From: Saccharopolyspora spinosa NRRL 18395
Lineage (GTDB): Bacteria; Actinomycetota; Actinomycetes; Mycobacteriales; Pseudonocardiaceae
Reading direction: 5' to 3'
DNA: 64,000 nucleotides
Assembly: GCF_000194155.1 (NCBI RefSeq)
Contig: NZ_GL877879.1
Location: 1,728,805-1,792,804, forward strand
Of this stretch, positions 1 through 64,000 are shown one piece after another. Position numbers and translations under genes: made by a program. Under the pieces are notes generated by a model. The model was given only the letters and a program-made list of their open reading frames with translations. It searched no databases and was not told the DNA's origin. Each line of letters begins with the position of its first letter. Position 1 is the first letter of the stretch.

Positions 1-180
1 AGGCCCCACCACACGCCCCGCACCCGGCCACACCGCAGCTTCCGGTGACGGGTCACCGAAAGTGCCCTCGGCGGACAGCCCGACCGAACCCATCCCGTGG
101 TTGTCGCTGTACTCACCAAGGAAACCAGCGAAATCATCCCTCCTGGTGACCTGCCCGGTATTTTCCTGTGGCCTGATCGG
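1..180 (-). other. Unidentified open stretch running off the left edge
   Basis: On the minus strand an uninterrupted frame reads like protein (pieces such as RRDDFAGFLGEYSDNHG and SVGLSAEGTFGDP) from about position 180 down to the window edge. I see no convincing start codon in that frame and do not recognise the family. It may be the start of a gene that continues outside the window or part of the decayed DNA next to it. The 34-bp palindrome lies just upstream of it. Confidence 0.2.
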
Positions 181-195
181 AGCCGGCTCGCTGGG

Positions 196-229
196 GATCT
201 CACGGGCTTCCCGGGAAGCCCGTGAGATC
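196..229. repeat. Perfect 34-bp palindrome
   Basis: The half-site GATCTCACGGGCTTCCC (17 nt) is followed directly by its exact reverse complement with no spacer. All 17 pairs match. It could fold into a long hairpin in RNA or a cruciform in DNA. It lies in decayed DNA, so it could be a terminator, a recombination or resolution site, or the end of a small mobile element. Confidence 0.85.
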
Positions 230-1085
230 GCGTGGGAGGAACCCGATGCGGTGGTGGGGGCGGTGTCGTCGGCCCGCCTACTACCAGGCCAGGCCAGGCG
301 CCGTCGCGCGCCGTCTCGTTCCGGGCGTCGCCCCTGGATCGTGTCCGGTACCGGCTTCACCCCGTCGCCGCCCGCCTGGATCCAGACCTCCGCCCGTGCC
401 GGTCCTTCGACATGCGGCTGCAGATCGTGCGCGACGGGAGCGAAACCGGGCCCGGCCTGTGCCGGGCCATCGACTTGTGCCGTGGCATCGGCGTGTGCCG
501 TGGCATCGGTTTTTCTGCCGGGATCGCCGTGCACCACGTCCCGGGTGCCACAACCCGATCGGCTTCGGCCCTTCTCACTTGGTAACCCTTCGCGTTATTT
601 TCCTTCGTTTGCTGTTTCCGTCGCGCCACCTTCGGCTGGAGCTCCGCCAGCTCCGCCGCCTGCTCCTCAGTCAACGGCGTGGCCGTGGCCGTGAAACACG
701 ACGACTCCACCGCGATACACCAGATCAACGAGGACAATCCTGACCGATGCCCGCCTCACGCAAAGCCCGGATGCGACGCCGCGCCCGCCAGGACGGCCCA
801 CGAACAGACTCGCGATGACCCGATCATTCTTCCGCCCCAAGATGATCACCCGTCCATTCCACTGTCCGACGAGGCCACAATTCCAGCATGACGGCACAAC
901 AAGAGGTACGAACATGAACACCAGCCACGACTGCCCCGAAAGCCAAAAACCACTGCCCCAAAGTCTGCGACGACAGACACACCACTCGACACCTCACACG
1001 CCCGTCACCTAACCCGAAACAAATCAACACCCGCAACGCCACCGCTCGAAAACCCACCCACATCGCCCGGCAAACCGCGAACCGA
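230..1085. other. No intact gene; degenerate coding-like DNA
   Basis: Short fragments on the minus strand look protein-like (for example EEQAAELAELQPKVARRKQQ near 600-670), but they change frame and end quickly, so I cannot assemble or name a gene. The stretch sits beside several clear pseudogenes and is best read as decaying DNA. Confidence 0.35.
458..511. repeat. Three imperfect 18-bp tandem repeats
   Basis: The unit TGTGCCGTGGCATCGGCG occurs three times in a row (458-475 diverged, 476-493, 494-511). On the minus strand it gives repeated PMPRH-like residues. It lies within degenerate DNA and I assign no function. Confidence 0.6.
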
Positions 1086-1089
1086 CCAT

Positions 1090-1330
1090 CACGTGCATTT
1101 TTCGGAAGACCCGGCCGGGGCAGGCAGGGCCGCACTGCTGATCTTCCACAGAGGTCACGCGGAGCAGACCCTCCAGGAAAACGCCTGCCACTTCAACAAA
1201 TCATAAGCACCAAACCCGCGACCAGCGCGCACCCCTCCGCGACCCGAACGTCAAACCGCTGCCGACAGCTCGGAGCGAACACCAACAAACCGTGGCAGGA
1301 CTCATCAACGAGTACCGTCAAACAGCCCGA
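1090..1330 (+). pseudogene. C-terminal remnant of a DDE integrase/transposase
   Basis: In two plus frames I read AEQTLQENACHFNK, then RDQRAPLRDPNVKPLPTA, then VAGLINEYRQTA. This order (a HFN..RPHQ-like stretch, then a closing GLINEY tail) is typical of the C-terminus of IS3/IS481-type integrases in actinomycetes. The frame changes near 1200 and no upstream catalytic part is present, so this is a dead fragment. The family assignment is from memory of such tails. Confidence 0.5.
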
Positions 1331-1437
1331 CAGGCCAACGAAACCCCACCTCACAGCCCGCCAACCCGTTTTGAAGCAATATGGGACCGGCTGAAACGGC
1401 ATGCCGCTCTACGCGGCCTCGCGTGCCGGTGCCGAGG

Positions 1438-2515
1438 TCAGTCGAACCAGTTGGTCGGGATCGGGGCCTTGCGACGCCCGTCGACTGGTCGCCAGTTCTC
1501 CACGATGGCTTTCTGAAAGCAACGTTCCTCGGTTAGGTTGGAATGGTCGCACACTATGATCTGCAACATGCCTTCGTTGGGATCGGCCATATCTAGCAAG
1601 AGCTCGAAGTAGGCGGTGACCGTTGCCCAGTCGCGTCCTGAACGGTGGTGACGTCCGCGATCTTCGCGGGGAAGAATGCCTGAGTCGGCTGGTCCAGCAT
1701 GAGAAAGCTCGACACCGGCCGGTCGTGGAGCCGGAAATAGTTATGCAGGGCGAGGTGTGCGACGAGGTGGTAGCCGATCCAGTTGTTGGCACTACCGATG
1801 CGAATCAGCGGAAGACGTCCCAGGGGACGGCGGACCATGACATTGAGCTGGCTGAGGCTGATGGCGACTTCGTCGGCCGCTGCGGCCTGTCCTAGGTTCA
1901 GGCGCTTGGCCCAGGTGGTCATGTTGGCGGCGACGTCGGTGAGCCGTCGTTGCGTCTCAGCGTTGATGTCGTCTTCGTCGAGCAGGGCTTGGAGTGTAGT
2001 GAGGTTTTCCTGGGCCAGAATCAGATCGTTGTGCAGCTGACCGATGCCACCGGCAGGTGATTCTGTGTCGGCGGTGAGCGCCTGTTCGATCCGTCCCTGG
2101 ATCCGGGCGATGCGCACATGCTGCTCCTGGAGATTGCACATGCGTTCGTCGCTGGCGGCAAGTGCCCGCAGATGGACCCCGTTTACCCGCAGGCGTTTGA
2201 CGACACCTTCCCGCTGGCTGAGGCATCGGGCTCGTCCAACGGACCTGTGCACATCGGACAGATAGCAACGTCGTGGTCCTGCTCGGGCCCGAGCAGGTCG
2301 AGGACTTGAGGCGGTCGAGCTGAAGAGGCAGCTCCCCGGTGACGGCCTGCTGCAGCTGCTCGCGCAGCGTCGTCGAGTTTGCGTTGAGCGGCGCGTTGGG
2401 CCGCTGGGGTCTCGTTCGCCGACAAGAAAGCCCTCTTCCACCGCGCACTATGACCTGCCAGGGCCCGGTCCAGCAGGCGATCCAGCGCTACGCGCTCGCT
2501 GCCACGGCCACGCAA
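1438..2515 (-). pseudogene. DUF3732-type protein, multiply frameshifted
   Basis: The pieces in order on the minus strand are: a start region to QDHDVAICPMCTGPLDEPDA (cysteine pair like a zinc knuckle), then a second frame with helical sequence and SANNWIGYHLVAHLALHNYF and SFLMLDQPTQAFFPAKIADV, then a third frame with YFELLLDMADPNEGMLQIIV ending in PIPTNWFD and a stop. The middle block is characteristic of DUF3732 proteins, which accompany ABC-type ATPase modules in some bacterial conflict-like operons. At least two frameshifts and a missing N-terminal ATPase region mark it as dead. No partner genes remain next to it. Confidence 0.7.
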
Positions 2516-2645
2516 CCCGGCTCGCGGTGGTGGACATAGCCATGACCGATGGTCGAGACGGCGGCCACTCGACGCGCGACTACCAATGCAGACGGTGTCG
2601 ACCGAGCCGCGCGGCGTGACAGTCGCGTTGCGCAGCGAGAACTCG

Positions 2646-3318
2646 CTACCGCGCCGCGATGCCGAGTGCAGGGGCTAGCTCGGTCAGGACGGGCAGCCGA
2701 TCCGCGCTCGGAACTGCATTCACGACCAGGCGTGAGGCTCCGGCCTCCAGCTGGGTGCGCAGCTGATCTGCTGTCGTCGCCGCATCACCCTGCGCCACCA
2801 CGGCGTCGACCAGGGCATCGCTGCCTCGGTCGGCCAGGTCGTCTTCGCCGGAACCCATCCGGGCCAGGTTGGCCTGGTAGTTCGCCAGCCCGAGGTGCAC
2901 TTGGATGGCCTCACGGCCAGCGGCGCAGGTTCTTGGCCGAGTCACGGAGAGCCACCTTGTGCTTCACCGCCAGCAGCGCGTCCGGGCCGACAAGCTCGGG
3001 CGCCCGCCGCTGCTTCGGCACGCCGCTCTCGTCCAACACGTCCAGGTAGGTCGACCAGTGCCCGGTATGGCGGGAGCGGAAATCGGTCCCGAGCTCCCGG
3101 TGCCCCGCGCCGATACCGAGCAGGAACCGCCCGGGGTGGGCCGCCTCGAACCGCCCAGACGCTCGACTCATCTGCCACCTCCGGGGCACGCGCTCGCGCA
3201 ACGGCGCTGGCGCGCACCTCGTCGGTTGCCGTGGCGATCGTGTCGAATGATGGCGTTCCACGGGGGTTGCCACAGCGCCAACTTCGCATGTCGATTGCCT
3301 CCGCCCCTTGACGTTTTT
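2646..3318 (-). pseudogene. F420-dependent luciferase-like oxidoreductase, broken
   Basis: Minus-strand pieces in different frames match one luciferase-like F420 family: AHPGRFLLGIGAGHRELGTD (substrate/cofactor region), YLDVLDESGVPKQRR, then after a gap IQVHLGLANYQANLARMGSG and a C-terminus ending VLTELAPALGI. The central region normally joining these pieces is missing and the N-terminus is scrambled. This is a decayed gene upstream of the LuxR regulator and probably marks the edge of the conserved cluster. Confidence 0.7.
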
Positions 3319-3379
3319 TCATTTCTGACAAAAACTCAACTCAGCTGCTGGCTCATACCGCCAAAAGGAGGTATTCATC

Positions 3380-4009
3380 GTGCACGACGCGGCCGTGGCG
3401 ACAGTCCGCGTGGCGCTCCACGCCACGGACGAGCTCACCCGTGTCAGCCTGGCCAGCTGCATAATCCAGGACCGGCGACTCTCGCTGACCGAAACGGCCG
3501 ACGCCGACGTCGTCGTGATAGTCCAGGAAACCACCGGCTCACACACGATGGAGGCTTTGCGTAGTTTGTCCTCCGGAGCCGCCAAGCACTTCCTGCTCAT
3601 CGTGGACGGCAACTGGCGACCCTACGTCTCCACCGCCGTGCAGCACGGCGTCCGCGCCATCCTCTGGCGCGCCCGCTTCTCCCCCAGCTCCTTCCTGCAC
3701 ACCATCCACGCGGTCAGCAACGGCGACGGAGTCCTCCCGCTATCGCTGCAAGGCACGCTTTTGAACGAACTCCAGCGCGTCCAACGCGACGTTCTCCGCC
3801 CCCGCGACCTGACCATGTGTGGACTCTCCACCCGTGAGGTCGACGTCCTCCAGCTGATCTCCGAGGGCTTCGATCTCAAGGAGATCGCACAGAAACTGGC
3901 CTATTCCGAACGCACCATCAAGAACATCCTCTACCAGGTCATGGCGCGTTACGGGCTGCGAAACCGGACACACGCCGTCTCCTTCGCGATTCGCTCGGGG
4001 CTCATCTGA
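3380..4009 (+). CDS. LuxR/NarL-type transcriptional regulator
   Basis: A 209-residue protein with a receiver-like N-terminal domain and a C-terminal LuxR helix-turn-helix (about residues 146-207, with LSTREVDVLQLISEG and ERTIKNILYQVMARYGLRNR). The GTG start is supported by a strong ribosome site, AAAGGAGG, at 3365-3372. The receiver half seems to lack the usual phospho-acceptor Asp: after strand three I read ADVVVIVQE where DVVLMD is normal. It may therefore respond to something other than a sensor kinase. It lies at the left end of the phosphonate cluster, convergent with the StrR-type gene, so a role in cluster control is likely but inferred. Confidence 0.85.
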   Translation: MHDAAVATVRVALHATDELTRVSLASCIIQDRRLSLTETADADVVVIVQETTGSHTMEALRSLSSGAAKHFLLIVDGNWRPYVSTAVQHGVRAILWRARFSPSSFLHTIHAVSNGDGVLPLSLQGTLLNELQRVQRDVLRPRDLTMCGLSTREVDVLQLISEGFDLKEIAQKLAYSERTIKNILYQVMARYGLRNRTHAVSFAIRSGLI

Positions 4010-4257
4010 ACACGCACCGCCCGGTACCCCGCAACCGGCCCCTCCCGAACCACAAAGCGGATGCCGGGAAAAGCGGGGACGTTCGACAAGGACGTCGACA
4101 AGCAGCGACACGCTGCCGGGCGCCAGTGCGCCCGCGCCCAGCAGGCGCCTCGGCCCGCGACCGCGCTTCCGATTCGGTAGGTTTCGCGCACGGTTTTCGT
4201 TCCCGGTAGTCGACCGCACCACTGGAATCTCGACGGGCTCGTTGATCGGCTGGAGGT

Positions 4258-4287
4258 GTTCGACTGCTGACGACGGATCAGTCGAAC
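4258..4287. promoter_or_regulatory. StrR-like operator palindrome (or terminator hairpin)
   Basis: GTTCGACTG (4258-4266) and its exact complement CAGTCGAAC (4279-4287) flank a 12-nt spacer. The known StrR binding consensus is GTTCGActG-N11-CagTcGAAC, so both arms fit fully and only the spacer is one base longer. The next gene (4320-5381) encodes a StrR-type protein. The site lies between the 3' ends of two convergent genes, an odd place for an operator, so a bidirectional terminator hairpin is the alternative. Confidence 0.6.
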
Positions 4288-4319
4288 ACCGGCTGCGGAT
4301 CCGAGACCGGCCGGGAATC

Positions 4320-5381
4320 TCAAGCTCCCTCGGACGAAGACGACATTCGCATCGACTCCTGGCGCTTCTCCAACCGCTCGGCGAAGGTCTCCCAGGCTGC
4401 CGCGCACCGCCTAGCGGTGTTCACCACGCTGCGGACGCAGTGGCGGGGGACGCCCTCGACGTAGCGCTGCCACTCGTCGGGATCCAACGCGCCCACATCC
4501 AGCAGCCGCAGCACAGCGCGACCGATCTCGTTGAACCGCATGGACGGGTCACGCCGCAGCTGCTCCAGGTCGGAGACCTGCCGATCACCGGCCTCCGCGT
4601 CGGCGCAGACCCGCTGCTGGATCGCGGGCAAGGTGGATGCCTGCGCGCTGCGGCCCATCCGCTGCTGCTCGGGCACCAGATCCTGGCCGGCCCGCAGCCG
4701 GGCGCGAACGTCATTCGCGGTGCTCACCGAGACACCGCTCGCCTGCGCCACCTCCCGGAGGCTGGCATCCGGGCGCTTCGCCATCAGCTCCCCGGCGCGG
4801 GACCTCCCTTCCGCCGAGCTGAGCGGACGCACCCTGCCGTCCCGGCCGATCCGGCTGTCCAGCGGCGAGACGTTGCCCCCGACCCGCTTCCGGATCGCGG
4901 CGACCGTCCTGGCTGCTACCCCGGCGGCGGACGCGATCGCACGATCCGACCACTGCGGATGGGAAACGACGATGCGCGCCACCGCAGCCGATCTGTCGAC
5001 CGGGGTGAGGCGGAGACCGTGCATGGCGTTCAGCTTGACCGCGATGACGAACGCGTCCTGCTCACTCCCGGCGAAGAAGACGGCTTTAATCGTTTCACGC
5101 CCTTGCGCCGCTGCGGCCCGCAACCGGTGCATGCCGTCCACGACCCGCATCGTTTCCCGATGGACCAGGATCGGCGGGAGATCCCCCTCCACCTCAACCA
5201 GCGCGTGGACGTGGCCCATGTCCTGGCCCGCCACACGCACGGGCGGAGCATGCAGGACGGACCCGATGGGAATGCATTCCATCCGGCAGCTTTCCAGCTT
5301 CTGCCGCAGCTCCGCCGTGCCACGGGAAATGTCCTCCGCGCTCAGCACCGGCCAAGCGCGCGACGAAGAAACCTCTGCCAC
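4320..5381 (-). CDS. StrR-type pathway-specific regulator (ParB-like N-domain)
   Basis: Predicted 353 residues, the usual length for StrR/NovG-type activators of antibiotic clusters. The N-terminal half is a ParB/Srx-like fold (GHVHALVEVEGDLPPILVHR, then VVDGMHRLRAA). The middle has helix-turn-helix sequence (HPQWSDRAIASAAGVAARTV, then a second HTH with LREVAQASGVSVSTANDV). I chose the GTG at 5381 because GGGGGAGG lies about 6 nt upstream. The frame stays open to 5528 without a better start. The most likely role is activation of the phosphonate genes. A near-consensus StrR palindrome lies just past its 3' end. Confidence 0.85.
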   Translation of the reverse strand: MAEVSSSRAWPVLSAEDISRGTAELRQKLESCRMECIPIGSVLHAPPVRVAGQDMGHVHALVEVEGDLPPILVHRETMRVVDGMHRLRAAAAQGRETIKAVFFAGSEQDAFVIAVKLNAMHGLRLTPVDRSAAVARIVVSHPQWSDRAIASAAGVAARTVAAIRKRVGGNVSPLDSRIGRDGRVRPLSSAEGRSRAGELMAKRPDASLREVAQASGVSVSTANDVRARLRAGQDLVPEQQRMGRSAQASTLPAIQQRVCADAEAGDRQVSDLEQLRRDPSMRFNEIGRAVLRLLDVGALDPDEWQRYVEGVPRHCVRSVVNTARRCAAAWETFAERLEKRQESMRMSSSSEGA

Positions 5382-5606
5382 GAACCCTCCCCCATGAACC
5401 TGACACCGGGACGCCGAACAATCCGCGTCCCGCCCCACAGCAACACCGAGTACACGGACTCGGCCCTCAAAAATAGCAGCGCACACCCCTACGCCCGCCG
5501 GAAATGTCGTTTTGATCACAGACAGCAAAGGGAAATTGCGCCGATCGGGTCAAATTTCGCACATCGAGACGAGCGGCCCCCGAATAACGAACACATAAGT
5601 AAGAAC

Positions 5607-5623
5607 CATGCCGGAACGGCATG
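5607..5623 (-). terminator. Short hairpin, probable terminator of the decayed lasso locus
   Basis: CATGCCG, a GAA spacer, then CGGCATG form a perfect 7-bp stem. Read on the minus strand it lies about 75 nt after the end of the lasso B2 remnant and is followed by a T-rich stretch (GTTCTTACTTATG). It also lies upstream of the StrR-type gene and could be an operator instead. Confidence 0.4.
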
Positions 5624-5698
5624 ATTTCATTTCACCAAAGCTGTGATTCCGCCTTCCGACGTACCGGACGATTCGTCCGATAGGCGTATCAAGCGGGT

Positions 5699-5900
5699 TC
5701 AGGAACCGGCCGCGGGCACCGAGCAAATCGTCCGGGACCCGACGACCGCGCCCGGTTCCCACGGGCGTCCCGTCGGCCTCGATCCACGCGTGGGCCGAGA
5801 ACGGTGCCGTGCGTACCCCGACGCACCAGGTCGGCTACGCACCCCGCAAGCGCGCGAGCAGGACGGCGGCGAGCGATCGTTGCAGGCGCCAGGTCAGCCC
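5699..5900 (-). pseudogene. Lasso-peptide B2 (leader protease) remnant
   Basis: The minus strand reads LQRSLAAVLLARLRGA, an in-frame TAG, PTWCVGVRTAPFSAHAWIEA and DGTPVG, ending after a further frame change at a TGA near 5699. This is the conserved core of the transglutaminase-like lasso-peptide leader protease (CLQRSLA..., W-P-T-W-C-x-G-V-R, H-A-W, and D-G-x-P-V-G-E). The catalytic Cys of the CLQRS motif is Arg here, and the internal stop plus missing N-terminus show the gene is dead. It follows the precursor-like ORF at 5952-6071 in the normal A-to-B2 direction. Confidence 0.7.
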
Positions 5901-5951
5901 GTCGGGATCGCTCATCTCACACATCTGGCCCAGTTCCCGCGGTGGCGCCGA

Positions 5952-6071
5952 TCAACGCTCGCTCGGACGACCGCAGGAGAACGGGCCGCCTTCCGGGAAT
6001 CCGGCGCCGGCTCCGTGAGTCTCCGCGGCGAACCCGCCGACCTCCTCCACTTTGGGCGGCTCGTGTGCCAC
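5952..6071 (-). CDS. Putative lasso-peptide precursor
   Basis: A 39-residue ORF too short for standard calling. The leader HEPPKVEEVGGFAAETH resembles actinobacterial lasso leaders (Y-x-x-P-x-L, then VGxF, Thr at -2), with His in place of Tyr. Cleavage after TH would give a core starting with Gly1 and carrying Glu at position 8 (GAGAGFPEGG...), the pattern needed for an 8-residue macrolactam. A lasso B2 remnant follows it. The GTG start lacks a good ribosome site. A strong GGAGGA with ATG at 6090 just upstream is out of frame and stops after two codons, so the leader may itself be frameshifted. No B1 or C (cyclase) gene is nearby. Confidence 0.5.
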   Translation of the reverse strand: MAHEPPKVEEVGGFAAETHGAGAGFPEGGPFSCGRPSER

Positions 6072-6127
6072 GCCCGATCTGCTAGGACATGGTTCCTCCT
6101 CGGGATTTCCTTTTCCAAGGATGGAAT

Positions 6128-6202
6128 GAATCGTTTCCGGCGAGCACCGCGGCGTCAATACGACAATCGCGGCAAATAGTTGCCAACTTCGACAAACGAT
6201 TC
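6128..6202. promoter_or_regulatory. Spaced inverted repeat in a divergent promoter region
   Basis: GAATCGTTT (6128-6136) and its exact complement AAACGATTC (6194-6202) are 57 nt apart in the intergenic region between the lasso remnant (minus) and the exporter gene (plus). The geometry would suit a looping dimeric repressor, but no bound regulator is known and chance is possible. Confidence 0.3.
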
Positions 6203-6374
6203 CTGTCGTGATGCTTTTCCAGCGGTCCGAGCCGCGCGGGAGTAGCATCGCGCCGCGAACTGTGATTGCATGGCAAGCGGTTCGTCACCGGGTTCCGAGC
6301 GCATCGCGTTCGCGGCAGTGCCGTTTCCGGGCGAGCACGCCGCAGATGTTCTCCGTCGAATTCGAGTAGGTCGC

Positions 6375-7616
6375 ATGCGTTCATTCGCTGAAAAGCGTGA
6401 AAGCCTCCTCCCGAAGGGCCGGGAGGTCCGAGCCCTGGCACTGGCGACGCTGACGAGCAGATTCGGCCGCGGGCTGTTCTACACGACCTTGCCGATCTAC
6501 CTCACCCGTTCGGTCGGGCTGAGCGTCCACGAGGTCGGTATCGGTCTCACCGCCGGTGCGCTGGTGGGACTGCTCGGCGGAGTGCCCGGTGGTCGCCTCG
6601 CGGACAGGGTCGGACCGCGGCTGGTGCGCACGGCGTGCCGCTTCGCGGAAGCGCTGATGATCTGCGGCTATCTCGCGATCGGAGGCCTGCCGGGATTCGT
6701 CGTCACGGCAGCGCTGGTCACCCTCTGCGAATCGGCCGGGCAAGCGGCCGAAGGCGCGCTCATCGCGCACGCGGTCGACCGGAACAGCCGGGTGCGAACT
6801 CGCGCTTATCTGCGGTCGGTCACCAATGCGGGCTGGATGGTGGGTTCCGCGCTCGCCGGAGTCGCGCTGCTGTCCGACACCGCTCTCGGCTATCAAGTCG
6901 TCATCGTCACCTCGGCGCTCTGCTACGCGCTCTCGGCCGTGGTCACGACGCAGGTTCCGCTTTCCGGAGCGGCACCGGAGAAGAAAGCTGCCGGTGGACG
7001 AGTGGCGGTCCTGCGGGACCGGCCTTATCTGGCGCTGACCGCGTTGAATGCCGTGCTGACCCTCAACATCGGGGTGTTCACCGTCGCCTTGCCGCTCTAC
7101 ATGGCGCAACGCACCCACGCGCCGGTCGCCTTGTACGCGGTGTTCTCCGTGATCAACACCGTCGTCGTGATGCTCTTCCAGGTACGCGCGAGCCGGCGGA
7201 CCGAGACCGCGACGGGTGCCGCCCGCGCACAGCGCCGAGCAGGCTACTTCCTCCTCGCATGCTGCCTATGCTTCGCGGTCGCGGACGGGACACCCGCGTG
7301 GGTCGCCGTCGTCTTCCTCTTCCTCGGTGTGGGCGTGCACGTCGTCGGCGAACTCCTGCATGCCGCCGGCTCGTGGGGAATCTCCTTCGAACTTGCACCG
7401 GAACACGCTCAGGGCGAATACCAGGGGGTTTACGGCGTCGGGCGGGACCTGGCCCAGGTCGTCACCCCCCTTGTCGCGACCACCGCGATGGCCGGTTGGG
7501 GCTGGGCGGGATGCGTGCTCCTCGGTGTCGTCTTTCTCGCGGCGGGATGCGCGGTTCCCCCTACGACGCGATGGGCGATCGGCCATGACAGCCGTCCCGT
7601 GCCCACACCGACGTGA
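6375..7616 (+). CDS. MFS transporter, probable phosphonate exporter
   Basis: Predicted 413 residues with about 12 hydrophobic segments. The N-terminal half carries the MFS loop motif as GGRLADRVGPR (about residues 70-80). I chose the ATG at 6375 because it gives the usual MFS length and a weak AGTAGG site precedes it. The frame is open further upstream to 6270. It is the first gene of the plus-strand arm of the phosphonate cluster, 52 nt ahead of the dehydrogenase gene, so export or self-protection for the product is the natural reading. The substrate is inferred only from position. Confidence 0.8.
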   Translation: MRSFAEKRESLLPKGREVRALALATLTSRFGRGLFYTTLPIYLTRSVGLSVHEVGIGLTAGALVGLLGGVPGGRLADRVGPRLVRTACRFAEALMICGYLAIGGLPGFVVTAALVTLCESAGQAAEGALIAHAVDRNSRVRTRAYLRSVTNAGWMVGSALAGVALLSDTALGYQVVIVTSALCYALSAVVTTQVPLSGAAPEKKAAGGRVAVLRDRPYLALTALNAVLTLNIGVFTVALPLYMAQRTHAPVALYAVFSVINTVVVMLFQVRASRRTETATGAARAQRRAGYFLLACCLCFAVADGTPAWVAVVFLFLGVGVHVVGELLHAAGSWGISFELAPEHAQGEYQGVYGVGRDLAQVVTPLVATTAMAGWGWAGCVLLGVVFLAAGCAVPPTTRWAIGHDSRPVPTPT

Positions 7617-7668
7617 ACCCGCGATCGAACCATTCAACTGTGCAGCCGCGACAACCCGAGGGGTTTCT

Positions 7669-8652
7669 GTGCGCAACGTTTCCGAAGATGCAGCTCCGGC
7701 ACCGCCTACGAGGTGGAAGGTCCTGGTCGTGGACCCCATACACGACGAGGCCCTCGAACGTCTGCGCCGGACCTGCGACGTCGTCGTCCACCTTCGGCCG
7801 TCGGCGGACGAGATCCTGACGTTGTCCCGCGACGCCGATGTGATCGTCCTGCGCAGCGGCGTACAGCTGCCCGCCGAGCTATTCGCCGGGGCCCAGCGCC
7901 TGAAGCTCGTGGCGCGGGCGGGTGCCGGCACGGACAACATCGACCTGACCGCCGCGCGCCATGCGGGCGTCGTCGTGTTCAACGTCCCAGGAGAGTCCGC
8001 AGGCGCGGTCGCGGAGCTGACGATCGGACTGCTGCTGGCGCTGGCGCGCAAGATCTCGCTGGCCGACCGGCAGGCCCGCACGAACGTATGGAACAAGTCG
8101 GCGCTGGTCGGATCCGAGCTCGCGGGCAAGACGATGGGAATCGTCGGCCACGGCAACATCGGCGCGCGGGTCGCCCACCTGGCGCAGGGCTTCTCCATGC
8201 GGGTGCTGACCTGCGTCGAGCGAGAAGACGAGCCCCGACGCCGCGCGCTGGCAGCGAGAAACATCGAGCTCGTCGGCCTCCGGGCCATGCTCCGGGAAGC
8301 CGACGTGGTCTGCCTCGCGGTCCCGCTGACGCCACGCACTCGCGGGCTGATCTCGGAGCCGGAGCTCGCGATGATGAAGTACGGCGCTTACCTCGTGAAC
8401 GTTTCCCGGGGTGAGATCGTCGACGAACGCGCCCTGCACGAGGCGCTGAAGCGAGGAACCCTCGCCGGTGCGGCGCTCGATGTCCGCACCGGTGAAGGCA
8501 GCCCAACGCAACTATCGACTCTGGACAACGTGGTGCTTACCCCGCACATCGGAGCCATGTCGTCGGACGCGCAGCGGCGGATCGGCCACATCGTGGTCGA
8601 GTCGATCCACAGCGCCATGACGGGCGCACCCGTCGCCAACCGGGTTTGCTGA
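7669..8652 (+). CDS. D-2-hydroxyacid dehydrogenase, likely phosphonopyruvate reductase
   Basis: A 327-residue NAD(P)-dependent D-2-hydroxyacid dehydrogenase. The Rossmann motif GHGNIG is at residues 160-165. The catalytic Arg (NVSRGE, R247), Glu (TGEG, E276) and His (TPHIGA, H293) are all present. The GTG start follows GAGGGG. In the valinophos and phosphonothrixin routes a dedicated dehydrogenase of this type reduces phosphonopyruvate to phosphonolactate, pulling the unfavourable PEP mutase equilibrium. The neighbours here (ArgC-like, PGK-like, alcohol dehydrogenases) fit that pathway, so I assign this step with good but indirect confidence. Confidence 0.85.
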   Translation: MRNVSEDAAPAPPTRWKVLVVDPIHDEALERLRRTCDVVVHLRPSADEILTLSRDADVIVLRSGVQLPAELFAGAQRLKLVARAGAGTDNIDLTAARHAGVVVFNVPGESAGAVAELTIGLLLALARKISLADRQARTNVWNKSALVGSELAGKTMGIVGHGNIGARVAHLAQGFSMRVLTCVEREDEPRRRALAARNIELVGLRAMLREADVVCLAVPLTPRTRGLISEPELAMMKYGAYLVNVSRGEIVDERALHEALKRGTLAGAALDVRTGEGSPTQLSTLDNVVLTPHIGAMSSDAQRRIGHIVVESIHSAMTGAPVANRVC

Positions 8653-8654
8653 TC

Positions 8655-9776
8655 ATGGGAGTCAATGGGCCGCGGCGAATGAAGGCGGCTGTTCTGGTGT
8701 CGGAGCGGTCGATCGAGTACCGCGATGTCGACGTGCCCGAACCAGGTGAGAACGAGTTGTTGGTCCGTGTGCATGCGACGGGGGTCTGCGGGTCGGACCT
8801 CGCGACATATCGAGGCACCCACCCGTACAAGCGACCACCGGTCATCCTCGGCCATGAGCTCTGCGGCGTCGTCGAACGCGTGGGGACGACGGTCGCCGGC
8901 TTCGCTCCTGGCGACAAGGTGTGCTCAGCGGCGTTCTCCCAGTGCGATGCCTGCGCGCCCTGCCATCGCGGCGCGGTGAACCTCTGTCGGAACCGGGCGA
9001 ACCTGTGCCACGCGGGCTGGGAAGGATCGTTCGCCGAGTACGTCGTCCTCCGCGAGAACATGACGTACCTGCTTCCCCCTGACGTCGACGACGCGTCGGG
9101 AGCGCTGGCCGAACCCTTGTCGATCGGCCTGCACGCGGTACGGCTGGTCGAGAACACGCCACCCGCGAGCACCGTCGTACTCGGTTCGGGCACCATCGGA
9201 CTGACCTGTCTGATCGCGGCGCGGAAACTCGGCTTCGGCTCGATCGGCTGCGTGGACCTCGGCCCGGCCAAAGGAGCACGGGCACGGCGGCTGGGGGCGG
9301 ATTACTACGTCGACGCCCGCGCCGGCAACGTGGTCAAGGCACTCGCGGCCCAGGCGCCCGAAGGATCCGACGTCACGTTCGTCGCCTCCGGCCACGACAC
9401 CGTCCTCGACGAAGCGTGCGCAATCACGCGGCCCGGCGGGCAGATCGTCGTCGTGAGCTACTTCGACCGTCCCCGCAAGATCGAGCTGAACCGCCTGGTC
9501 TCGCACGGGCTAAGCATGCGGTTCTCCGCCCTGTCCACGCCTCGGGACTTCGCCGAGGTCATCGACTGGTTGTCGCGCGGAGAAATAGACCCCGCGTCGT
9601 TGATCACTCACCGCCTCCCGCTCAGCGCGGCGCACGAGATCAGCTTGATGGACCACGCACCCGAGGACGTCGGCAAGATCGTGCTGTTACCGCCGTCCCT
9701 GTCCCGCAGCACGTCGAAACCACCGGCCGGCCTGGCACCAGAACGAAGGGGGACAGATGAACAACTCGACCGCTGA
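8655..9776 (+). CDS. Zinc-dependent medium-chain alcohol dehydrogenase
   Basis: About 373 residues (364 if the ATG at 8682 is used; neither start has a clear ribosome site). GVCGSD and GHELCG supply catalytic zinc ligands, QCDACAPCHRGAVNLC supplies the four structural-zinc cysteines, and VLGSGTIG is the nucleotide-binding turn. The sorbitol/threonine-dehydrogenase-like architecture suits oxidation of a secondary alcohol. In this cluster the best fit is oxidation of 2,3-dihydroxypropylphosphonate to 3-hydroxy-2-oxopropylphosphonate, the ketone acceptor for the TPP enzymes. It overlaps the next gene by 20 bp, indicating one transcript. Confidence 0.8.
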   Translation: MGVNGPRRMKAAVLVSERSIEYRDVDVPEPGENELLVRVHATGVCGSDLATYRGTHPYKRPPVILGHELCGVVERVGTTVAGFAPGDKVCSAAFSQCDACAPCHRGAVNLCRNRANLCHAGWEGSFAEYVVLRENMTYLLPPDVDDASGALAEPLSIGLHAVRLVENTPPASTVVLGSGTIGLTCLIAARKLGFGSIGCVDLGPAKGARARRLGADYYVDARAGNVVKALAAQAPEGSDVTFVASGHDTVLDEACAITRPGGQIVVVSYFDRPRKIELNRLVSHGLSMRFSALSTPRDFAEVIDWLSRGEIDPASLITHRLPLSAAHEISLMDHAPEDVGKIVLLPPSLSRSTSKPPAGLAPERRGTDEQLDR

Positions 9777-10857
9777 CAAGCTGACGGTCGGCGTCGTCGG
9801 AGGGACCGGATACACCGGCGGTGAGCTGTGCCGCCTGCTGCTTGGCCATCCCGCCGTGGAGGTGATCCTGCCGACCTCCCGGGAGCCACGTCCGTTCGCT
9901 CACACCCACCCCAACCTCCGCGGCAGCGGACTGGAGTTCAGGCCCGTCGAGCGGCTGGAGGAGCAGGCCGACGAACTCGATGTGGTCTTCTTCTGCACGC
10001 CCTCCGGTGAGGCCATGAACCGAGTGGGTCACTTCCTGGACCACGGTGTCCGGGTGGTCGACCTCAGCGCGGACTTCCGATTCCGCGATGTCGACCGCTA
10101 CCAACGCGTCTACGGACGGGAACACGCCGCCGCGCACCTCCTTCCCGAGGCGGTGTACGGGGTGACCGAGCTCAACCGGGACCGCGTCCGCGACGCCCGG
10201 CTGATCGCCAATCCGGGCTGTTACGCCATCACCGCGATCCTGGCTCTGACACCCTTGCTCAACGGAGGCTTCGTCGATCTCACCAGCCCCCTGTCAATCC
10301 ACGCCACCAACGGGACGACGGGAGCGGGCACCACCCCGAAGAAGGCGATCATGCACGCCGAAGTGGCGGAATCGATGCTGGCCTACAGCCTTGAGGGTCA
10401 CCGCCACGGGCCGGAGCTCGAAGCCTTCCTCGCCAACGCGATCCAGGGCCCGCCGGTCCGCGTGGACATCAACACCGCACACGGCAACTTCGCGCGCGGG
10501 ATCCATTTGCAGGCCAACGCGGGCTTGCGGCAGCGGCTCGACCGCGACCAGCTGCTGGAGACCTTCACCGCGGCCTACGGGCCCGGGCACGAGGGAGAGC
10601 ACTTCGTGCTCGTCAACGACGTTCCCAAGCAGGGTGGGGTGAACGAGAAGGAGTACGACGTGTACCCGAGCCTCGGGCACGTCGTCGGCTCCAACTTCTG
10701 CCACCTCGGAGTGGACGTCGACCGGGCGCGCGGCATCGCCAAGGTCGTCGCGGTGACCGACAACCTGGTCAAGGGTGCCGCCGGGTCGGCCATCCAGAAC
10801 ATGAACGTAATGTTCGGGCTGGACGAGACCCTGGGGCTGCGAACCTATGCGCTCTGA
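9757..10857 (+). CDS. ArgC-like acyl-phosphate reductase
   Basis: A 366-residue homolog of N-acetyl-gamma-glutamyl-phosphate reductase. It has GGTGYTGGEL near the N-terminus, the catalytic cysteine in NPGCY (C155) and the conserved histidine region GHRHGPEL (about 214-221). The ATG follows AAGGGGG. No arginine genes surround it, and its direct neighbour is a PGK-like kinase. In the valinophos route a kinase and reductase reminiscent of glycolysis and arginine synthesis turn phosphonolactate into phosphonolactaldehyde, and this gene is the expected reductase. A true arginine role is unlikely from context. Confidence 0.85.
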   Translation: MNNSTADKLTVGVVGGTGYTGGELCRLLLGHPAVEVILPTSREPRPFAHTHPNLRGSGLEFRPVERLEEQADELDVVFFCTPSGEAMNRVGHFLDHGVRVVDLSADFRFRDVDRYQRVYGREHAAAHLLPEAVYGVTELNRDRVRDARLIANPGCYAITAILALTPLLNGGFVDLTSPLSIHATNGTTGAGTTPKKAIMHAEVAESMLAYSLEGHRHGPELEAFLANAIQGPPVRVDINTAHGNFARGIHLQANAGLRQRLDRDQLLETFTAAYGPGHEGEHFVLVNDVPKQGGVNEKEYDVYPSLGHVVGSNFCHLGVDVDRARGIAKVVAVTDNLVKGAAGSAIQNMNVMFGLDETLGLRTYAL

Positions 10858-12063
10858 GGGGATGCGCGGAGTCAGGCTCCTCTCGCAGCAGGAGATCCGA
10901 TGCGGGCAGCGGTGGATCTACTCCGCCGGCTTCAACGTCGGGCGCGCGCTTGCCGACACCGGCCGGATCGACGAGGAACTCCCGGCCATCGAACGCCTCC
11001 TGGACGCAGGAGCCCGGGTGGCCGTGCTCTCGCACCAGGGCAACGGCGTCGACGACGCGAACGAACTGGATTTCGTCGCCGACTACATTGCCGACCGGCT
11101 CGGTCGCACCGTGGGCTACTTCCCCGGAAACGCCACGCCGGACGCAGTCGACCGCGCGCACGCGCTCCGCGCCGGTGAAGCCGTGGTGTTCGGCAACACC
11201 CGCAAGCACGCCGGGGAGATGACCAACTCGGCCGAGCTCGCCGGCCGGTTCGCCGCTCTCGGCGATTGTGCGGCCATCGGCGGGTTCTCGAAGGCGCATC
11301 GGGCTCACGCGTCGAACGTCGGCCTGCTCGGTCACCGGCCGGCCTTCGCCGCGGACAGCCTCGTCCACGAGACCGGACTGCTCGCGCCCTGGGCCGGGAG
11401 CTCGGACGAGCTGTACTCGGTGGCCGTGCTCGGAGGGGTGAAGCCGGAGAAGACCGCCATCGGCCTGGAACACCTGACCGCGACCTACGATCTGGTCATC
11501 CCGGGGGGAGCCGTCCTCAACAACCTGCTCCGGGCTCTCGGCCACGACATCGGATCGTCCACAGTGGGTTCTCGTCCCGAGAAGTGCTTGCAGGTGAGCA
11601 GAAACGTGCTGAAAACGTGCTGAACCGGGCGAACCGAGCCGAGCTGCACATACCCGACGAGGTCGTGATCGCCCGCCCGACAGGGCGTGACTTCGCCGAT
11701 GCCAGAACCATCCCGGTGTCACGGGGAGTGCCCTCGGACTACGCGATCGTCGACTTCGTGCTCGCCCCGTGGGTGTGCGCGAAGCTGGACCACCTCACGT
11801 CCCACGGCGGCCGGGCGTTCATCGCGGGAACACCCGCTCGCTACACCGAAGGATTCACGCGAGCCTCGGACGCGTTGCTCGGCGCTCTGGGCCACGATCG
11901 CGTCAACGCGCTGTTGCTGGGCGGGGACACGACCGCCGACCTGCCCTGGAACGGCACCAAATCCACTGGTGGCGGTTCCGCGCTGCACTACCTGGCGTAC
12001 GGAACGTGCCCCGTGTTCGATGCGCTGCGCACCAATGCCCTGCGCTGGGAGGCCACACTGTGA
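10847..12063 (+). CDS. Phosphoglycerate-kinase-like kinase, frameshifted as given
   Basis: The first two-thirds is read in one frame (to about 11570) and the last third in another. Together they make about 405 residues, PGK length. PGK landmarks in order are FNVGRALADTGRIDEELPAI, LSHQGNG, GNTRKHAGEMTNSAEL, KAHRAHASNVGL, GGVKPEKTAIGLEHL, then after the break LLLGGDT and KSTGGGSALHYLAYGTCPVF. The break near 11565-11585 behaves like a one-base loss; a sequencing error or a real inactivating change are both possible. The usual RVDFN is SAGFN, so substrate binding differs from glycolytic PGK. Expected role: phosphorylation of phosphonolactate to an acyl phosphate for the ArgC-like reductase. Confidence 0.8.
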
Positions 12064-13178
12064 TCATCGACTTCTCGATCCCGACCCGGGTCGTGTTCGG
12101 CCGGGGACGGCTTGCCGAGCTCGGGCGCGAAACCCGCGCGCTCGGTGCCTCCGCGCTGCTCGTGTGCGGACGGAACGCTATGCGCAGCAACGGAATACTC
12201 GCTGCCGCGTTGTCCGTGCTCGGGCAGGCGGGAGTCCGCGCTGAAGTGTTCGACCAGGTGTCACCGGATCCCCGCTCGGTCGAGGTCGACGCTGCCGTCC
12301 GGATGGCGGTTCAGTCCTCGTGCGATGTGATCGTGGGACTGGGCGGAGGAAGCGCCCTCGACGCGGCGAAAGCGACGGCGATCGGAATGCGGCACGGCGA
12401 ATCCGGACCGCTGGTGGGCCGCACCCTCCCGGCGACCGAGGATGCCGTGCCGGTCGTCGCGGTTCCGACGACGGCGGGCAGCGGCGCCGAGGTCACCAAG
12501 GGAGCGATCATCACCGATACCGAACGTGGCCTGAAATCCGGGATCCGGGGCGAGGACCTGTTCCCGCGCGTCGCCGTCGTCGACCCCGATCTGCTGCGCA
12601 GCGTGCCGGGCGGGCTCGCCGCCGAGACCGGGTTCGACGCGCTGGCGCACGCCGTCGAAGGCTACGTCGCACGTCGCGCGAATCGGCTGACCCGGTTGTT
12701 CGCCCTGGAGGCGTTGGACATCCTCGGCGGCTGCCTCACCCGCGTGGTGGCCGGCGAGACCGGCGCAGAGCTGCATGAGCGGATGGCGTTGGCCGCGCTG
12801 CTGGGCGGTCTGAACGTCGCCACGGCCAGCACGTGCCTGCCGCACAGGATGCAGCAAAGCATGGGCTCGGTGCCCGCCGTCGCAATCTCGCACGGCCGGG
12901 GACTCGCCACGATTTATCCGACCTGGCTCGCCCACGCGTACTCGCACGCCACGGCGGAGTTCGACACCATTGGGAGGCTCCTCGGCGACGACGACGTGCA
13001 CACCGCCGTGTCGAGGCTGCTGTCCGAGCTGGGTCTGCCACGCAGGCTGTCCGAAGGCGGGTTTGGTCCCCAGCACATCGACCGACTGCTCGCCGGCGTG
13101 ACCGGCAACGTCGACAACGATCCGGTTCCCGGGATCAACGGTGAGTTGATCCGGGAACTCTACGAGCGCGCACTTTGA
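12060..13178 (+). CDS. Iron-containing alcohol dehydrogenase, likely phosphonolactaldehyde reductase
   Basis: A 372-residue group III alcohol dehydrogenase with GTG start overlapping the kinase stop. The NAD-binding GLGGGSALDAAKA and PTTAGSGAEVTK are present. Metal ligands are visible as the Asp and His of FDALAHAVEGY, the His of TCLPHRMQQ and the His of SHGRG. Related enzymes reduce phosphonoacetaldehyde in other phosphonate clusters. Here it most likely reduces phosphonolactaldehyde to 2,3-dihydroxypropylphosphonate. Which of the two alcohol dehydrogenases does which step is inferred from family chemistry. Confidence 0.82.
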   Translation: MIIDFSIPTRVVFGRGRLAELGRETRALGASALLVCGRNAMRSNGILAAALSVLGQAGVRAEVFDQVSPDPRSVEVDAAVRMAVQSSCDVIVGLGGGSALDAAKATAIGMRHGESGPLVGRTLPATEDAVPVVAVPTTAGSGAEVTKGAIITDTERGLKSGIRGEDLFPRVAVVDPDLLRSVPGGLAAETGFDALAHAVEGYVARRANRLTRLFALEALDILGGCLTRVVAGETGAELHERMALAALLGGLNVATASTCLPHRMQQSMGSVPAVAISHGRGLATIYPTWLAHAYSHATAEFDTIGRLLGDDDVHTAVSRLLSELGLPRRLSEGGFGPQHIDRLLAGVTGNVDNDPVPGINGELIRELYERAL

Positions 13179-13269
13179 CTGTCCTCCCCATTGGCTCGCC
13201 CCGTCTCACATCAGCTCCAAAGGCATCGCCAGGAGTGCCAACGTCCAGTATCACGAGGATCTTGCCCGC

Positions 13270-13362
13270 GCAACGCGGTGTCGCCCGGCCCAATCGCCAC
13301 CCAGATGACCGCCGAACACGGCTACGGCACAAGCGGAATCCCGGCAGGTCGACTGGGCACAC
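13270..13362 (+). pseudogene. Short-chain dehydrogenase fragment
   Basis: The plus strand reads RNAVSPGPIATQMTAEHGYG followed by IPAGRLGTP, the signature C-terminal stretch of classical SDR enzymes. Nothing upstream (no TGxxxGxG or YxxxK) is present, so it is a leftover fragment. It lies at the junction between the metabolic genes and the HNH insert. Confidence 0.6.
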
Positions 13363-13380
13363 CACGACCGAATCAGGGCG

Positions 13381-14733
13381 TCATGGTTCGCCCGCCGGAT
13401 CCCGTGGTGTGGGGATGAGGTCCCGGAGGTACTCGCGGTGTTGAGCGGGTAGTGCGCTGCCACCTGGTCGTGGTATTCGTCTCGGGTCCACTGTGGGTGG
13501 TGGAATGAACACCGGTCGCTGGTCGCGTATCTCGGTTTCCCATCGCTGCGTGTGCAGGGTCCGGTGGTGGTGACCGCAGAGCATCACCATGTTGCCCAAA
13601 TCGGTTGCCCCACCATCGACCCAGTGCTCGACATGGTGCGCTTCCGGAGTTCCCGGCGGCCGGTCGCACCCCGGGAACGCACACACCCCGTCGCGCTGCA
13701 GCAGTGCGGCGCGCAGAGGTGTCGGCGCGGTCCGCTTCGCCCGCCCCACGTCCAGCGGGAGGCTGTCCCCGTCAAGAACGATCGGCAGTACTTCGGCGTC
13801 GCAGGCGATGCGGCGGACGTTTTCGGCGGTGATGGACCGTTCGGTGTTCAGGGTGCCGGGCATGCCCGTTTCGGCGGCGAGGAACCCGAGCCCCTTCTTC
13901 AAGTCCTCGAAGTCGATGGAGACGGTGATGTGCGGGCGCTGCCCACCAGTGCGCGGAACCCCGTCATGATCCAGCGCCAGGTCCAGGATCGCGGCGAAGC
14001 CGTCGGCGTTGCGCTGCCCGACCGTGCGCGGGTCCTTCTCCCCCTCGATCTCCGGGCGGGGAGCGGCCAGGGGGTGCACGAGCGCGGCGAACTTCGCGCC
14101 GGTCTCGCGGTCGAGGCGGGCTTTGATGACCGTCATCCCATCCGAGGTCGTCGCGTAATGCAGCTCCCGCGACTCATGCTGGTCTTCCTCGTCGTCGTGG
14201 GCGCCGTCCTGGTCCAGGAGATAGCGGATGCGTTCGGCGAGCTTCTCCAGCTCACGAGGCGTCATCGTCCGCGCGTACCCGGCCAGGGTCGATTCGACCT
14301 CACCGACCTGGTGACAGCGGGCGTACTCCGGCAAGCGGCGGACCCCGTCGACGATGACGCGTGCGTGCTCCAACCCGATCGCACCCGCTGCCAACGCCGC
14401 CGCGGTCTCGGGGAGGTCGGCGGGCATGACCTCGCCATACAGGCTCTGCCGGTCTTCAACATTGCGGGCCACCGTGACACGGGTTTTCGCATCACGCGCA
14501 TCGATGTTGAGCAGCCCCTGCAACCACACCTGCGCCGACCGGAACCCCAACTCGGCATACACACCGCGATGGTCGGCTTCGGCGATGCACTGCAACTGCT
14601 CCATCATCAACACCCGCATCCCCTCCTCCAGCTCACGGATTCGGGCGGCGAGTTCGGCATCCGTGCACGACACCGCCGACCGGGCACCAACGGTGCCCAC
14701 GGTCGAATCCTGGGTGTTCAACAGCGGTGTCAT
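13381..14733 (-). CDS. DUF222/HNH endonuclease domain protein (13E12 family)
   Basis: A 450-residue protein with an N-terminal DUF222 region and a C-terminal HNH nuclease motif (CAFPGCDRPPGTPEAHHVEH, then MVMLCGHHHRTLH). These proteins are abundant and repeated in actinomycete genomes. They behave like mobile or selfish genes, and their exact role is unknown. It is intact here and faces against the metabolic genes. It sits with an SDR scrap, REP-like elements and a chimeric transporter remnant between the two arms of the phosphonate cluster, so it is probably part of a later insertion. Confidence 0.85.
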   Translation of the reverse strand: MTPLLNTQDSTVGTVGARSAVSCTDAELAARIRELEEGMRVLMMEQLQCIAEADHRGVYAELGFRSAQVWLQGLLNIDARDAKTRVTVARNVEDRQSLYGEVMPADLPETAAALAAGAIGLEHARVIVDGVRRLPEYARCHQVGEVESTLAGYARTMTPRELEKLAERIRYLLDQDGAHDDEEDQHESRELHYATTSDGMTVIKARLDRETGAKFAALVHPLAAPRPEIEGEKDPRTVGQRNADGFAAILDLALDHDGVPRTGGQRPHITVSIDFEDLKKGLGFLAAETGMPGTLNTERSITAENVRRIACDAEVLPIVLDGDSLPLDVGRAKRTAPTPLRAALLQRDGVCAFPGCDRPPGTPEAHHVEHWVDGGATDLGNMVMLCGHHHRTLHTQRWETEIRDQRPVFIPPPTVDPRRIPRPGGSALPAQHREYLRDLIPTPRDPAGEP

Positions 14734-14934
14734 ATCAAATATTCTCCCGTATTCGAACGCCAGTTCGCACCTTCTTTATGGTCACTTGATCAGGTGAAAG
14801 CACCCGAGCGGAACCCCGAAAACCCAAGCCGCAGCACCGAAAAGCACGGCACCCCGAAAGCGACACCCCCAACCAAGCCACCCGCAAGAGCGTCGTTCAG
14901 GCGCTTCAACAAGCTGTTTGGAAAGGTTCTGGTT

Positions 14935-14953
14935 GAAGTGAACGGACCGTTCG
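14935..14953. repeat. Palindromic repeat, copy 1
   Basis: GAAGTGAACGGACCGTTCG contains the self-complementary core GAACGGxCCGTTC. An almost identical copy (one central base changed, which is the complement strand of the same core) lies at 15110-15128. Such elements recur between genes in related actinomycetes, but I cannot count genomic copies here. Confidence 0.6.
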
Positions 14954-15109
14954 CCTCGCTCTATGAGCCTGTTTCGTTTTCGGCGAAAACTGCGGAATCG
15001 TCCTATCAACTCAGCCTTGATCATCGGCGTTCGGCCGCCAGCGGCCATCTCAGCCGTGATCAGTTGATCATTGATCGTAGTGGGCGCGATTTTGCGACAC
15101 GCTCCTATC

Positions 15110-15128
15110 GAAGTGAACGGTCCGTTCG
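15110..15128. repeat. Palindromic repeat, copy 2
   Basis: GAAGTGAACGGTCCGTTCG, the partner of the copy at 14935-14953, differing only at the centre. It could be a REP-like element or an operator pair. Confidence 0.6.
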
Positions 15129-15437
15129 CTCCACACCGACGACCCCAGCGGAACCAGGTCGCTCCCGCTGGGGTAGCCAGCGGAACTTCCAGGCACAACG
15201 AGTTCCAAGACAGGCGCTTCGCGCGAGGAACACGCACGGGCCAACCCGGAACGCAGCGATCACCACCACCCACACCCCCTGCGCGAATGATCGACCGAGA
15301 CGAATCCCGCACTCGCCAGTGAAAAGCGACAACAGCCAAACCCGGCTACGGATCAACCCGAAACCGAACGGCGAACAGCCCCAGGCCACCCGGATTCCGC
15401 CGCTGGGCAACGTAAAAGCCCGCGACAGACCACTCCT

Positions 15438-15572
15438 GGCCATCCCCGTGGCACAAAGCAGAACCGGGGCTGCGGGCTGGATGTCAAGCCGTTCACCCCC
15501 GCAGGGGCGGCCGAAGGCCGGGCTTGACCTCCGGCCCGCAGCCCCCACACTCCACCCGCCACGGGGATGGCC
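15438..15572. repeat. 135-nt nested inverted repeat (REP/MITE-like)
   Basis: The outer arms GGCCATCCCCGTGGC (15438-15452) and its exact complement (15558-15572) enclose inner 25-nt arms at 15466-15490 and 15521-15545 that match at 23 of 25 positions, with a further small CCCC..GGGG hairpin at the tip. The whole can fold into one long hairpin. It has no coding potential and looks like a miniature non-autonomous element or a large REP. Confidence 0.75.
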
Positions 15573-15607
15573 CACCCACAACCGAACCCCCAAAAGCCCC
15601 AACCCCG

Positions 15608-16020
15608 TTAAGCCCAACCAAGAAAGCGCCGCCAGTCGCCCCGCCCCGCTCTGCCGTTGTCGCCGACGACGGCGAGCACCTCGGCGGGGACGACCTCGAA
15701 GTCGGCGCCGTCGATGGCGGTCACCTGGCCGTACCAGACCAGCAGGTACAGCAGCAACACCAGCGTCATGCCGTAGGTGATCTCGATGCCGCCGAAGAGG
15801 TAGCGGCGGGTGCCGAGCCAGGTCGGCAGCGCGTGGCTGGTCGGTACCGCCTCCCCGTCGGCGAACAGCTTCGCCACGACCGTGAGCATGGTGAGCATGC
15901 CCAGGGTGACGATGAACGGCGGCAGCTGCACCTGCGTCACCAGCTTTCCGGCCAGCGATGCCGCCGGTAAGGATGATCAGGATCTGGCCTAGCGCGAGCG
16001 TGGCGATCACCGGCGATGGC
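15608..16020 (-). pseudogene. Chimeric remnant of a sugar ABC importer (permease plus ATPase pieces)
   Basis: Minus-strand reading gives SPVIATLALGQILIILTGGI (RbsC-type permease), then in another frame LPPFIVTLGMLTMLTVVAKL and GIEITYGMTLVLLLYLLV, and then directly GQVTAIDGADFEVVPAEVLA with AVVGDNG, the start and truncated Walker A of a RbsA-type ATPase. Internal deletions have therefore joined the permease to the beginning of the ATPase gene. It is clearly dead and adjoins the end of the phosphonate operon. Confidence 0.7.
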
Positions 16021-16102
16021 TGCACGTCACGTGTTTCCTCCCCACGGATAAATCCGGAGGCCGCCGCACTACATTCCTTCGGTGAATCACCGGGCCAGGG
16101 TC

Positions 16103-17376
16103 CTAGAGCGCCGCGAGTTCCGGGCCGCGGAACCGGGCTTGCCGTCCGTCGATGGTGCAAACGAAGGTCAGCGATTCGCTGACGGCGTCGATGATTCCGA
16201 GCATGTCCCGGTGGTCGGCGGCGTCACCTGTGATCACGTCCAGCTCGTAGGTATCGACCGCGCTGCCGTCCAGGACGGCTCCCGGCCGCACCAACGGCCG
16301 GTACCCGGTCAGGCCGGGAATCCGGCGGACCTGGTCCACGCCGTCGACGCCCTCGAAGCGGCACGGGCGCAGCGGCGGAAGGTTGTTGCACTTGAAGTAC
16401 ACCCGGTCCGGGGCGACCGGATCGACGCGCGCGCGCTCGCCCAGCGCCACCCTGCCGGCCAACTCGACGAGGTTCAGACCGGCCGCCCGCGTGCTCAGGT
16501 CGTTGATCCAGCCGCCGAGCCGTCCATTCACCTCGATGACCCGCGGGCCCTCGGCGCAGAGCTTGACCTCTGTGTGCACGAGGCCGGTGCGCATGCCCAA
16601 CGCCCGCACTGCGGCCGCAGCCAGGCGCAGGACCGGCTCCCCCCCCCCCCCCCCCCCCCCCCCCCCCGTCCGACCTCGCGGAAGGGCCGGGACAGTGGAA
16701 GCTTTCCCGTGATGGCGATGTGCGAGACCACTCCGTCGCACACCAGGCTCTCGACCGAGACGTAATCCCCGAACGGAGCGCAGTCCCGGCCGGTCAGCAG
16801 TTCCTCGACGACGAGCCGGGTCTCCCCCGCTCCGCCGGTCCGGACCGGAGCCAGCAGGCGGGCCACGAGCTCCTCGCCCGCGCGCTCGTCCGCCACGACG
16901 TGGACGTTGCGGCTTCCAGCCCCGCGACTCGGCTTCACCACCACCGGGAACACGAGGCCGGCAGGCAACCGCCACCATTCGTCCACTGAGGACACCGCTG
17001 CGCACTCCACCGAGTCCACGCCGGCGTCTCGCAACGCACTCCGCTGAAGGAACTTGTCCGTCAGACGTCGGACCGACTCCTCGCTGTTGACCGGAAGCCC
17101 CAGCCCGGTTCCCAGCGCGCTGGTGATCGGCAGCGCTCGCTCGCTGAACGTCAGGATCGCGTCCGGCGATGCGCCGGCGACCTGCCGCACGGCTTCTCCC
17201 CGGTCGGAGGACAGCCGGATCACCTGCCCCATCTCCCGCAGCAGCGGGAGCAGGTCGCGGTTGTGGTCGGTCTCGGGGCACAGGAAGACGACCTCCCCCA
17301 GACCCCGCAACCCGCTGCTGATCTCGGCCGGGGACACCGCACCCCGGTCATAGACGACGGCCAGCCTCGTGCTCAT
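16103..17376 (-). CDS. ATP-grasp ligase, frameshifted at a poly-C tract
   Basis: The N-terminal frame starts at ATG 17376 (MSTRLAVVYD) and runs through PVVVKPSRGAGSRNVHVVAD (ATP binding) to KLPLSRPFREVG. After the 29-C tract the other frame continues VLRLAAAAVRALGMRTGLVH, KLCAEGPRVIEVNGRLGG (metal-binding Glu and Asn) to the stop at 16103. Combined length is about 424 residues, typical of carboxylate-amine ATP-grasp ligases. The tract encodes poly-Gly where the family has about 14 ordinary residues, so part of the sequence may be replaced or mis-assembled. As last gene of the pepM operon it probably forms an amide between the phosphonate and an amino acid; the substrates are inferred. Confidence 0.8.
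16639..16667. repeat. Run of 29 C residues
   Basis: An uninterrupted run of 29 C (G on the coding strand) inside the ATP-grasp gene. The flanking frames differ; 27 or 30 bases would restore one frame. This is either an assembly or sequencing artefact in a GC-rich stretch or a slippery tract able to switch the gene on and off. Confidence 0.95.
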
Positions 17377-17464
17377 CTGCATCCCACCACTCGTCCTGGA
17401 GTCGACGGCCGGACGGTGCGCGGCGCCTCCCGTGCCCAAACAGGAAGCGCCGCATGTTGCCCAC

Positions 17465-18298
17465 TCACCACTGGAAGCCGTAAGCCAGCTCCCGCAGTTC
17501 AGGCAACTCCGACTCGCGGAAGGACTCCGTGAGCGGCCGTTCCGGCGGCAGGTCACCCGCGTTGTCGGTCCGCAGCCACGCGGGATCGCATCCGATGATG
17601 AGCAGGCGTCGCGATCCGCACGTCTCGCTGGTGGGCAGGGTCCGGTGCCACAGGTTCGCGTGGATGAGCACCATGTCCCCCGCCTTCGGCTCCACCACGA
17701 CCTGACCCGGCAGGTCACGAGTCGTGGGGAACGGCAGGTCTACGGTGTGGTCCCGGTGCGAACCCGGCAGGTAGACCAGCGGCCCCTCGTCCGGGCCGAC
17801 CTCGTCCAGGTAGATCAGGCAGTGCACGCCGTGCGGGTAGCAGAAGAACGGCGGCAACGGGTCGGGCACGACCCTCCGGTGGATGTGCCACGGCACCAGG
17901 TGGTCCGGCCTCCCGCGGTAGGCGATCCGCGCGTCGACCTCGAAGGCGATCTGCGGCCCCAGCACGGCGCGCGCGATCGAGACCATCGGGCTGTAGAGCA
18001 TCAGGTCGCGGAAGGCCGGGTCCTTCTCCTGGAGCATCCGCAGGAATAGTCCGTTGCCCTCGCGGTGTTCCGCCACTCCCGCAGCGACCTCGGCCTCCTC
18101 GACCCTGGTGACCGCCTCGCGGAGCTTGGCGACGTGATCTGCGTCGAGCTGACCGGGGCGGATCAGGCACCCGCCCTCCGTCAGCTGCCGGATCTCCTCC
18201 GGGGAGGCTTCGACCTGCACCGGCCGGTGGTTCTGCTCGGTGCTCTTCTTGTTGTTGTTGATGCGGTAGTCGATCCGGTACTGCTGATCACTTTTCAT
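17465..18298 (-). CDS. PhyH-family Fe(II)/2-oxoglutarate dioxygenase-like protein
   Basis: A 277-residue phytanoyl-CoA dioxygenase-family protein. The distal part is normal: H218 in ANLWHRT, with Arg near 230 for 2-oxoglutarate. At the proximal site the family has WHxD, but here it is WHIH (H138, H140), so the acidic iron ligand appears replaced by His. This could mean altered metal binding, a different ligand nearby, or a non-canonical reaction. In the operon it lies between the carrier-thioesterase and ATP-grasp genes. It may hydroxylate the carrier-bound amino acid or the phosphonate. Confidence 0.75.
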   Translation of the reverse strand: MKSDQQYRIDYRINNNKKSTEQNHRPVQVEASPEEIRQLTEGGCLIRPGQLDADHVAKLREAVTRVEEAEVAAGVAEHREGNGLFLRMLQEKDPAFRDLMLYSPMVSIARAVLGPQIAFEVDARIAYRGRPDHLVPWHIHRRVVPDPLPPFFCYPHGVHCLIYLDEVGPDEGPLVYLPGSHRDHTVDLPFPTTRDLPGQVVVEPKAGDMVLIHANLWHRTLPTSETCGSRRLLIIGCDPAWLRTDNAGDLPPERPLTESFRESELPELRELAYGFQW

Positions 18299-18331
18299 CG
18301 GGGACGACCCTCGTTTCAGGAATCCGTTCGG

Positions 18332-19429
18332 TCACGGGCGTTTAGGAGTCAGGGCGGCGCACATGATCTCCGCCACCTCGGGGTGCTGCACCACCGAAAG
18401 CGTTCCCTCCACGTCGTAGTGGTGCACCGTCGCGGCGGGCAGGAACGGCAACCAGTTCTTCTCGACCCCGTCGAGCATCGCAGCCGACTCCAGCAGGAGC
18501 GCCGGCCCGTCGTAGCTCCGGGGACGGTAGTGGTCCTGCGCGAAGACCCCGCAGGCCCAGATCATCTGCAGCCGGTAGAAGTCGTTCTCGGAGATGTCCT
18601 CGTCGTACCAGGCCATGTGCAGCATCTCCTGCAACACGCGTGTGACGTCCTCCTCGCCTTCCAGCCCGAACTGGGCGCGCAGCGCGCCCAGCCGGAAGCC
18701 GTAGAGCTCGTCCAGCCCCCAGCCCCGGTCCGCGATGGGTTCGAGGTCCGGGAGGTTGACCAGCGCGAGCAGCCCGATGTCCGCGCCCCGCTCGCGGAGG
18801 CGCCGGGCCATCTCCAGGGCGACCAGACCGCCCTGGCACAGCCCCGCGAGGAAGTAGGGGCCTTCGGGCTGGTGTTCCCGCAATTCCGCTAGATACCGCT
18901 CCGCCATCTCACCGATCGAGGTGAGTCCGGAAACGTGGCCGCGGTAGCCAGCCGCCTCGAACCCGTATACGGGGCGGTCGGCCCGCCAGGAGTCGATGAC
19001 CTGCGACGTGAACCGCACGTTGCCGTTTCCCCAGTGGACCACGAACAGCGGTGCGCCCTCCCCCTCCTCCCTGATGGGCACCAGGCATCTCGGGGCCGAG
19101 TCGCTCCACGGGTTCATCGCCTCGTTCCACAGGGTCTCGGCACCGCGCCGCTCGTCGTGCAGGCGCTGGTGATCCTGGTCGGGCGCGAGGATCGCGGCGA
19201 TCGCCTGCGGGGTCTGGTGGTCGAACACGTGGGACGCCTTCAATCCGACACCGCGCAAGCGTGCGGCTCGCACCAGGTCCACCACCAGGAGCGAGTAACC
19301 ACCGATGTCGAAGAAGCTGTCCTGTGGTCTCGCCTTCGTGTCGAGCATTTCACCCCACAACCCGCAGAGGACCTGCTCGATCGCGGGCCTGGACCAGAAC
19401 AGTGCTGCCCTCTTCTTTTCTGACGGCAC
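18332..19429 (-). CDS. NRPS carrier-thioesterase didomain protein with a Cys nucleophile
   Basis: A 365-residue protein. An N-terminal peptidyl carrier domain has the phosphopantetheine site DSFFDIGGYSLLVV (Ser46). A type I thioesterase follows, whose nucleophile elbow is GLCQGG, so Cys198 replaces the usual Ser of GxSxG. The likely catalytic His is H349 (VVQHPEV). The GTG start follows TTAGGAG, 9 nt after the upstream stop. Thioesterases with Cys nucleophiles are known in some systems making strained or unusual products. The stand-alone adenylation protein at 24296-25897 is the obvious loader, since no other carrier is present. Confidence 0.85.
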   Translation of the reverse strand: MPSEKKRAALFWSRPAIEQVLCGLWGEMLDTKARPQDSFFDIGGYSLLVVDLVRAARLRGVGLKASHVFDHQTPQAIAAILAPDQDHQRLHDERRGAETLWNEAMNPWSDSAPRCLVPIREEGEGAPLFVVHWGNGNVRFTSQVIDSWRADRPVYGFEAAGYRGHVSGLTSIGEMAERYLAELREHQPEGPYFLAGLCQGGLVALEMARRLRERGADIGLLALVNLPDLEPIADRGWGLDELYGFRLGALRAQFGLEGEEDVTRVLQEMLHMAWYDEDISENDFYRLQMIWACGVFAQDHYRPRSYDGPALLLESAAMLDGVEKNWLPFLPAATVHHYDVEGTLSVVQHPEVAEIMCAALTPKRP

Positions 19430-19438
19430 AACGGACTC

Positions 19439-21151
19439 CTAACAGCGGGTGGGGATCGTGACTCCGTCGTGGGTACGGATGTCGTGGGCTGCGGCGGGCC
19501 GCATCAGCTTCTGTCTGCTGTCGCAGATCACCTCGATCAGCGCCGGCCCCGGTGGTCCGAGGAGCGCGGCGAGGTCGTCGTCGAGCGCGTCGACGGCGCT
19601 CAGCCGGTGGTACGGAATCCGGAACGCCGCCGCGACGGCCCGGAAGTCCAGCGGTGCGGGTTCGTCGAGCACCCGGTCGGTGCAGAGCGCGTCCTGCGAC
19701 TCCCTGATGGACGAGTAACCGCCGTTGTTCAACACGAACACCTTGATGTCGCGCTCGTAGTCACTGATCGTCGCGAGTTCCTGGATGTTGAGCTCGATCG
19801 CGCCGTCTCCGACGATGGTGATCACCCGCGCTCCGGCCGCGGCGAAGGACGCGCCCACCGCCATCGGCACGGCGGCGCCCATGTTGAGGAACGCCGCGGA
19901 GGTGACCTCGCGCTGGTCATCGTTGAACTCCAGCGTCTGGCCGGTGACGTAGTAGGCGCTTCCGGTATCGACCACGAACACCGCATCGCGGCCCGCCTGC
20001 GCTTCCAACCGGTTCACGAAGTAGTACGAGTTGATCGGCTCCGTGGCGAGCGTCGCGGCGGACGGGCTCTTCTCCTTTAGCTCGCGGCAGTGGTTTCGCC
20101 ACTGTGGCCACTCCAGACCGGTCCGGTCGTGCTCGATCTGGCGGTTCATCTCGGTCAGGAGGCCGAGCAGGTCCATGCGCAGCCGGACGTCCACCGCGAC
20201 GTTGGCCCGGTCGAACTGGTCCGCGTCGAGATCGACCATCACCACGCGGGCCTGCGGCGAGAAGGCGTCCCGGTGTTCACCGACCAGACCGGTGGACAGG
20301 CTCGCACCGAGACTGACGACCAGGTCGGCCTCCCGCATCACCCGCTCGACGTGCGGCCGACCTCGGATCCCGCCCTGCCCCATCACAGCTTCCGAGCGGT
20401 ACGGAAGCAGGTCGTACCCGAGCCGGGTACACACGGTCGGAACGCCCAGGTGCTCGACCAGCGCCGCCAACTCCCCCTGGGCACGGGCCTGCCGGACGCC
20501 CTGGCCCACGACGAAGATGGGCCGCGACGCCCCGCGCAGCTCGTCGAGGACGACGGCGGCGGTTTCCGCGGGACCGTTGGACCACGGCTCCGGCGCGGGC
20601 GCCTCGAATCCGGCTAGCGCAGCAGGATCGATCTCCGCGGCCTGCACGTCCAGCGGCACGTCCAACCAGACCGGGCCGGGCCTGCCGGTGAGCGCCTCGT
20701 GGAAGGCGCGGTCCAGATGTGCCCTGATCTGGACGGGGTCGTCGACGACCACCGCGTACTTGGTCACCGGACGCACGCAGTCGACGACGTTGTAGCCCTG
20801 GATCCCGAACGAACGCGCTGACCGATCGATGTGGCGGCTCTCGACCTGTCCGGCGAGAACCAGCACCGGGACGGCGTCCGCCCACGCGTCGATCAGCCCG
20901 GCCATCGCGTTGGCCGCTCCTGGCCCACTGGTCACCACGGCGACGCCGATGTCGCCGGTCAGCTTCGACGCACCGGTACCCATCAGGGTCGCCGCGGCCT
21001 CGTGGCGCGCGCACACGCAGGTAAGCGCGTCCGCCTTCGCGATCGCCTCGTCGAGGAAGATCGAACCGGTACCCGAAAGCATGAAGACGGTCCGGACGTT
21101 CCGCTCGCGGATGTACTCGACGATGTAGTCAGCTACCCGCACGTCAGGCAC
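19439..21151 (-). CDS. TPP-dependent acetolactate-synthase-like enzyme
   Basis: About 570 residues with the three-domain layout of acetolactate synthase. The N-terminal domain has FMLSGTGSIFLDEA and the catalytic Glu in RHEAAATLM, followed by TSGPGAANAMAGLIDAWADA. The C-terminal TPP/Mg motif is GDGAIELNIQELATIS...LNNGGY. The start is GTG 21151 or 21142, both overlapping or adjoining the transketolase stop. In phosphonothrixin synthesis an acetolactate synthase works together with a heterodimeric TPP ketotransferase to add a two-carbon unit to the hydroxyketone phosphonate. The three TPP genes here are adjacent and overlapping, matching that design. It could instead decarboxylate phosphonopyruvate, but the rest of the cluster argues against that. 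Confidence 0.85.
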   Translation of the reverse strand: MPDVRVADYIVEYIRERNVRTVFMLSGTGSIFLDEAIAKADALTCVCARHEAAATLMGTGASKLTGDIGVAVVTSGPGAANAMAGLIDAWADAVPVLVLAGQVESRHIDRSARSFGIQGYNVVDCVRPVTKYAVVVDDPVQIRAHLDRAFHEALTGRPGPVWLDVPLDVQAAEIDPAALAGFEAPAPEPWSNGPAETAAVVLDELRGASRPIFVVGQGVRQARAQGELAALVEHLGVPTVCTRLGYDLLPYRSEAVMGQGGIRGRPHVERVMREADLVVSLGASLSTGLVGEHRDAFSPQARVVMVDLDADQFDRANVAVDVRLRMDLLGLLTEMNRQIEHDRTGLEWPQWRNHCRELKEKSPSAATLATEPINSYYFVNRLEAQAGRDAVFVVDTGSAYYVTGQTLEFNDDQREVTSAAFLNMGAAVPMAVGASFAAAGARVITIVGDGAIELNIQELATISDYERDIKVFVLNNGGYSSIRESQDALCTDRVLDEPAPLDFRAVAAAFRIPYHRLSAVDALDDDLAALLGPPGPALIEVICDSRQKLMRPAAAHDIRTHDGVTIPTRC

Positions 21152-22100
21152 GCCTCTGCTCGTGGCCGTCGAGCCAGTCCCGGACATCACGGGCGAGCAG
21201 TGGTCCCGTGAGCCGGAAGTGCTCGTGGAGGAACGCGGCGGGCCCGATCGGCGCGAAGGTGTTGGTGATGCCGAGCTGGAGCACGGGCACCGGCACCGTC
21301 CGGACGACGGTCTCGCTGACCGCTCCTCCCAGACCGCCGTTGAGCACGTGGTCTTCGGCCACCACCAGCCGGCCCGTCTCACGCGCCGCGCGCATGATGG
21401 CGGCCTCGTCGATCGGTGACACCGAATGCAGGTGCAGCACTCCGGCCCGAATGCCCTCGCGTTCCAGCAGTACGGCGGCTTCGACCAGTCTCGTAGTGGC
21501 CAGGCCAGTGCCGATGAGCGTGACGTCGCCGCCTTCCCGCAGCTGCGTCGAGGTCCCGAACGAGATCTCGTGCCCGGCGTCGAACAGCTCCGGCACCGGG
21601 GTCTTGCTGATGATCCGGAGGTAGACCGGACCTTCGTGTCGCCAGGCCAGGCGAGCGGCCGCCGCGGTCTCGGCCGGCGTCGCCGGGCAGAGCACCGGGA
21701 GGCCCGGGATCGACCGCATCCACGCGATGTCCTCGGTCGCGTGATGTGTTCCTCCCAGCGCCCCGTAGGCAAGACCGCTGACGAAGCCGCAGAACTTCAC
21801 GTTGGCGCCGGCGTAGGCGGCGTTCTTGATCTGTTCGGTGGCCCGGGCCAGGAAGCACGCCGCAGAATGCACGAACGGCACCTTGCCCGCGTTGGCCAGA
21901 CCCGCCGCCACACCGGCCATGTTCTGCTCGGCGATGCCGACATCGACGAACCGCGCGGGGAATCCGCGTTGGAAGTCGTTCGCCAAGTGGGTGTCGGCCG
22001 AGTCGTTGTTCACGATGCAGACGCGGTCGTCCTCGTCGGCGAGCCGCAGCAGTTCCCCGGCGAAGGCCTGCACGCAGTCCAGCAGTTGCGCGGATGTCAT
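21144..22100 (-). CDS. Transketolase C-terminal half (ketotransferase subunit)
   Basis: A 318-residue protein equal to the pyrimidine-binding and C-terminal domains of transketolase. The TPP-activating Glu is in VDVGIAEQNMAGVAAGLA, and GALGGTHHATEDIAWMRSIP is the conserved loop. The ATG overlaps the stop of the N-terminal-half gene by 4 bp. Split transketolases of this form make a heterodimer. Here it is predicted to be one subunit of the ketotransferase that installs the branched two-carbon group of a phosphonothrixin-like molecule. Confidence 0.88.
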   Translation of the reverse strand: MTSAQLLDCVQAFAGELLRLADEDDRVCIVNNDSADTHLANDFQRGFPARFVDVGIAEQNMAGVAAGLANAGKVPFVHSAACFLARATEQIKNAAYAGANVKFCGFVSGLAYGALGGTHHATEDIAWMRSIPGLPVLCPATPAETAAAARLAWRHEGPVYLRIISKTPVPELFDAGHEISFGTSTQLREGGDVTLIGTGLATTRLVEAAVLLEREGIRAGVLHLHSVSPIDEAAIMRAARETGRLVVAEDHVLNGGLGGAVSETVVRTVPVPVLQLGITNTFAPIGPAAFLHEHFRLTGPLLARDVRDWLDGHEQRRA

Positions 22101-22948
22101 CGCACGTTCCCCTCGTCCAGTTCCGCCAGCGCCCGCTCGTACATCTCGCGGGTCAGCCGCCTGCTGTGCCAGCTGAGATCGGATTCCATGAAGGAAACCC
22201 CCTTCCCCTTCACCGTCGCCGCGATCAGGCACGACGGCCGCCCCTCGGCGAGCGGGAGCGACCGCAGCACCGAGAGCATGTCCGGGACGTCGTGCCCGTC
22301 GATGTGCCGAACCGCCCAGCCGAAGGAGCGGAGCTTGTCGTCGAGCGGTTCCAGCGCGTTGATGTCCTCCGTGCTCGCGCCCTTCTGCGCGAGGTTCCGG
22401 TCGACGATCAGCGTGAGGTTGCTCAGCCCGTGCGTGCCGGCGAGCATCAGCGCCTCCCAGTTGCTCCCCTCCTGGAGCTCGCCGTCGCCGCACAGCACCA
22501 CGATCCGCCGAGCCGAGCTGTCCATCCGCCCGGCCAGCGCCGCACCGGTGGCCAGCGGCAGGCCGTGCCCCAGCGAGCCGGTGCTGAACTCCACGCCTGG
22601 GACGCGGGTGGACACCACAGTGCTCAGCCGGGAGTTCGCGCGCCCGAAGGTCTCCAGTTCTTCCTCCGGGATGAAGCCCTTCAAAGACAGGACGCTGTAC
22701 ATCGCGGTTGACGCGTGGGCCTTGCTGAGCACGAACCGGTCGCGGTCGGGGTCGGCGGCATCCTGGGCATCCACCCGCAGCACACCGAAGTAAAGGGTGC
22801 AAAGGATGTCCATCGCCGACATGTCGGCCCCGAGGTGGCCGTCCTGGGCGTGGAATGCCGTCCGCAGGGACAACGCTCGCGCGCGGCGGGCAATCCGCTC
22901 GATCTCGACGGCGTCGGCCGTCGCCGACGGGTCGCTGTTGTGGGTCAA
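22097..22948 (-). CDS. Transketolase N-terminal half (ketotransferase subunit)
   Basis: A 283-residue TPP-binding domain of transketolase, with GHLGADMSAMDILCTLYFG, STGSLGHGLPLATG and the TPP motif GDGELQEGSNWEAL. I chose the TTG at 22948 because GAGAGGATC lies just upstream and it gives the family length. It is translationally coupled to the C-terminal-half gene (ATGA overlap) and follows pepM by about 106 nt. The two halves together would form one ketotransferase. Confidence 0.88.
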   Translation of the reverse strand: MTHNSDPSATADAVEIERIARRARALSLRTAFHAQDGHLGADMSAMDILCTLYFGVLRVDAQDAADPDRDRFVLSKAHASTAMYSVLSLKGFIPEEELETFGRANSRLSTVVSTRVPGVEFSTGSLGHGLPLATGAALAGRMDSSARRIVVLCGDGELQEGSNWEALMLAGTHGLSNLTLIVDRNLAQKGASTEDINALEPLDDKLRSFGWAVRHIDGHDVPDMLSVLRSLPLAEGRPSCLIAATVKGKGVSFMESDLSWHSRRLTREMYERALAELDEGNVR

Positions 22949-23054
22949 GGCAGATCCTCTCCGGTGTGCGGGTGCTGGTCGCGATTCGGCTCCGGCGCGC
23001 CTCGAACGCGCAGCGCCGGACCGATCCGCCCCCTGCGGGAGCGCTCTCCCCGGC

Positions 23055-23978
23055 CTAGTCATCGGCGGCGCTCGTGCCCCGCAGCAGCAACCTGCGCTCG
23101 GTCTCCTCGATCTCGGCGTAGTCCATGAACTCGAATATCTCCTTAAGCGAAGCGATCTTCGCCTCCGCGCTCAGCACGCTCTCGCTGGCTTTGATCGACC
23201 GGCAGACGTCCCGCATCGCGGTCACTGCGGCGCGCATGCTGTGGTTCGCCCAGATCACCGCGGAGATCCCGAGCTCTCTGAAGGTGTCCGCGGACGTGCT
23301 CGCGTACGTCGTCGGTGCGATGACCAGCGGCGCCCGGTCGGCCCACGCCGCGGCGAACTGCTCGATCTCGTCGGCCACCTGCCGCCGCGAGTGCACGAAG
23401 ATGGCGGTGGCGCCCGCTTTCCGGTAGGCCTCGGCACGTTTGAGCGCCTCATCCACACCGCGTCCGGCGATCAGCGCCTCGGTGCGCGCGATGATGCAGA
23501 AGTCCTCGTCGTTGCGCGCCTCGCTGCACGCAGCGATCTTCGCGGCGAACTCGTCGATGTCGGCCAGCCGGTGGGAGTCACCGACGAACGAGTTCATCTT
23601 CGGGAAAACCTTGTCCTCGAAGCACACCCCTGCGGCGCCCTGCCGCTCGGCGCTGACGAGGAAGCGCCGAGCCGTGTTGAAGTTGCCGTACCCGGTGTCC
23701 CCGTCGACGACGATGGGGACCGAGGTCCCGGCGACCATGTACTCGACCACCGAGAGCAACTGCGACCACGACGCCTCGTCGCTGTCGCGAAGGCCGAGGG
23801 ATGTCGAGATCGAGAAACCGGAGGCCCACAACGCATCAAAGCCCTCGCTCTGCGCAATGCGCGCCGAAAGGCCGTCATGGGCCTCCATCAGGAACACCAT
23901 TTCGGGTGAATCCAGCATTCGACGCATCTGCGCGGCCTTGCCGACCGGGCCGCCAGGTTGACGAGATGTATTCCTCAT
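23055..23978 (-). CDS. pepM: Phosphoenolpyruvate phosphomutase
   Basis: A 307-residue isocitrate-lyase/PEP-mutase superfamily protein with the diagnostic mutase motif EDKxxxxxNS, here EDKVFPKMNS at residues 121-130. DGDTGYG (92-98) supplies metal-binding acids. The NS ending and the lysine distinguish mutase from lyases and phosphonopyruvate hydrolase. It makes the C-P bond by converting PEP to phosphonopyruvate, the entry step for nearly all phosphonate natural products. It is the first gene of the minus-strand operon and divergent from the adenylation gene, so the spacer between them is a key control point. Confidence 0.96.
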   Translation of the reverse strand: MRNTSRQPGGPVGKAAQMRRMLDSPEMVFLMEAHDGLSARIAQSEGFDALWASGFSISTSLGLRDSDEASWSQLLSVVEYMVAGTSVPIVVDGDTGYGNFNTARRFLVSAERQGAAGVCFEDKVFPKMNSFVGDSHRLADIDEFAAKIAACSEARNDEDFCIIARTEALIAGRGVDEALKRAEAYRKAGATAIFVHSRRQVADEIEQFAAAWADRAPLVIAPTTYASTSADTFRELGISAVIWANHSMRAAVTAMRDVCRSIKASESVLSAEAKIASLKEIFEFMDYAEIEETERRLLLRGTSAADD

Positions 23979-24295
23979 ACGCTCACTTCCACATCGACAC
24001 GCAGCGAGAAGAAAAACTCACACGCTCAGCCGTCCCCCAGGGATGTGCAGGGCGAACAGGACTCTTCCGTTCCCCCGACGCGACACGCGGACCCCGCAGC
24101 AGCGTGTGATCCTCATTGGAGCCCGTCCGCCACTCAGATCCGCCAGACGGACCCAGCAACCGAGAACGTACCCGGAGATCGACTGGAACGCCGACGCCGT
24201 GTCCGAAACTTTCCAAACCGGAAAAGCCGCTATACCAGCGTTCCGCGCGCTGCTAGCGTCGGCCGAACACCTGAAACCGGACTGGGGAGAATGTC
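23979..24295. promoter_or_regulatory. Divergent promoter region of pepM operon and adenylation gene
   Basis: The 317-bp spacer separates two divergent cluster transcripts and must hold both promoters. It is slightly less GC-rich near pepM. I searched by eye for the StrR-like arms GTTCGACTG/CAGTCGAAC and found none here. Confidence 0.5.
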
Positions 24296-25897
24296 GTGCC
24301 AGCGGCAAGTACTGATGGTCGGGCGACAGCGCATCTTATTGGAGTCACGTCGCTACCCGATCTGTTCACACGGGTCGCGCGCAATCAGAAAGACGCCGTC
24401 GCGATAACGGATGGTGGGAACGCGCACACTTACGGCTCGCTGGAATCCGCGGCGAACGGGCTCGCCCATCACCTTGTCGCCAGCGGTGTCAAGCCGGGTG
24501 ATCTGGTCGGCGTTCTGATCGATGGCACCCTGAACGTTCCGGTGGCACTGCTGGCCATTCTCAAAGCGGGCGCCGCTTATGTCCCCTTCGACCCGTCCTA
24601 TCCCGCGGACCGGCTGAATTACATGGTCGCCGACGCCCGGGTCGGCATCATCGTCGGAAATCCCGGCACAGCAGCCGACATCGGCCTCAGCGACGTTCGG
24701 ACCATCGACGCCGCGCAGGTGGCGACCACCGAAGTGGCCGCTCCCGAGGTCGAACTGCGCGAACATTCGCCTGCCTACGTGATCTACACGTCCGGTTCGA
24801 CCGGGAGACCGAAAGGCTGCGTGGTCTCCCACGGAAATGTGCTCTCACTGCTGCGCGGCACACTTCCCCTCTTCGAATTCTCCGCCGACGACCGGTGGAC
24901 CGTGTTCCACTCCTTCAGCTTCGACTTCTCCGTCTGGGAGCTCTGGGGAGCTCTGGCCACGGGCGCCACCGCAGTACTCGTCCCCGCCCGCACCGCCGCT
25001 GCGCACGACGACTTCCTGCGCCTCCTGATGCAGGAGAAGATCACCGTGCTGAACCAGGTGCCCTCCTGCTTCCGCTCGATTGCCTTGTCGCACGCGGACG
25101 CGGGATGGCCGGCGCTCAGCCTGCGTTACCTGACCTTCGGCGGAGAGAACGTCGACCTGGACGTGGTGCGCGAGTTCGTGGACGGTCAGACCGGACCCAA
25201 ACCCGTGGTGGCCAACATGTACGGCGTCACTGAGGCGACCGTCTTCGCCACCGCCAAGTTCATCCGCGACGAAGACCTCGACGGCCGGGTGGCATCTCCC
25301 ATCGGCGTCGGGCTCCCGCACCTGGGAGTGCACGTGTGCGACTCACAGCTGCGCCCGGTGCCGAAGGGCGTCGCAGGCGAGATCTGCATCACCGGTGGCG
25401 GGGTCGCACTGGGCTATCTCAACCAGCCTTCGCTGACGGCTGAGAAGTTCGTCCACGTCGGAGCGAAGGCGGAGCGCTGCTACCGCACCGGCGACCTCGC
25501 CAAGGTTCTTCCCAACGGGGAGCTGGAATACCTCGGGCGCGCCGATCAGCAGGTCAAGCTCCGCGGCTACCGCATCGAACTGCGTGAGATCGAGGAGACG
25601 ATCAGGCGACACCGCTCGGCGCGTGACGCCGCCGTGACCGTGGTAACGACGCGCAACGGCGCGGAACTGATCGCCGCGTACGTCGTGCCAGCCGACAGCG
25701 CCGACGGTATCGACCCCGACCTCCGCAGGTATCTCCGCGATCAACTGCCCCGGCAGATGGTTCCCGCGCGCTTCTACCTGCTGGATGGACTCCCACTCTC
25801 CCCGTCCGGAAAACTCGACCGGCAGGCGCTCGCCGATCTTGCTCAGGACCACCGCCCGGCCAAGGGCGCACCGAAACCGCCGGACGCCGCCCGCTGA
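24296..25897 (+). CDS. Stand-alone NRPS adenylation protein, threonine-like code
   Basis: A 533-residue amino-acid adenylating enzyme with all core motifs: AYVIYTSGSTGRPKG (A3), FSFDFSVWELWG (A4), NMYGVTEATV (A5), YRTGDLA and the catalytic Lys in LSPSGKLDRQAL (A10). It has no condensation or carrier domain. Reading the pocket by alignment to GrsA by eye gives D-F-W-N-T-G-M-V-F-K, eight of ten positions shared with the threonine code DFWNIGMVHK. It probably activates threonine or a close relative and loads the carrier of the thioesterase protein at 18332-19429. Confidence 0.88.
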   Translation: MPAASTDGRATAHLIGVTSLPDLFTRVARNQKDAVAITDGGNAHTYGSLESAANGLAHHLVASGVKPGDLVGVLIDGTLNVPVALLAILKAGAAYVPFDPSYPADRLNYMVADARVGIIVGNPGTAADIGLSDVRTIDAAQVATTEVAAPEVELREHSPAYVIYTSGSTGRPKGCVVSHGNVLSLLRGTLPLFEFSADDRWTVFHSFSFDFSVWELWGALATGATAVLVPARTAAAHDDFLRLLMQEKITVLNQVPSCFRSIALSHADAGWPALSLRYLTFGGENVDLDVVREFVDGQTGPKPVVANMYGVTEATVFATAKFIRDEDLDGRVASPIGVGLPHLGVHVCDSQLRPVPKGVAGEICITGGGVALGYLNQPSLTAEKFVHVGAKAERCYRTGDLAKVLPNGELEYLGRADQQVKLRGYRIELREIEETIRRHRSARDAAVTVVTTRNGAELIAAYVVPADSADGIDPDLRRYLRDQLPRQMVPARFYLLDGLPLSPSGKLDRQALADLAQDHRPAKGAPKPPDAAR

Positions 25898-26055
25898 CCC
25901 ACCACCCGCACTGACGTCACCAATTGCCGGAAATCCCTGCGAAGCAAGACAAACGCTGCAATGGCCGCCCTCGACGCCCGGCGGACGAGCAACCTGTTCC
26001 AATCGTCCACATCGGACAAACTCAGATAAACCCGGCGCTTATTGCGGGGTAGGGC

Positions 26056-26165
26056 AAGCGCCGACGCTACGACCACCTTTGGATCCGCCGCCCCTGGGTC
26101 GCTACCCAGGAGATCAGCACCCACTGGCTCCGGCATACGACACGACCTGGGTGGAACGTCACCTG
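26056..26165 (+). pseudogene. Tyrosine recombinase (phage integrase) C-terminal remnant
   Basis: The plus strand reads RRRYDHLWIRRPWV, then ISTHWLRHTT (the HxLRH box of tyrosine recombinases) and, in a shifted frame, WVERH. The later catalytic Tyr region is lost. It lies in the otherwise empty 449-bp spacer to the right of the adenylation gene and may mark the right border of a once-mobile segment. Confidence 0.6.
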
Positions 26166-26346
26166 TGAAGCACGCCGCTGGCGACTTGACGCTACCGGCC
26201 ATACCGACGTTAGAGTTCCTCTCATCGCCTGCGACGGCCTGATGACACCGCTCGCCGGTGGATGCTTCTTCCGCCCATGACTAGCGCGCTGGCCGCGCGG
26301 TCCGGGGCTTCATCGCGCCACTGAGCGCCCGTCATCAGGAGCTTCA

Positions 26347-27423
26347 ATGCTCGAGCGTCTCCCTGCTCTCGCCCTCGCTGATCGAGCCGCCGACCGCCCC
26401 GATCCCGTCCAGCTGGCCGGGGTGCCGGTGCTACCCATGCCCGAGCACGTCGTCGAGGCGGTGCGACGGGTGGCGGGCACGCCGTTCCCGCGGATCAGCC
26501 GCGGCTCGCCCACGTTGCGGGCGGCCCTCGGGGCTGCGGTCCACGCCGATCCGGACGAACTGCTGGTGACCCACGGCGCGCAGCACGGCATGAGCGTGGC
26601 GCTGCGGGCCCTGCTGGCGCCGGGTGACGAGGTGCTGGTCCCGACGCCGACGTACTTCTTCGACGGCATGGTCCGGATGGCCGGGGCCCGCCCCGTCCAC
26701 GTCCGGACCCTGGCGGCGGACGGCTGGGCGGCCGATCCCGTGGCCTTGACCGCAGCGCTCACCCCTGCCACCCGGGCGCTGTTGCTGTGCAACCCGAACA
26801 ACCCGACGGGACACACCCCGAGCCGGGAGCAACTCGGGGCGCTGGTGGACCTCGCCGCACGACACGGGCTGGTGGTGTTCTCGGACGAGTCGTACGAGCG
26901 CTACGTCCACGACCAGCCCAGTTACGTCCCGCTGCAGACCCTGCGGGACCGGCATCCGGACCTGGTCACGGTGACCAGCCTGAGCAAGAACTACGCGTTC
27001 ACACACTGGCGAGTCGGTTACGTGCACGCCCCGACGCCCCTGCTCGACCGGATCCACACCGCGTTCGAGTGGGATGCGATCAACGTCGGGGACATCCCTC
27101 AGGTCGCCGCCGAGGCCGCCGTCACCGGCCCGCAGGACTGGTTGGACCGTGAGTTCGCACGGTTCCGCGGAAACCGGGACCTGCTGGTCCGGGTGCTCGG
27201 CGATGCCGGGGTCCCGGTGGTGTCGCCGGCGTCGGGGATCTTCGCGTTCGCCGACCTGAGCAGGCTCGGGATGGGCCGAGACCTCGAGGACGCGCTGCTC
27301 GCCCGTGGGATCTCCGCCCTGGCCGGCGACGCCTTCGGTGGCCCTGCAGATCACGTGCGCCTGCTCTACGGCGGCCCGGCATCTGGCCTGCGTGAACTCG
27401 GTCGCAGGCTGCGGGATGGCTAA
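26347..27423 (+). CDS. Class I/II PLP aminotransferase
   Basis: A 358-residue fold-type I aminotransferase. CNPNNPTG and SDESYERY are conserved, and the PLP lysine is in TSLSKNYAFTHWRVGY. The ATG has AGGAG 5-10 nt upstream. Its end overlaps the convergent GntR gene by 4 bp. It stands between the phosphonate cluster and the hydantoinase genes. It could serve either, and its substrate cannot be told from sequence. An alternative is that it belongs to the catabolic block controlled by the GntR regulator. Confidence 0.85.
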   Translation: MLERLPALALADRAADRPDPVQLAGVPVLPMPEHVVEAVRRVAGTPFPRISRGSPTLRAALGAAVHADPDELLVTHGAQHGMSVALRALLAPGDEVLVPTPTYFFDGMVRMAGARPVHVRTLAADGWAADPVALTAALTPATRALLLCNPNNPTGHTPSREQLGALVDLAARHGLVVFSDESYERYVHDQPSYVPLQTLRDRHPDLVTVTSLSKNYAFTHWRVGYVHAPTPLLDRIHTAFEWDAINVGDIPQVAAEAAVTGPQDWLDREFARFRGNRDLLVRVLGDAGVPVVSPASGIFAFADLSRLGMGRDLEDALLARGISALAGDAFGGPADHVRLLYGGPASGLRELGRRLRDG

Positions 27424-28184
27424 GGGATGGCGATGGACGCGCTGGTCACCGCGGTGCTGGTGGTCAGCGCGTCCAGGACCTCGCGCCGGGCGGAGGCCGT
27501 CCGCCGCGCCATCGCCTCCCGGGCCGCCTCCGGGGCGCCGGCGATGATGGCCGCGACGATCGCCCGCCGCTCCTGGATCCGGCCCGGTGGCATGGACGGA
27601 TCCAGCCGGATCGCCAACCGGACCACCCGCTCCATCTCGTCCAGCGCGTCCGCGGCCGCAGCGGCGAGCCGAGCGTTCCGGGATCCGTTCGCGATGATCG
27701 ACTCGAACTCGTAGTTCCGCCGGAATCGCTCCTCGAAGTGCGGCCCGCCGAGCTGGCCGTCCTCGTCGTCGACGCACAGCTCGTCGAGCCTGGCGGCATG
27801 CGCCTCGGGCAGGCCGAACCGTGCGGTGAGCGCGGCGGACTCGGACTGGATCAGCGAGCGCATGTCGCACAGGTCGGAGACATCGCTCAAGGTCACCGGT
27901 GCGACCACGTAACCCGCCCGCGGCAGCGGCGTGACGAGGCCGTCGCGGTGCAGTCGGGCCAGCGCCTCGCGGACCGGGGTCTTGCTGAGCCCGAACTCGC
28001 GGGCCACCGACTGCTCGGTGAATTGCAGGCCGGGCGGGCGCTCCAGCTCGATGATCGACCGCTTCAACCGCCGGTAAGCCGTCTCCATCAGGCTGCCGAT
28101 CGGCGGTGGCTCACGCAGTAGGTCTGGCTCTGAACGCCCAGGGACACGCACATCGGCGACTCTACCAGTGCATATCTGAGCCAT
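27420..28184 (-). CDS. GntR-family regulator with FCD domain
   Basis: About 254 residues (start uncertain; GTG or ATG codons further inside are possible). The N-terminal winged HTH (ARE.FGLSKTPVREALARLH) and C-terminal all-helical FCD ligand domain (DLCDMRSLIQSESAALTARF; conserved His/Asp metal positions not fully checked) place it in the FadR subfamily. It is divergent from hyuA. Repeated GATATC motifs in the spacer suggest it represses the hyuAB-MFS operon and itself, releasing when bound to a small acid. Confidence 0.85.
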   Translation of the reverse strand: MAQICTGRVADVRVPGRSEPDLLREPPPIGSLMETAYRRLKRSIIELERPPGLQFTEQSVAREFGLSKTPVREALARLHRDGLVTPLPRAGYVVAPVTLSDVSDLCDMRSLIQSESAALTARFGLPEAHAARLDELCVDDEDGQLGGPHFEERFRRNYEFESIIANGSRNARLAAAAADALDEMERVVRLAIRLDPSMPPGRIQERRAIVAAIIAGAPEAAREAMARRTASARREVLDALTTSTAVTSASIAIP

Positions 28185-28189
28185 GCCGA

Positions 28190-28220
28190 TTGTAGATATC
28201 AATTATGCCTTGCTGATATC
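28190..28220. promoter_or_regulatory. Candidate GntR operators, two GATATC repeats
   Basis: TTGTAGATATCA and TTGCTGATATCT repeat with exactly 20-bp spacing, about two helical turns, in the divergent gntR/hyuA spacer. A third related motif, GCATATCTGAGC, lies nearby at 28170-28181 beside the proposed GntR start. Confidence 0.45.
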
Positions 28221-28313
28221 TCAACGGAGGTTTACTGTGCATCCCAACCTGATGCCGCCCGTCATCACGGCATCAGAGGTCGAACTCCTCGTAACTCACC
28301 TAAGGGAGGGTTC

Positions 28314-30374
28314 GTGTCCAAGACCCCCTGGCGTATCGGTGCCGACATCGGCGGCACGTTCACCGATGTCGTAGCCCTCGGTCCGCAGGGCCGCATCGTG
28401 CCAATGAAGGTGCTGTCCACACCGCCCGCGTTCGGTGAGGGCGTCGTGACCGCGACGACCGCCGCCCTCGCCGAGGGCGGGTCCGCGACCGCCGAGGTCG
28501 GCGCGATGCTGCACGGCACCACCGTTGCCACCAACGCCATCCTGGAGATGGCGGGCGCCCGCACGGCCGTCGTCACCACCCGCGGCTTCCGGGACGTCCT
28601 AGAGCTGGGCAGGCTCCGGCGTCCCACGCTCTACGACCTGTCCTGGGTCAAACCTGCCCCGCTGGCCGCGCGCCGCCATCGCTACGAACTCGACCAGCGG
28701 ATCCACGCCGACGGCACCGTCATCCGTGCCGCGGACGCCGACGTGGCCGCCCTGGCAGCGAAGATCCGCGGTGCCGGGATCGCCGCGGTCGCGGTGTGCC
28801 TGATCAACTCGCATCTGCGGCCGGACGAGGAGCGCCGGGTGGCGGAGCTGCTGCGCGCCGCATTGCCCGGGCTGTACGTGACCGCATCGGTTGACCTCTC
28901 GCCCGAGATCGGTGAGTTCGAGCGGACCAGTACCGCCACCGTGAACTCCTACGTCGGGCCGGTCGTCCACGACTACCTGACCGCGCTGCAGGCCGATCTG
29001 CGCGGCGCCGGTGTCACCGCCCCGCTGCTGGTCATGCAGTCCGGCGGGGGTCTCCTCGACGCCGCCAAGGTCGTCGAGCGACCCGTGCAGATCATCGAGT
29101 CCGGCCCGGCTGCGGGCATCACCGCCGTGACCCGGCTGGCCCGGCTGATGAAGCTGGACGGTGTGGTCGCTTTCGACATGGGCGGCACCACTGCCAAGGC
29201 ATCCCTGATCGAGCACGGCGAGCCGTTCGTGTCCGCGGACTACGAGGTCGGCGGCGGCATGAACGTCGCGCGCGGGCTGGGGTCCGGCGCCGGCTACCCG
29301 GTGCGCGCTCCCTCGATCGACATCGCCGAGGTCGGCGCGGGTGGCGGCTCCGTGATCAGCACGGACGTCGCGGGTGCCCTGCACGTCGGTCCCACCAGCG
29401 CGGGCTCGCGCCCCGGTCCCGCCTGCTATGGCAACGGCGGCGAGCGACCCACGCTGACCGACGCCAACGTCGCGCTGGGCTACCTCAGTCCGGAGTCGCT
29501 GGCCGGTGGTCGGGTCGCGATCCATCCCGAGCTGGCCCATAAGGCGATCAGCGGCGTGGCGGCCGAGCTGGGCACGGACGTGCCCACCGCCGCCCGCGGC
29601 GCCTACGAGGTCGCCGTGTCCGGTATGACGACCGCCGTCAAGGCCGTGACCAGCGAGCGCGGCCGCGATCCGCGCGAGACCACTATGGTCGCGTTCGGCG
29701 GTGCTGGCCCGCTCTACGCCGCGGCATTGGCCCGGGAGCTGGGCATCACCACCGTGCTGGTGCCGACCCACTGCGGGCTGTTCTCCAGCCTCGGCCTGCT
29801 CGTCGCGGACGTCGAGCGCTACGGGCTCACCCCCTATCGTGCAGACACCGACCCGGCCAGGGAGTTCGACCTGCTCGCGGCGGAGGTCACTGCCGCGCTG
29901 CAGACAGGCGACCCCGGCCGCGCGGTGACCGTCGACCGGTTCCTCGACGTCCGGTACCGCGGCCAGCGCTTCGAGCTGCGCATCGCCGTTCCCGACGGCC
30001 CCCTGGACGACACCGCGCTCGCCGAGGTCTGTGCCCGGTTCCACAGCGAGCACAGGCGCACCTACGGCCGCGCGGGCCAGGACGAGCTCGTCGAGTTCGT
30101 GACCCTGCGGGTGCGCGGGCGCGTCGCCGCGGGCGCCTCGCTCGAGTCGGTGCTCACCGCGCCGCTGCCGCAGGGTCGTCCCGAGGGCGTCCGCATCGTC
30201 CGGTTCGACGAGCACGTGGAGGCCACGGTCCTCAGCCGTGCCGCGCTCGGGGCGGACCCTCGCCCGGGCCCGCTGGTCATCGAGGACATGGACTCGACCA
30301 CCCTCGTCCCGCCGGGCGCCACCGCCCACCGGGACCACCTGAACACCATCGTCATCCGCTGGGAGCAGTCGTGA
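28314..30374 (+). CDS. hyuA: Hydantoinase/oxoprolinase A subunit (HyuA-like)
   Basis: A 686-residue ATP-dependent cyclic-amide hydrolase subunit. The N-terminal actin-like ATP motif is GADIGGTFTDVVAL; GTTVATNAILE and FDMGGTTAKASLI follow. The GTG start has GGGAGGG upstream. It overlaps hyuB by 4 bp, as expected for the A and B partners of N-methylhydantoinase, 5-oxoprolinase or acetone/acetophenone carboxylase families. The exact substrate (hydantoin, oxoproline or another lactam) cannot be decided from sequence. Confidence 0.9.
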   Translation: MSKTPWRIGADIGGTFTDVVALGPQGRIVPMKVLSTPPAFGEGVVTATTAALAEGGSATAEVGAMLHGTTVATNAILEMAGARTAVVTTRGFRDVLELGRLRRPTLYDLSWVKPAPLAARRHRYELDQRIHADGTVIRAADADVAALAAKIRGAGIAAVAVCLINSHLRPDEERRVAELLRAALPGLYVTASVDLSPEIGEFERTSTATVNSYVGPVVHDYLTALQADLRGAGVTAPLLVMQSGGGLLDAAKVVERPVQIIESGPAAGITAVTRLARLMKLDGVVAFDMGGTTAKASLIEHGEPFVSADYEVGGGMNVARGLGSGAGYPVRAPSIDIAEVGAGGGSVISTDVAGALHVGPTSAGSRPGPACYGNGGERPTLTDANVALGYLSPESLAGGRVAIHPELAHKAISGVAAELGTDVPTAARGAYEVAVSGMTTAVKAVTSERGRDPRETTMVAFGGAGPLYAAALARELGITTVLVPTHCGLFSSLGLLVADVERYGLTPYRADTDPAREFDLLAAEVTAALQTGDPGRAVTVDRFLDVRYRGQRFELRIAVPDGPLDDTALAEVCARFHSEHRRTYGRAGQDELVEFVTLRVRGRVAAGASLESVLTAPLPQGRPEGVRIVRFDEHVEATVLSRAALGADPRPGPLVIEDMDSTTLVPPGATAHRDHLNTIVIRWEQS

Positions 30375-32086
30375 TCCGGGACGCCGCAACCTTCGAGGTC
30401 TTCCGCAACGCCGTCACCGGCGCCGCCGACGAGATGGCGATCACCGTGCTGCGCACCGCACACTCGCAGATCGTCGCGTCCAGCATGGACTTCTCGGCCG
30501 CGCTGTGCGACGCGCGCGGCCGGGTGATCGCCCAGGCCAACACCTGCCCGGTCCACCTGGGCTCCATCCCGGACGCCTTGGACGCGGTGCTGACCGAGTT
30601 TGGCGAGTCCCTAGCCGAGGGAGACGTCTATGTGCTCAATGACCCGTCCCTCGGCGGCATGCACCTGCCGGACGTGTTCGCCGTCGCGCCGGTGTTCATC
30701 GACGGCACGCTGCTCGGATTCGCGGTGTCCGTGGTCAACCACGCGGATGTCGGCGGATGGGCCGCCGGCTCGATGGCTGTGCAGTCGACCAGCATCTTCG
30801 CCGAAGGCGTGCAGATCCCGCCGTCCCGGCTGGTCGCGGGCGGGAAGCTGAACGAGACGTTCCTCAACCTCATCCTGCGCAACGTCCGCGAGCCCGAGCT
30901 GTTCCGCGGTGACCTCGAGTCGCAGCTGGCGGCCTGCCACACCGGCGGCGCGGGGCTGCGGGCCCTCGCCTCCAGGCACGGTGTCACGGGATTCGAGGTC
31001 CTGGTCGACGAGTTACTCGACTACGCCGAGACCCTGCTGCGCACCGAGCTCGCCGAGGCCGTGCCCGGCACCTACACCTTCCTCGACCACATCGACGACG
31101 ACGGACTCGGCAGCGACCCGATCCCCTTCCAGGTGCGGGTGACGCTCGACGGCGACGGCGTGGAGTTCGACTTCACCGGCTCATCGCCGCAGGTCGCCTC
31201 GGCGCTCAACGCAACGGCGTCGTTCACCCGTTCCGCCTCGTACGCCGCGGTCCAGGGCCTGTTGGCCGGGGACCTCCCCGCCAACAGCGGCTTCTACCGC
31301 CCGTTCCGGTTCGTAATCCCCGAGGGCTCGATCCTCGACGCCCGGAGGCCCGCGGCGCGCGGTGCCCGCGGCCTCGTCGCCTACCGGATCATCGACGCCG
31401 TGCTCGGCGCCCTCGCTCCGGTGTTCCCGGACCGCGTCCCGGCCGCGGGCGACGGTGGCCCCGACTCGGTCGCCATCGGCGTGACCGAGGACAACGGCGG
31501 CTCGACCGTCCTGTGGGACATCCTCTGCGGGGCGTGGGGCGCCCGGCCCGACCGCGACGGCGTGGACGGGATCAGCCCGCTCGGCGCCAACCTCGCCAAC
31601 ACCCCGGTCGAGGAGATCGAGCACTCCGGGCACGTCCGCGTCGACGGCTACGGCTACCTCCCGGACACCGGCGGCGCGGGCTGCTTCCGTGGTGGACTCG
31701 CCACCTTCCGGGACATGACGATCCTGGCCCCGAGCGCGAGCGTGCAGATCCGCTCCGACCGACGCACCCACCTGCCCTACGGCCTCGCGGGCGGCGCCCA
31801 GGGCACCCCGTCGGCCAACCTGCTGGACCCTGGCCCCGACGAGACCCTGCTGCCCGCCAAGCCGCACCTCACGATGACTGCGGGCACCCGGCACCGGCAC
31901 GTCACCGCGGGCGGCGGCGGGCACGGCGACCCGCTGACCCGCGATCCCCGGCTCGTCCTGGACGATGTCCTCGACGGCAAGGTCACCCCCGAAGGCGCCG
32001 CGCGCGACTACCGGGTGATCGTCACCGACTCCGGCGAGCTGGACCTCGCCGCCACCACCTCCGCACGAGAGGCGGCCCGGTCATGA
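30371..32086 (+). CDS. hyuB: Hydantoinase/oxoprolinase B subunit (HyuB-like)
   Basis: A 571-residue partner of HyuA. The family segments ITVLRTAHSQIVASSMDFSA, YVLNDPSLGGMHLPDVFAVA and VVNHADVGG are present, and the C-terminus has AGGAQGTPSANLL and TAGGGGHGDP. GTG start inside the hyuA stop (GTGA). It is followed by an ATGA-coupled transporter, so the three genes form one operon for uptake and opening of a cyclic amide or related compound. Confidence 0.9.
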   Translation: MIRDAATFEVFRNAVTGAADEMAITVLRTAHSQIVASSMDFSAALCDARGRVIAQANTCPVHLGSIPDALDAVLTEFGESLAEGDVYVLNDPSLGGMHLPDVFAVAPVFIDGTLLGFAVSVVNHADVGGWAAGSMAVQSTSIFAEGVQIPPSRLVAGGKLNETFLNLILRNVREPELFRGDLESQLAACHTGGAGLRALASRHGVTGFEVLVDELLDYAETLLRTELAEAVPGTYTFLDHIDDDGLGSDPIPFQVRVTLDGDGVEFDFTGSSPQVASALNATASFTRSASYAAVQGLLAGDLPANSGFYRPFRFVIPEGSILDARRPAARGARGLVAYRIIDAVLGALAPVFPDRVPAAGDGGPDSVAIGVTEDNGGSTVLWDILCGAWGARPDRDGVDGISPLGANLANTPVEEIEHSGHVRVDGYGYLPDTGGAGCFRGGLATFRDMTILAPSASVQIRSDRRTHLPYGLAGGAQGTPSANLLDPGPDETLLPAKPHLTMTAGTRHRHVTAGGGGHGDPLTRDPRLVLDDVLDGKVTPEGAARDYRVIVTDSGELDLAATTSAREAARS

Positions 32087-33408
32087 GCAACAAGACCACC
32101 ACCCCACCCGTCACCGACGAGCGCCGGCTCTGGCGCCGGGTCGCCTGGCGGATCATCCCGCTGGTCGGGCTCGCCTACGTGATGAGCTACATCGACCGGG
32201 CCAACCTGGGCTACGTCGCCCAACCGATGTCGCGCGAACTGGGCCTGACCGCCGCGCAGATCGGCCTGGCGGGCGGGCTGTTCTTCATTGGCTACATCCT
32301 CGTCGAGGTCCCGAGCAACATCGCCCTGCGCCGGTTCGGGGCCCGCAAGTGGATCTCCCGCATCCTGGTGTCCTGGGGCTTGGTCACTGCGGCCACGGCG
32401 GCGGTGCACTCCGCGACCACCCTCTATCTCGCCCGGCTCCTGCTCGGCTTCGCCGAGGCGGGCCTGGCCGCAGGCATCCTGCTCTACCTGACCTTCTGGT
32501 TCCCGCGTCGGCACCGGTCCTGGACGATGTCGGCGTTCTTCCTGATGATCCCGCTGTCCTCGATCGTCGGAGCGCCGCTGGCCGCCGGGTTGCTCACCTG
32601 GGGGCAAAACCTGTTCGACATGGCGGGCTGGCGGTCGCTGTTCCTGGTCGAGGGCGTGCTCACGGTCCTGGTCGGAGCGTTGATCTTCGTCCTGCTGCCG
32701 GACCGCCCGCGAGAGGCGAAGTGGCTCAGCCCTGCCGAACGCGAGCTCATCGAGGGCACCCTCGCCGCGGAGGCCGAGGAGCAGGCCGCGCACGGCGCGC
32801 TGACCGGGCTGAGGCAGGCGCTGACCAGCGGACGTGTCTGGGCTATGGCCGTCGCGTTCTTCGCGATCGTGTTCGGGCTCTACCCCCTGGCGTTCTTCCT
32901 GCCGACGATGATCTCGTCGTTGTCGTCGTCGCTGGGCGGAGACGTCAACAGCGTGCTGCTCTCCGCCATCCCGTCGGCCGTCGCGATCGTGGCGATGGTC
33001 GTGTGGTCCCGGTTCGCTGCACGGGTCAGCGCCGTCGTCGCCACAGCCGTGCCGATGGCGATCGGCGCGGCCGGACTCCTGCTGGCCACGTTCTCCGGCG
33101 ACGGAATGCTGTTCATCGTCGCGGTCTGCGTGAGCGTGGCCGGCATCTACTCGGCCATGCCACAGTTCTGGCGGATCCCGGCGATCGGCCTGACCGGCGC
33201 CGCCGCGGCGTCCGGCATCGCGCTGATCAACTCGGTGAGCAACCTGAGCGGTTTCGTCGGCCCGTACCTCACCGGCGCGATAAAGGACGCGACCGGCGGC
33301 TATACCTGGGTGCTGCTACTCATCGCCGTCATCATGCTGCTAGGTCTGGGCGTACTGCTCACCGTCGGGCGCCGGATGGAGGGTGTGCCGGCACGACGAT
33401 CGCGTTGA
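32083..33408 (+). CDS. MFS transporter, anion/cation symporter-like family
   Basis: A 441-residue membrane protein with about 12 transmembrane segments. The start IIPLVGLAYVMSYIDRANLG is typical of the ACS subfamily that imports organic anions (tartrate, 4-hydroxyphenylacetate, hydantoins). The ATG overlaps the hyuB stop. Position in the operon indicates import of the HyuAB substrate. Confidence 0.88.
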   Translation: MSNKTTTPPVTDERRLWRRVAWRIIPLVGLAYVMSYIDRANLGYVAQPMSRELGLTAAQIGLAGGLFFIGYILVEVPSNIALRRFGARKWISRILVSWGLVTAATAAVHSATTLYLARLLLGFAEAGLAAGILLYLTFWFPRRHRSWTMSAFFLMIPLSSIVGAPLAAGLLTWGQNLFDMAGWRSLFLVEGVLTVLVGALIFVLLPDRPREAKWLSPAERELIEGTLAAEAEEQAAHGALTGLRQALTSGRVWAMAVAFFAIVFGLYPLAFFLPTMISSLSSSLGGDVNSVLLSAIPSAVAIVAMVVWSRFAARVSAVVATAVPMAIGAAGLLLATFSGDGMLFIVAVCVSVAGIYSAMPQFWRIPAIGLTGAAAASGIALINSVSNLSGFVGPYLTGAIKDATGGYTWVLLLIAVIMLLGLGVLLTVGRRMEGVPARRSR

Positions 33409-33599
33409 TCGTCGGCGACCTCCAGGTCGGGATCATCCGCGATTTCCCGTTCGCGGCGGGCCTCGTCGCCTCGGTCTCGCAACAGTCCTGTCCGCGGCGC
33501 GGGCGGCGAGGGTGCTGCCCGCGCCACGGGCGGGAGGAATGATCAACCAGGGGCTGCATGTATGAGGCTTCCCGGAGCGCCGGTACCGGCTGCTCGAAG

Positions 33600-34022
33600 T
33601 CAGCCGTCGAGCTGGAAACGGAGACGGTAGGTTCCAATCCACACCGCATCGCCGTCGACGAGCTCCGCACGGTCGATCAGCTGCCCGTTGACGTACGTGC
33701 CGTTCAGCGAGCCGACGTCGGTCACCACGTAACAATTGTTGATCAGCAGGACCTCGGCGTGAAAACGGGACACAGTGGGATCATCGAGCACCAGGTCGCA
33801 GCTGTGATCACGTCCGAGCATGCACGGTGAGTTCACCTCATGCCCGACCCCGGCGTCGGGGCCACGCGTGTAGATCAGCTTTGGGGTCACCCCGCGGGAA
33901 ACGGGCTCCCGGTCAGCCTGCGGGATGCGGACGTGCTTGGGCGGTTCGGTCGACGGGATGGTGGCTTCCGGTGAGCGTCTCACTTCCTTCGTTGGCGGCA
34001 CATCATTTACGGGATGGCTCAT
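33600..34022 (-). CDS. GarA-like FHA domain protein
   Basis: A 140-residue protein with an N-terminal flexible stretch containing Thr-rich EATIPSTEPP, and a C-terminal FHA domain: LGRDHSCDLVLDDPTVSRFH and DVGSLNGTYVNG, with the phosphothreonine-binding Arg, Ser, His and Asn. ATG 34022 has AGGAG upstream. In mycobacteria GarA binds and inhibits 2-oxoglutarate enzymes depending on Ser/Thr kinase phosphorylation. The resemblance suggests a similar adaptor, but no kinase is nearby. Confidence 0.8.
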   Translation of the reverse strand: MSHPVNDVPPTKEVRRSPEATIPSTEPPKHVRIPQADREPVSRGVTPKLIYTRGPDAGVGHEVNSPCMLGRDHSCDLVLDDPTVSRFHAEVLLINNCYVVTDVGSLNGTYVNGQLIDRAELVDGDAVWIGTYRLRFQLDG

Positions 34023-34199
34023 AACATCTCCTGACGCGAAACCGGTCGAAGTGATCAGCCAGCTCGTGGGTTCGGGGAGCGAGATGACCAGTACTCCGGC
34101 ACAGCGGCCCATGCTTCCGCGCACCCGACCGGGATCCACACCATAATGCGCCAGTGGCCCCGTGGGAAGAGAACCGCAGCGCAGCAGTGCGCCCGCCGT

Positions 34200-34470
34200 C
34201 TCCTGCGCCTCGCAGGATCTCGGACACCACTCCCGTCGCAGATGCGGTACGCGCACGGCATGCTCGCCGAGGTGATGCAGACGATGTCTTCTCGGCCTGC
34301 CGTCGCGTCGCCGGTCCAGGACCGGGCCGTAGAACTCCCGATCACCCTTGATCCGCACCAAGACCTGGGCGCGGTCGCCGGCCAGCTCGTGCGAGAGGAC
34401 GATCGGGGCATACCCGGCGTGGAACACGAACAGCGGCACCGTCGCGGCCTGGCCAGGCGCTCCACGAGTT
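34200..34470 (-). pseudogene. IS transposase fragment
   Basis: The minus strand reads VPLFVFHAGYAPIVLSHELA, GDRAQVLVRIKGDREFYGPV and DRRRDGRPRRH, the middle of a large actinomycete transposase family with FHAGYAP as hallmark. Both ends are missing or in other frames. It lies directly upstream of the FHA gene. Confidence 0.6.
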
Positions 34471-34700
34471 TGAACAGCATCACAATGCGCACCGGCCCCA
34501 CCAGGCCATAAACCAGGCAGCACCGCTACACGCCGACCCTCAACCGATCACCGGCTCCGATCGGATAGCCGAGCTCAAGTTACGCCGACGACCGCCTGGC
34601 AGGAATCATCCACGAATATTAATATGCTGTTTGACCTGCACGGATGAAATCTTCGGCAGGTGCAAAGCTCTCCCGTTTGATTGTGGCGAGTTCACGGCCG

Positions 34701-35552
34701 TCATCCGGTGCGCTGCGCATCGGTCGGCCAGTCCAGCCAACCCAGTAGTGCCTTTCCCATAATCCACTGGATGTCCTCATCGGATAGGAAAGATAGTTCC
34801 TCTGTGAACAGCGAGATGTTGTCTCGGTACGGGCAGGGAAGCCGGGTCCAGTCGCTGCCCCAGAACAGTCGGCGTGGGCCGAACGCGTCGAACACCCGAT
34901 GCAGCGCGTGATGCACGTCGCCGAATGGGTGGCCGAGCTCGGAATGGCACGGCAACGCGGATGCCTTTGCCGCGACGTTGGGAAACCGCGCCAAGGCAAG
35001 GAGTTCGGGCAGGTCCGCGAAGGACTCGACACCGGCCAGGTTCACCGGAAGCGCCAAGTGGTCCACGATCAGCCGCAGCGCGGGATGCCGTCGAGCGATC
35101 TCGCCCAGCAGTCTGGACATCCCCGGTGCGTACACCATCACCGGCAGTCCGGCGGCTTCCGCTGCGGCCCAGAACCAGTCCAACTCCCCTCGCCGGAACG
35201 CGGCGCGCAGGGGATCGAGATGCAGGGTAAGCCGGACCCCCAGCATGCCCTGCTGTTCCCGCCATCTGGCCAGCCGGTTGGTGGACGCTGTGTCGGTCAA
35301 AGAGATCCGGCCCATCACCGCGAACCGGTTCGGGTAGCGGGCGGCGGCGTCCAGCGCCAAGTCGTTGCGATCGCCTTCCCAGGACGGCGGCACCAGTACA
35401 GCCCGGTGCACTCCCGCTTCGTCCAGCACCCGCAGTGTCTCCTCGACGCCGACCGGCACCGGCCGGTGCGCGGCGTGCGCACTGCCGGATGGCCATCGGC
35501 GGGTGGGCGTGTCGGCGCCCCAGACGTGCATTTGAGCATCGACCAGAATCAC
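34701..35552 (-). CDS. Amidohydrolase-2 family metal hydrolase/decarboxylase
   Basis: A 283-residue TIM-barrel amidohydrolase of the ACMS-decarboxylase/lactonase type. DAQMHVWG near the N-terminus has one His where many have HxH. LIVDHLALP and FWGSDWTRLP (catalytic Asp) are present. GTG start overlapping the dehydrogenase stop by 4 bp, last gene of the operon. It probably opens a lactone or decarboxylates a dicarboxylic acid; substrate unknown. Confidence 0.82.
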   Translation of the reverse strand: MILVDAQMHVWGADTPTRRWPSGSAHAAHRPVPVGVEETLRVLDEAGVHRAVLVPPSWEGDRNDLALDAAARYPNRFAVMGRISLTDTASTNRLARWREQQGMLGVRLTLHLDPLRAAFRRGELDWFWAAAEAAGLPVMVYAPGMSRLLGEIARRHPALRLIVDHLALPVNLAGVESFADLPELLALARFPNVAAKASALPCHSELGHPFGDVHHALHRVFDAFGPRRLFWGSDWTRLPCPYRDNISLFTEELSFLSDEDIQWIMGKALLGWLDWPTDAQRTG

Positions 35553-36679
35553 GGGTGGACCAGCTCCAACTCGTCGATGATCGCGGTGGTGACCGCCGAA
35601 GTCGACGCGGCCACTTCCGGCCCTACCAGGTCATAGGTAAGCGTTTGCCCTTTGCTCACTACCGTGCGCACCGCCGCCTCGATCCGATCGCCGGCCGAGG
35701 ACAGCGATCCGTCGGAAGCCTCCGCTGCGGCCAACACGGTCGCGATCGGGTTCACGCGGTTTCGTCCGACGTGTTTGGGTGCCGACCCGTGGATCGGTTC
35801 GAACATGCCGTGCCGGGTGCCGACATTGCAGCCCACTGACATGCCCATTCCGCCCTGCAACGCGGACGCGAGTTCGGTGATGATGTCGCCGAACATGTTC
35901 GGCGCGACTACCACGTCGTATTGCTCGGGCCGACGAACCAGCCACTGGGTGAACGCGTCCACCAGCACGACTTCTCGTTGCACCGTCGGGTATTCCGCGC
36001 CTAACTCTTCGAAGATCCGCACGAACATCCGGCAACCGTGCAGGATGTTGTCCTTCACCACACAAGTCACCCGGCGCTTCCCGTCGGTAGGTGCGCCGCC
36101 GCGTTTCAAAGCGGTCTCGAACGCCAGCCGGATGATGCGTTCCGTGGATCGCCGGGTGATGATCCGCGTGTCGATGGCTACCTGGGCGTCGCCGCCGGGT
36201 GCCAGGATCCCACCGGAACCGGAGTACAGATCCTCGGTGTTCTCCCGGATGAAGACCATGTCGACATTTTCAGGGGACCAGACCTGCTTGTGAGTTCCCG
36301 ATATCAGGTGCCGGACACCGGGTAACAGCTTGACCGGGCGGATGTTGGCGTACAGGTCCAGCCCGATCCGGTTGCCGACGATCGCAGACCAGCCGGCCAT
36401 TTTGCCATCGGGCCGCATCGCGGTGCCGTGGCCGTCCGACGACGGCCAGCCGATCGCGCCGAGGAGGATCGCGTCGGCGTCGGCGCAGCGCCGCTCGGCG
36501 TCCTCCGGCCAGTCGTGGCCGTGCTCGAGGAAGTATTGCGCGCCACCGGGAATCTCGTCGAAGCGCAGGTCGATGCGGTCATGGTGGGCGACGGCTTCGA
36601 GCACTCGCCGTGCCTGGGCGACGACCTCGACGCCCACCCCGTCTCCGGGCAACAGCGCGAGGGTGTAGGGACCGGACAT
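35549..36679 (-). CDS. Isopropylmalate/tartrate-dehydrogenase family enzyme
   Basis: A 376-residue beta-decarboxylating dehydrogenase. It has LLPGDGVGVEVVAQ near the N-terminus, FIRENTEDLYSG and the metal/NAD region APNMFGDIITELASALQGGM followed by PIHGSAPKHVGRN. These match the isocitrate/isopropylmalate/tartrate/D-malate group. No leucine genes adjoin, and it is embedded in a catabolic operon, so tartrate- or malate-like substrates are more likely than isopropylmalate. Confidence 0.85.
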   Translation of the reverse strand: MSGPYTLALLPGDGVGVEVVAQARRVLEAVAHHDRIDLRFDEIPGGAQYFLEHGHDWPEDAERRCADADAILLGAIGWPSSDGHGTAMRPDGKMAGWSAIVGNRIGLDLYANIRPVKLLPGVRHLISGTHKQVWSPENVDMVFIRENTEDLYSGSGGILAPGGDAQVAIDTRIITRRSTERIIRLAFETALKRGGAPTDGKRRVTCVVKDNILHGCRMFVRIFEELGAEYPTVQREVVLVDAFTQWLVRRPEQYDVVVAPNMFGDIITELASALQGGMGMSVGCNVGTRHGMFEPIHGSAPKHVGRNRVNPIATVLAAAEASDGSLSSAGDRIEAAVRTVVSKGQTLTYDLVGPEVAASTSAVTTAIIDELELVHP

Positions 36680-36683
36680 GTGA

Positions 36684-37892
36684 TCACTCCGTTACGAGGG
36701 AGGTGGCCAGGTGCTCACCGCTGTCGCGTGCGAGGCCGGTGGGGGAAAGCCAGTCGAATTCCTGGTAGGTCACGGACAACCCAAGTTCCTGGGCGACCAG
36801 TTCACGCAGCCGGTTGGAGGCGAACCCGCCGATCACGTTCATCGGCGCATCCCGGTACAGCCGCTCGACCTTATGGCCGGGTGTCAGTCCCCAGGAACCG
36901 TGGATCTGCACCGCATGCTGGGTGACCCGTACTGCCATCTCGGAGGCGTACGCCTTGAGCATGCCGACCAATTCCAACACCAGCCTGCCCTCGCCACGAT
37001 GCCAAGCGCAGCGATGCGCCAACAGCCGGGCCGCGTCGATCTCGGTACGCATCTCGGCCAACGCAGCCTGCACACCCTCCATGTGAGCCAGTGGCCTGCC
37101 GAACGCGATCTGGGTGCCCGCGTGCTCGATCGATGCTTCCAGCGCCGACTCGGCGATGGCGATCGCTGCGATCGACATGAACAGCCAGCCCCACGACACG
37201 CCCTTTGGATACTCGTCGAGCCGGACCGGCACCACGTCTCTCGCGTCCACCCGTGCCTCGTCGAACACCAGCCCGCCCCACGACATCGCACGCAGCCCCA
37301 TGCCCGGCATCGGATAGGTGCGAACCCTCTCCTGCCGCAGGTCGACAAAGGCGAAGCACCAACCATTCTCGACACCGTTCAAGCGAGCCATGACCACCGC
37401 GAGATCGGCGTCGGTGGCATTAGCGACCCGCGTTTTCTCGCCGCTGAGCACGTATCCGTCGCCGTCGCGGCGCGCCGTCGTGACGTAGGTTCCCGCGTCA
37501 CTGCCCGAGGTACGCTCCACCACCGCGAAGCAGGCCAACCGTTCACCGCTGAGCAGTGGGTCGAGCAGCCTGCGGTGGTCGGCCAGGTTGCCGTAGGTGT
37601 GGATCAGCTTGCCACCCACCAGCGCGGACATGGTGGCCGACCAGTACGTGTTGGGGCAGGCCCGTGCCAGCGTCTCCATCGCCATCGCCTGGGTGACCCC
37701 GTCCGCGCCGAGGCCGCCGATCTCAGCGGGGTGGAACACACGCAGGTAACCGCTGTCAATGACATCCCGCCAGTTCTCCGGGGGGAGGCAGCCGTCCGCG
37801 TCGGCGGCCGCGGCGCGGTCGGCGATGCCGTTGGAGAACCGCCGGTCCAGATCGTCGATCAGCGACCTGCGATCGTCGAGTGAAAAGCCCAT
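36684..37892 (-). CDS. Acyl-CoA dehydrogenase family flavoprotein (1)
   Basis: A 402-residue acyl-CoA dehydrogenase. It has FAVVERTSGSDAGTYVTTAR (flavin binding), the gap segment GLRAMSWGGLVFDEARV, and AVQIHGSWGLTPGHKVERLY near the C-terminus. ATG 37892 has GGGAG upstream. It is followed 4 nt later by the isopropylmalate-type dehydrogenase. Two such flavoproteins side by side suggest a heteromer, as in some CoA-thioester desaturases. Confidence 0.88.
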   Translation of the reverse strand: MGFSLDDRRSLIDDLDRRFSNGIADRAAAADADGCLPPENWRDVIDSGYLRVFHPAEIGGLGADGVTQAMAMETLARACPNTYWSATMSALVGGKLIHTYGNLADHRRLLDPLLSGERLACFAVVERTSGSDAGTYVTTARRDGDGYVLSGEKTRVANATDADLAVVMARLNGVENGWCFAFVDLRQERVRTYPMPGMGLRAMSWGGLVFDEARVDARDVVPVRLDEYPKGVSWGWLFMSIAAIAIAESALEASIEHAGTQIAFGRPLAHMEGVQAALAEMRTEIDAARLLAHRCAWHRGEGRLVLELVGMLKAYASEMAVRVTQHAVQIHGSWGLTPGHKVERLYRDAPMNVIGGFASNRLRELVAQELGLSVTYQEFDWLSPTGLARDSGEHLATSLVTE

Positions 37893-37917
37893 GTGAGTCT
37901 CCCTTGATATGCCGGGT

Positions 37918-39198
37918 TCAGCCCAGTCCCAGCAGCGCTCCGGCGACCACCGAGCGCAGGATCTCCTGGCCGCCGCCCGTCGCGGCGAGCAGCAGCGAGT
38001 CGCGCTGCGCTCGCTCCGCCAGGTGGTGCGGGGTGAGACCGGCGATCCCGGCGGCGGTACGGGCGATGTCCTGTGCGGCGCGGGTGATGAAAAGCTTGGC
38101 GGCCGCAGCGTCCTGCCGTGGCGCGGGCTCCGGCCGGTCGAGCTGCCCGGCCGCCCGGTAAAGCAGGTCGGAGCCCAGCTCCACCTTGGTCCGCATGTCC
38201 ACGATGGCGGCACGGATTGCCTGGGATCGGACCAGCGGCGCGCCGAACAGGGTTGGTCTGGTTACTTCGCTGGCCGCCACGGGGCCGGTCGGCAACGTGG
38301 ACCGAGGGTTCGGCACATGTGTCCCTCTCGAACGCTGTCCTGGCAGGATAGGACTGCCGTCTCCGTTGCTGGAGAGGCTTTCCTGGTGGAAAGGCTGATC
38401 CGTGACAAGCGCGACGGTCTGCCGGGTGATCTCACGAATGATGCCGAGCCACGGTGCAAGCAAACAGGTTCGGTCCAGCGCGGCGAGCAACGGTACCAGT
38501 TCGTCGGTGGCGGCACCGGGCCTGCCGAGCACTGCGTCCGCCGGGACCTGGCAGTCTTCCAGCACCAGGTCGGCGGACGGGCAGGTACGCATGGCGGTGG
38601 GCTCCGCGTTGGGCATTACCGCAAGGCCAGGCGTGTTGCGGTCGATCAGGAACGCGGACCTCTCGCCGGTCGCCGTGACCGCGGTAACCACGAAATGGTG
38701 CGCGTGGGGTGCATTGACCACGTGCGGCTTGCGTCCTCCGAGCAGCCAGCCTTCGCGCTGTTGAACCGCCGTGATTCCGGGACCTGTTTCCGTGGCACAA
38801 CCATCCACTTCGGACAATGCGAGCCCGCCGAGCCACTCGCCGGAGGCCATCCTGGGGAGATAGTGCTCCCGCTGGGCGAAGCTGCCGAGCTTGGCGATCG
38901 GTACAGCGCACAGCACACCGTGTGTCCCCAGCGCAAGAGACAGCCCGGCGTCGCCGGAGCCTTCGCCGAAACCTTCGAGCATGGCGACGGCCTCCAGCAC
39001 GGTGGCGCCGAGCCCGTTGTGGGCGGTAGGCAGCAAGGCGCCGACGATGCCCATCTCCGCGAGCCTGGTGAAAAGGGTCTGATCCCAACTCGCATTCCGG
39101 TCACGGGTCACAACGTTCGTTTGGACTTCTGCCTCTGCGACGCTGCGAGTTCGTTCGCGCAGTTGCTGGATCTTGTCGTCGACGGCGACGAATTCCAT
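37918..39198 (-). CDS. Acyl-CoA dehydrogenase family flavoprotein (2)
   Basis: A 426-residue acyl-CoA dehydrogenase. It has LALSEVDGCATETG, HVVNAPHAHHFVVTA and SLLLAATGGGQEILRSVVAG. The end precedes the first acyl-CoA dehydrogenase gene by 25 nt. It differs in length and in its middle region (an SNGDGSPILPGQRS loop near residue 285), so it is a paralog with a different role and may form a heterodimer with gene 1. Confidence 0.87.
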   Translation of the reverse strand: MEFVAVDDKIQQLRERTRSVAEAEVQTNVVTRDRNASWDQTLFTRLAEMGIVGALLPTAHNGLGATVLEAVAMLEGFGEGSGDAGLSLALGTHGVLCAVPIAKLGSFAQREHYLPRMASGEWLGGLALSEVDGCATETGPGITAVQQREGWLLGGRKPHVVNAPHAHHFVVTAVTATGERSAFLIDRNTPGLAVMPNAEPTAMRTCPSADLVLEDCQVPADAVLGRPGAATDELVPLLAALDRTCLLAPWLGIIREITRQTVALVTDQPFHQESLSSNGDGSPILPGQRSRGTHVPNPRSTLPTGPVAASEVTRPTLFGAPLVRSQAIRAAIVDMRTKVELGSDLLYRAAGQLDRPEPAPRQDAAAAKLFITRAAQDIARTAAGIAGLTPHHLAERAQRDSLLLAATGGGQEILRSVVAGALLGLG

Positions 39199-39281
39199 TG
39201 TCCCGCAACGCTCCCTTGCCTATTGAGGAGTGAGGTACTCCGGTCGTCCCGGGTGGTGGCATCCGGGACGACCGGGGTGAG

Positions 39282-40238
39282 TCAGACCTTGACCGGCACG
39301 CAGCGCTGCGGAGAGAGATCGCTGATGTACTTGGCCTCGATGCCGGACTTACTCAGATACTCCAGGCACAGTGCGACGCGCTGGACGCGCTGCCGGATGG
39401 TGTTCTCGTTCACCGGGTCGTGCGGGTGCGACTGGGCGCTGGCGCCGATCTTCAGCATCATCGGCGAGCAGATCTGCACCAGTTCGGCCACCTCATAAAA
39501 ACGGATGAACCCGCCCTTGCTGCCGTAGACGTCGGTCGGCAAATCGATGGTCAGCTCCGGCGAACCCTTTCGGATGTCCTGCAGCACGGGCAGGCCAAGG
39601 TCGTGCACAGTCGTAATACTGTTTACGCCGTTCTCGTAGAACACCCGTGAGGTCATCGGGTTCGACACGATGCAGTGCGAAGATGATTTGATCATCAACT
39701 CGGCAGGCAGCACACCCGCCTTACGCATCTCCGACAGCATCCGGATGACACCGAGGTCGTAGGCGATCAGGCCGCGGCAACCCATCTCGGTCAGCCTCAG
39801 CGCCTCTTCCGCGGACTGCGCCAGCGCGTCATTGTTGTTGATCCGGCGGCCCTGGGAAGCACCGAACCCGCCGCGGTAGAAGGCAGCTTTGCGGTCGTAC
39901 TCGGGACGAGGCCCCAGCGCGAACACCATGCCGACATTGCTCTCCCGGCACAGATCCAGCATGTCCCGAACCTCGCTGTCGGAGAGCAGGAACGCACCGA
40001 GGGTCTCGTTGAAACGAGTGACCGGCAGGCCCTCCTCCTTCAGCAGACCCAGCGTCGCCTCCAGCACCTTGAAACTGTTGACCACCGGGATCTCGACGCC
40101 GTAGTGGCCGCCATCGGCGAACTCACGGCCGGAAGCTTCGAGCGGAATCTCGTCACTGTAGGGCATGCCATTGTCCTTGAGCCACTGGCGTGCCCGGTGA
40201 GCTCCTCTTGCAACTTCCCCATTAACGTGGGATATCAT
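39282..40238 (-). CDS. Peptidase-U32-like protein, tentative
   Basis: 318 residues from the ATG at 40238, chosen because CTGGAGACG precedes it; the frame stays open to 40328. The sequence MISHVNGEVARGAHRA..., LGAFLLSDSEVRDMLDLCRE, GCRGLIAYDLGVIRMLSEMR and SSSHCIVSNPMTSRVFYENG resembles the TIM-barrel of U32/collagenase-like proteins, some of which are oxygenase or hydroxylation factors rather than proteases. I am not certain of the family. It heads the minus-strand catabolic operon with two flavoproteins. Confidence 0.5.
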   Translation of the reverse strand: MISHVNGEVARGAHRARQWLKDNGMPYSDEIPLEASGREFADGGHYGVEIPVVNSFKVLEATLGLLKEEGLPVTRFNETLGAFLLSDSEVRDMLDLCRESNVGMVFALGPRPEYDRKAAFYRGGFGASQGRRINNNDALAQSAEEALRLTEMGCRGLIAYDLGVIRMLSEMRKAGVLPAELMIKSSSHCIVSNPMTSRVFYENGVNSITTVHDLGLPVLQDIRKGSPELTIDLPTDVYGSKGGFIRFYEVAELVQICSPMMLKIGASAQSHPHDPVNENTIRQRVQRVALCLEYLSKSGIEAKYISDLSPQRCVPVKV

Positions 40239-40709
40239 AACGTCTCCAGGTGCGCTTTTAAGGAACGCCCGGACTCTATAGTTCGCCCAAACAGGTAGCC
40301 CATAGCGTTGCCCTTTCATACACGGCACATGCCCTTAAAGTTCCTTCCACAGGATCGCGGTGCCAGGCCACAGCAACGTAATAGAAAAGTTATCACTCAA
40401 CGTGTTCGAGCTTTTATCAGGACCGGGCTCACCCTTTTGGCGTAAAGGACATCGGAAGGAACCTCTACAACTACCGCAACGGCTTGGCACGCGGAAAATA
40501 AGACCTGTTAGTCCAGGACTTCGGCGCAAATGTGGATCGATCGCTGCCGAACTTCCCCCTGCTGGTCTCAACTGCCGGTTGGCCGTTGAACGCTGCGAAG
40601 GAGGTGCAGTCGCGAACGTCGGCGAGTCAGCGACGACGGTTTCTTCGCGAGCACTTTTGATCGCCGCTCGGGTGGGTGGGGTCCGGTGCGCAAGCGTGCG
40701 GTGTAATAC

Positions 40710-40900
40710 CACGTCGCGACGGGTATCAGCCCCGGCAGGACAGCGACCCAAGCCGGCCCGCTGGCTCGTAGCGGACCGAGCTGGCCAGCTGACGGCGCAG
40801 GATCGCGTTCTCGTGCCGCTGCACGAGCAGTCCCGCGTCCTTGGCAGTCTCGCGACGCAGCAATACCAACGGGACGAACAGCAACCTGCGGGTCACCTTT
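40710..40900 (-). pseudogene. IS integrase N-terminal fragment
   Basis: The minus strand reads VLLRRETAKDAGLLVQRHEN, AILRRQLASSVRYEPAGRLG, then a stop. This is the well-known N-terminus (KDAEILVLRHENAVLRRQL) of an actinomycete IS integrase family. Nothing of the catalytic core follows. It fills most of the gap between the U32-like and LuxR genes; the rest (40239-40709) holds no gene I can support. Confidence 0.65.
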
Positions 40901-41020
40901 TACAGCCGGGACACGATCACGCGGGCATGATCCCGGCAAGCGAACTGCACCGCTGCCACGCACCGGCCCGAACCCACCGATCCGCTGGCTCATCGAAACT
41001 GTAGCGCTGGAGCCGCCGGA

Positions 41021-43330
41021 TCATTCGAGGTCGCGTTGTTCGGTGATCCAGGATGCGATCTGGGCGCGGGAGGTGAAGCCGAGCTTGGTGAGGATGTGTT
41101 CGACATGCGCCTCGGCGGTGCGCCGGGCAATCACGAGGGCGGCGGCGATCTCTTTGTTGGACATGCCGTTGGCGACCAACTTGGCGACCTCGCTCTCGCG
41201 CCGGGTCAGCGGTAGCTCAGACGGCGCGGCGGGAGGGGAGACAGGTGGCGTGTGTGGTTGGTCGTCTAGTGCGTAGGCCACGGCCTCATCGAGTGTGAAG
41301 CGTTTGCCTTGCTGGAGGGCGGCTTCGCAGGCAAGGCTTCCGAGGGCATCGCGGGCCTTGGTCTGGTACTGCCTGGTCCACTCGCGCGCGGTCGTCCAAG
41401 GGGCCACCGATCCGCCGATTTGTTCCCACAATGCTTCGGCTATGCCGAACAGGACGGCGGCCCGCCGAAGGTCGTCCCGGGTCGCGGCCGCCCAGATCAG
41501 TATCTCGACACACCACGCCATGCCCAATGGGTCGCGTAGGGCGTGTTTGAGCCGGAGGGCTTCCTTCGCATACGCGGTCATCGGCAGCAGATCACGCTGA
41601 AGCCAGTGGGCGAGGGCCAGATGCCACAGCCCCCACGACCGCGCCCATCGCTCACCCGTGGCCTGGCAGAGCGTGATGCACTCCTGGGACAGCGCGACCG
41701 CGCGCTCGGTATCACCCAGCGCGCCTACGATCGTGCCCAGGCGGAACAACGCCATCGTCGGCATCCAGCCCTCTGCGCCGACGTTCCGGTAGTGGGCCAG
41801 TGCTTGCTCGTACAGCGCGGCGGCCGTCGGCAGGTCGTCATGAAACCATTTTGTCTTTCCAGCTTGTTGCAACGCATGCCCTAGTACCGTCTCGTCGTCG
41901 AACCTCCGGGCCAGGTCGACGCATTCGGGCAAGACAGTGAGAGTGTGTGCGGTGTCGCCCTGAACGAGGGCGATCGCGGAGAGAACCCACAGTGCCTTGG
42001 CCCGCTCGGGGCTGGGCTCGGTGTCGCAGGCCAGTGCCTGGTCCAGCCACCACCGGCCATCACGGACCGCACGTACGATCCAGTACCAATACAGCGCGCC
42101 GGCCATCCGCAGCCCGGTACGGGCCTGACCGGGTTCGGTGAGGCAGAACTCCAACGCCGCCCGCACGTTGGGCTGCTCGGACTCGAACCTCTCCAGCAAC
42201 CCCGCCTGGTCGGGGCCGAACCAGTCCGCTTCCGCTTGTTCGGCCAGGTGCAGGTAGTAATCCCGATGCCGCCGACGGAGAGCTTTTTCCTCTTCATCGG
42301 AGAGTTGCTCCCGGCCGTACTGGCGGATCGTTTCCAGCATCCGGTACCGGGCGACCTGCCCTTCCTCCCGCTTGACCAACAGAGATTTGTAGACCAGCCC
42401 GGCCACCCCGGTGAACACATCCTCGGCCACCACGCCCTCGCCCGCGCACACGTCCTCGGCGGCGTCCAGGCAAAACTCGCCCGGGAACACCGACAACCTG
42501 GCCCACAGCGTGCGCTCGAGCTGCGTGCACAACTCGAAGCTCCACTCGATCGCCGCCCGCAGCGTCTGATGCCGAGCCGACCCGGCCCTGTCGCCGTGCG
42601 TGAGCAACTGGAAACGGTCTTGCAGCCGATCCAGAATCTCCTCAACGTCCAGCGTGCGCAGGGCAGCCGTGGCCAGCTCGATCGCCAGCGGCAGCCCATC
42701 CAGCCGCTGGCACAACCGGGCCACCGCCGCCGTGTTGCCGTCGGTCAGGGCGAACCCCGGCAGGGCGTCGGCTGCCCGCCGCTCAAACAACTCCAACGCC
42801 TCATACCGGTCGCCATCACGCGGTACCGAACCCTCCGGCGGCAGCGACAACGGGCCAACCTGCCACACGCGCTCACCGGAGACCTCCAGCGGCGCCCGGC
42901 TCGTGGCCAGTACCCGCAGCCCCGGCGCGGCCCGCAACAGGCCCGTCATCAACTGCGCGCAGGCGTCCAACAGGTGCTCGCAGTTGTCCAACACCAGCAA
43001 CAACTGCTTCTCCGCCGCATAGTCGACCAGCACCGTTTCCGGATCCCGATTCGACACATCGGTCATTCCCAACGCCGATACGACCGTATCCCCCAACAAC
43101 GCCGGATCCCGCAACGAGGCCAAACCCACCACCCACACACCATCAGCAAACGCCCGCCGCAACTCCCACGCGACATGCAACGCCAACCGCGACTTTCCGG
43201 TCCCCCCCGCACCGGTCAACGTCACCAACCGGGACGATCCCAGCACGCGCTTCACCTCGGCCGTCTCCCACACACGGCCAACAAAATCCGTCAACTCGGC
43301 CGGAAACCGACCCACACCCGGAATCGACAC
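41021..43330 (-). CDS. Large ATP-binding LuxR-type regulator
   Basis: 769 residues. An N-terminal AAA/NB-ARC-type ATPase has Walker A TLTGAGGTGKSRLALHVAWE (about residues 37-56) and Walker B LLLVLDNCEHLLD. A TPR-like helical middle follows, then a C-terminal LuxR HTH (LTRRESEVAKLVANGMSNKE, ending in TKLGFTSRAQIASWI). This architecture senses ligands or partners through the TPR region and is common among actinomycete pathway regulators. It is not in an operon, and the nearest candidate target is the operon at 34.7-40.2 kb or its own promoter. Confidence 0.88.
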   Translation of the reverse strand: MSIPGVGRFPAELTDFVGRVWETAEVKRVLGSSRLVTLTGAGGTGKSRLALHVAWELRRAFADGVWVVGLASLRDPALLGDTVVSALGMTDVSNRDPETVLVDYAAEKQLLLVLDNCEHLLDACAQLMTGLLRAAPGLRVLATSRAPLEVSGERVWQVGPLSLPPEGSVPRDGDRYEALELFERRAADALPGFALTDGNTAAVARLCQRLDGLPLAIELATAALRTLDVEEILDRLQDRFQLLTHGDRAGSARHQTLRAAIEWSFELCTQLERTLWARLSVFPGEFCLDAAEDVCAGEGVVAEDVFTGVAGLVYKSLLVKREEGQVARYRMLETIRQYGREQLSDEEEKALRRRHRDYYLHLAEQAEADWFGPDQAGLLERFESEQPNVRAALEFCLTEPGQARTGLRMAGALYWYWIVRAVRDGRWWLDQALACDTEPSPERAKALWVLSAIALVQGDTAHTLTVLPECVDLARRFDDETVLGHALQQAGKTKWFHDDLPTAAALYEQALAHYRNVGAEGWMPTMALFRLGTIVGALGDTERAVALSQECITLCQATGERWARSWGLWHLALAHWLQRDLLPMTAYAKEALRLKHALRDPLGMAWCVEILIWAAATRDDLRRAAVLFGIAEALWEQIGGSVAPWTTAREWTRQYQTKARDALGSLACEAALQQGKRFTLDEAVAYALDDQPHTPPVSPPAAPSELPLTRRESEVAKLVANGMSNKEIAAALVIARRTAEAHVEHILTKLGFTSRAQIASWITEQRDLE

Positions 43331-43551
43331 CGCTCGCTCTTTGCCACACCACCTCTACCAAAGCCATGCTAGTTGCGTGGGCAAGTGATCGTGTCTGCGG
43401 CTTGGCATGCTCGGCTCCAAGACTGATCTATCGGTGGCAACTGGATTCTGCGTGCATTTCTTGCTGGTCACATCTTCGCCCTGCCGACCGGCGCCCGCCA
43501 GAATTCCAGCACCGGCCTGCTGGCCCAGCGGGCGTGACGCCCACGACGGAG

Positions 43552-43579
43552 CCGGCCCGGCGGAACTCCGCCGGGCCGG
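43552..43579. terminator. Strong GC-rich hairpin after the IclR gene
   Basis: CCGGCCCGGCGGA (43552-43564) and its complement TCCGCCGGGCCGG (43567-43579) make a 13-bp stem, about 30 nt past the stop of the minus-strand IclR gene. Confidence 0.65.
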
Positions 43580-43607
43580 TTCCGCGGAGCGGTAGCCAGC
43601 GAATTGC

Positions 43608-44372
43608 TCACCCGCTCCGCTCGGTGGCCACCTCGCAGGTGAGCTGGATGAGCCGTTGGACATAGTCGTCGTCGTAGCGGGTCAGGGGGACGACGACCGA
43701 CAGCACGCCGACGAGCGTGCGCTGCCGGTACACCGGCGCCGCCACGGACCAGGACTCGTTCGTCGATTCGCGGGCGCTGTAGGCGTAACCTCGCGCCCTG
43801 ACCTCGGCGCATTCGGCCCGAAGCGCGTCCAGCGTCCGGTGTTCGCCCCCGGACACGGCGAAGCCGTCCGTGCCGGCGGGCAGGCCGACGGGCTGGTTCT
43901 CGGCGTTGTTGAAGGCCAGCAACGCCTTTCCCGCCGCGCCGAGGTACACCGGGCCCCGTTCGCCGGGCAGGCAGACCCGCCGGACCAGCTTGCTGGATTC
44001 CGCGGACTCGATGCACAGCCGGTCGTCGCCGGCGCGGACGAAGAACGCGCTCGTCTCGTCCGCTCGCGCGTGCAGGTCCCGCACGGTGTCGACGGCGATC
44101 GACCGGATGCCGGCCCACATGTCGGTCGCGGAGATCATCGCGGTCAGCTCGGGGCCGGGAATGTAGGCGCCGTCGGTGTCCTGGCTGACATAGCCGGTGG
44201 CTTTCAAGGTACCGAGCAGGCGGGAGGCCGTGCTGAGGCTCACCCCGGAATGCCCGGCCAGCGCGGTGAGCGTCTTCGGCCCGCGGGCGACCGCGGAGAG
44301 CAGCGACAGCGCCCGCGTCACCGACCGGACCCCCTGTCCGTTCGCACCGCGACTACTGTCCATCGCAGACAC
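43608..44372 (-). CDS. IclR-family transcriptional regulator
   Basis: 254 residues. The N-terminal winged HTH ([20 protein letters not shown]) and C-terminal IclR effector domain ([33 protein letters not shown]) are complete. It overlaps the upstream cysteine-synthase-like gene by 20 bp and is probably co-transcribed with it. It is well placed to control the divergent nine-kb catabolic operon that starts at 45565. Confidence 0.9.
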
Positions 44373-45492
44373 ACTCCTCGGGACGGAACCTACCGGTCAG
44401 CTCGTAGTCCTCCAGCACCTCCGCGTACGGGGCGAAGTCGATGCCGCGCGCCCGCAGCCAGCCGTCGTCGAAATACGTGCTGGCGTACCGCTCGCCGCCG
44501 TCGCAGAGCAGGGTGACGATACTGCCCCGCTCACCCCGCTCCGCCATCAGCCGGGCCACGTGCAGCGCCGCCCAGACGTTGGTGCCGGTCGACGCGCCGA
44601 CCCGGCGGCCGAGCCGACTCGAAGCCCAGCGCATGGCGGCGATCGATGCCCCGTCCGGCACCAAGAGCATGTCGTCGACGACACCGGGGACGAACGATGG
44701 CTCGACCCGCGGGCGGCCGATCCCTTCGATACGCGAGGACGCGTCGGTCCGCACCGTCGGATCGTCACGAAGCCAGCTGTCGATGAACGCGGAGTTCTCG
44801 GGATCGGCGACGAGCATGCGCGTGGGGTGCCGCCGGTACCGCAGATAGCGGCCGATGGTGGCGCACGAACCACCGGTGCCCGCGCTCAGTACAATCCAGG
44901 ACGGGACCGGATGTCGTTCCGCAGCTAACTGCGCGAAGATTGACTCGGCGATGTTGTTGTTGCCGCGCCAGTCCGTCGCACGCTCGGCGTACGTGAATTG
45001 GTCGAGATAGTGGCCGCCCTTCTCGCGTGCCAGTCGCCGCGCCTCCTCGTAGACTTCCGAAGACTGCTCGACGAAGTGGCACTGCCCGCCGAAGGACTCG
45101 ATCAACGAGATCTTCTCGCGGCTGGTGGCTGCGGGCATCACAGCCACGAACGGCAGATCCAGCAGCCGCGCGAAATACGCCTCGCTGACCGCCGTCGATC
45201 CGCTGGAAGCCTCGACCACGGTGGTGTCGGGTCCGAGCCAGCCGTTGCACAGGGCGTACAGGAACAGCGACCGGGCGAGCCGGTGCTTGAGACTGCCGGT
45301 CGGATGCACCGACTCGTCCTTCAGGTACAGGTCCACCCCGGGCATGCCTGGGAGCTCGAAGACATGCAGGTGGGTGTCCGCGCTGCGGTTGGCGTCCGCC
45401 TCGACTCTGCGGACCGCCTCGGCGATCCAGGCTCGGCGCTCGGAAATCCGGCTATTTGGGCGTGCGAGATGGCTTGACTTCGGTTTGACCAC
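44353..45492 (-). CDS. Cysteine-synthase-like PLP enzyme (Cds1-type)
   Basis: A 379-residue fold-type II PLP enzyme. The PLP lysine is in [15 protein letters not shown], and [16 protein letters not shown] and [15 protein letters not shown] bind substrate and phosphate. The extended C-terminus resembles actinobacterial cysteine desulfhydrase/lyase (Cds1) more than biosynthetic CysK. Its place next to IclR and opposite an amino-compound operon suggests release of ammonia (or sulfide) from a substrate such as cysteine. This is inferred. Confidence 0.75.
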
Positions 45493-45564
45493 ATGCTCAT
45501 ACTACTGCCAAGCGGAAGCAATACAACCACCAGATGGAAGTTGCCCGATCCGGAGGAACCCCAG

Positions 45565-45945
45565 TTGCCCGGCATGCTCTCGCCCGACGACCAGGCGCAA
45601 ATCCACCAACTGCTCGCCTCGGTCGCGTACGTCCTCGACGCGCACGACTACGACCGGCTCGGCGAGGTGTTCGCACCGGAGATCCGGTTCGACAACCCCG
45701 GCCGGCTCACCGCCGAGGGCCTGCTCTCGCTGATCGAAGCGTTCAAAGCCATCGCGACGCCCGCGCTGAGCCACCACATCACCAACGTGGTCGTCACCCC
45801 GGCCGGGCCGAACGAGGCCACCTGCGTGTCCAAGGCGCTCACGCTCCGCCAGACCGGGGTCGCCGCCGCCGAGTACCGCGACACGGTTCGCCGCTGCGCC
45901 GACGGGTGGCGGATCTCCTCGCGCACCATTCGGCCGCTCGGTTAG
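45565..45945 (+). CDS. SnoaL/NTF2-like small protein
   Basis: 126 residues from the TTG at 45565, preferred because GGAGGA lies 7 nt upstream; ATG 45574 is the alternative. The compact alpha+beta cone fold is suggested by IHQLLASVAYVLDAHDYDRL, EIRFDNPGRLTAEGLLSLIE and YRDTVRRCADGWRISSRTIR. Members act as small hydrolases, isomerases or dehydratases. It is first in the operon. Confidence 0.75.
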   Translation: MPGMLSPDDQAQIHQLLASVAYVLDAHDYDRLGEVFAPEIRFDNPGRLTAEGLLSLIEAFKAIATPALSHHITNVVVTPAGPNEATCVSKALTLRQTGVAAAEYRDTVRRCADGWRISSRTIRPLG

Positions 45946-45954
45946 GGGTCACTC

Positions 45955-47538
45955 GTGCAAAACTACGACGCGATCGTGATAGGTACCGGCCACAGTGGAC
46001 TCATCGGCGCCTTCTACCTCGCCCGTGCCGGATGGCGGGTGCTGATGCTGGAGCGGCGGGACATGGTCGGCGGCACCTGTGTCACCGAGGAGATCTTCCC
46101 GGGCTACCGCGGCAGCAGCGTGGCCAACGCCAGTCACAGCCTCGACCCGCAGATAATCCGGGACATGGAACTGGCCCGGTTCGGGCTAAGGTTCCGGCAC
46201 CCCGCGCTCGGTTCACTCACGATGTTCTCCGACGGGCGCGCGCTGGCGCCGTGGCGCGACCGCAAGCGGCGGCACGCCGAGGTCGTGAAGTTCGCCCGCA
46301 GCGAGCGTGATCCCGACGGCTTCTACGGCGTGCTCGACTTCTTCCGCACGGTGGCGCGGCAGATGGACGTGTCGTTCTACGATCCGCCCCCCAGTTTCGC
46401 GTCCGTGGCCGCACGGTTCCGGACGCCCGCGCAGCAGCGGGCGTTCGAGCAGGTAATGTTCGGATCCGTCGCCGAAATCCTCGAAGAGCACCTCGACTCC
46501 CCTGAGCTGCAAGCGTTCTTCGCCGGCACCGCGGTGGCGACCAACCTCGTCGGCCCGCATACCCCGGGCAGCGCATATTTGCTCCTGCAGCGTCCACTGT
46601 GGGAGGAGTCGATGCGTCGCGCCGGCACCCAGGACGACAACGACCTGATGATGCGCAACAGCGCGCCCCTCGGCGGGATCGGCGCGGTCACCGGTGCGAT
46701 GGCGGAGTCCTGCCGTGCCCTCGGAGTGGAGATCCGCACCGGCGCCGAGGTCACGAAGGTGCTGTGCGAGGACGGGCGGGCGACGGGCGTGGTGCTCACG
46801 GACGGCACCGAGTTCCGGGCCCGGCGCGTGTTGTCCAACGCCAGCGCCAAACTGACACTGACCCGGCTGCTCGGCCCGGCGGATCTTGGCGAGGAGCTGT
46901 ACCGGCGGGCCGAAGCGATCTCGGTAAAGGGCTCGTCGGCGAAGGTGCACCTGGCGCTCGACGGCACCCCCCGGTTCGCGGCCGCGACCTCGGCCGAGGA
47001 GAACGAACTGTTCCTGGGCACCAACTTCCGGGTCGCGCCGAGCCTGGAGGTGTTGCAGCACGCCTATGCCACGGCGGTGGCCGGGAGGTGGACCGACCGC
47101 CCGACGATCACCGGGATCATCGACTCGGCGCACGACCCGTCACTCACCCCGCCGGGCTGCCATTTCGTCAGCCTCAGCGTCCGTGGCGTGCCGTACCACC
47201 TGGCGCACGGCACGTGGGACGAGCAGAAGGACGAGCTGGGCAAGGCCGTCGTCGCGACGCTGGAGGAGCACATTCCGAACCTGTCGCAGGTGCTGGCGGA
47301 CTACCACGTGTACTCCCCGCTCGACCTAGAGCGAGAGTTCGGGCTTCCGGAAGGCAACGGCGCGCACGGGGACATCGTGCCCGGCCACATCTTCAACTCC
47401 CGGCCGATGCCCGGCTGCGCCGGATCGCGCACCCCCGTCCCCGGCCTGTACCTGTGCGGGGTCGGCACCTGGCCCGGGAACTTCATGAGCGGTGTCACCG
47501 GCTACAACGCCGCCCGGCACATGCTTGCCGACGCCTGA
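45955..47538 (+). CDS. FAD-dependent oxidoreductase, phytoene-desaturase-like
   Basis: A 527-residue flavoprotein with N-terminal dinucleotide motif AIVIGTGHSGLIGAFYLARA and C-terminal GLYLCGVGTWPGNFMSGVTG. It belongs to the CrtI/PYROXD2-like group, which oxidises C-C or C-N bonds. No carotenoid genes are near. With cupin, aldehyde dehydrogenase and amidohydrolase genes behind it, oxidation of an amine or alcohol to an aldehyde precursor is plausible. Confidence 0.85.
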   Translation: MQNYDAIVIGTGHSGLIGAFYLARAGWRVLMLERRDMVGGTCVTEEIFPGYRGSSVANASHSLDPQIIRDMELARFGLRFRHPALGSLTMFSDGRALAPWRDRKRRHAEVVKFARSERDPDGFYGVLDFFRTVARQMDVSFYDPPPSFASVAARFRTPAQQRAFEQVMFGSVAEILEEHLDSPELQAFFAGTAVATNLVGPHTPGSAYLLLQRPLWEESMRRAGTQDDNDLMMRNSAPLGGIGAVTGAMAESCRALGVEIRTGAEVTKVLCEDGRATGVVLTDGTEFRARRVLSNASAKLTLTRLLGPADLGEELYRRAEAISVKGSSAKVHLALDGTPRFAAATSAEENELFLGTNFRVAPSLEVLQHAYATAVAGRWTDRPTITGIIDSAHDPSLTPPGCHFVSLSVRGVPYHLAHGTWDEQKDELGKAVVATLEEHIPNLSQVLADYHVYSPLDLEREFGLPEGNGAHGDIVPGHIFNSRPMPGCAGSRTPVPGLYLCGVGTWPGNFMSGVTGYNAARHMLADA

Positions 47539-47564
47539 GTCCACTGCAGAGGGAGACAAACGAC

Positions 47565-47945
47565 ATGCACATCGGACGCGGCATCCCGCAGGGCAGGGAA
47601 ACCGGGCTGCGGTCGTCGACGACCACCGGCCAGGTCTGGTCGGACATCGTGCTCAACGAAGCCGGAACCCGCGCACTTACCATGTATTTCGCGCCCGGCT
47701 CCCGCACGCACTGGCACCGGCACCAGGGTGGGCAGTTGCTGTACACGATCGCCGGGCAGGGTTGGATTCAGGAGCGCGACGGGGAATCGGCGACGCTCGG
47801 TCCTGGCGATGTGTGCTGGACCGAGCCCGGCGTGGAGCACTGGCACGGGTCCGCGCCGGACAGCCAGCTGATCCAGCTCGCCGTCCACTTCGGAGACGTC
47901 GAGTGGGGACCGGGTGTCGCGGACGAGGAGTACCGGTTGCCATGA
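47565..47945 (+). CDS. Cupin-domain protein
   Basis: 126 residues, single cupin barrel. Metal-binding histidines are in SRTHWHRHQGGQLLYTIAGQ and EPGVEHWHG. ATG has AGGGAG upstream. It overlaps the aldehyde dehydrogenase start by 4 bp. Small cupins of this kind (carboxymuconolactone-associated or QdoI-like) can be isomerases or oxygenases. The role here is unknown. Confidence 0.8.
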   Translation: MHIGRGIPQGRETGLRSSTTTGQVWSDIVLNEAGTRALTMYFAPGSRTHWHRHQGGQLLYTIAGQGWIQERDGESATLGPGDVCWTEPGVEHWHGSAPDSQLIQLAVHFGDVEWGPGVADEEYRLP

Positions 47946-49390
47946 GTGCCACCACCTCCCCCGGCCGTGCCGCCGTCGAGCGTCTCGTGGGCAGCGCACC
48001 CGATGGGGACTGTTTCGACGTGTTCGAACCCGCGACCGGCGAACACCTCGCCCGAGTCGCCGAAACGTCCATTGTGGACTTGGAGGCCGCGATCGTCGCG
48101 GCATCGGACGCATTGCCCAGCTGGGCGTCGATGCCGGGCTGGGAACGGTTCGAGGTGCTGCGGCGCTGCGTGGACGCGTTGCGCGAGGTGGCGGACGAGC
48201 TCGCGGACCTGATCTGCGCGGAGACCGGCAAACCGCTCGCGGAGGCCCACGGCGAGGCGGCCAACACGATCCGCTTCTTCGAATGGTTCAGCCACGAAAC
48301 CCTGCGGCTGCACGGTGAGTACTGGCCGGGGATCACCGCCGATCGCGACGCGGCCGTGCTGCGCGAACCGGTCGGGGTCGTCGCTGCCATCACACCGTGG
48401 AATTTCTTCGCATTCCTGGTGGCGTGCAAGGTCGGCGCCGCCATCGCCGCCGGCTGCACCGTGGTGCACAAGCCCGCGGAACAGACCCCGTTGACCGCGC
48501 TCGCTCTCGCCGGGGTGTTCGAGCGGGCCGGGCTGCCTGCCGGGGTCTGGAACGTCGTGACCGCCAGCCGACCCGAGCAGGTCGGTGACGTGCTGCTGAG
48601 CGCGCCCGAGGTCGCGTGCGTGAGTTTCACCGGCTCGCGCACGGTCGGCGAACGGATCATGCGGGCCGCGGCCGGCACGATCAAACGGGTCCTGCTCGAA
48701 CTCGGGGGGAACTCGCCCGCCGTGGTGCTGGCGGACGCCGATCTCGACCTCACCGCCGCCCAGCTCGTGCGGGCGAGGTTCCTCAACGCGGGCCAGGCTT
48801 GCATGGCCGCCAACCGCGTCTACGCCGTCGAGCCGGTCTACGACGCCCTGGTCGAAAAGCTCTGCGAGCAAACGGAAACCCTGCGCGTGGGCGACCCACG
48901 CGAGGCAGGCACGAACCTCGGACCGCTGATCGACCTGGCCGCAGTCAAGCGGCTCGAAGACCAGCTTGCCGCCGCCGTCGGCCAAGGCGGCGAGCTGCTC
49001 ACCGGCGGCCGACGGTCAAGCGAGAACGCCGTGAGCGCGTTCCTCGAGCCTGCCTTGATCGCCGCCCCCGGGGACGCTCCGCCCGCGGTGTTCGGGGAGG
49101 AGATCTTCGGGCCCGCGCTGGCTGTCGTCCGTTGCCGGGATGAAGAGGATGCCGTCCGGCTGGCGAACGCGACCGAATACGGCCTCGCCGGGTACGTCTT
49201 CACGCGTGACCGCCAGCGGGCGCTCGCCGTCGCACGCCGGTTGGTGGTCGGCTCGGTCGCGGTGAACCGCGCGCTGATCAGCGAACCGCAACTGCCCTTC
49301 GGCGGGGCCAAGGCAAGCGGGCTGGGTCGCGAGCGCGGCCGTGCTGGGGTCGAGGAGTTCCTCGAATTCAAGACCGTCCACCTGGGATAG
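47942..49390 (+). CDS. NAD(P)-dependent aldehyde dehydrogenase
   Basis: 482 residues with the ALDH signatures TPWNFFAFLVACKVGAAIAA, LLELGGNSPAVV (catalytic Glu) and NAGQACMAANRV (catalytic Cys), and FGEEIFGPAL. It is closest in style to succinate-semialdehyde dehydrogenases. ATGA-coupled to the cupin. It probably oxidises the aldehyde produced by the FAD enzyme or amidohydrolase. Confidence 0.9.
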   Translation: MSATTSPGRAAVERLVGSAPDGDCFDVFEPATGEHLARVAETSIVDLEAAIVAASDALPSWASMPGWERFEVLRRCVDALREVADELADLICAETGKPLAEAHGEAANTIRFFEWFSHETLRLHGEYWPGITADRDAAVLREPVGVVAAITPWNFFAFLVACKVGAAIAAGCTVVHKPAEQTPLTALALAGVFERAGLPAGVWNVVTASRPEQVGDVLLSAPEVACVSFTGSRTVGERIMRAAAGTIKRVLLELGGNSPAVVLADADLDLTAAQLVRARFLNAGQACMAANRVYAVEPVYDALVEKLCEQTETLRVGDPREAGTNLGPLIDLAAVKRLEDQLAAAVGQGGELLTGGRRSSENAVSAFLEPALIAAPGDAPPAVFGEEIFGPALAVVRCRDEEDAVRLANATEYGLAGYVFTRDRQRALAVARRLVVGSVAVNRALISEPQLPFGGAKASGLGRERGRAGVEEFLEFKTVHLG

Positions 49391-49404
49391 CAGAGGAGAA
49401 CACG

Positions 49405-51009
49405 TTGCCCGACAACGATGTGTGCGTCGTCAATGCACGGGTGATCACGATGGACGACCGGCGCACGGTCGCGGACGCCTTCCGCTTCTGCGACGGCGTC
49501 GTGGTCTCGGTCGGCGACCGGGAAAGCGTGCTGCGCGTGCCCGGCGACCCCGAGATCGTCGATCTCCACGGCGCGACCGTCCTACCTGGACTCATCGATG
49601 CCCACTCACACCTGGAACTGCTCGCGTATGCGTGGGAGATCGCGGAGGACTGCCGCGCCGGCCGGGTTTCCTCGGTCGCCGAGATCGTGGACGTGTTGCG
49701 GGACAAGGCGAACAAGACCCCCACCGGGGAGTGGGTGCTCGGGCAGGGCGAGCACTACCAGCACCTCAAACTCACCGAAGGACGGTATCCCGACCGGCAC
49801 GACCTCGACCAGGTCAGCATGAACCATCCGGTCATGTACCGCGCCAGCTACCACCTCAATGTCTTCAACTCCCGTGCGCTGCAGCTGCTCGGCGTCGACG
49901 ACGACACCCCGGACGCGCCAGGCGGCCGGATCGAGCGGGACACGGACGGCACCGCGACCGGGCGCACCTACGACATGTTCGCCGCCCTCGGCGGACCCCA
50001 GCCGCCCCTCGGAGCTCTCGTCGACGGCATCAAGCGGGCACAGCAGCGGTATCTCAGCGTCGGCGTCACCGCGCTGGGCGACATCATGCTGCACACCGAG
50101 GGCCTCGACGCGCTGCTCGCGCTCGAAGACGATCTCCTGCTCCGCGTCGCCGTCTACCCGAAGCTGCCCACCATACTGTCCAAAGAGGACATCACGTCGG
50201 GCCGGCTCGGCGAGCACTTCGCCACGGCCGATCCGGCACGCCTGCGGCTCAAGGGCGTCAAGATATTCCTCGACGGTGGGCTCACCGCGGGCGCGGCCGC
50301 GCTCCACGACGACTACCCCGGTCAGCCCGGCTATCGTGGCGAACTCGCCTACACCGACGAGGAGGTCTGCGAGATCGTCCGCATCGTCGACGACGCCGAC
50401 CTGCAGATCGCCATGCACGCCATCGGCGACCGCGCGCTCGACCAGGCCATCGACGCCGTTGAAGCGCTGCCCGAAGCCCGGCACGGCGTGCTGCGACACC
50501 GAATCGAGCATGCCGGCAACATGTTCATGACCAGCGAACGGGTCAAGCGACTCGCCCGGGCCGGGATCGTCCCGGTGCCACAGCCAGCGTTCCTGCTCAC
50601 TACCGCGCCCGGCTACATCAAGCACCTCGGGCGGGATCGGATCGGCCCGGTGATGCCGTTCCGCACCTTGATCGACGCGGGCCTGCCCGTCCCGGGCAAC
50701 TCGGACGCCATCGGCATCACCCCCGACCAGCATCACCCGTTCCCCGCGATGCAGGCCGCGATCTCGCGCCGCAGCCAGGACGGGGCGGTGCTCGACCCGC
50801 AGGAGGCGATCACGGTCGACGAGGCAATCGCGATGTACACCCGATGGGCGGCCCACTCGCTCGGCCGCGAGAACGAAATCGGCTCGATCGAAATCGGCAA
50901 GCACGCCGACTTCGTCGTAACCGGGGCCGACCCGCTGACCGCGCCGGACCTGGGTGCGATCACCGTCGAGGCGACGTGGCTGGGCGGCCGGAAGGTCTAC
51001 TCGCGATGA
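49405..51009 (+). CDS. YtcJ-type amidohydrolase
   Basis: 534 residues, TTG start with AGAGGAG upstream. It has the metal site VLPGLIDAHSHLEL (HxH), the carboxylated-lysine region LKGVKIFLDGGLTAG, MHAIGDRALD, RHRIEHAG and GNSDAI (Asp ligand), matching amidohydrolase family 3 (YtcJ, exoenzyme). It hydrolyses an imide, formamide or cyclic amide. ATGA overlap with the permease gene. Confidence 0.87.
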   Translation: MPDNDVCVVNARVITMDDRRTVADAFRFCDGVVVSVGDRESVLRVPGDPEIVDLHGATVLPGLIDAHSHLELLAYAWEIAEDCRAGRVSSVAEIVDVLRDKANKTPTGEWVLGQGEHYQHLKLTEGRYPDRHDLDQVSMNHPVMYRASYHLNVFNSRALQLLGVDDDTPDAPGGRIERDTDGTATGRTYDMFAALGGPQPPLGALVDGIKRAQQRYLSVGVTALGDIMLHTEGLDALLALEDDLLLRVAVYPKLPTILSKEDITSGRLGEHFATADPARLRLKGVKIFLDGGLTAGAAALHDDYPGQPGYRGELAYTDEEVCEIVRIVDDADLQIAMHAIGDRALDQAIDAVEALPEARHGVLRHRIEHAGNMFMTSERVKRLARAGIVPVPQPAFLLTTAPGYIKHLGRDRIGPVMPFRTLIDAGLPVPGNSDAIGITPDQHHPFPAMQAAISRRSQDGAVLDPQEAITVDEAIAMYTRWAAHSLGRENEIGSIEIGKHADFVVTGADPLTAPDLGAITVEATWLGGRKVYSR

Positions 51010-52784
51010 ACACCCGGGCCGCACTGCCGGAGGTCCCGCTCGCCACGAAGCCGGGCCTCGGCCGAACGCTGCGCGGGAGCTCGCTGTGGCTGTGCGTCCC
51101 GGCAGCCCTGTTCATCGTGCTCGTGTACGTCGTGCCGCTCGCCGTGCTGCTGGTCAGGAGCTTCACCGACCCGACTGTCGGGCTGCAGAACTACGGTGCG
51201 GTGTTCGATAACTTCGGGTATGTCCGGACGATCCTGCGCACCATCGGGATCTCCGCGATGGCCACCGCACTGAGCCTGTTGCTCGGGTACCCGCTGGCGC
51301 ACGTCATGGTCACCGCCGGGCCGGGATGGCGGAAGTTCCTGATGCTCTGCGTGATCACCCCGTACGTCACGAGTGTCCTGGTGCGCAGCTTCGCCTGGCA
51401 GGTGATTCTCGGCCGCCAGGGACTGGTGAACAAGCTGACCGAGGTGCTAGGCCTGGGCACGCACGACCTGCTGTTCAGCCCGTTCGCCGTCGCGGTCGGG
51501 ATGACGCACTACATGCTCCCGCTGATGATCCTGCCGCTGACCAGCGTGATGCGGCAGGTCCCGGCGAACCTCGTGCCCGCCGCGCAGAGCCTCGGCGCCG
51601 GGCCCGCCACGGCGTTCATACGGATCTACCTGCCACAGACCAAACCGGGGATCGAAGCCGGGGTCGTGCTGTGCTTCGTCTACGGCGTCGGCGCGTTCGT
51701 GATCCCGGCCATCCTCGGCGGCAACTCCGGCGCGATGCTCGGCGTGACGATCCAGGCGGCGATCGCCCAGCGAGCGGACTACGGTTTCGCCGCGGCCGCC
51801 GCCACCCTCCTCGCGCTGTGTGTGCTGGGGGTCGTGGCGCTGTACAAATGGCGCTTCGGAGGTTCTCTGGAAACCCTTGCAGCGCCACGTAACACGGCCC
51901 AGTCCGGCGCCGCCGTTCCCGGCCGGACATCGGCGGGCGTGCTCACGCGGATGCTGGCCGTGCTGGTCCGGCCGCTCGACACCAGCGGGATCTCGCGCGC
52001 GGGCTGGTTGCTCAAGGCGTACAGCCTGATGGTCGGGCTGCTGCTCCTGCTGCCCCAGTTCATCGCGATCCCGGTGTCGCTGTCGTCGTCGCGCGCGATG
52101 GTGGTGCCGCCGCCCGGCTGGTCGCTCCAGTGGTACCGCAACCTCGCCGACGCGGCGTGGAGTGAACCGATCGTCACGTCGCTTCAGGTCGCGGCCGTGG
52201 TCGCGGTGCTCGCCACCACGCTGGGCACGCTGGCCGCCCTCGGCGTGGTGCGCAGTGGCCTGAGCAGACTCGGCGGGCTGACCAACACGCTCATGCTGAT
52301 ACCGCTGCTGTTTCCCACGGTGGTCGCGGCGGCGGCGATGTTCGTCGCGTTCCTCCCGCTGTATCTCACCGACAGCCGCATCGGGCTGATTCTCGCCCAC
52401 ACCGCGCTTGCCATCCCGTTCGCGTTCATCGTCGTGCTGGCGAGCGCGCGCAAACTCGACCCGAAACTCGAACAGGCCGCGGCGAGCCTCGGCGCCCGGC
52501 CGTGGAAGCGGCTGACCCGGGTGCTGGTGCCGCTACTGCGACCGTCCATTGTGGTCGCCCTGTTCCTCGCGTTCATCACCTCGTTCGACGAGACGTCAAT
52601 GGCGATCTTCCTCAGCGGCGTGCGGGTCAGCACGCTACCGGTTCAGATGTATGACTCGCTGACGATCCAGAGCGACCCGACGATCGCCGCGGCCGCGGTC
52701 GTGATCATGGCGCTGGCCGGGGCCGGCGTCGGGCTGGCGCCCCTGCTGGCCGCTTTGGGCTCCCGGAAGGGCAGGAAGAAATGA
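51006..52784 (+). CDS. Fused ABC permease (PotB-PotC type)
   Basis: 592 residues with two complete permease halves in one chain. The first half (to about residue 280) has LVPAAQSLGAGPATAFIRIY as its EAA-like loop, and the second (about 330-592) has KLEQAAASLGARPWKRLTRV. Normal polyamine-type importers use two separate proteins. About 12 membrane segments in total. Overlaps its neighbours by 4 bp on both sides. Confidence 0.88.
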   Translation: MNTRAALPEVPLATKPGLGRTLRGSSLWLCVPAALFIVLVYVVPLAVLLVRSFTDPTVGLQNYGAVFDNFGYVRTILRTIGISAMATALSLLLGYPLAHVMVTAGPGWRKFLMLCVITPYVTSVLVRSFAWQVILGRQGLVNKLTEVLGLGTHDLLFSPFAVAVGMTHYMLPLMILPLTSVMRQVPANLVPAAQSLGAGPATAFIRIYLPQTKPGIEAGVVLCFVYGVGAFVIPAILGGNSGAMLGVTIQAAIAQRADYGFAAAAATLLALCVLGVVALYKWRFGGSLETLAAPRNTAQSGAAVPGRTSAGVLTRMLAVLVRPLDTSGISRAGWLLKAYSLMVGLLLLLPQFIAIPVSLSSSRAMVVPPPGWSLQWYRNLADAAWSEPIVTSLQVAAVVAVLATTLGTLAALGVVRSGLSRLGGLTNTLMLIPLLFPTVVAAAAMFVAFLPLYLTDSRIGLILAHTALAIPFAFIVVLASARKLDPKLEQAAASLGARPWKRLTRVLVPLLRPSIVVALFLAFITSFDETSMAIFLSGVRVSTLPVQMYDSLTIQSDPTIAAAAVVIMALAGAGVGLAPLLAALGSRKGRKK

Positions 52785-53869
52785 GCGTGGCCACCAAAGC
52801 GACGACGACCCGGCGCGGCTCAGTGAGCCTGCGCGGGCTGACCAAGGAGTACGCCGGCGCACGGGCGGTCGACGGGATCGACGTCGACATTCCGGCGGGC
52901 GAGTTCTTCACCCTGCTCGGTCCGTCGGGCTGCGGCAAGACAACGACGCTGATGATGCTCGCCGGGTTCGTGCAACCGTCCGGTGGCGACGTGCTCATCG
53001 ACGGCCGGGACGTCGCGAACGTCCCGCCGACCCATCGCGACATCGGCATGGTGTTCCAGAACTACGCGCTGTTCCCGCATCTGACCGTGTTCCAGAACCT
53101 GGCTTTCCCGCTGGAGATGCGCCGGCTGCGGCGTCCGGAGATCGCCCGCCGGGTCAGCGAGGCACTCAAGCTGGTCCGGCTGGAACAGTGGGCGGACAGC
53201 TATCCAGGTCAGCTTTCGGGCGGTCAGCAGCAACGAGTCGCGGTCGCTCGCGCGGTCGTGTTCAACCCGCCGGTGCTGCTGATGGACGAACCGCTGGGCG
53301 CACTGGATCGCAAGCTGCGCCTCCAGCTACAGCTGCAAATCCGGAGCCTGCAACGGGAACTCGGGCTGACGGTGGTCTACGTGACGCACGACCAGGACGA
53401 GGCCATGTCCATGTCGGACCGCGTCGCGATCATGCGCCAGGGCAAGATCGAACAGGTCGGGACCCCCACGGAACTTTACGAGACCCCGGTGTCGGTCTTC
53501 GTCGCCGACTTTCTCGGCGACAACAACACGATCCCCGCCCGGATCGTGGACGACCGTCACGTCCGCGTGGGAGACGTCGTGCTTTCCGTGCCGACCCACG
53601 GGCTGGCCGAGGGCACGGACGGCGTCGTGCTGGTTCGGCCGGAGCGAATCCAGATCAGCGACCGGCCGGCCACGTTCTCCGGTGTCGTCCACGAAGCCGT
53701 CTATCTCGGCAGTACCAGCCAGTACGAGGTTGATGTGCCCGGAGCCGGGCGGCTCAGGTGCTCGGTCAGCCACAGCGGGAGTCACACGGTCTGGGAACCC
53801 GGCCGGCGCGTCGGCGTCGAGCTACCAGCCGGGTCTGTTCGCGTCATGCCTAGGTCGGAGAAGGAGTAA
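52781..53869 (+). CDS. ABC ATPase, PotA-like
   Basis: 362 residues. Walker A GPSGCGKTTTLMMLAGF, signature LSGGQQQRVAVARAVVF, Walker B LLMDEPLGALD and the C-terminal TOBE domain after about residue 270 (LVRPERIQIS). Energises the fused permease. Start ATGA-coupled. Confidence 0.92.
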   Translation: MSVATKATTTRRGSVSLRGLTKEYAGARAVDGIDVDIPAGEFFTLLGPSGCGKTTTLMMLAGFVQPSGGDVLIDGRDVANVPPTHRDIGMVFQNYALFPHLTVFQNLAFPLEMRRLRRPEIARRVSEALKLVRLEQWADSYPGQLSGGQQQRVAVARAVVFNPPVLLMDEPLGALDRKLRLQLQLQIRSLQRELGLTVVYVTHDQDEAMSMSDRVAIMRQGKIEQVGTPTELYETPVSVFVADFLGDNNTIPARIVDDRHVRVGDVVLSVPTHGLAEGTDGVVLVRPERIQISDRPATFSGVVHEAVYLGSTSQYEVDVPGAGRLRCSVSHSGSHTVWEPGRRVGVELPAGSVRVMPRSEKE

Positions 53870-53874
53870 CGGAA

Positions 53875-54942
53875 ATGACCACACACGATCCGATCGGGCG
53901 CCGCCAATTCCTGCGCCTGGGTGCGATGGCCTCCGGCACGGTGCTAGGCGCCGGTTTCCTGTCCGCCTGCGGTGGTGGTGGCGGCGCGTCGAGCGAACTG
54001 GTCTACGCCGGGTACGGCGGTTCCTACCAGGACGGTATCAAGTCGGCGATGTTCGACCCCTTCACCCAGTCGACAGGGATCGGTGTCAAGTACACCGCAG
54101 ACGCCAACGACGTCACGAAACTGATTTCGCTGGCCGACGCGGGCCGTTCACAGGACGACATCGCCGACGCGCAAGGCCCGGCGCTCGCCCAGCTGCGCGC
54201 CAGTGGCGCGCTGGAGAAGCTCGACCGGAACGTGGTGACCCACGAGGACGTGGTCAACCCCAGCCTGATCACCGAGTACAGCGTTCCGTATTACCAGTTC
54301 AGCCACAACATCTTCTGGAACGCCTCGATGATGTCCGGCCAGCTGAACTCGTGGGCCGACGTCTGGGACGTGCGTAAATTCCCGGGCAAGCGCGGTTTCC
54401 AGCGACTGCCGTGGTTCACCCTGGAAATCGCGCTGCTGGCGGACGGCGTGGCGATGGACAGTCTCTACCCGCTCGACGTCGACCGGGCCTTCCGCAGCCT
54501 TGACCGGATCAAACCGAACGCGGTGTTCCTGGACAACAACTCGCTCACCAACGCCGTGTCCACCGGCGAACTGGTCACCGCGGACCTGAACTTGTCGCGT
54601 GTGAAGACGATCATCAAAAGCGGGGTCAAACTGGAATACACGTGGAACCAGGCGATGGTCGACGTGGAACAACTGGTGGTGCTCCGCGGCGGCGCCCGCC
54701 GCGACGCCGCGATGAAGGCGGTCCAGTATTCACTCGAACCGGAGACCCAGCTGCGGATCATACGCACCCTCGGCTACACGCCCACGTCTAAGGCCGCCCT
54801 CGCCCAAATCCCGGCGGCCGACGCGAAAGACCTGCCGGGCACCCCCGAAACCGTGGGCACCAGCTTCTACCTCAACGCGTCCTGGTGGGCGGACAACTAC
54901 AAGGCCGTGTCCACCAGGTTCCAGGGCTGGCTCACCTCCTGA
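53875..54942 (+). CDS. Extracellular solute-binding lipoprotein, PotD-like
   Basis: 355 residues. The N-terminus has a twin-arginine motif (GRRQFLRLGAMASG) and a lipobox ending LSAC, so it is exported by Tat and lipid-anchored. The body (ELVYAGYGGSYQDGIKSAMF...) is that of polyamine/putrescine-type binding proteins. Sixth-plus gene of the operon, completing the importer, with 5 nt after the ATPase stop. Confidence 0.9.
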   Translation: MTTHDPIGRRQFLRLGAMASGTVLGAGFLSACGGGGGASSELVYAGYGGSYQDGIKSAMFDPFTQSTGIGVKYTADANDVTKLISLADAGRSQDDIADAQGPALAQLRASGALEKLDRNVVTHEDVVNPSLITEYSVPYYQFSHNIFWNASMMSGQLNSWADVWDVRKFPGKRGFQRLPWFTLEIALLADGVAMDSLYPLDVDRAFRSLDRIKPNAVFLDNNSLTNAVSTGELVTADLNLSRVKTIIKSGVKLEYTWNQAMVDVEQLVVLRGGARRDAAMKAVQYSLEPETQLRIIRTLGYTPTSKAALAQIPAADAKDLPGTPETVGTSFYLNASWWADNYKAVSTRFQGWLTS

Positions 54943-55007
54943 GCCGCAGGCCACGTGCGCGAAGTCACCACGCCTCCTGGCGCTGGTGCTCCCCGCCGTG
55001 GACGATG

Positions 55008-55027
55008 CCAGAACACGGCTGTTCTGG
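55008..55027. terminator. Bidirectional terminator hairpin
   Basis: CCAGAACA, loop CGGC, TGTTCTGG form a perfect 8-bp stem in the 115-bp gap between the converging importer operon and the flavin operon. Confidence 0.6.
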
Positions 55028-55057
55028 TGTCCAGGAGATGTTGTAAGGGACGGTCCG

Positions 55058-56179
55058 TCAGACGGCGACAGCGCTGATACCGCCGGCCGCGAGTGCGGAC
55101 ACGTCGATCGCTCCGCGTGCCCGAAGTCGGACCTCGGCGAGCCCAAGGTCGGCCAGCACGGCTGCAGCCACCGCAGCGTGCATGTCCGAGCAGGCGACTT
55201 CGGCATCGTGGCTTCCCGACAGGATCCGCGCCCCGGTCGAAGCCGGGCGCAAGTAGACAACAGCGCCGCCGTTCCTCGCGACAGCGGTCAGCGAGGCCTC
55301 CAGCTCCCGGCGACAGTTGCACGCCTGGCTGCCGAATACATCGCCAGCAATGCATTCCACGTGTACCGCGATCAATGGCCGCGCGGCCGATGACGGGCGG
55401 ACGAGCGCTACGTGTTCGGCACCGGTGACTTCGTCGCGGAACCCGACGGCGTCAAACCCTCCGTGCGCGATCGGCAAAGCCGCCCGAGCGCCCCGAGTGA
55501 CCCGCCCGCGCACGCCGTCACCGAAATACAGCCGATACCGGACAAGGTCGGCGACATCCAGCAATGGGAGCCCGTGTTGTGCGCCCAGCGCGGCGACCTC
55601 TGACCGCTTGGCCGTGGCGCCAATACCGGGCTCGTCCGGCCCGGTAACCAGCTCAGCAATCACCCCGACTGGCGGAAGCCCGGCCAATCGGCACAGATCG
55701 ACGGCGGCCTCGGTATGCCCGGGCCGCTCGACGACGCCACCGGGACGGGCACGCAACGGCAACACATGCCCTGGGCGGCGCAGGTCGCTGGCCACGGAGC
55801 GCGGGTCGGCCAACACCTGGGCGGTGCGCGCCCGGTCGGCGGCGCTGATCCCGGTCCCGACGCCTTCGGCTGCATCTACTGAGATGGTGTAAGCGGTGGC
55901 ATGCGGGTCGGCGTTGCGCCACACCATCGGCGGCAGGTCCAAAGCGTCGGCGCGATCAGCTTCCATCGGCGCGCAGAGCAGGCCCGAGGTGTGCCGGACT
56001 GTCCAGGCCACCCACGCGGGATCGGCCAGCGCCGCCGGGAGCACGACATCGCCTTCGTCTTCCCGGCCGGCGTCGTCGACCACCAGCACTGGCCGGCCAG
56101 CTTGCAGAGCCGCTAATGCGGGACCGATCCCGGCCGCCGGACCGGAGTGGGAGACCGGTGGGTCGAGCTGGGCGGTCAT
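55058..56179 (-). CDS. RibBA-like protein with aberrant GTP cyclohydrolase II half
   Basis: 373 residues. The N-terminal dihydroxybutanone-phosphate synthase half is complete (VVDDAGREDEGDVV, TAYTISVDAAEGVGTGISA, RRPGHVLPLRA, RPGHTEAAVDL). The C-terminal half keeps the zinc cysteines (HVECIAGDVFGSQACNC) but then diverges: the expected GHEGRGIGL catalytic loop and LTNNPxK segment are absent, replaced by STGARILSGSHDAEV and a short tail ending in GGISAVAV. The second activity may be lost or changed. Located with a flavin reductase and a luciferase-like monooxygenase, it probably supplies flavin precursor. ATGA overlap with the flavin reductase. Confidence 0.8.
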   Translation of the reverse strand: MTAQLDPPVSHSGPAAGIGPALAALQAGRPVLVVDDAGREDEGDVVLPAALADPAWVAWTVRHTSGLLCAPMEADRADALDLPPMVWRNADPHATAYTISVDAAEGVGTGISAADRARTAQVLADPRSVASDLRRPGHVLPLRARPGGVVERPGHTEAAVDLCRLAGLPPVGVIAELVTGPDEPGIGATAKRSEVAALGAQHGLPLLDVADLVRYRLYFGDGVRGRVTRGARAALPIAHGGFDAVGFRDEVTGAEHVALVRPSSAARPLIAVHVECIAGDVFGSQACNCRRELEASLTAVARNGGAVVYLRPASTGARILSGSHDAEVACSDMHAAVAAAVLADLGLAEVRLRARGAIDVSALAAGGISAVAV

Positions 56180-56703
56180 GACGCCCGTTCCAGCCCGGCC
56201 AGCGTGTGGAAGGTGCTCGCGTGGAAGATCAGCGGCCCCAAATGCGGATGCGTGCATTGGCTCTGCACCCGGAACAGCACGAGTTCGTGGTCCCCGGCCG
56301 GGACGATGCGTTCCACCGAGCAGTCCAGCCACGCCGTCGCGCCGTGCAGCAGCAGGGCGCCCTCGTCGGTGGTGTACCAGTCGAGCCCGGCGAACCGGTC
56401 GCCGGTCTTGGAAGCGAGTTGGCGACACGTGCGGTCCTGAGCGTCGCCGAGAACCGACAGCCCGAGCCGAGGACGGTCGCCCAACAGCGGCCAGGTGGTC
56501 GAGGTTTTCTGCACGCAGAGCCCGACCAAAGGTGGCTCGAGGGACACACCGACGAATGCGCTGGCTGCGATCCCGATCGGCTCGCCGGTCTCCCCGAGCG
56601 CGCAAACTGCTGTGACCCCGCTGGGGAAACGGCCGAACGCCTCGCGCAGCCCGGTGGTGTCCACTGTGCCGTCCGCGGTGGTGGTGGGATTCAGTGTTGT
56701 CAT
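56176..56703 (-). CDS. Flavin reductase (HpaC-like)
   Basis: 175 residues of the flavin-reductase-like split-barrel family, with FPSGVTAVCALGETGEPIGI, ASAFVGVSLEPPLVGLCVQK and LFRVQSQCTHPHLGPL near the end. It reduces FMN with NAD(P)H and delivers it to a monooxygenase, here most likely the luciferase-like enzyme of the same operon. Confidence 0.88.
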   Translation of the reverse strand: MTTLNPTTTADGTVDTTGLREAFGRFPSGVTAVCALGETGEPIGIAASAFVGVSLEPPLVGLCVQKTSTTWPLLGDRPRLGLSVLGDAQDRTCRQLASKTGDRFAGLDWYTTDEGALLLHGATAWLDCSVERIVPAGDHELVLFRVQSQCTHPHLGPLIFHASTFHTLAGLERAS

Positions 56704-56714
56704 GGTGCCTCCTC

Positions 56715-58244
56715 TCAGGACCGCAGGACGAACGGGTCGCCGGCGGGTTCGTCACTGGTGTTGACCCAGACGCTCTTGAGCCGGGTGTACTCGCGGATCA
56801 CCTCGGTGCCGTGCTCGACTCCGAGCCCGGAGGTCTTGAACCCTGAGCGCGGCGACATGGGCGACATCGCGCGGTACATGTTCACCCAGATCGTGCCCGC
56901 GTCGAGTGCAGCGGCAGCGCGGTGCGCGCGGGAGAGGTCCTTGGTCCAAACTCCGGCGGCCAGGCCGTAGTCGGTGTCATTTGCGATCCGCAGGGCTTCG
57001 GCGTCGTCGTCGAACGGGATGATCGCCACGACCGGGCCGAAGATCTCTTCCCGGCACATCCGGGCTTCGTTGGTCAGGCCGGTGAACACGGTCGGTTCGT
57101 GAAACCAGCCGCCGAGCCCGACCTCCGGGCGGCTGCCGCCGTAGGCGACCACGCCGCCGTCCGCGCGGCCGGCGGCCACGTACTCCTCGACCTTTGCCAG
57201 CTGGGCTGGCATGGCCAACGGCCCGAGTTCGGTGTCGGCCTCGAGTGGGTCGCCGATCCGGATCGTGCTGGCCCGGGCCACGACCCGCTCGACCAACTCG
57301 TCGTAGACGGAGCGGTGGGCCAGCACTCTGCTGCCGGCGATGCAGGTCTGGCCGGCAGCCGCGAAGATCCCGGCGACGACGCCGTTGGCCGCGCTGAGGA
57401 TGTCGGCGTCGGCGAAAACCAGTTGCGGCGACTTGCCGCCCAGTTCCAGCCCTGCTCGGACCAGTCGCCGTCCCGCCCGCTCGGCGATCCACGCCCCGGT
57501 CGCGGTGCTGCCCGTGAACGACAGCTTGGCCACGTCCGGATGGTCGACCAGTGGGGCCCCCGCCTCAGTACCGAGCCCGGTGACGACGTTGACCACTCCT
57601 GGCGGGAATCCTGCTTCCTCGAACAACGGTGCCAGGGCCAGCATCGAGGCACTGGTGTGCTCCGAGGGCTTGACGACCGCCGTATTGCCACAGGCGAGCA
57701 ACGGGGCCAGCTTGGCAACTGTGAGGGTCAGCGGGGAGTTCCACGGCGTAATCGCGCCGACCACACCGACCGGCTCGCGCAACGTATAGTTGAGGATGTC
57801 AACGTTGCTGGCAGGGATCGTCTCACCGTGGATCTTGTCAGCTAGCCCGGCGTAGTAGAAAAAGTACTCTGGCAGCCCGGCGAGTTGCGTGGTCATCTCC
57901 CGCAGCAGTTTGCCGTTGTCAGTGGACTCGGTGCGGGCCAACACCTCCGCGTGCTCGCCGATCAGTTCACCGACCCGGCGCAACAACGCACCCCGCGAGG
58001 TCTGCGACATCCGCCGCCAGCTCAGGGATTCGAACGTGCGTCTCGCCGCGGCGACTGCTCGCTCGACGTCGGCCGCGGTGCCGCGGGCGGCCTCGTACCA
58101 CGCGCGACTCGTGGTCGGATTGTCACTGGTGAAATAGGCGCCCTCGGCCGGCGGAACGGGCTCGCCGCCGATGTGGTGTTCCCATCGGGGCAGCCGATCG
58201 GCGTCCACAGTGGACGAAGACGTTGTGGGGGCTGCGGTGCTCAT
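56715..58244 (-). CDS. NAD-dependent aldehyde dehydrogenase
   Basis: 509 residues. TPWNSPLTLTVAKLAPLLAC, LELGGKSPQLVF (Glu) and AAGQTCIAGSRV (Cys) are present, plus EEIFGPV. The start at ATG 58244 overlaps the hydrolase stop by 4 bp. It is similar to betaine- or 4-aminobutanal-type ALDHs. It probably oxidises the aldehyde formed by the monooxygenase. Confidence 0.9.
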   Translation of the reverse strand: MSTAAPTTSSSTVDADRLPRWEHHIGGEPVPPAEGAYFTSDNPTTSRAWYEAARGTAADVERAVAAARRTFESLSWRRMSQTSRGALLRRVGELIGEHAEVLARTESTDNGKLLREMTTQLAGLPEYFFYYAGLADKIHGETIPASNVDILNYTLREPVGVVGAITPWNSPLTLTVAKLAPLLACGNTAVVKPSEHTSASMLALAPLFEEAGFPPGVVNVVTGLGTEAGAPLVDHPDVAKLSFTGSTATGAWIAERAGRRLVRAGLELGGKSPQLVFADADILSAANGVVAGIFAAAGQTCIAGSRVLAHRSVYDELVERVVARASTIRIGDPLEADTELGPLAMPAQLAKVEEYVAAGRADGGVVAYGGSRPEVGLGGWFHEPTVFTGLTNEARMCREEIFGPVVAIIPFDDDAEALRIANDTDYGLAAGVWTKDLSRAHRAAAALDAGTIWVNMYRAMSPMSPRSGFKTSGLGVEHGTEVIREYTRLKSVWVNTSDEPAGDPFVLRS

Positions 58245-59014
58245 GGGGCCAACGCTCCTGGAAGATTGAATGGGCGGCCCTCGATCTGGGCGAGGACCGC
58301 GGCGACGAGCACGTCCGGACGTTCCAGCGGGAGCAGGTGGCGAGCCCCTGGGACTGCACACCACTCCCCCTGCGGGACGCGATCGGCGACTGCGGCCGCC
58401 ATCCTCGGGGTGGAACCGGGATCGTCCTCTCCGGTGATAGCGAGCACCGGTGGGACCATTCGGGACAGCTCCGGCCAGAGTTCGGCATCGGCGTGCGCGA
58501 AAACTGCGTAACAGGCCAGGTATGACGGGGGCCGGTTGGCCCTCAACACGGTGCGGATCTGGTCGACCAGCTCCGGCTCGGCGTTCCGCCCGCGCGGCGA
58601 GAACCACCGGTCCACTGCGGCTTCGAACGCGCTCGCCAAGTCTTGTCGGGCTTTCTCCAGCCGGCCGGCGACCGCCTGCCGTTCGGACTCCGACCGGTTG
58701 GCCACGCCGCTGACCAAGGTCAGCGACGCGACCCGCTCCGGGTGGTCGAGAGCCACCCGGGTCGCGACCAACGCGCCGAGCGAGAACCCGACCAGGTGAA
58801 CGGGAGCTGGTGCACCGGCAGCGATCCGGACCACCGGCTCGGCCAGGTCGGTCAGCGTCGTGCCCGCCGCTGCGTCCGGCGCCGCCCCGTGTCCGAGCAG
58901 GTCGGGTGCGTGGACCCGATGTCCTGCGGTCGTGACATCCGGGGCGACGCGGTGCCACATGGTGTGGTTCAGGCCGACACCATGCAGCAGGACCACATCG
59001 GCCGGCGCTGTCAC
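58241..59014 (-). CDS. Alpha/beta hydrolase
   Basis: 257 residues. VVLLHGVGLNHTMW gives the oxyanion region, GFSLGA the nucleophile Ser, GEDDPG the Asp and ARHLLPLERP the His. GTG start overlapping the preceding DUF1185 gene by 4 bp. Likely hydrolyses an ester, lactone or enol-type product within the flavin operon. Confidence 0.85.
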   Translation of the reverse strand: MTAPADVVLLHGVGLNHTMWHRVAPDVTTAGHRVHAPDLLGHGAAPDAAAGTTLTDLAEPVVRIAAGAPAPVHLVGFSLGALVATRVALDHPERVASLTLVSGVANRSESERQAVAGRLEKARQDLASAFEAAVDRWFSPRGRNAEPELVDQIRTVLRANRPPSYLACYAVFAHADAELWPELSRMVPPVLAITGEDDPGSTPRMAAAVADRVPQGEWCAVPGARHLLPLERPDVLVAAVLAQIEGRPFNLPGALAP

Positions 59015-59568
59015 TGCTCGCTCGCCAGCGGGGCCAGCCGGGCCTGCGGACGACCTTGGGCAGCTGCCGCGAGCCCGATGACGATCTCGTCCGCCCGAGG
59101 GGCATCCGGTACCCGTGCCTCGACGGTCTGGTGGTGCGACCGGATCGTGGCGTCGGTGACGTGCTTGAGCGGGATGTCGAACACGGTGCCAGCGGCGGCT
59201 CGCTTCTCCACGGCCGGCAGCAGGGTGGTCGCGGAGGCGGCGTCGCGGAAGTGGTTGCCGAACTTCAACGTGTGGATGAGCCCGGAACCGTGCTCGATCT
59301 CGCCGTCGAGTCCGACGATCGCGGCCTTGCCGTAAGCCTCGACCGGCGTGCCCAGCGCGCTGACCACCCGGTCGCTGAGCAGCTTGCCCAGTTCCGGGGC
59401 GACCGCGTCGATCGTCGGACCGAGGTCCTGGACGAAACCCTGCCCCGCCCAAGGGTTCTCAATGACTGCAAGCACGACGGCGACACGCGCTGCGGGCTCG
59501 ACGGGGCGCCCGCCTTCGTTGTGGATCTCGTCGACGATGGTGTGGATGCTGCGGATGGTGGCGCTCAC
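59011..59568 (-). CDS. DUF1185 (amino acid synthesis family) protein, copy A
   Basis: 185 residues. It has VEAYGKAAIVGLDGEIEHGS, ENPWAGQGFVQDLGP and RSHHQTVEARVPDAPRADEI, matching the DUF1185/AA_synth family of unknown biochemical function. GTG start with GGGAG upstream. A second copy overlaps it directly upstream, so the two probably form a heteromer. Confidence 0.85.
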   Translation of the reverse strand: MSATIRSIHTIVDEIHNEGGRPVEPAARVAVVLAVIENPWAGQGFVQDLGPTIDAVAPELGKLLSDRVVSALGTPVEAYGKAAIVGLDGEIEHGSGLIHTLKFGNHFRDAASATTLLPAVEKRAAAGTVFDIPLKHVTDATIRSHHQTVEARVPDAPRADEIVIGLAAAAQGRPQARLAPLASEQ

Positions 59569-60182
59569 GGAACGAGCTCCCTCTCGGATGGGTTTCGGTT
59601 CAGGATGTGGTCGGCGAGCGCGGCGTCGGTGCGCCGGTCGCCGATGCGTGCGTTGGGGCGAGGGCCGTCGGAGGCCGCCGCGATGACTGCGATCTCGCCG
59701 GGGCGCGGAGCGTCCGGCACCCGGACCGGCACGGTCTGGTAGTGCGAGCGGGTCGATGCGTGGTTCTTGTGCCAGATCGGCACCGACAATGTCGTGCCTG
59801 CCGCCGCGCGCTGGTCCGAGAACACGATGATCGACTCGCCGTCGGTCCGGCGACGCAGCACATCCCCGAAGTACGGGGTGTGGATCAGCGCGCTGGCGTG
59901 CTCGATCTCCCCGTCCAGCCCCACGATGGCGGCCTTGCCGAAAGCCTCGACCCGCTCGGCGCCACCGAGCGCGTCGAGCAGCCGGTCCGACAATTCGTGC
60001 GCGATTTCCGGTGCCAGTGCGGCGACTTCGGCGGACAGGTCGTCTTGGAGCCCGCGGCCCAGCCACGGGTTGGTCACCACCGCGACGGCGGCCGCGCGGC
60101 GCACCGTTGCCCGCACCGGCTCGCCGATGTCGCGCAGGGTTTCCTCGACGACGGTGACGATGCGGCGGATGCTGGCACTCAC
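59565..60182 (-). CDS. DUF1185 (amino acid synthesis family) protein, copy B
   Basis: 205 residues, paralog of copy A: EAFGKAAIVGLDGEIEHASA, NPWLGRGLQDDLSAEV and TRSHYQTVPVRVPDAPRPGE. It carries an extra C-terminal tail of about 20 residues after the shared core. GTG start overlapping the luciferase stop by 4 bp. Confidence 0.85.
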   Translation of the reverse strand: MSASIRRIVTVVEETLRDIGEPVRATVRRAAAVAVVTNPWLGRGLQDDLSAEVAALAPEIAHELSDRLLDALGGAERVEAFGKAAIVGLDGEIEHASALIHTPYFGDVLRRRTDGESIIVFSDQRAAAGTTLSVPIWHKNHASTRSHYQTVPVRVPDAPRPGEIAVIAAASDGPRPNARIGDRRTDAALADHILNRNPSERELVP

Positions 60183-61312
60183 GCCGTGACCCCGGAGAAC
60201 TGCGGCATGACCTTGTCGGCGAACAGCTCGAAGCTGCGCATGGCCTTGCGGTGCTCCAAGCCCGGGTGGGTGGTCCACAGCAGCAGGTCCTGCAGGTTCA
60301 GCTCCTGCTGCAGCTCGTGCACCTTCTCGGCGACGTAGTCCGGCGTGCCGACGAGGAGGTTGCGTTCGGCGAGGAAGTCGTAGTCCAGCTCGCGGCCGGT
60401 GATGTCTTCGCCGACCTCACGCAGGTTGTTCAGCCCGCGCCAGTGGCAGATCCAGCGGTAGGAAGTCAGCAGCGCCTCCTCGAAGTCGGCTCTGGCCTGC
60501 TCCAGGGTGTCGGCGACATAAACGTCGCGGACCAGCGACAGCCCGGTACCCAGCTCCTGCTCGACGCCGGTCGCCTCGGAAAGGGTGTCGCGGTAGAGCG
60601 CGAACCGGCCCTTGAGCTCGGAGATCGGCGGCATCCAGAAGATGCCCTTCATCCCGGCGCGGGCGGCGCTCTGGATCGAGCGCGGGGTGTCGATGACCTG
60701 CGACAGCGGCGGGTGCGGCCGCTGGAACGAGCGCGGGACGACCTGCATGGCGGAGATCGTGCCGTCCTCGCCGACGAACTCCGGCGACGACGCGGAAAGC
60801 GGGTGGTTCCACTCGATTCCCGGGGCGGGGTACTGGTAGAACCTGCCCTGGTGGGAGATGAACTCGCCGCTCCACGCCTTGCGCAGGACCTCGACGGTCT
60901 CCTCGAACAGGGCCCGGTTCTGCTCCTGATCGCGGGGATCGGCCACCGGGTTGAGGTTCATCGCCTCGCGCCCGTAGAGGCCCCGGCCGATGCCGACCTC
61001 CACCCGTCCGCCGGAGAGCTGGTCGAGCAGGGCGATGTCCTCGGCGAGGCGCATCGGGTTCCAGAACGTCACGATGTTGGCGGCCTGCCCGATCCGGATC
61101 CGTGAGGTTCGAGCCGCGATGTCGCTGCCCATCAAGACAGGGTTGGGAACCAGTTCGTAGCCCTCGTGGCCGAAGTGGTGCTCGGTGTACCAGAGGGAGT
61201 GGTAGCCGGCGGTATCCGCAAAGGTTGCGACCTCGCGGATCTCGTCGAGCACTCCGGCGACATCGTCGAGTCGGCCTGGTGCGCCGACGTTGTGGAAAAT
61301 CGAGAAACGCAT
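60179..61312 (-). CDS. Luciferase-like (LLM class) flavin monooxygenase
   Basis: 377 residues. MRFSIFHNVGAPGR starts the TIM barrel; LWYTEHHFGHEGYELVPNPV and RIRIGQAANIVTFWNPMRLA are the flavin/substrate segments typical of alkanal-type luciferases. FMNH2 would come from the flavin reductase downstream. ATG 61312 is only 4 nt after the GntR stop. It is the likely key oxygenase of the operon, perhaps attacking an N-containing compound imported by the divergent BCCT carrier. Confidence 0.88.
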   Translation of the reverse strand: MRFSIFHNVGAPGRLDDVAGVLDEIREVATFADTAGYHSLWYTEHHFGHEGYELVPNPVLMGSDIAARTSRIRIGQAANIVTFWNPMRLAEDIALLDQLSGGRVEVGIGRGLYGREAMNLNPVADPRDQEQNRALFEETVEVLRKAWSGEFISHQGRFYQYPAPGIEWNHPLSASSPEFVGEDGTISAMQVVPRSFQRPHPPLSQVIDTPRSIQSAARAGMKGIFWMPPISELKGRFALYRDTLSEATGVEQELGTGLSLVRDVYVADTLEQARADFEEALLTSYRWICHWRGLNNLREVGEDITGRELDYDFLAERNLLVGTPDYVAEKVHELQQELNLQDLLLWTTHPGLEHRKAMRSFELFADKVMPQFSGVTA

Positions 61313-61316
61313 CTTT

Positions 61317-62018
61317 CTAGAGTTCCTTCCGCAGGGGACGGCCACCGGTGAGCGGGTCGTCGGCGGCCATAGTGGCCCGCTCGCTGGAGCGGACGTGGTC
61401 ACGCATGGCGAATTCGGCGCCGAAACCGTCCTTTTCCCGGATCAGTTCCAGCACGTACCGGTGCTCGGACAGCGAGGCGCCGAGCCGTCCCGGTCTGGTC
61501 AGCGACGCCGACACCAGCCGGTGGTAGGCGAGCTGGTTCATCAGCGTCCGGTAGTGGGATTCCAGCTGGGAGCTGTCCGCTCCGCGCACGAGCAGTTCGT
61601 GGAACTCGTGGACGAGGGTGGCATAGCCCTCGACGTCGTCCCGGGCCACCGCCTGGCCGGAAAGCTCGATGTTCTCCTCGAGCTCGTCCATGATCGGAAT
61701 CGCCCCGCGGGCGGCCAGCAGCCGCGCGGCCATGCCTTCGAGCATCTCCTTGAGCTCGAACAGCTCGACGACCTCGCGCCGGCTGGGGGACCTCACGAAC
61801 GTGCCGACCCGAGGCCGGACCTCGACCAGACCTTCGATCTGCAGCTGCTTGAGCGCCTCGCGGACCGGCGTGCGCGACACGTCGTACTCGGTGGCCAAAG
61901 CCAGCTCCGACAGTGGCTCACCCGGTAGGTGGCGCCCCTCGATGATGCCGCGCCGGACCCCGGCGAGCACCCGTTCCTGAGCGCCTCGTCGGCTGCCCCT
62001 AACCGCGTCTCCTTGCAT
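61317..62018 (-). CDS. GntR-family regulator (FCD)
   Basis: 233 residues from ATG 62018 (ATG 62048 is possible). The winged HTH (LALATEYDVSRTPVREALKQ) and FCD domain (ELFELKEMLEGMAARLLAAR, HEFHELLVRGADSSQL) are complete. First gene of the flavin operon and divergent from the transporter, so it probably controls both. Confidence 0.88.
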   Translation of the reverse strand: MQGDAVRGSRRGAQERVLAGVRRGIIEGRHLPGEPLSELALATEYDVSRTPVREALKQLQIEGLVEVRPRVGTFVRSPSRREVVELFELKEMLEGMAARLLAARGAIPIMDELEENIELSGQAVARDDVEGYATLVHEFHELLVRGADSSQLESHYRTLMNQLAYHRLVSASLTRPGRLGASLSEHRYVLELIREKDGFGAEFAMRDHVRSSERATMAADDPLTGGRPLRKEL

Positions 62019-62022
62019 GCAA
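62013..62022. promoter_or_regulatory. Candidate GntR operator TTGCATGCAA
   Basis: Perfect 10-bp palindrome overlapping the regulator's own start codon. A near copy, TTGCATGCCA, lies at 62167-62176 in the same divergent spacer. Confidence 0.35.
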
Positions 62023-62166
62023 CAGAAGCTAAGTGGCGCGCTCTTCAATCGTCAAGAGATGTCTCGCGAAAGAGCAGCGGGACCGATAAAGTGCTGATCA
62101 AACCACCTGAATGCTCTCCCGTCCCCCGCATGCCAGTTCCAAGGCTTGGTATTGACCGTCGCCTTC

Positions 62167-62176
62167 TTGCATGCCA
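62167..62176. promoter_or_regulatory. Second candidate operator TTGCATGCCA
   Basis: Near copy (9 of 10) of the palindrome at 62013-62022, about 80 nt ahead of the BCCT gene. Confidence 0.3.
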
Positions 62177-62255
62177 CGGTTGCCTGCATCTCGCGCCCTG
62201 CCCCTGCGGGCACGTCGCACCGCACCGCCCTTCCAGCCAGCACATGGAGACAACG

Positions 62256-63930
62256 ATGTCCGATTCCCCCACCGCGCCGCCGGATCGCCGGCGCCCCGGC
62301 CCCGTCCTGTACATCTCGCTGGCCTTGACCCTCGCGATCGTGGTCTGGGGGGCTGCCGCCGGGGACTCGCTGTCCAGGGTCGGCTCGGCGGCCCTCGACG
62401 GCATCACGCGCGGATTCGGCTGGGCCTACCTGCTGGTGTCGCTCGGATTCCTGGTCTTCCTCGTCGTCCTGGCCTGCAGCCGCTACGGCAGGGTGCGCTT
62501 GGGGCGCGACGACGAACGCCCGGCGTTTCGCCGGTCCACCTGGTACGCGATGATCCTCTCGGCGGTGATGGGCATCGGCTTGATCTCCTACGGCGTCGCC
62601 GAACCGATTTCCCACCTCGCTGAGCCTCCGCATGACCTGGCCGCACCAATGACACCGGGCGCCGCAGTCACCGCCATGCAGTTCTCGTTCTTCGACTGGG
62701 GTCTGCACGCCTGGGGCATCTTCGCCGTGTTCGGGCTGGCGATGGCCTGGTCCATGTTCCGCCGCGACAGGCGTGGCCTGGTCAGCGCGCTGTTTCGACC
62801 ATTGCTCGGCCGCCGCGCCGACGGTCCGCTTGGCGGGGCCATCGACGTGTTCGCAATTCTCGCGACGCTCTTCGCTCTTCGGGACCACTACCTCACTCGG
62901 GCTCGGCGCGCTGCAGATCAACGGCGGCATCACCGCCCTGTTCGGGATCCCCAATTCCCGGAGCTTGCAGTTCGCGATCATCGGGGTCATCACGCTGCTG
63001 TTCACCGCCTCCGCGCTGACAGGTGTCGCCCGAGGGATCCGCTTCTTGTCCGAAACCAGCATGGGCCTCGGCGGCCTGCTCTTCTTGTTCGTCCTCGTCG
63101 TCGGCCCCACCATTTACCTGGCAGACCTCTACGTGCAGTCGGTCGGCCGCTACCTCAGCGAGTTGATTTCCACGAGCCTGATCACTCCGGCCAGTGGCGA
63201 CCTCGGCTTCATGCAGTCCTGGACCTACTTCATGCTCGCCTGGTGGCTGTCGTGGGCCGCGTTCGTGGGCGTCTTCCTCGCCCGGATCTCCCGCGGGCGC
63301 ACAGTGCGCGAATTCATCGTGGGCGTACTACTCGTGCCGAGCGTGGTCTTCTCGGTCTGGTTCACCGCTTTCGGTGGCACCGCGATCCACAGCGACCTGG
63401 CCGGCACCACCCGGATCGCGGCGGCGGCCGCGGACGACGCGAACTCGGCGTTCTTCGCCACCCTGCAATCGCTGCCGCTACCAGCGATCACCTCGGTGGT
63501 GACGATCGTCCTCGTCGTGCTGTTCTTCGTCTCGGGGGCCGACGCCAACACGTTCGTGCTCGGGATGCTGACCAGCCGCGGCACCGAACACCCACCGGGG
63601 TGGATTCTGGCGCTGTGGGGCGCGGTGACCGGCGCCGCGGCGATGGCCCTGCTGGCCGCCGGTGGCCTGGAGTCGCTACAGCAGATGGTGATCGTCAGCT
63701 CAGCGCCGTTCCTGCTCGTCGTCGTCGGGGTCGCTGTTTCCCTCTGGAAGGACCTGACCGCGGAACCGCTACAGCACACCATGCCCACGGCCAGCGCGAT
63801 GCGCGGAGCCGCGGACCGAACCGGTGAGATCCCCGAACCGGCCCGCACCAAAACCCTTAGCGACGATGCCACGGAGGAGGCCGCCATCTATGGCGTTCCC
63901 GCATCCGTTCCGGCCGAACCGAAGCCCTGA
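62256..63930 (+). CDS. BCCT-family transporter, frameshifted by a tandem duplication
   Basis: The combined reading gives about 555 residues of a betaine/carnitine/choline-type carrier. The N-terminal part reads ISYGVAEPISHLAEPPHDL and FSFFDWGLHAWGIFAVFGLA in one frame to AIDVFAILATLF; the rest continues in another frame from GTTTSLGLGALQINGGITAL through RFLSETSMGLGGLLFLFVLV to the stop. The frame change is caused by GCTCTTC occurring twice in tandem at 62867-62880. Removing one copy gives ATLFGTTTSLGLGALQ, the normal family sequence. ATG 62256 follows GGAGA. As given the gene makes only a truncated protein. Confidence 0.85.
62867..62880. repeat. 7-bp tandem duplication (GCTCTTC x2) causing a frameshift
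   Basis: Two adjacent copies, 62867-62873 and 62874-62880, inside the BCCT gene. Confidence 0.9.
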
Positions 63931-63940
63931 CCTACCGTTG

Positions 63941-63961
63941 CCCGATTTCCTCCGAATCGGG
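63941..63961 (+). terminator. Hairpin after the BCCT gene
   Basis: CCCGATT and AATCGGG form a 7-bp stem around TTCCTCCG-like loop sequence, starting 11 nt past the stop. No U-run follows. Confidence 0.5.
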
Positions 63962-64000
63962 TAGTCCGCCAGAGTCGTGAGGCGGAAGGGACGCGTGGTA

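Follow-up and report, generated by a model that had tools for sequence, protein, structure and literature searches.

Profile searches of the translated frames established that positions 6375-25897 of the 64,000-nt stretch of Saccharopolyspora spinosa NRRL 18395 DNA analysed here (the window) hold a genuine phosphonate gene cluster. Its genes form two operons, inside each of which they overlap or lie no more than 106 bases apart. The operons are divided by a DUF222-HNH gene (13381..14733, minus strand; PF02720 180 bits, PF01844; 90% copy in G280). The whole block was found in identical order and with matching edges in G280, a sister species of the same genus, with protein identities of 93-99% (95-99% for the route proteins, 93% for the C-terminal piece of the PGK-like gene). 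The nine enzyme types named in the original prediction were all present at the places it had assigned to them, as judged by family profiles and coordinates, but its outline needs correction on three counts: the PGK-like gene and an unlisted ATP-grasp gene each run over two frames here, the DUF222-HNH gene between the route genes is not part of the route, and an adenylation domain, a carrier-thioesterase protein, a PhyH oxygenase and an ATP-grasp ligase had been omitted. Several neighbours were rejected as cluster members since they had no match in the G280 stretch: a LuxR gene at 3380 and, to the right of the adenylation domain, an aminotransferase (26347-27423), a GntR regulator and hydantoinase genes. 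An open reading frame at 15105-16160 had no family match and was split across frames in G280; it was taken as non-coding or a remnant.

Four Kitasatospora clusters (G462, G504, G482 and G450) served as a stand-in for ftx, the phosphonothrixin cluster. They were the 4 of 15 fetched PEP mutase (PepM) neighbourhoods with the same enzymes side by side, and were recovered only at a laxer PepM threshold than E 1e-85. At E 1e-85, the PepM search in Streptomycetaceae gave 4 of 394, and the TPP trio, that is the transketolase N half (TktN), C half (TktC) and the acetolactate-synthase-like enzyme (ALS), was absent from the PepM neighbourhoods of all four hits, the fourth being Kitasatospora phosalacinea L084. 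Tight gene packing, conservation in G280 and the Kitasatospora neighbourhoods with the same enzymes adjacent together show that the grouping is not due to chance. Kitasatospora purpeofusca is reported as an ftx carrier in PMC12723261.

The first operon, on the plus strand, opens with an MFS transporter (6375..7616, longer start at 6270 possible; PF07690 115 bits), 98% identical in G280 and 37-38% identical to the MFS gene of the four Kitasatospora clusters; it is likely the exporter of the product. It is followed by a D-2-hydroxyacid dehydrogenase (7669..8652; PF02826 184 bits; 98% in G280, 52-67% to counterparts in 13 other clusters, G280 apart), a Zn alcohol dehydrogenase with a GHELCG motif (8679..9776; PF08240/PF00107) and an ArgC-like semialdehyde dehydrogenase (9757..10857; TIGR01850 327.7 bits, cut-off 233.6), whose NPGCY active-site motif was present in all 15 proteins compared. 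The PGK-like kinase expected from the original prediction was there, although split over two frames: an N-terminal piece (10847..11623; PF00162 positions 26-242 of 379) and a C-terminal piece (11617..12063). In G280 the gene is a single open frame of 402 aa; used alone in tblastn, the C piece matched the C-terminal part of that gene at 93%, and the frame was that of the N piece. An Fe alcohol dehydrogenase closes the operon (12060..13178; PF00465 170 bits; 96% in G280, 51-63% to counterparts in 12 other clusters, G280 apart). The early set for 2,3-dihydroxypropylphosphonate (DHPPA), consisting of dehydrogenase, PGK-like kinase, ArgC-like reductase and Fe alcohol dehydrogenase, is complete, with the kinase in two frames here. 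The clusters of Saccharothrix NRRL B-16314 (L055), Actinoalloteichus caeruleus (L057) and Actinopolyspora mzabensis (L059), with PEP mutases of 60-70% identity, likewise hold a complete early set; TktN, TktC and ALS had no match in 36-39 kb of G274, G023 and G134, which were taken as the genomes of these three.

In the second operon, PEP mutase (23055..23978, minus strand) scored 352.6 bits against its own family profile TIGR02320 (cut-off 319.55), but stayed below the cut-offs for phosphonopyruvate hydrolase (220.5 bits, cut-off 374.4) and methylisocitrate lyase (158.9 bits, cut-off 354.4). Grouping with hydrolases or lyases, which would have spoken against the original prediction, was hence not seen. 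The protein carries the motif EDKVFPKMNS at residue 121, and its closest solved chain is 1m1b, PEP phosphomutase. It is only 42-43% identical to the PEP mutase of the Kitasatospora clusters and fell into another clade, so that the cluster as a whole is not an ortholog of these clusters. A common clade would be expected for an ftx type without defining it; the PepM tree did not place the proteins together (G134, missed by the gene caller, is absent from this tree and G069 is a partial row).

The TPP enzymes behaved differently from PEP mutase. All three are encoded on the minus strand: the ALS-like enzyme (19439..21142; TIGR00118 296 bits, under the cut-off of 538), TktC (21144..22100; PF02779/PF02780) and TktN (22097..22948, longer start at 23062 possible; PF00456 122 bits). 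TktN formed a 100/99 clade with the four Kitasatospora clusters, apart from four transketolase-type enzymes of its own genome, and the ALS-like enzyme a 100/100 clade with them, apart from ten own-genome ALS-type enzymes. TktC also formed a 100/100 clade with the Kitasatospora clusters, in a tree containing no own-genome rows. The TktN and ALS trees were built from in-frame tblastn matches, with 14 added transketolase and 10 added ALS rows. The eight PF00456 matches of the own genome were reduced to four by leaving out that of the window and three pieces resembling pyruvate dehydrogenase; of its 12 PF00205 matches, 10 remained once that of the window and one under the cut-off had been set aside. 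Grouping of TktN and ALS with the genome's own enzymes, which would also have spoken against the original prediction, was not seen in these trees. The heterodimeric split transketolase and ALS of the pathway's own clade are present, with the Kitasatospora clusters standing in for ftx. The next sequences in the TktN tree, joining at 95/97, were a half from a Rhizobium sugar-catabolism locus and one without annotation from a Streptomyces plasmid. A TktN search of 396 genomes of the phylum at E 1e-75 gave two hits: one was the genome of the window itself, the other had 45% identity and an internal stop.

The remaining genes are of the tailoring kind. An ATP-grasp ligase is encoded in two pieces on the minus strand, an N-terminal one (16528..17382; PF01071 25.8 bits, just below the cut-off of 27; 99% in G280, 44-48% to the four Kitasatospora clusters) and a C-terminal one (16103..16609; 97% and 44-49%, respectively). 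Both lie in one frame in G280. The break coincides with a 29-base homopolymer (16639..16667, C on the plus and G on the minus strand), the sole run of at least nine in the window, and is probably a sequencing or assembly artefact. In the PhyH-family non-haem iron oxygenase (17465..18298, minus strand; PF05721 63 bits), WHIH replaces WHxD. WHxH was present in all seven sequences of this PhyH subfamily, and the oxygenase had no match among PLSDB plasmids. A carrier (PCP)-thioesterase didomain protein follows (18332..19429, minus strand; PF00550 35 bits, PF00975 68 bits; 96% in G280). The stand-alone NRPS adenylation domain (24296..25897, plus strand; TIGR01733 414.6 bits, cut-off 317.4) has a threonine-like pocket, its code read by eye, and is 54-55% identical to the adenylation part of the Kitasatospora proteins. 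Since adenylation, ATP-grasp and MFS genes are common to the four Kitasatospora clusters, they belong with the type.

The four clusters in fact hold the same 13 gene types: ATP-grasp, MFS, PepM, TktN, TktC, ALS, PhyH (by type only), adenylation, D-2-hydroxyacid dehydrogenase, Zn alcohol dehydrogenase, ArgC-like, PGK-like and Fe alcohol dehydrogenase. Besides the other PepM lineage, the differences concern tailoring. Their oxygenase is unlike the PhyH protein of the window, and their adenylation domain is fused to the D-2-hydroxyacid dehydrogenase, whereas the two are separate here. The carrier is fused to the thioesterase in the window; a free carrier protein was called in G462, G504 and G450 but not in G482. 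The present cluster has no stand-alone condensation domain, in contrast to the Kitasatospora clusters.

The ftx cluster of Bown et al. (J Bacteriol, 2023) is said to employ PepM, a 2-hydroxyacid dehydrogenase, a kinase, a reductase and an alcohol dehydrogenase to reach DHPPA, which is reportedly then oxidized to a ketone before a heterodimeric TPP ketotransferase and an ALS come into play; going by the title of that paper, the route is widespread in actinobacteria. The valinophos cluster of Zhang et al. (2022) reportedly combines the early DHPPA route with an ATP-grasp ligase and lacks TPP enzymes. The window shares the DHPPA route and the ligase with valinophos; it is not of that TPP-free type with an ATP-grasp ester ligase, since TPP enzymes are present. 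With ftx it has PepM, dehydrogenase, kinase, reductase, alcohol dehydrogenase, ketone step and TPP enzymes in common, and differences from ftx were judged on the Kitasatospora stand-in, not on the published ftx proteins.

We therefore consider, at a probability of about 0.8, that this is a phosphonothrixin (ftx)-type cluster for a herbicide-like phosphonate in a member of the Pseudonocardiaceae, with a route to the branched core and a less certain aminoacyl tailoring part. Genes, families, conservation and clade membership are observed; each chemical step would follow the published pathway. PEP mutase would convert PEP to phosphonopyruvate, and the D-2-hydroxyacid dehydrogenase would pull the reaction forward by forming phosphonolactate. 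The PGK-like kinase would activate the carboxylate to an acyl phosphate, which the ArgC-like reductase would convert to phosphonolactaldehyde and the Fe alcohol dehydrogenase to DHPPA. The Zn alcohol dehydrogenase is a candidate for oxidation of DHPPA to 3-hydroxy-2-oxopropylphosphonate. The ALS-like enzyme would make acetolactate from pyruvate as acetyl donor, and the heterodimeric transketolase would transfer the acetyl unit onto the ketone to give the branched core. A candidate gene can thus be assigned to each reaction leading from PEP to a core like that of phosphonothrixin, as the original prediction had claimed, and the PEP mutase and TPP groupings did not contradict this claim. The full route itself is not new, as it has already been published (Bown 2023, Zhang 2022); what the present analysis adds is the mosaic make-up, the differing tailoring enzymes, the WHxH PhyH subfamily and a RibB gene edging the four Kitasatospora clusters.

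An alternative, which we hold to be unlikely but to be taken seriously, is that the route ends or forks at 3-hydroxy-2-oxopropylphosphonate and that the TPP enzymes have some other substrate, leading to a different branched or chain-extended phosphonate instead of phosphonothrixin. Indeed, the nearest PEP mutases belong to clusters without TktN, TktC and ALS in the stretches examined, the closest relatives of the ArgC-like, PGK-like and Fe alcohol dehydrogenase proteins lie in other Pseudonocardiaceae clusters, and split transketolases elsewhere adjoin LysW-type amino acid genes or sugar catabolism genes. As a set, however, the TPP trio is nearest to the Kitasatospora trio, with transketolase halves 69-71% identical, compared to 50-54% for the ten best of 260 plasmid N-half records. 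Judged by these identities, next to the 42-43% of PEP mutase, the cluster is a mosaic. Decay of the cluster to an unproductive state appears improbable: the PGK-like and ATP-grasp genes are both broken in the assembly, the former with no artefact signature found, but the latter break is artefact-like, and the remaining genes are open and conserved in G280. Chance adjacency of primary-metabolism or catabolic genes, for which one could invoke the abundance of ALS-type enzymes in the genome and of split transketolases on plasmids, can practically be dismissed in view of the PEP mutase cut-offs, the block conserved in G280 and the TktN and ALS trees, which contradict it.

In the phosphonothrixin-type reading, the adenylation domain and carrier-thioesterase may, with less certainty, load an amino acid, probably threonine-like. 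The WHxH oxygenase might then alter this residue, and its coupling to the phosphonate would fall to either the ATP-grasp ligase or the thioesterase. The exported product would then be an aminoacyl phosphonothrixin or a close analogue. Phosphonothrixin is not known to be aminoacylated, which counts against either the tailoring part or the idea that phosphonothrixin is the end product. Also counted against the preferred reading were the PEP mutase divergence, the non-phosphonate neighbours of TktN, the PGK-like frame break, the lack of an adjoining RibB and the oxygenase and carrier/thioesterase arrangement unlike Kitasatospora. The existence of a second, mosaic cluster form whose tailoring genes differ suggests that there are analogues or conjugates. 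More speculatively, and with the odds rather against it, the exported product might be a conjugate and not phosphonothrixin itself: the threonine-like residue, loaded on the carrier-thioesterase, would be altered by a three-histidine (WHxH...H) iron oxygenase and attached to the phosphonothrixin core, masking a riboflavin-pathway inhibitor until uptake. In this reading such clusters would have arisen repeatedly, each time by combination of a common TPP module with a different DHPPA module and PEP mutase.

A last observation concerns RibB (DHBPS), the target of phosphonothrixin according to PMC12268802. The gene lies upstream, at the cluster edge, in all four Kitasatospora clusters, which fits their being phosphonothrixin-type. 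It is weaker as a phosphonothrixin mark because a Rhizobium locus has RibB adjoining split transketolase genes, with no PEP mutase within the 8.7 kb shown. In the passages on phosphonothrixin examined, a RibB inside the cluster is not mentioned; the primary paper may have one. The genome of the window has six DHBP-synthase matches and none adjoins or could be tied to the cluster, so that RibB self-resistance was rejected for it. One, at 55.5-56.1 kb of the window, is 30 kb away among catabolic-looking genes (flavin reductase, aldehyde dehydrogenase and LLM-type monooxygenase, read from translations by eye). A separate RibB is located on contig C1. The RibB of the Kitasatospora clusters offers a testable case of self-protection via a spare target copy.

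The gene cluster at 6375-25897 is real, was read well by the original prediction and is of a kind already published. The enzymes assigned there to a phosphonothrixin-type route were all confirmed by Pfam and NCBIfam scans, which also detected an MFS transporter, an adenylation domain, a carrier-thioesterase, a PhyH oxygenase and an ATP-grasp protein. Within the host genome (8.58 Mb, 22 contigs), the genes form two operons, one at 6375-13178 on the plus strand and one at 16103-23978 on the minus strand, each with overlaps or gaps of at most 106 bases between genes, followed by the adenylation gene at 24296-25897 on the plus strand. What the analysis adds is the mosaic build of the cluster, its tailoring variant, the WHxH oxygenase and a RibB neighbour in related clusters. 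No description of the S. spinosa cluster was found in the literature searched, the coverage of which excluded most subscription papers; PMC12857756, as far as covered, contained no mention.

The PEP mutase (PepM) scored 352.6 bits against TIGR02320 (cut-off 319.55), and remained below the cut-offs of the models for phosphonopyruvate hydrolase (220.5 against 374.4) and methylisocitrate lyase (158.9 against 354.4). These scores place it with the PEP mutases, in line with the function first proposed. Its closest solved chain was 1m1b, a PEP phosphomutase.

The three TPP enzymes, namely the transketolase halves TktN and TktC and an acetolactate-synthase-like enzyme (ALS), each grouped with Kitasatospora clusters. 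TktN formed a clade with its counterparts in the sister species (G280) and four Kitasatospora clusters with a support of 100/99, apart from four transketolase-type rows of the own genome, ten rows of other genomes and four split transketolases from other settings. ALS likewise joined the Kitasatospora clusters (100/100) apart from ten ALS-type rows of the own genome; some rows in this tree were long and its deeper branching order was not used. TktC did so as well (100/100), in a tree composed of split halves only, without own-genome rows. The early genes had other partners: the ArgC-like reductase (98/98), the Fe alcohol dehydrogenase (Fe-ADH; 100/98) and the PGK-like kinase (95/94, the window being represented by its N piece only) grouped with other Pseudonocardiaceae clusters. 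PepM, in a tree of window and cluster sequences only, was placed with G274, G023 and G089 by a 100/100 split, apart from Kitasatospora. The trees of the D-2-hydroxyacid dehydrogenase and the Zn alcohol dehydrogenase (Zn-ADH) gave no resolved placement. Since the trees of TPP enzymes, early genes and PepM disagree in their partners, the cluster is, as judged from its sequences, a mosaic of a shared TPP module, a family-local early module and a PepM of yet another lineage. It is less likely that losses in other lineages, or a diverged PepM, account for this disagreement.

Directly outside the TktN clade, two halves joined it at 95/97, one from a sugar-catabolism locus in Rhizobium and the other from a Streptomyces plasmid. 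They hint at a possible source of the ketotransferase. The Rhizobium half is that of L259, a Rhizobium sp. SL42 plasmid locus, where ribB is annotated near split transketolase genes, an FGGY kinase and a D-ribose-type ABC transporter. Two loci used as tree controls, L258 and L260, are Streptomyces plasmid clusters combining split transketolases with LysW genes, and L258 also holds argB and argC.

The cluster PepM was present in two of the 22 genus genomes searched, the own one included; another member of the genus, G262, carried a different PepM (39% identity). At E 1e-50, PepM occurred in 29 of 297 genomes of the family. Neighbourhoods of 34-39 kb or 18-20 kb were examined in 28 of these carriers, own genome included (G061, on a small contig, and the weaker of two PepM matches in G069 were left out). 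The counts are lower bounds, limited by stretch length. An early set, made up of the dehydrogenase, ArgC-like reductase, PGK-like kinase and Fe-ADH, lay beside PepM in at least 11 (the own genome as G000, G280, G274, G023, G134, G069, G060, G262, G059, G291 and G279; the Fe-ADH of G262 was counted from a longer stretch), TktN plus TktC in at least four (G000, G280, G279, G089) and the full trio in at least two (G000, G280). No Zn-ADH was seen in the stretch examined around PepM of G291. In Kitasatospora, 16 of 70 genomes had PepM at E 1e-55; four of the 15 newly fetched neighbourhoods contained the trio, and the locus of the sixteenth carrier, K. phosalacinea (L084), had no TktN, TktC or ALS. 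On named genome contigs, 80 of the 183 confirmed loci were examined; at E 1e-15, TktN, TktC and ALS did not occur together in the flanks of any of these 80. The G279 cluster (L172, L212, L213) carries the early set with more distant TktN and TktC (45 and 40%), and guanylate-kinase-like and NUDIX proteins; an ALS match was absent in 50 kb. Paired genes of 731-745 and 364-393 aa, matched by size only, recur next to PepM in G262, G060, G059, G274 and G023, in DHPPA-type clusters without TPP enzymes.

In G280, the cluster from the MFS transporter through the adenylation domain was conserved, its proteins being 95-99% identical, with 93% for the PGK-like C piece. Nothing in the 37 kb compared matched the LuxR gene on the left or, beyond 25897, the genes for an aminotransferase, a GntR regulator and a hydantoinase. 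An HTH-type gene at 4320-5381, with a Pfam score just below cut-off, had a 96% match in G280 and relatives near PepM in G285 and G163; it is possibly a regulator.

The PGK-like and ATP-grasp genes each occupy two frames in the window and one in G280. The ATP-grasp break holds a pure homopolymer of 29 bases (16639-16667), the sole run of nine or more within the window; the other loci compared had no G or C runs of 12 or more. Because it resembles a dark-cycle error of two-colour sequencing, which would produce such a run, it is probably a sequencing or assembly artefact. No signature of this kind was seen at the PGK-like break.

The tailoring genes differed from those of the Kitasatospora clusters. 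There, the adenylation domain is fused to the D-2-hydroxyacid dehydrogenase, a condensation domain stands alone, and three of the four clusters have a carrier protein called as a separate gene. The window has a carrier-thioesterase instead. The window domain scored above the cut-off of the amino-acid adenylation model. Its pocket, DFWNTGMVFK, and the Kitasatospora pockets, DFWNVGMVHK, were placed by eye on the alignment with the final K assumed; the threonine code is DFWNIGMVHK. The window PhyH (17465-18298) shared only 31% identity over 94 residues with the Kitasatospora PhyH and has WHIH where the latter has WHTD. WHxH recurs in five more relatives (41-44%), whose genomes lie outside the 29 with PepM, and this motif replaced WHxD in all seven sequences of the subfamily (window and L251-L256), which hints at a three-histidine iron site.

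A gene for DHBP synthase (RibB, 226-254 aa) adjoins all four Kitasatospora clusters with the trio. The G462 copy, on which a family search was run, lies at the cluster edge (L198:5666-6430); G504, G482 and G450 have theirs in the equivalent place. The S. spinosa cluster, unlike these, has no adjoining RibB. DHBP synthase is the target of phosphonothrixin according to PMC12268802, and self-protection by a spare target was shown for lumazine synthase and flavophos (PMC12871164). By analogy, one reading is that the cluster RibB is a candidate self-protection gene, a spare copy of the target. The occurrence of ribB near catabolic split transketolase genes on a Rhizobium plasmid counts against this. 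So do the genes on the far side of RibB in G462, the one cluster examined: none is a riboflavin gene, and they include a luciferase-like, probably flavin-dependent, monooxygenase, so that RibB may alternatively serve flavin supply. The genome of the window has six DHBP-synthase matches, one of which, RibBA-like, lies in the window at 55535-56119 amid catabolic-looking genes.
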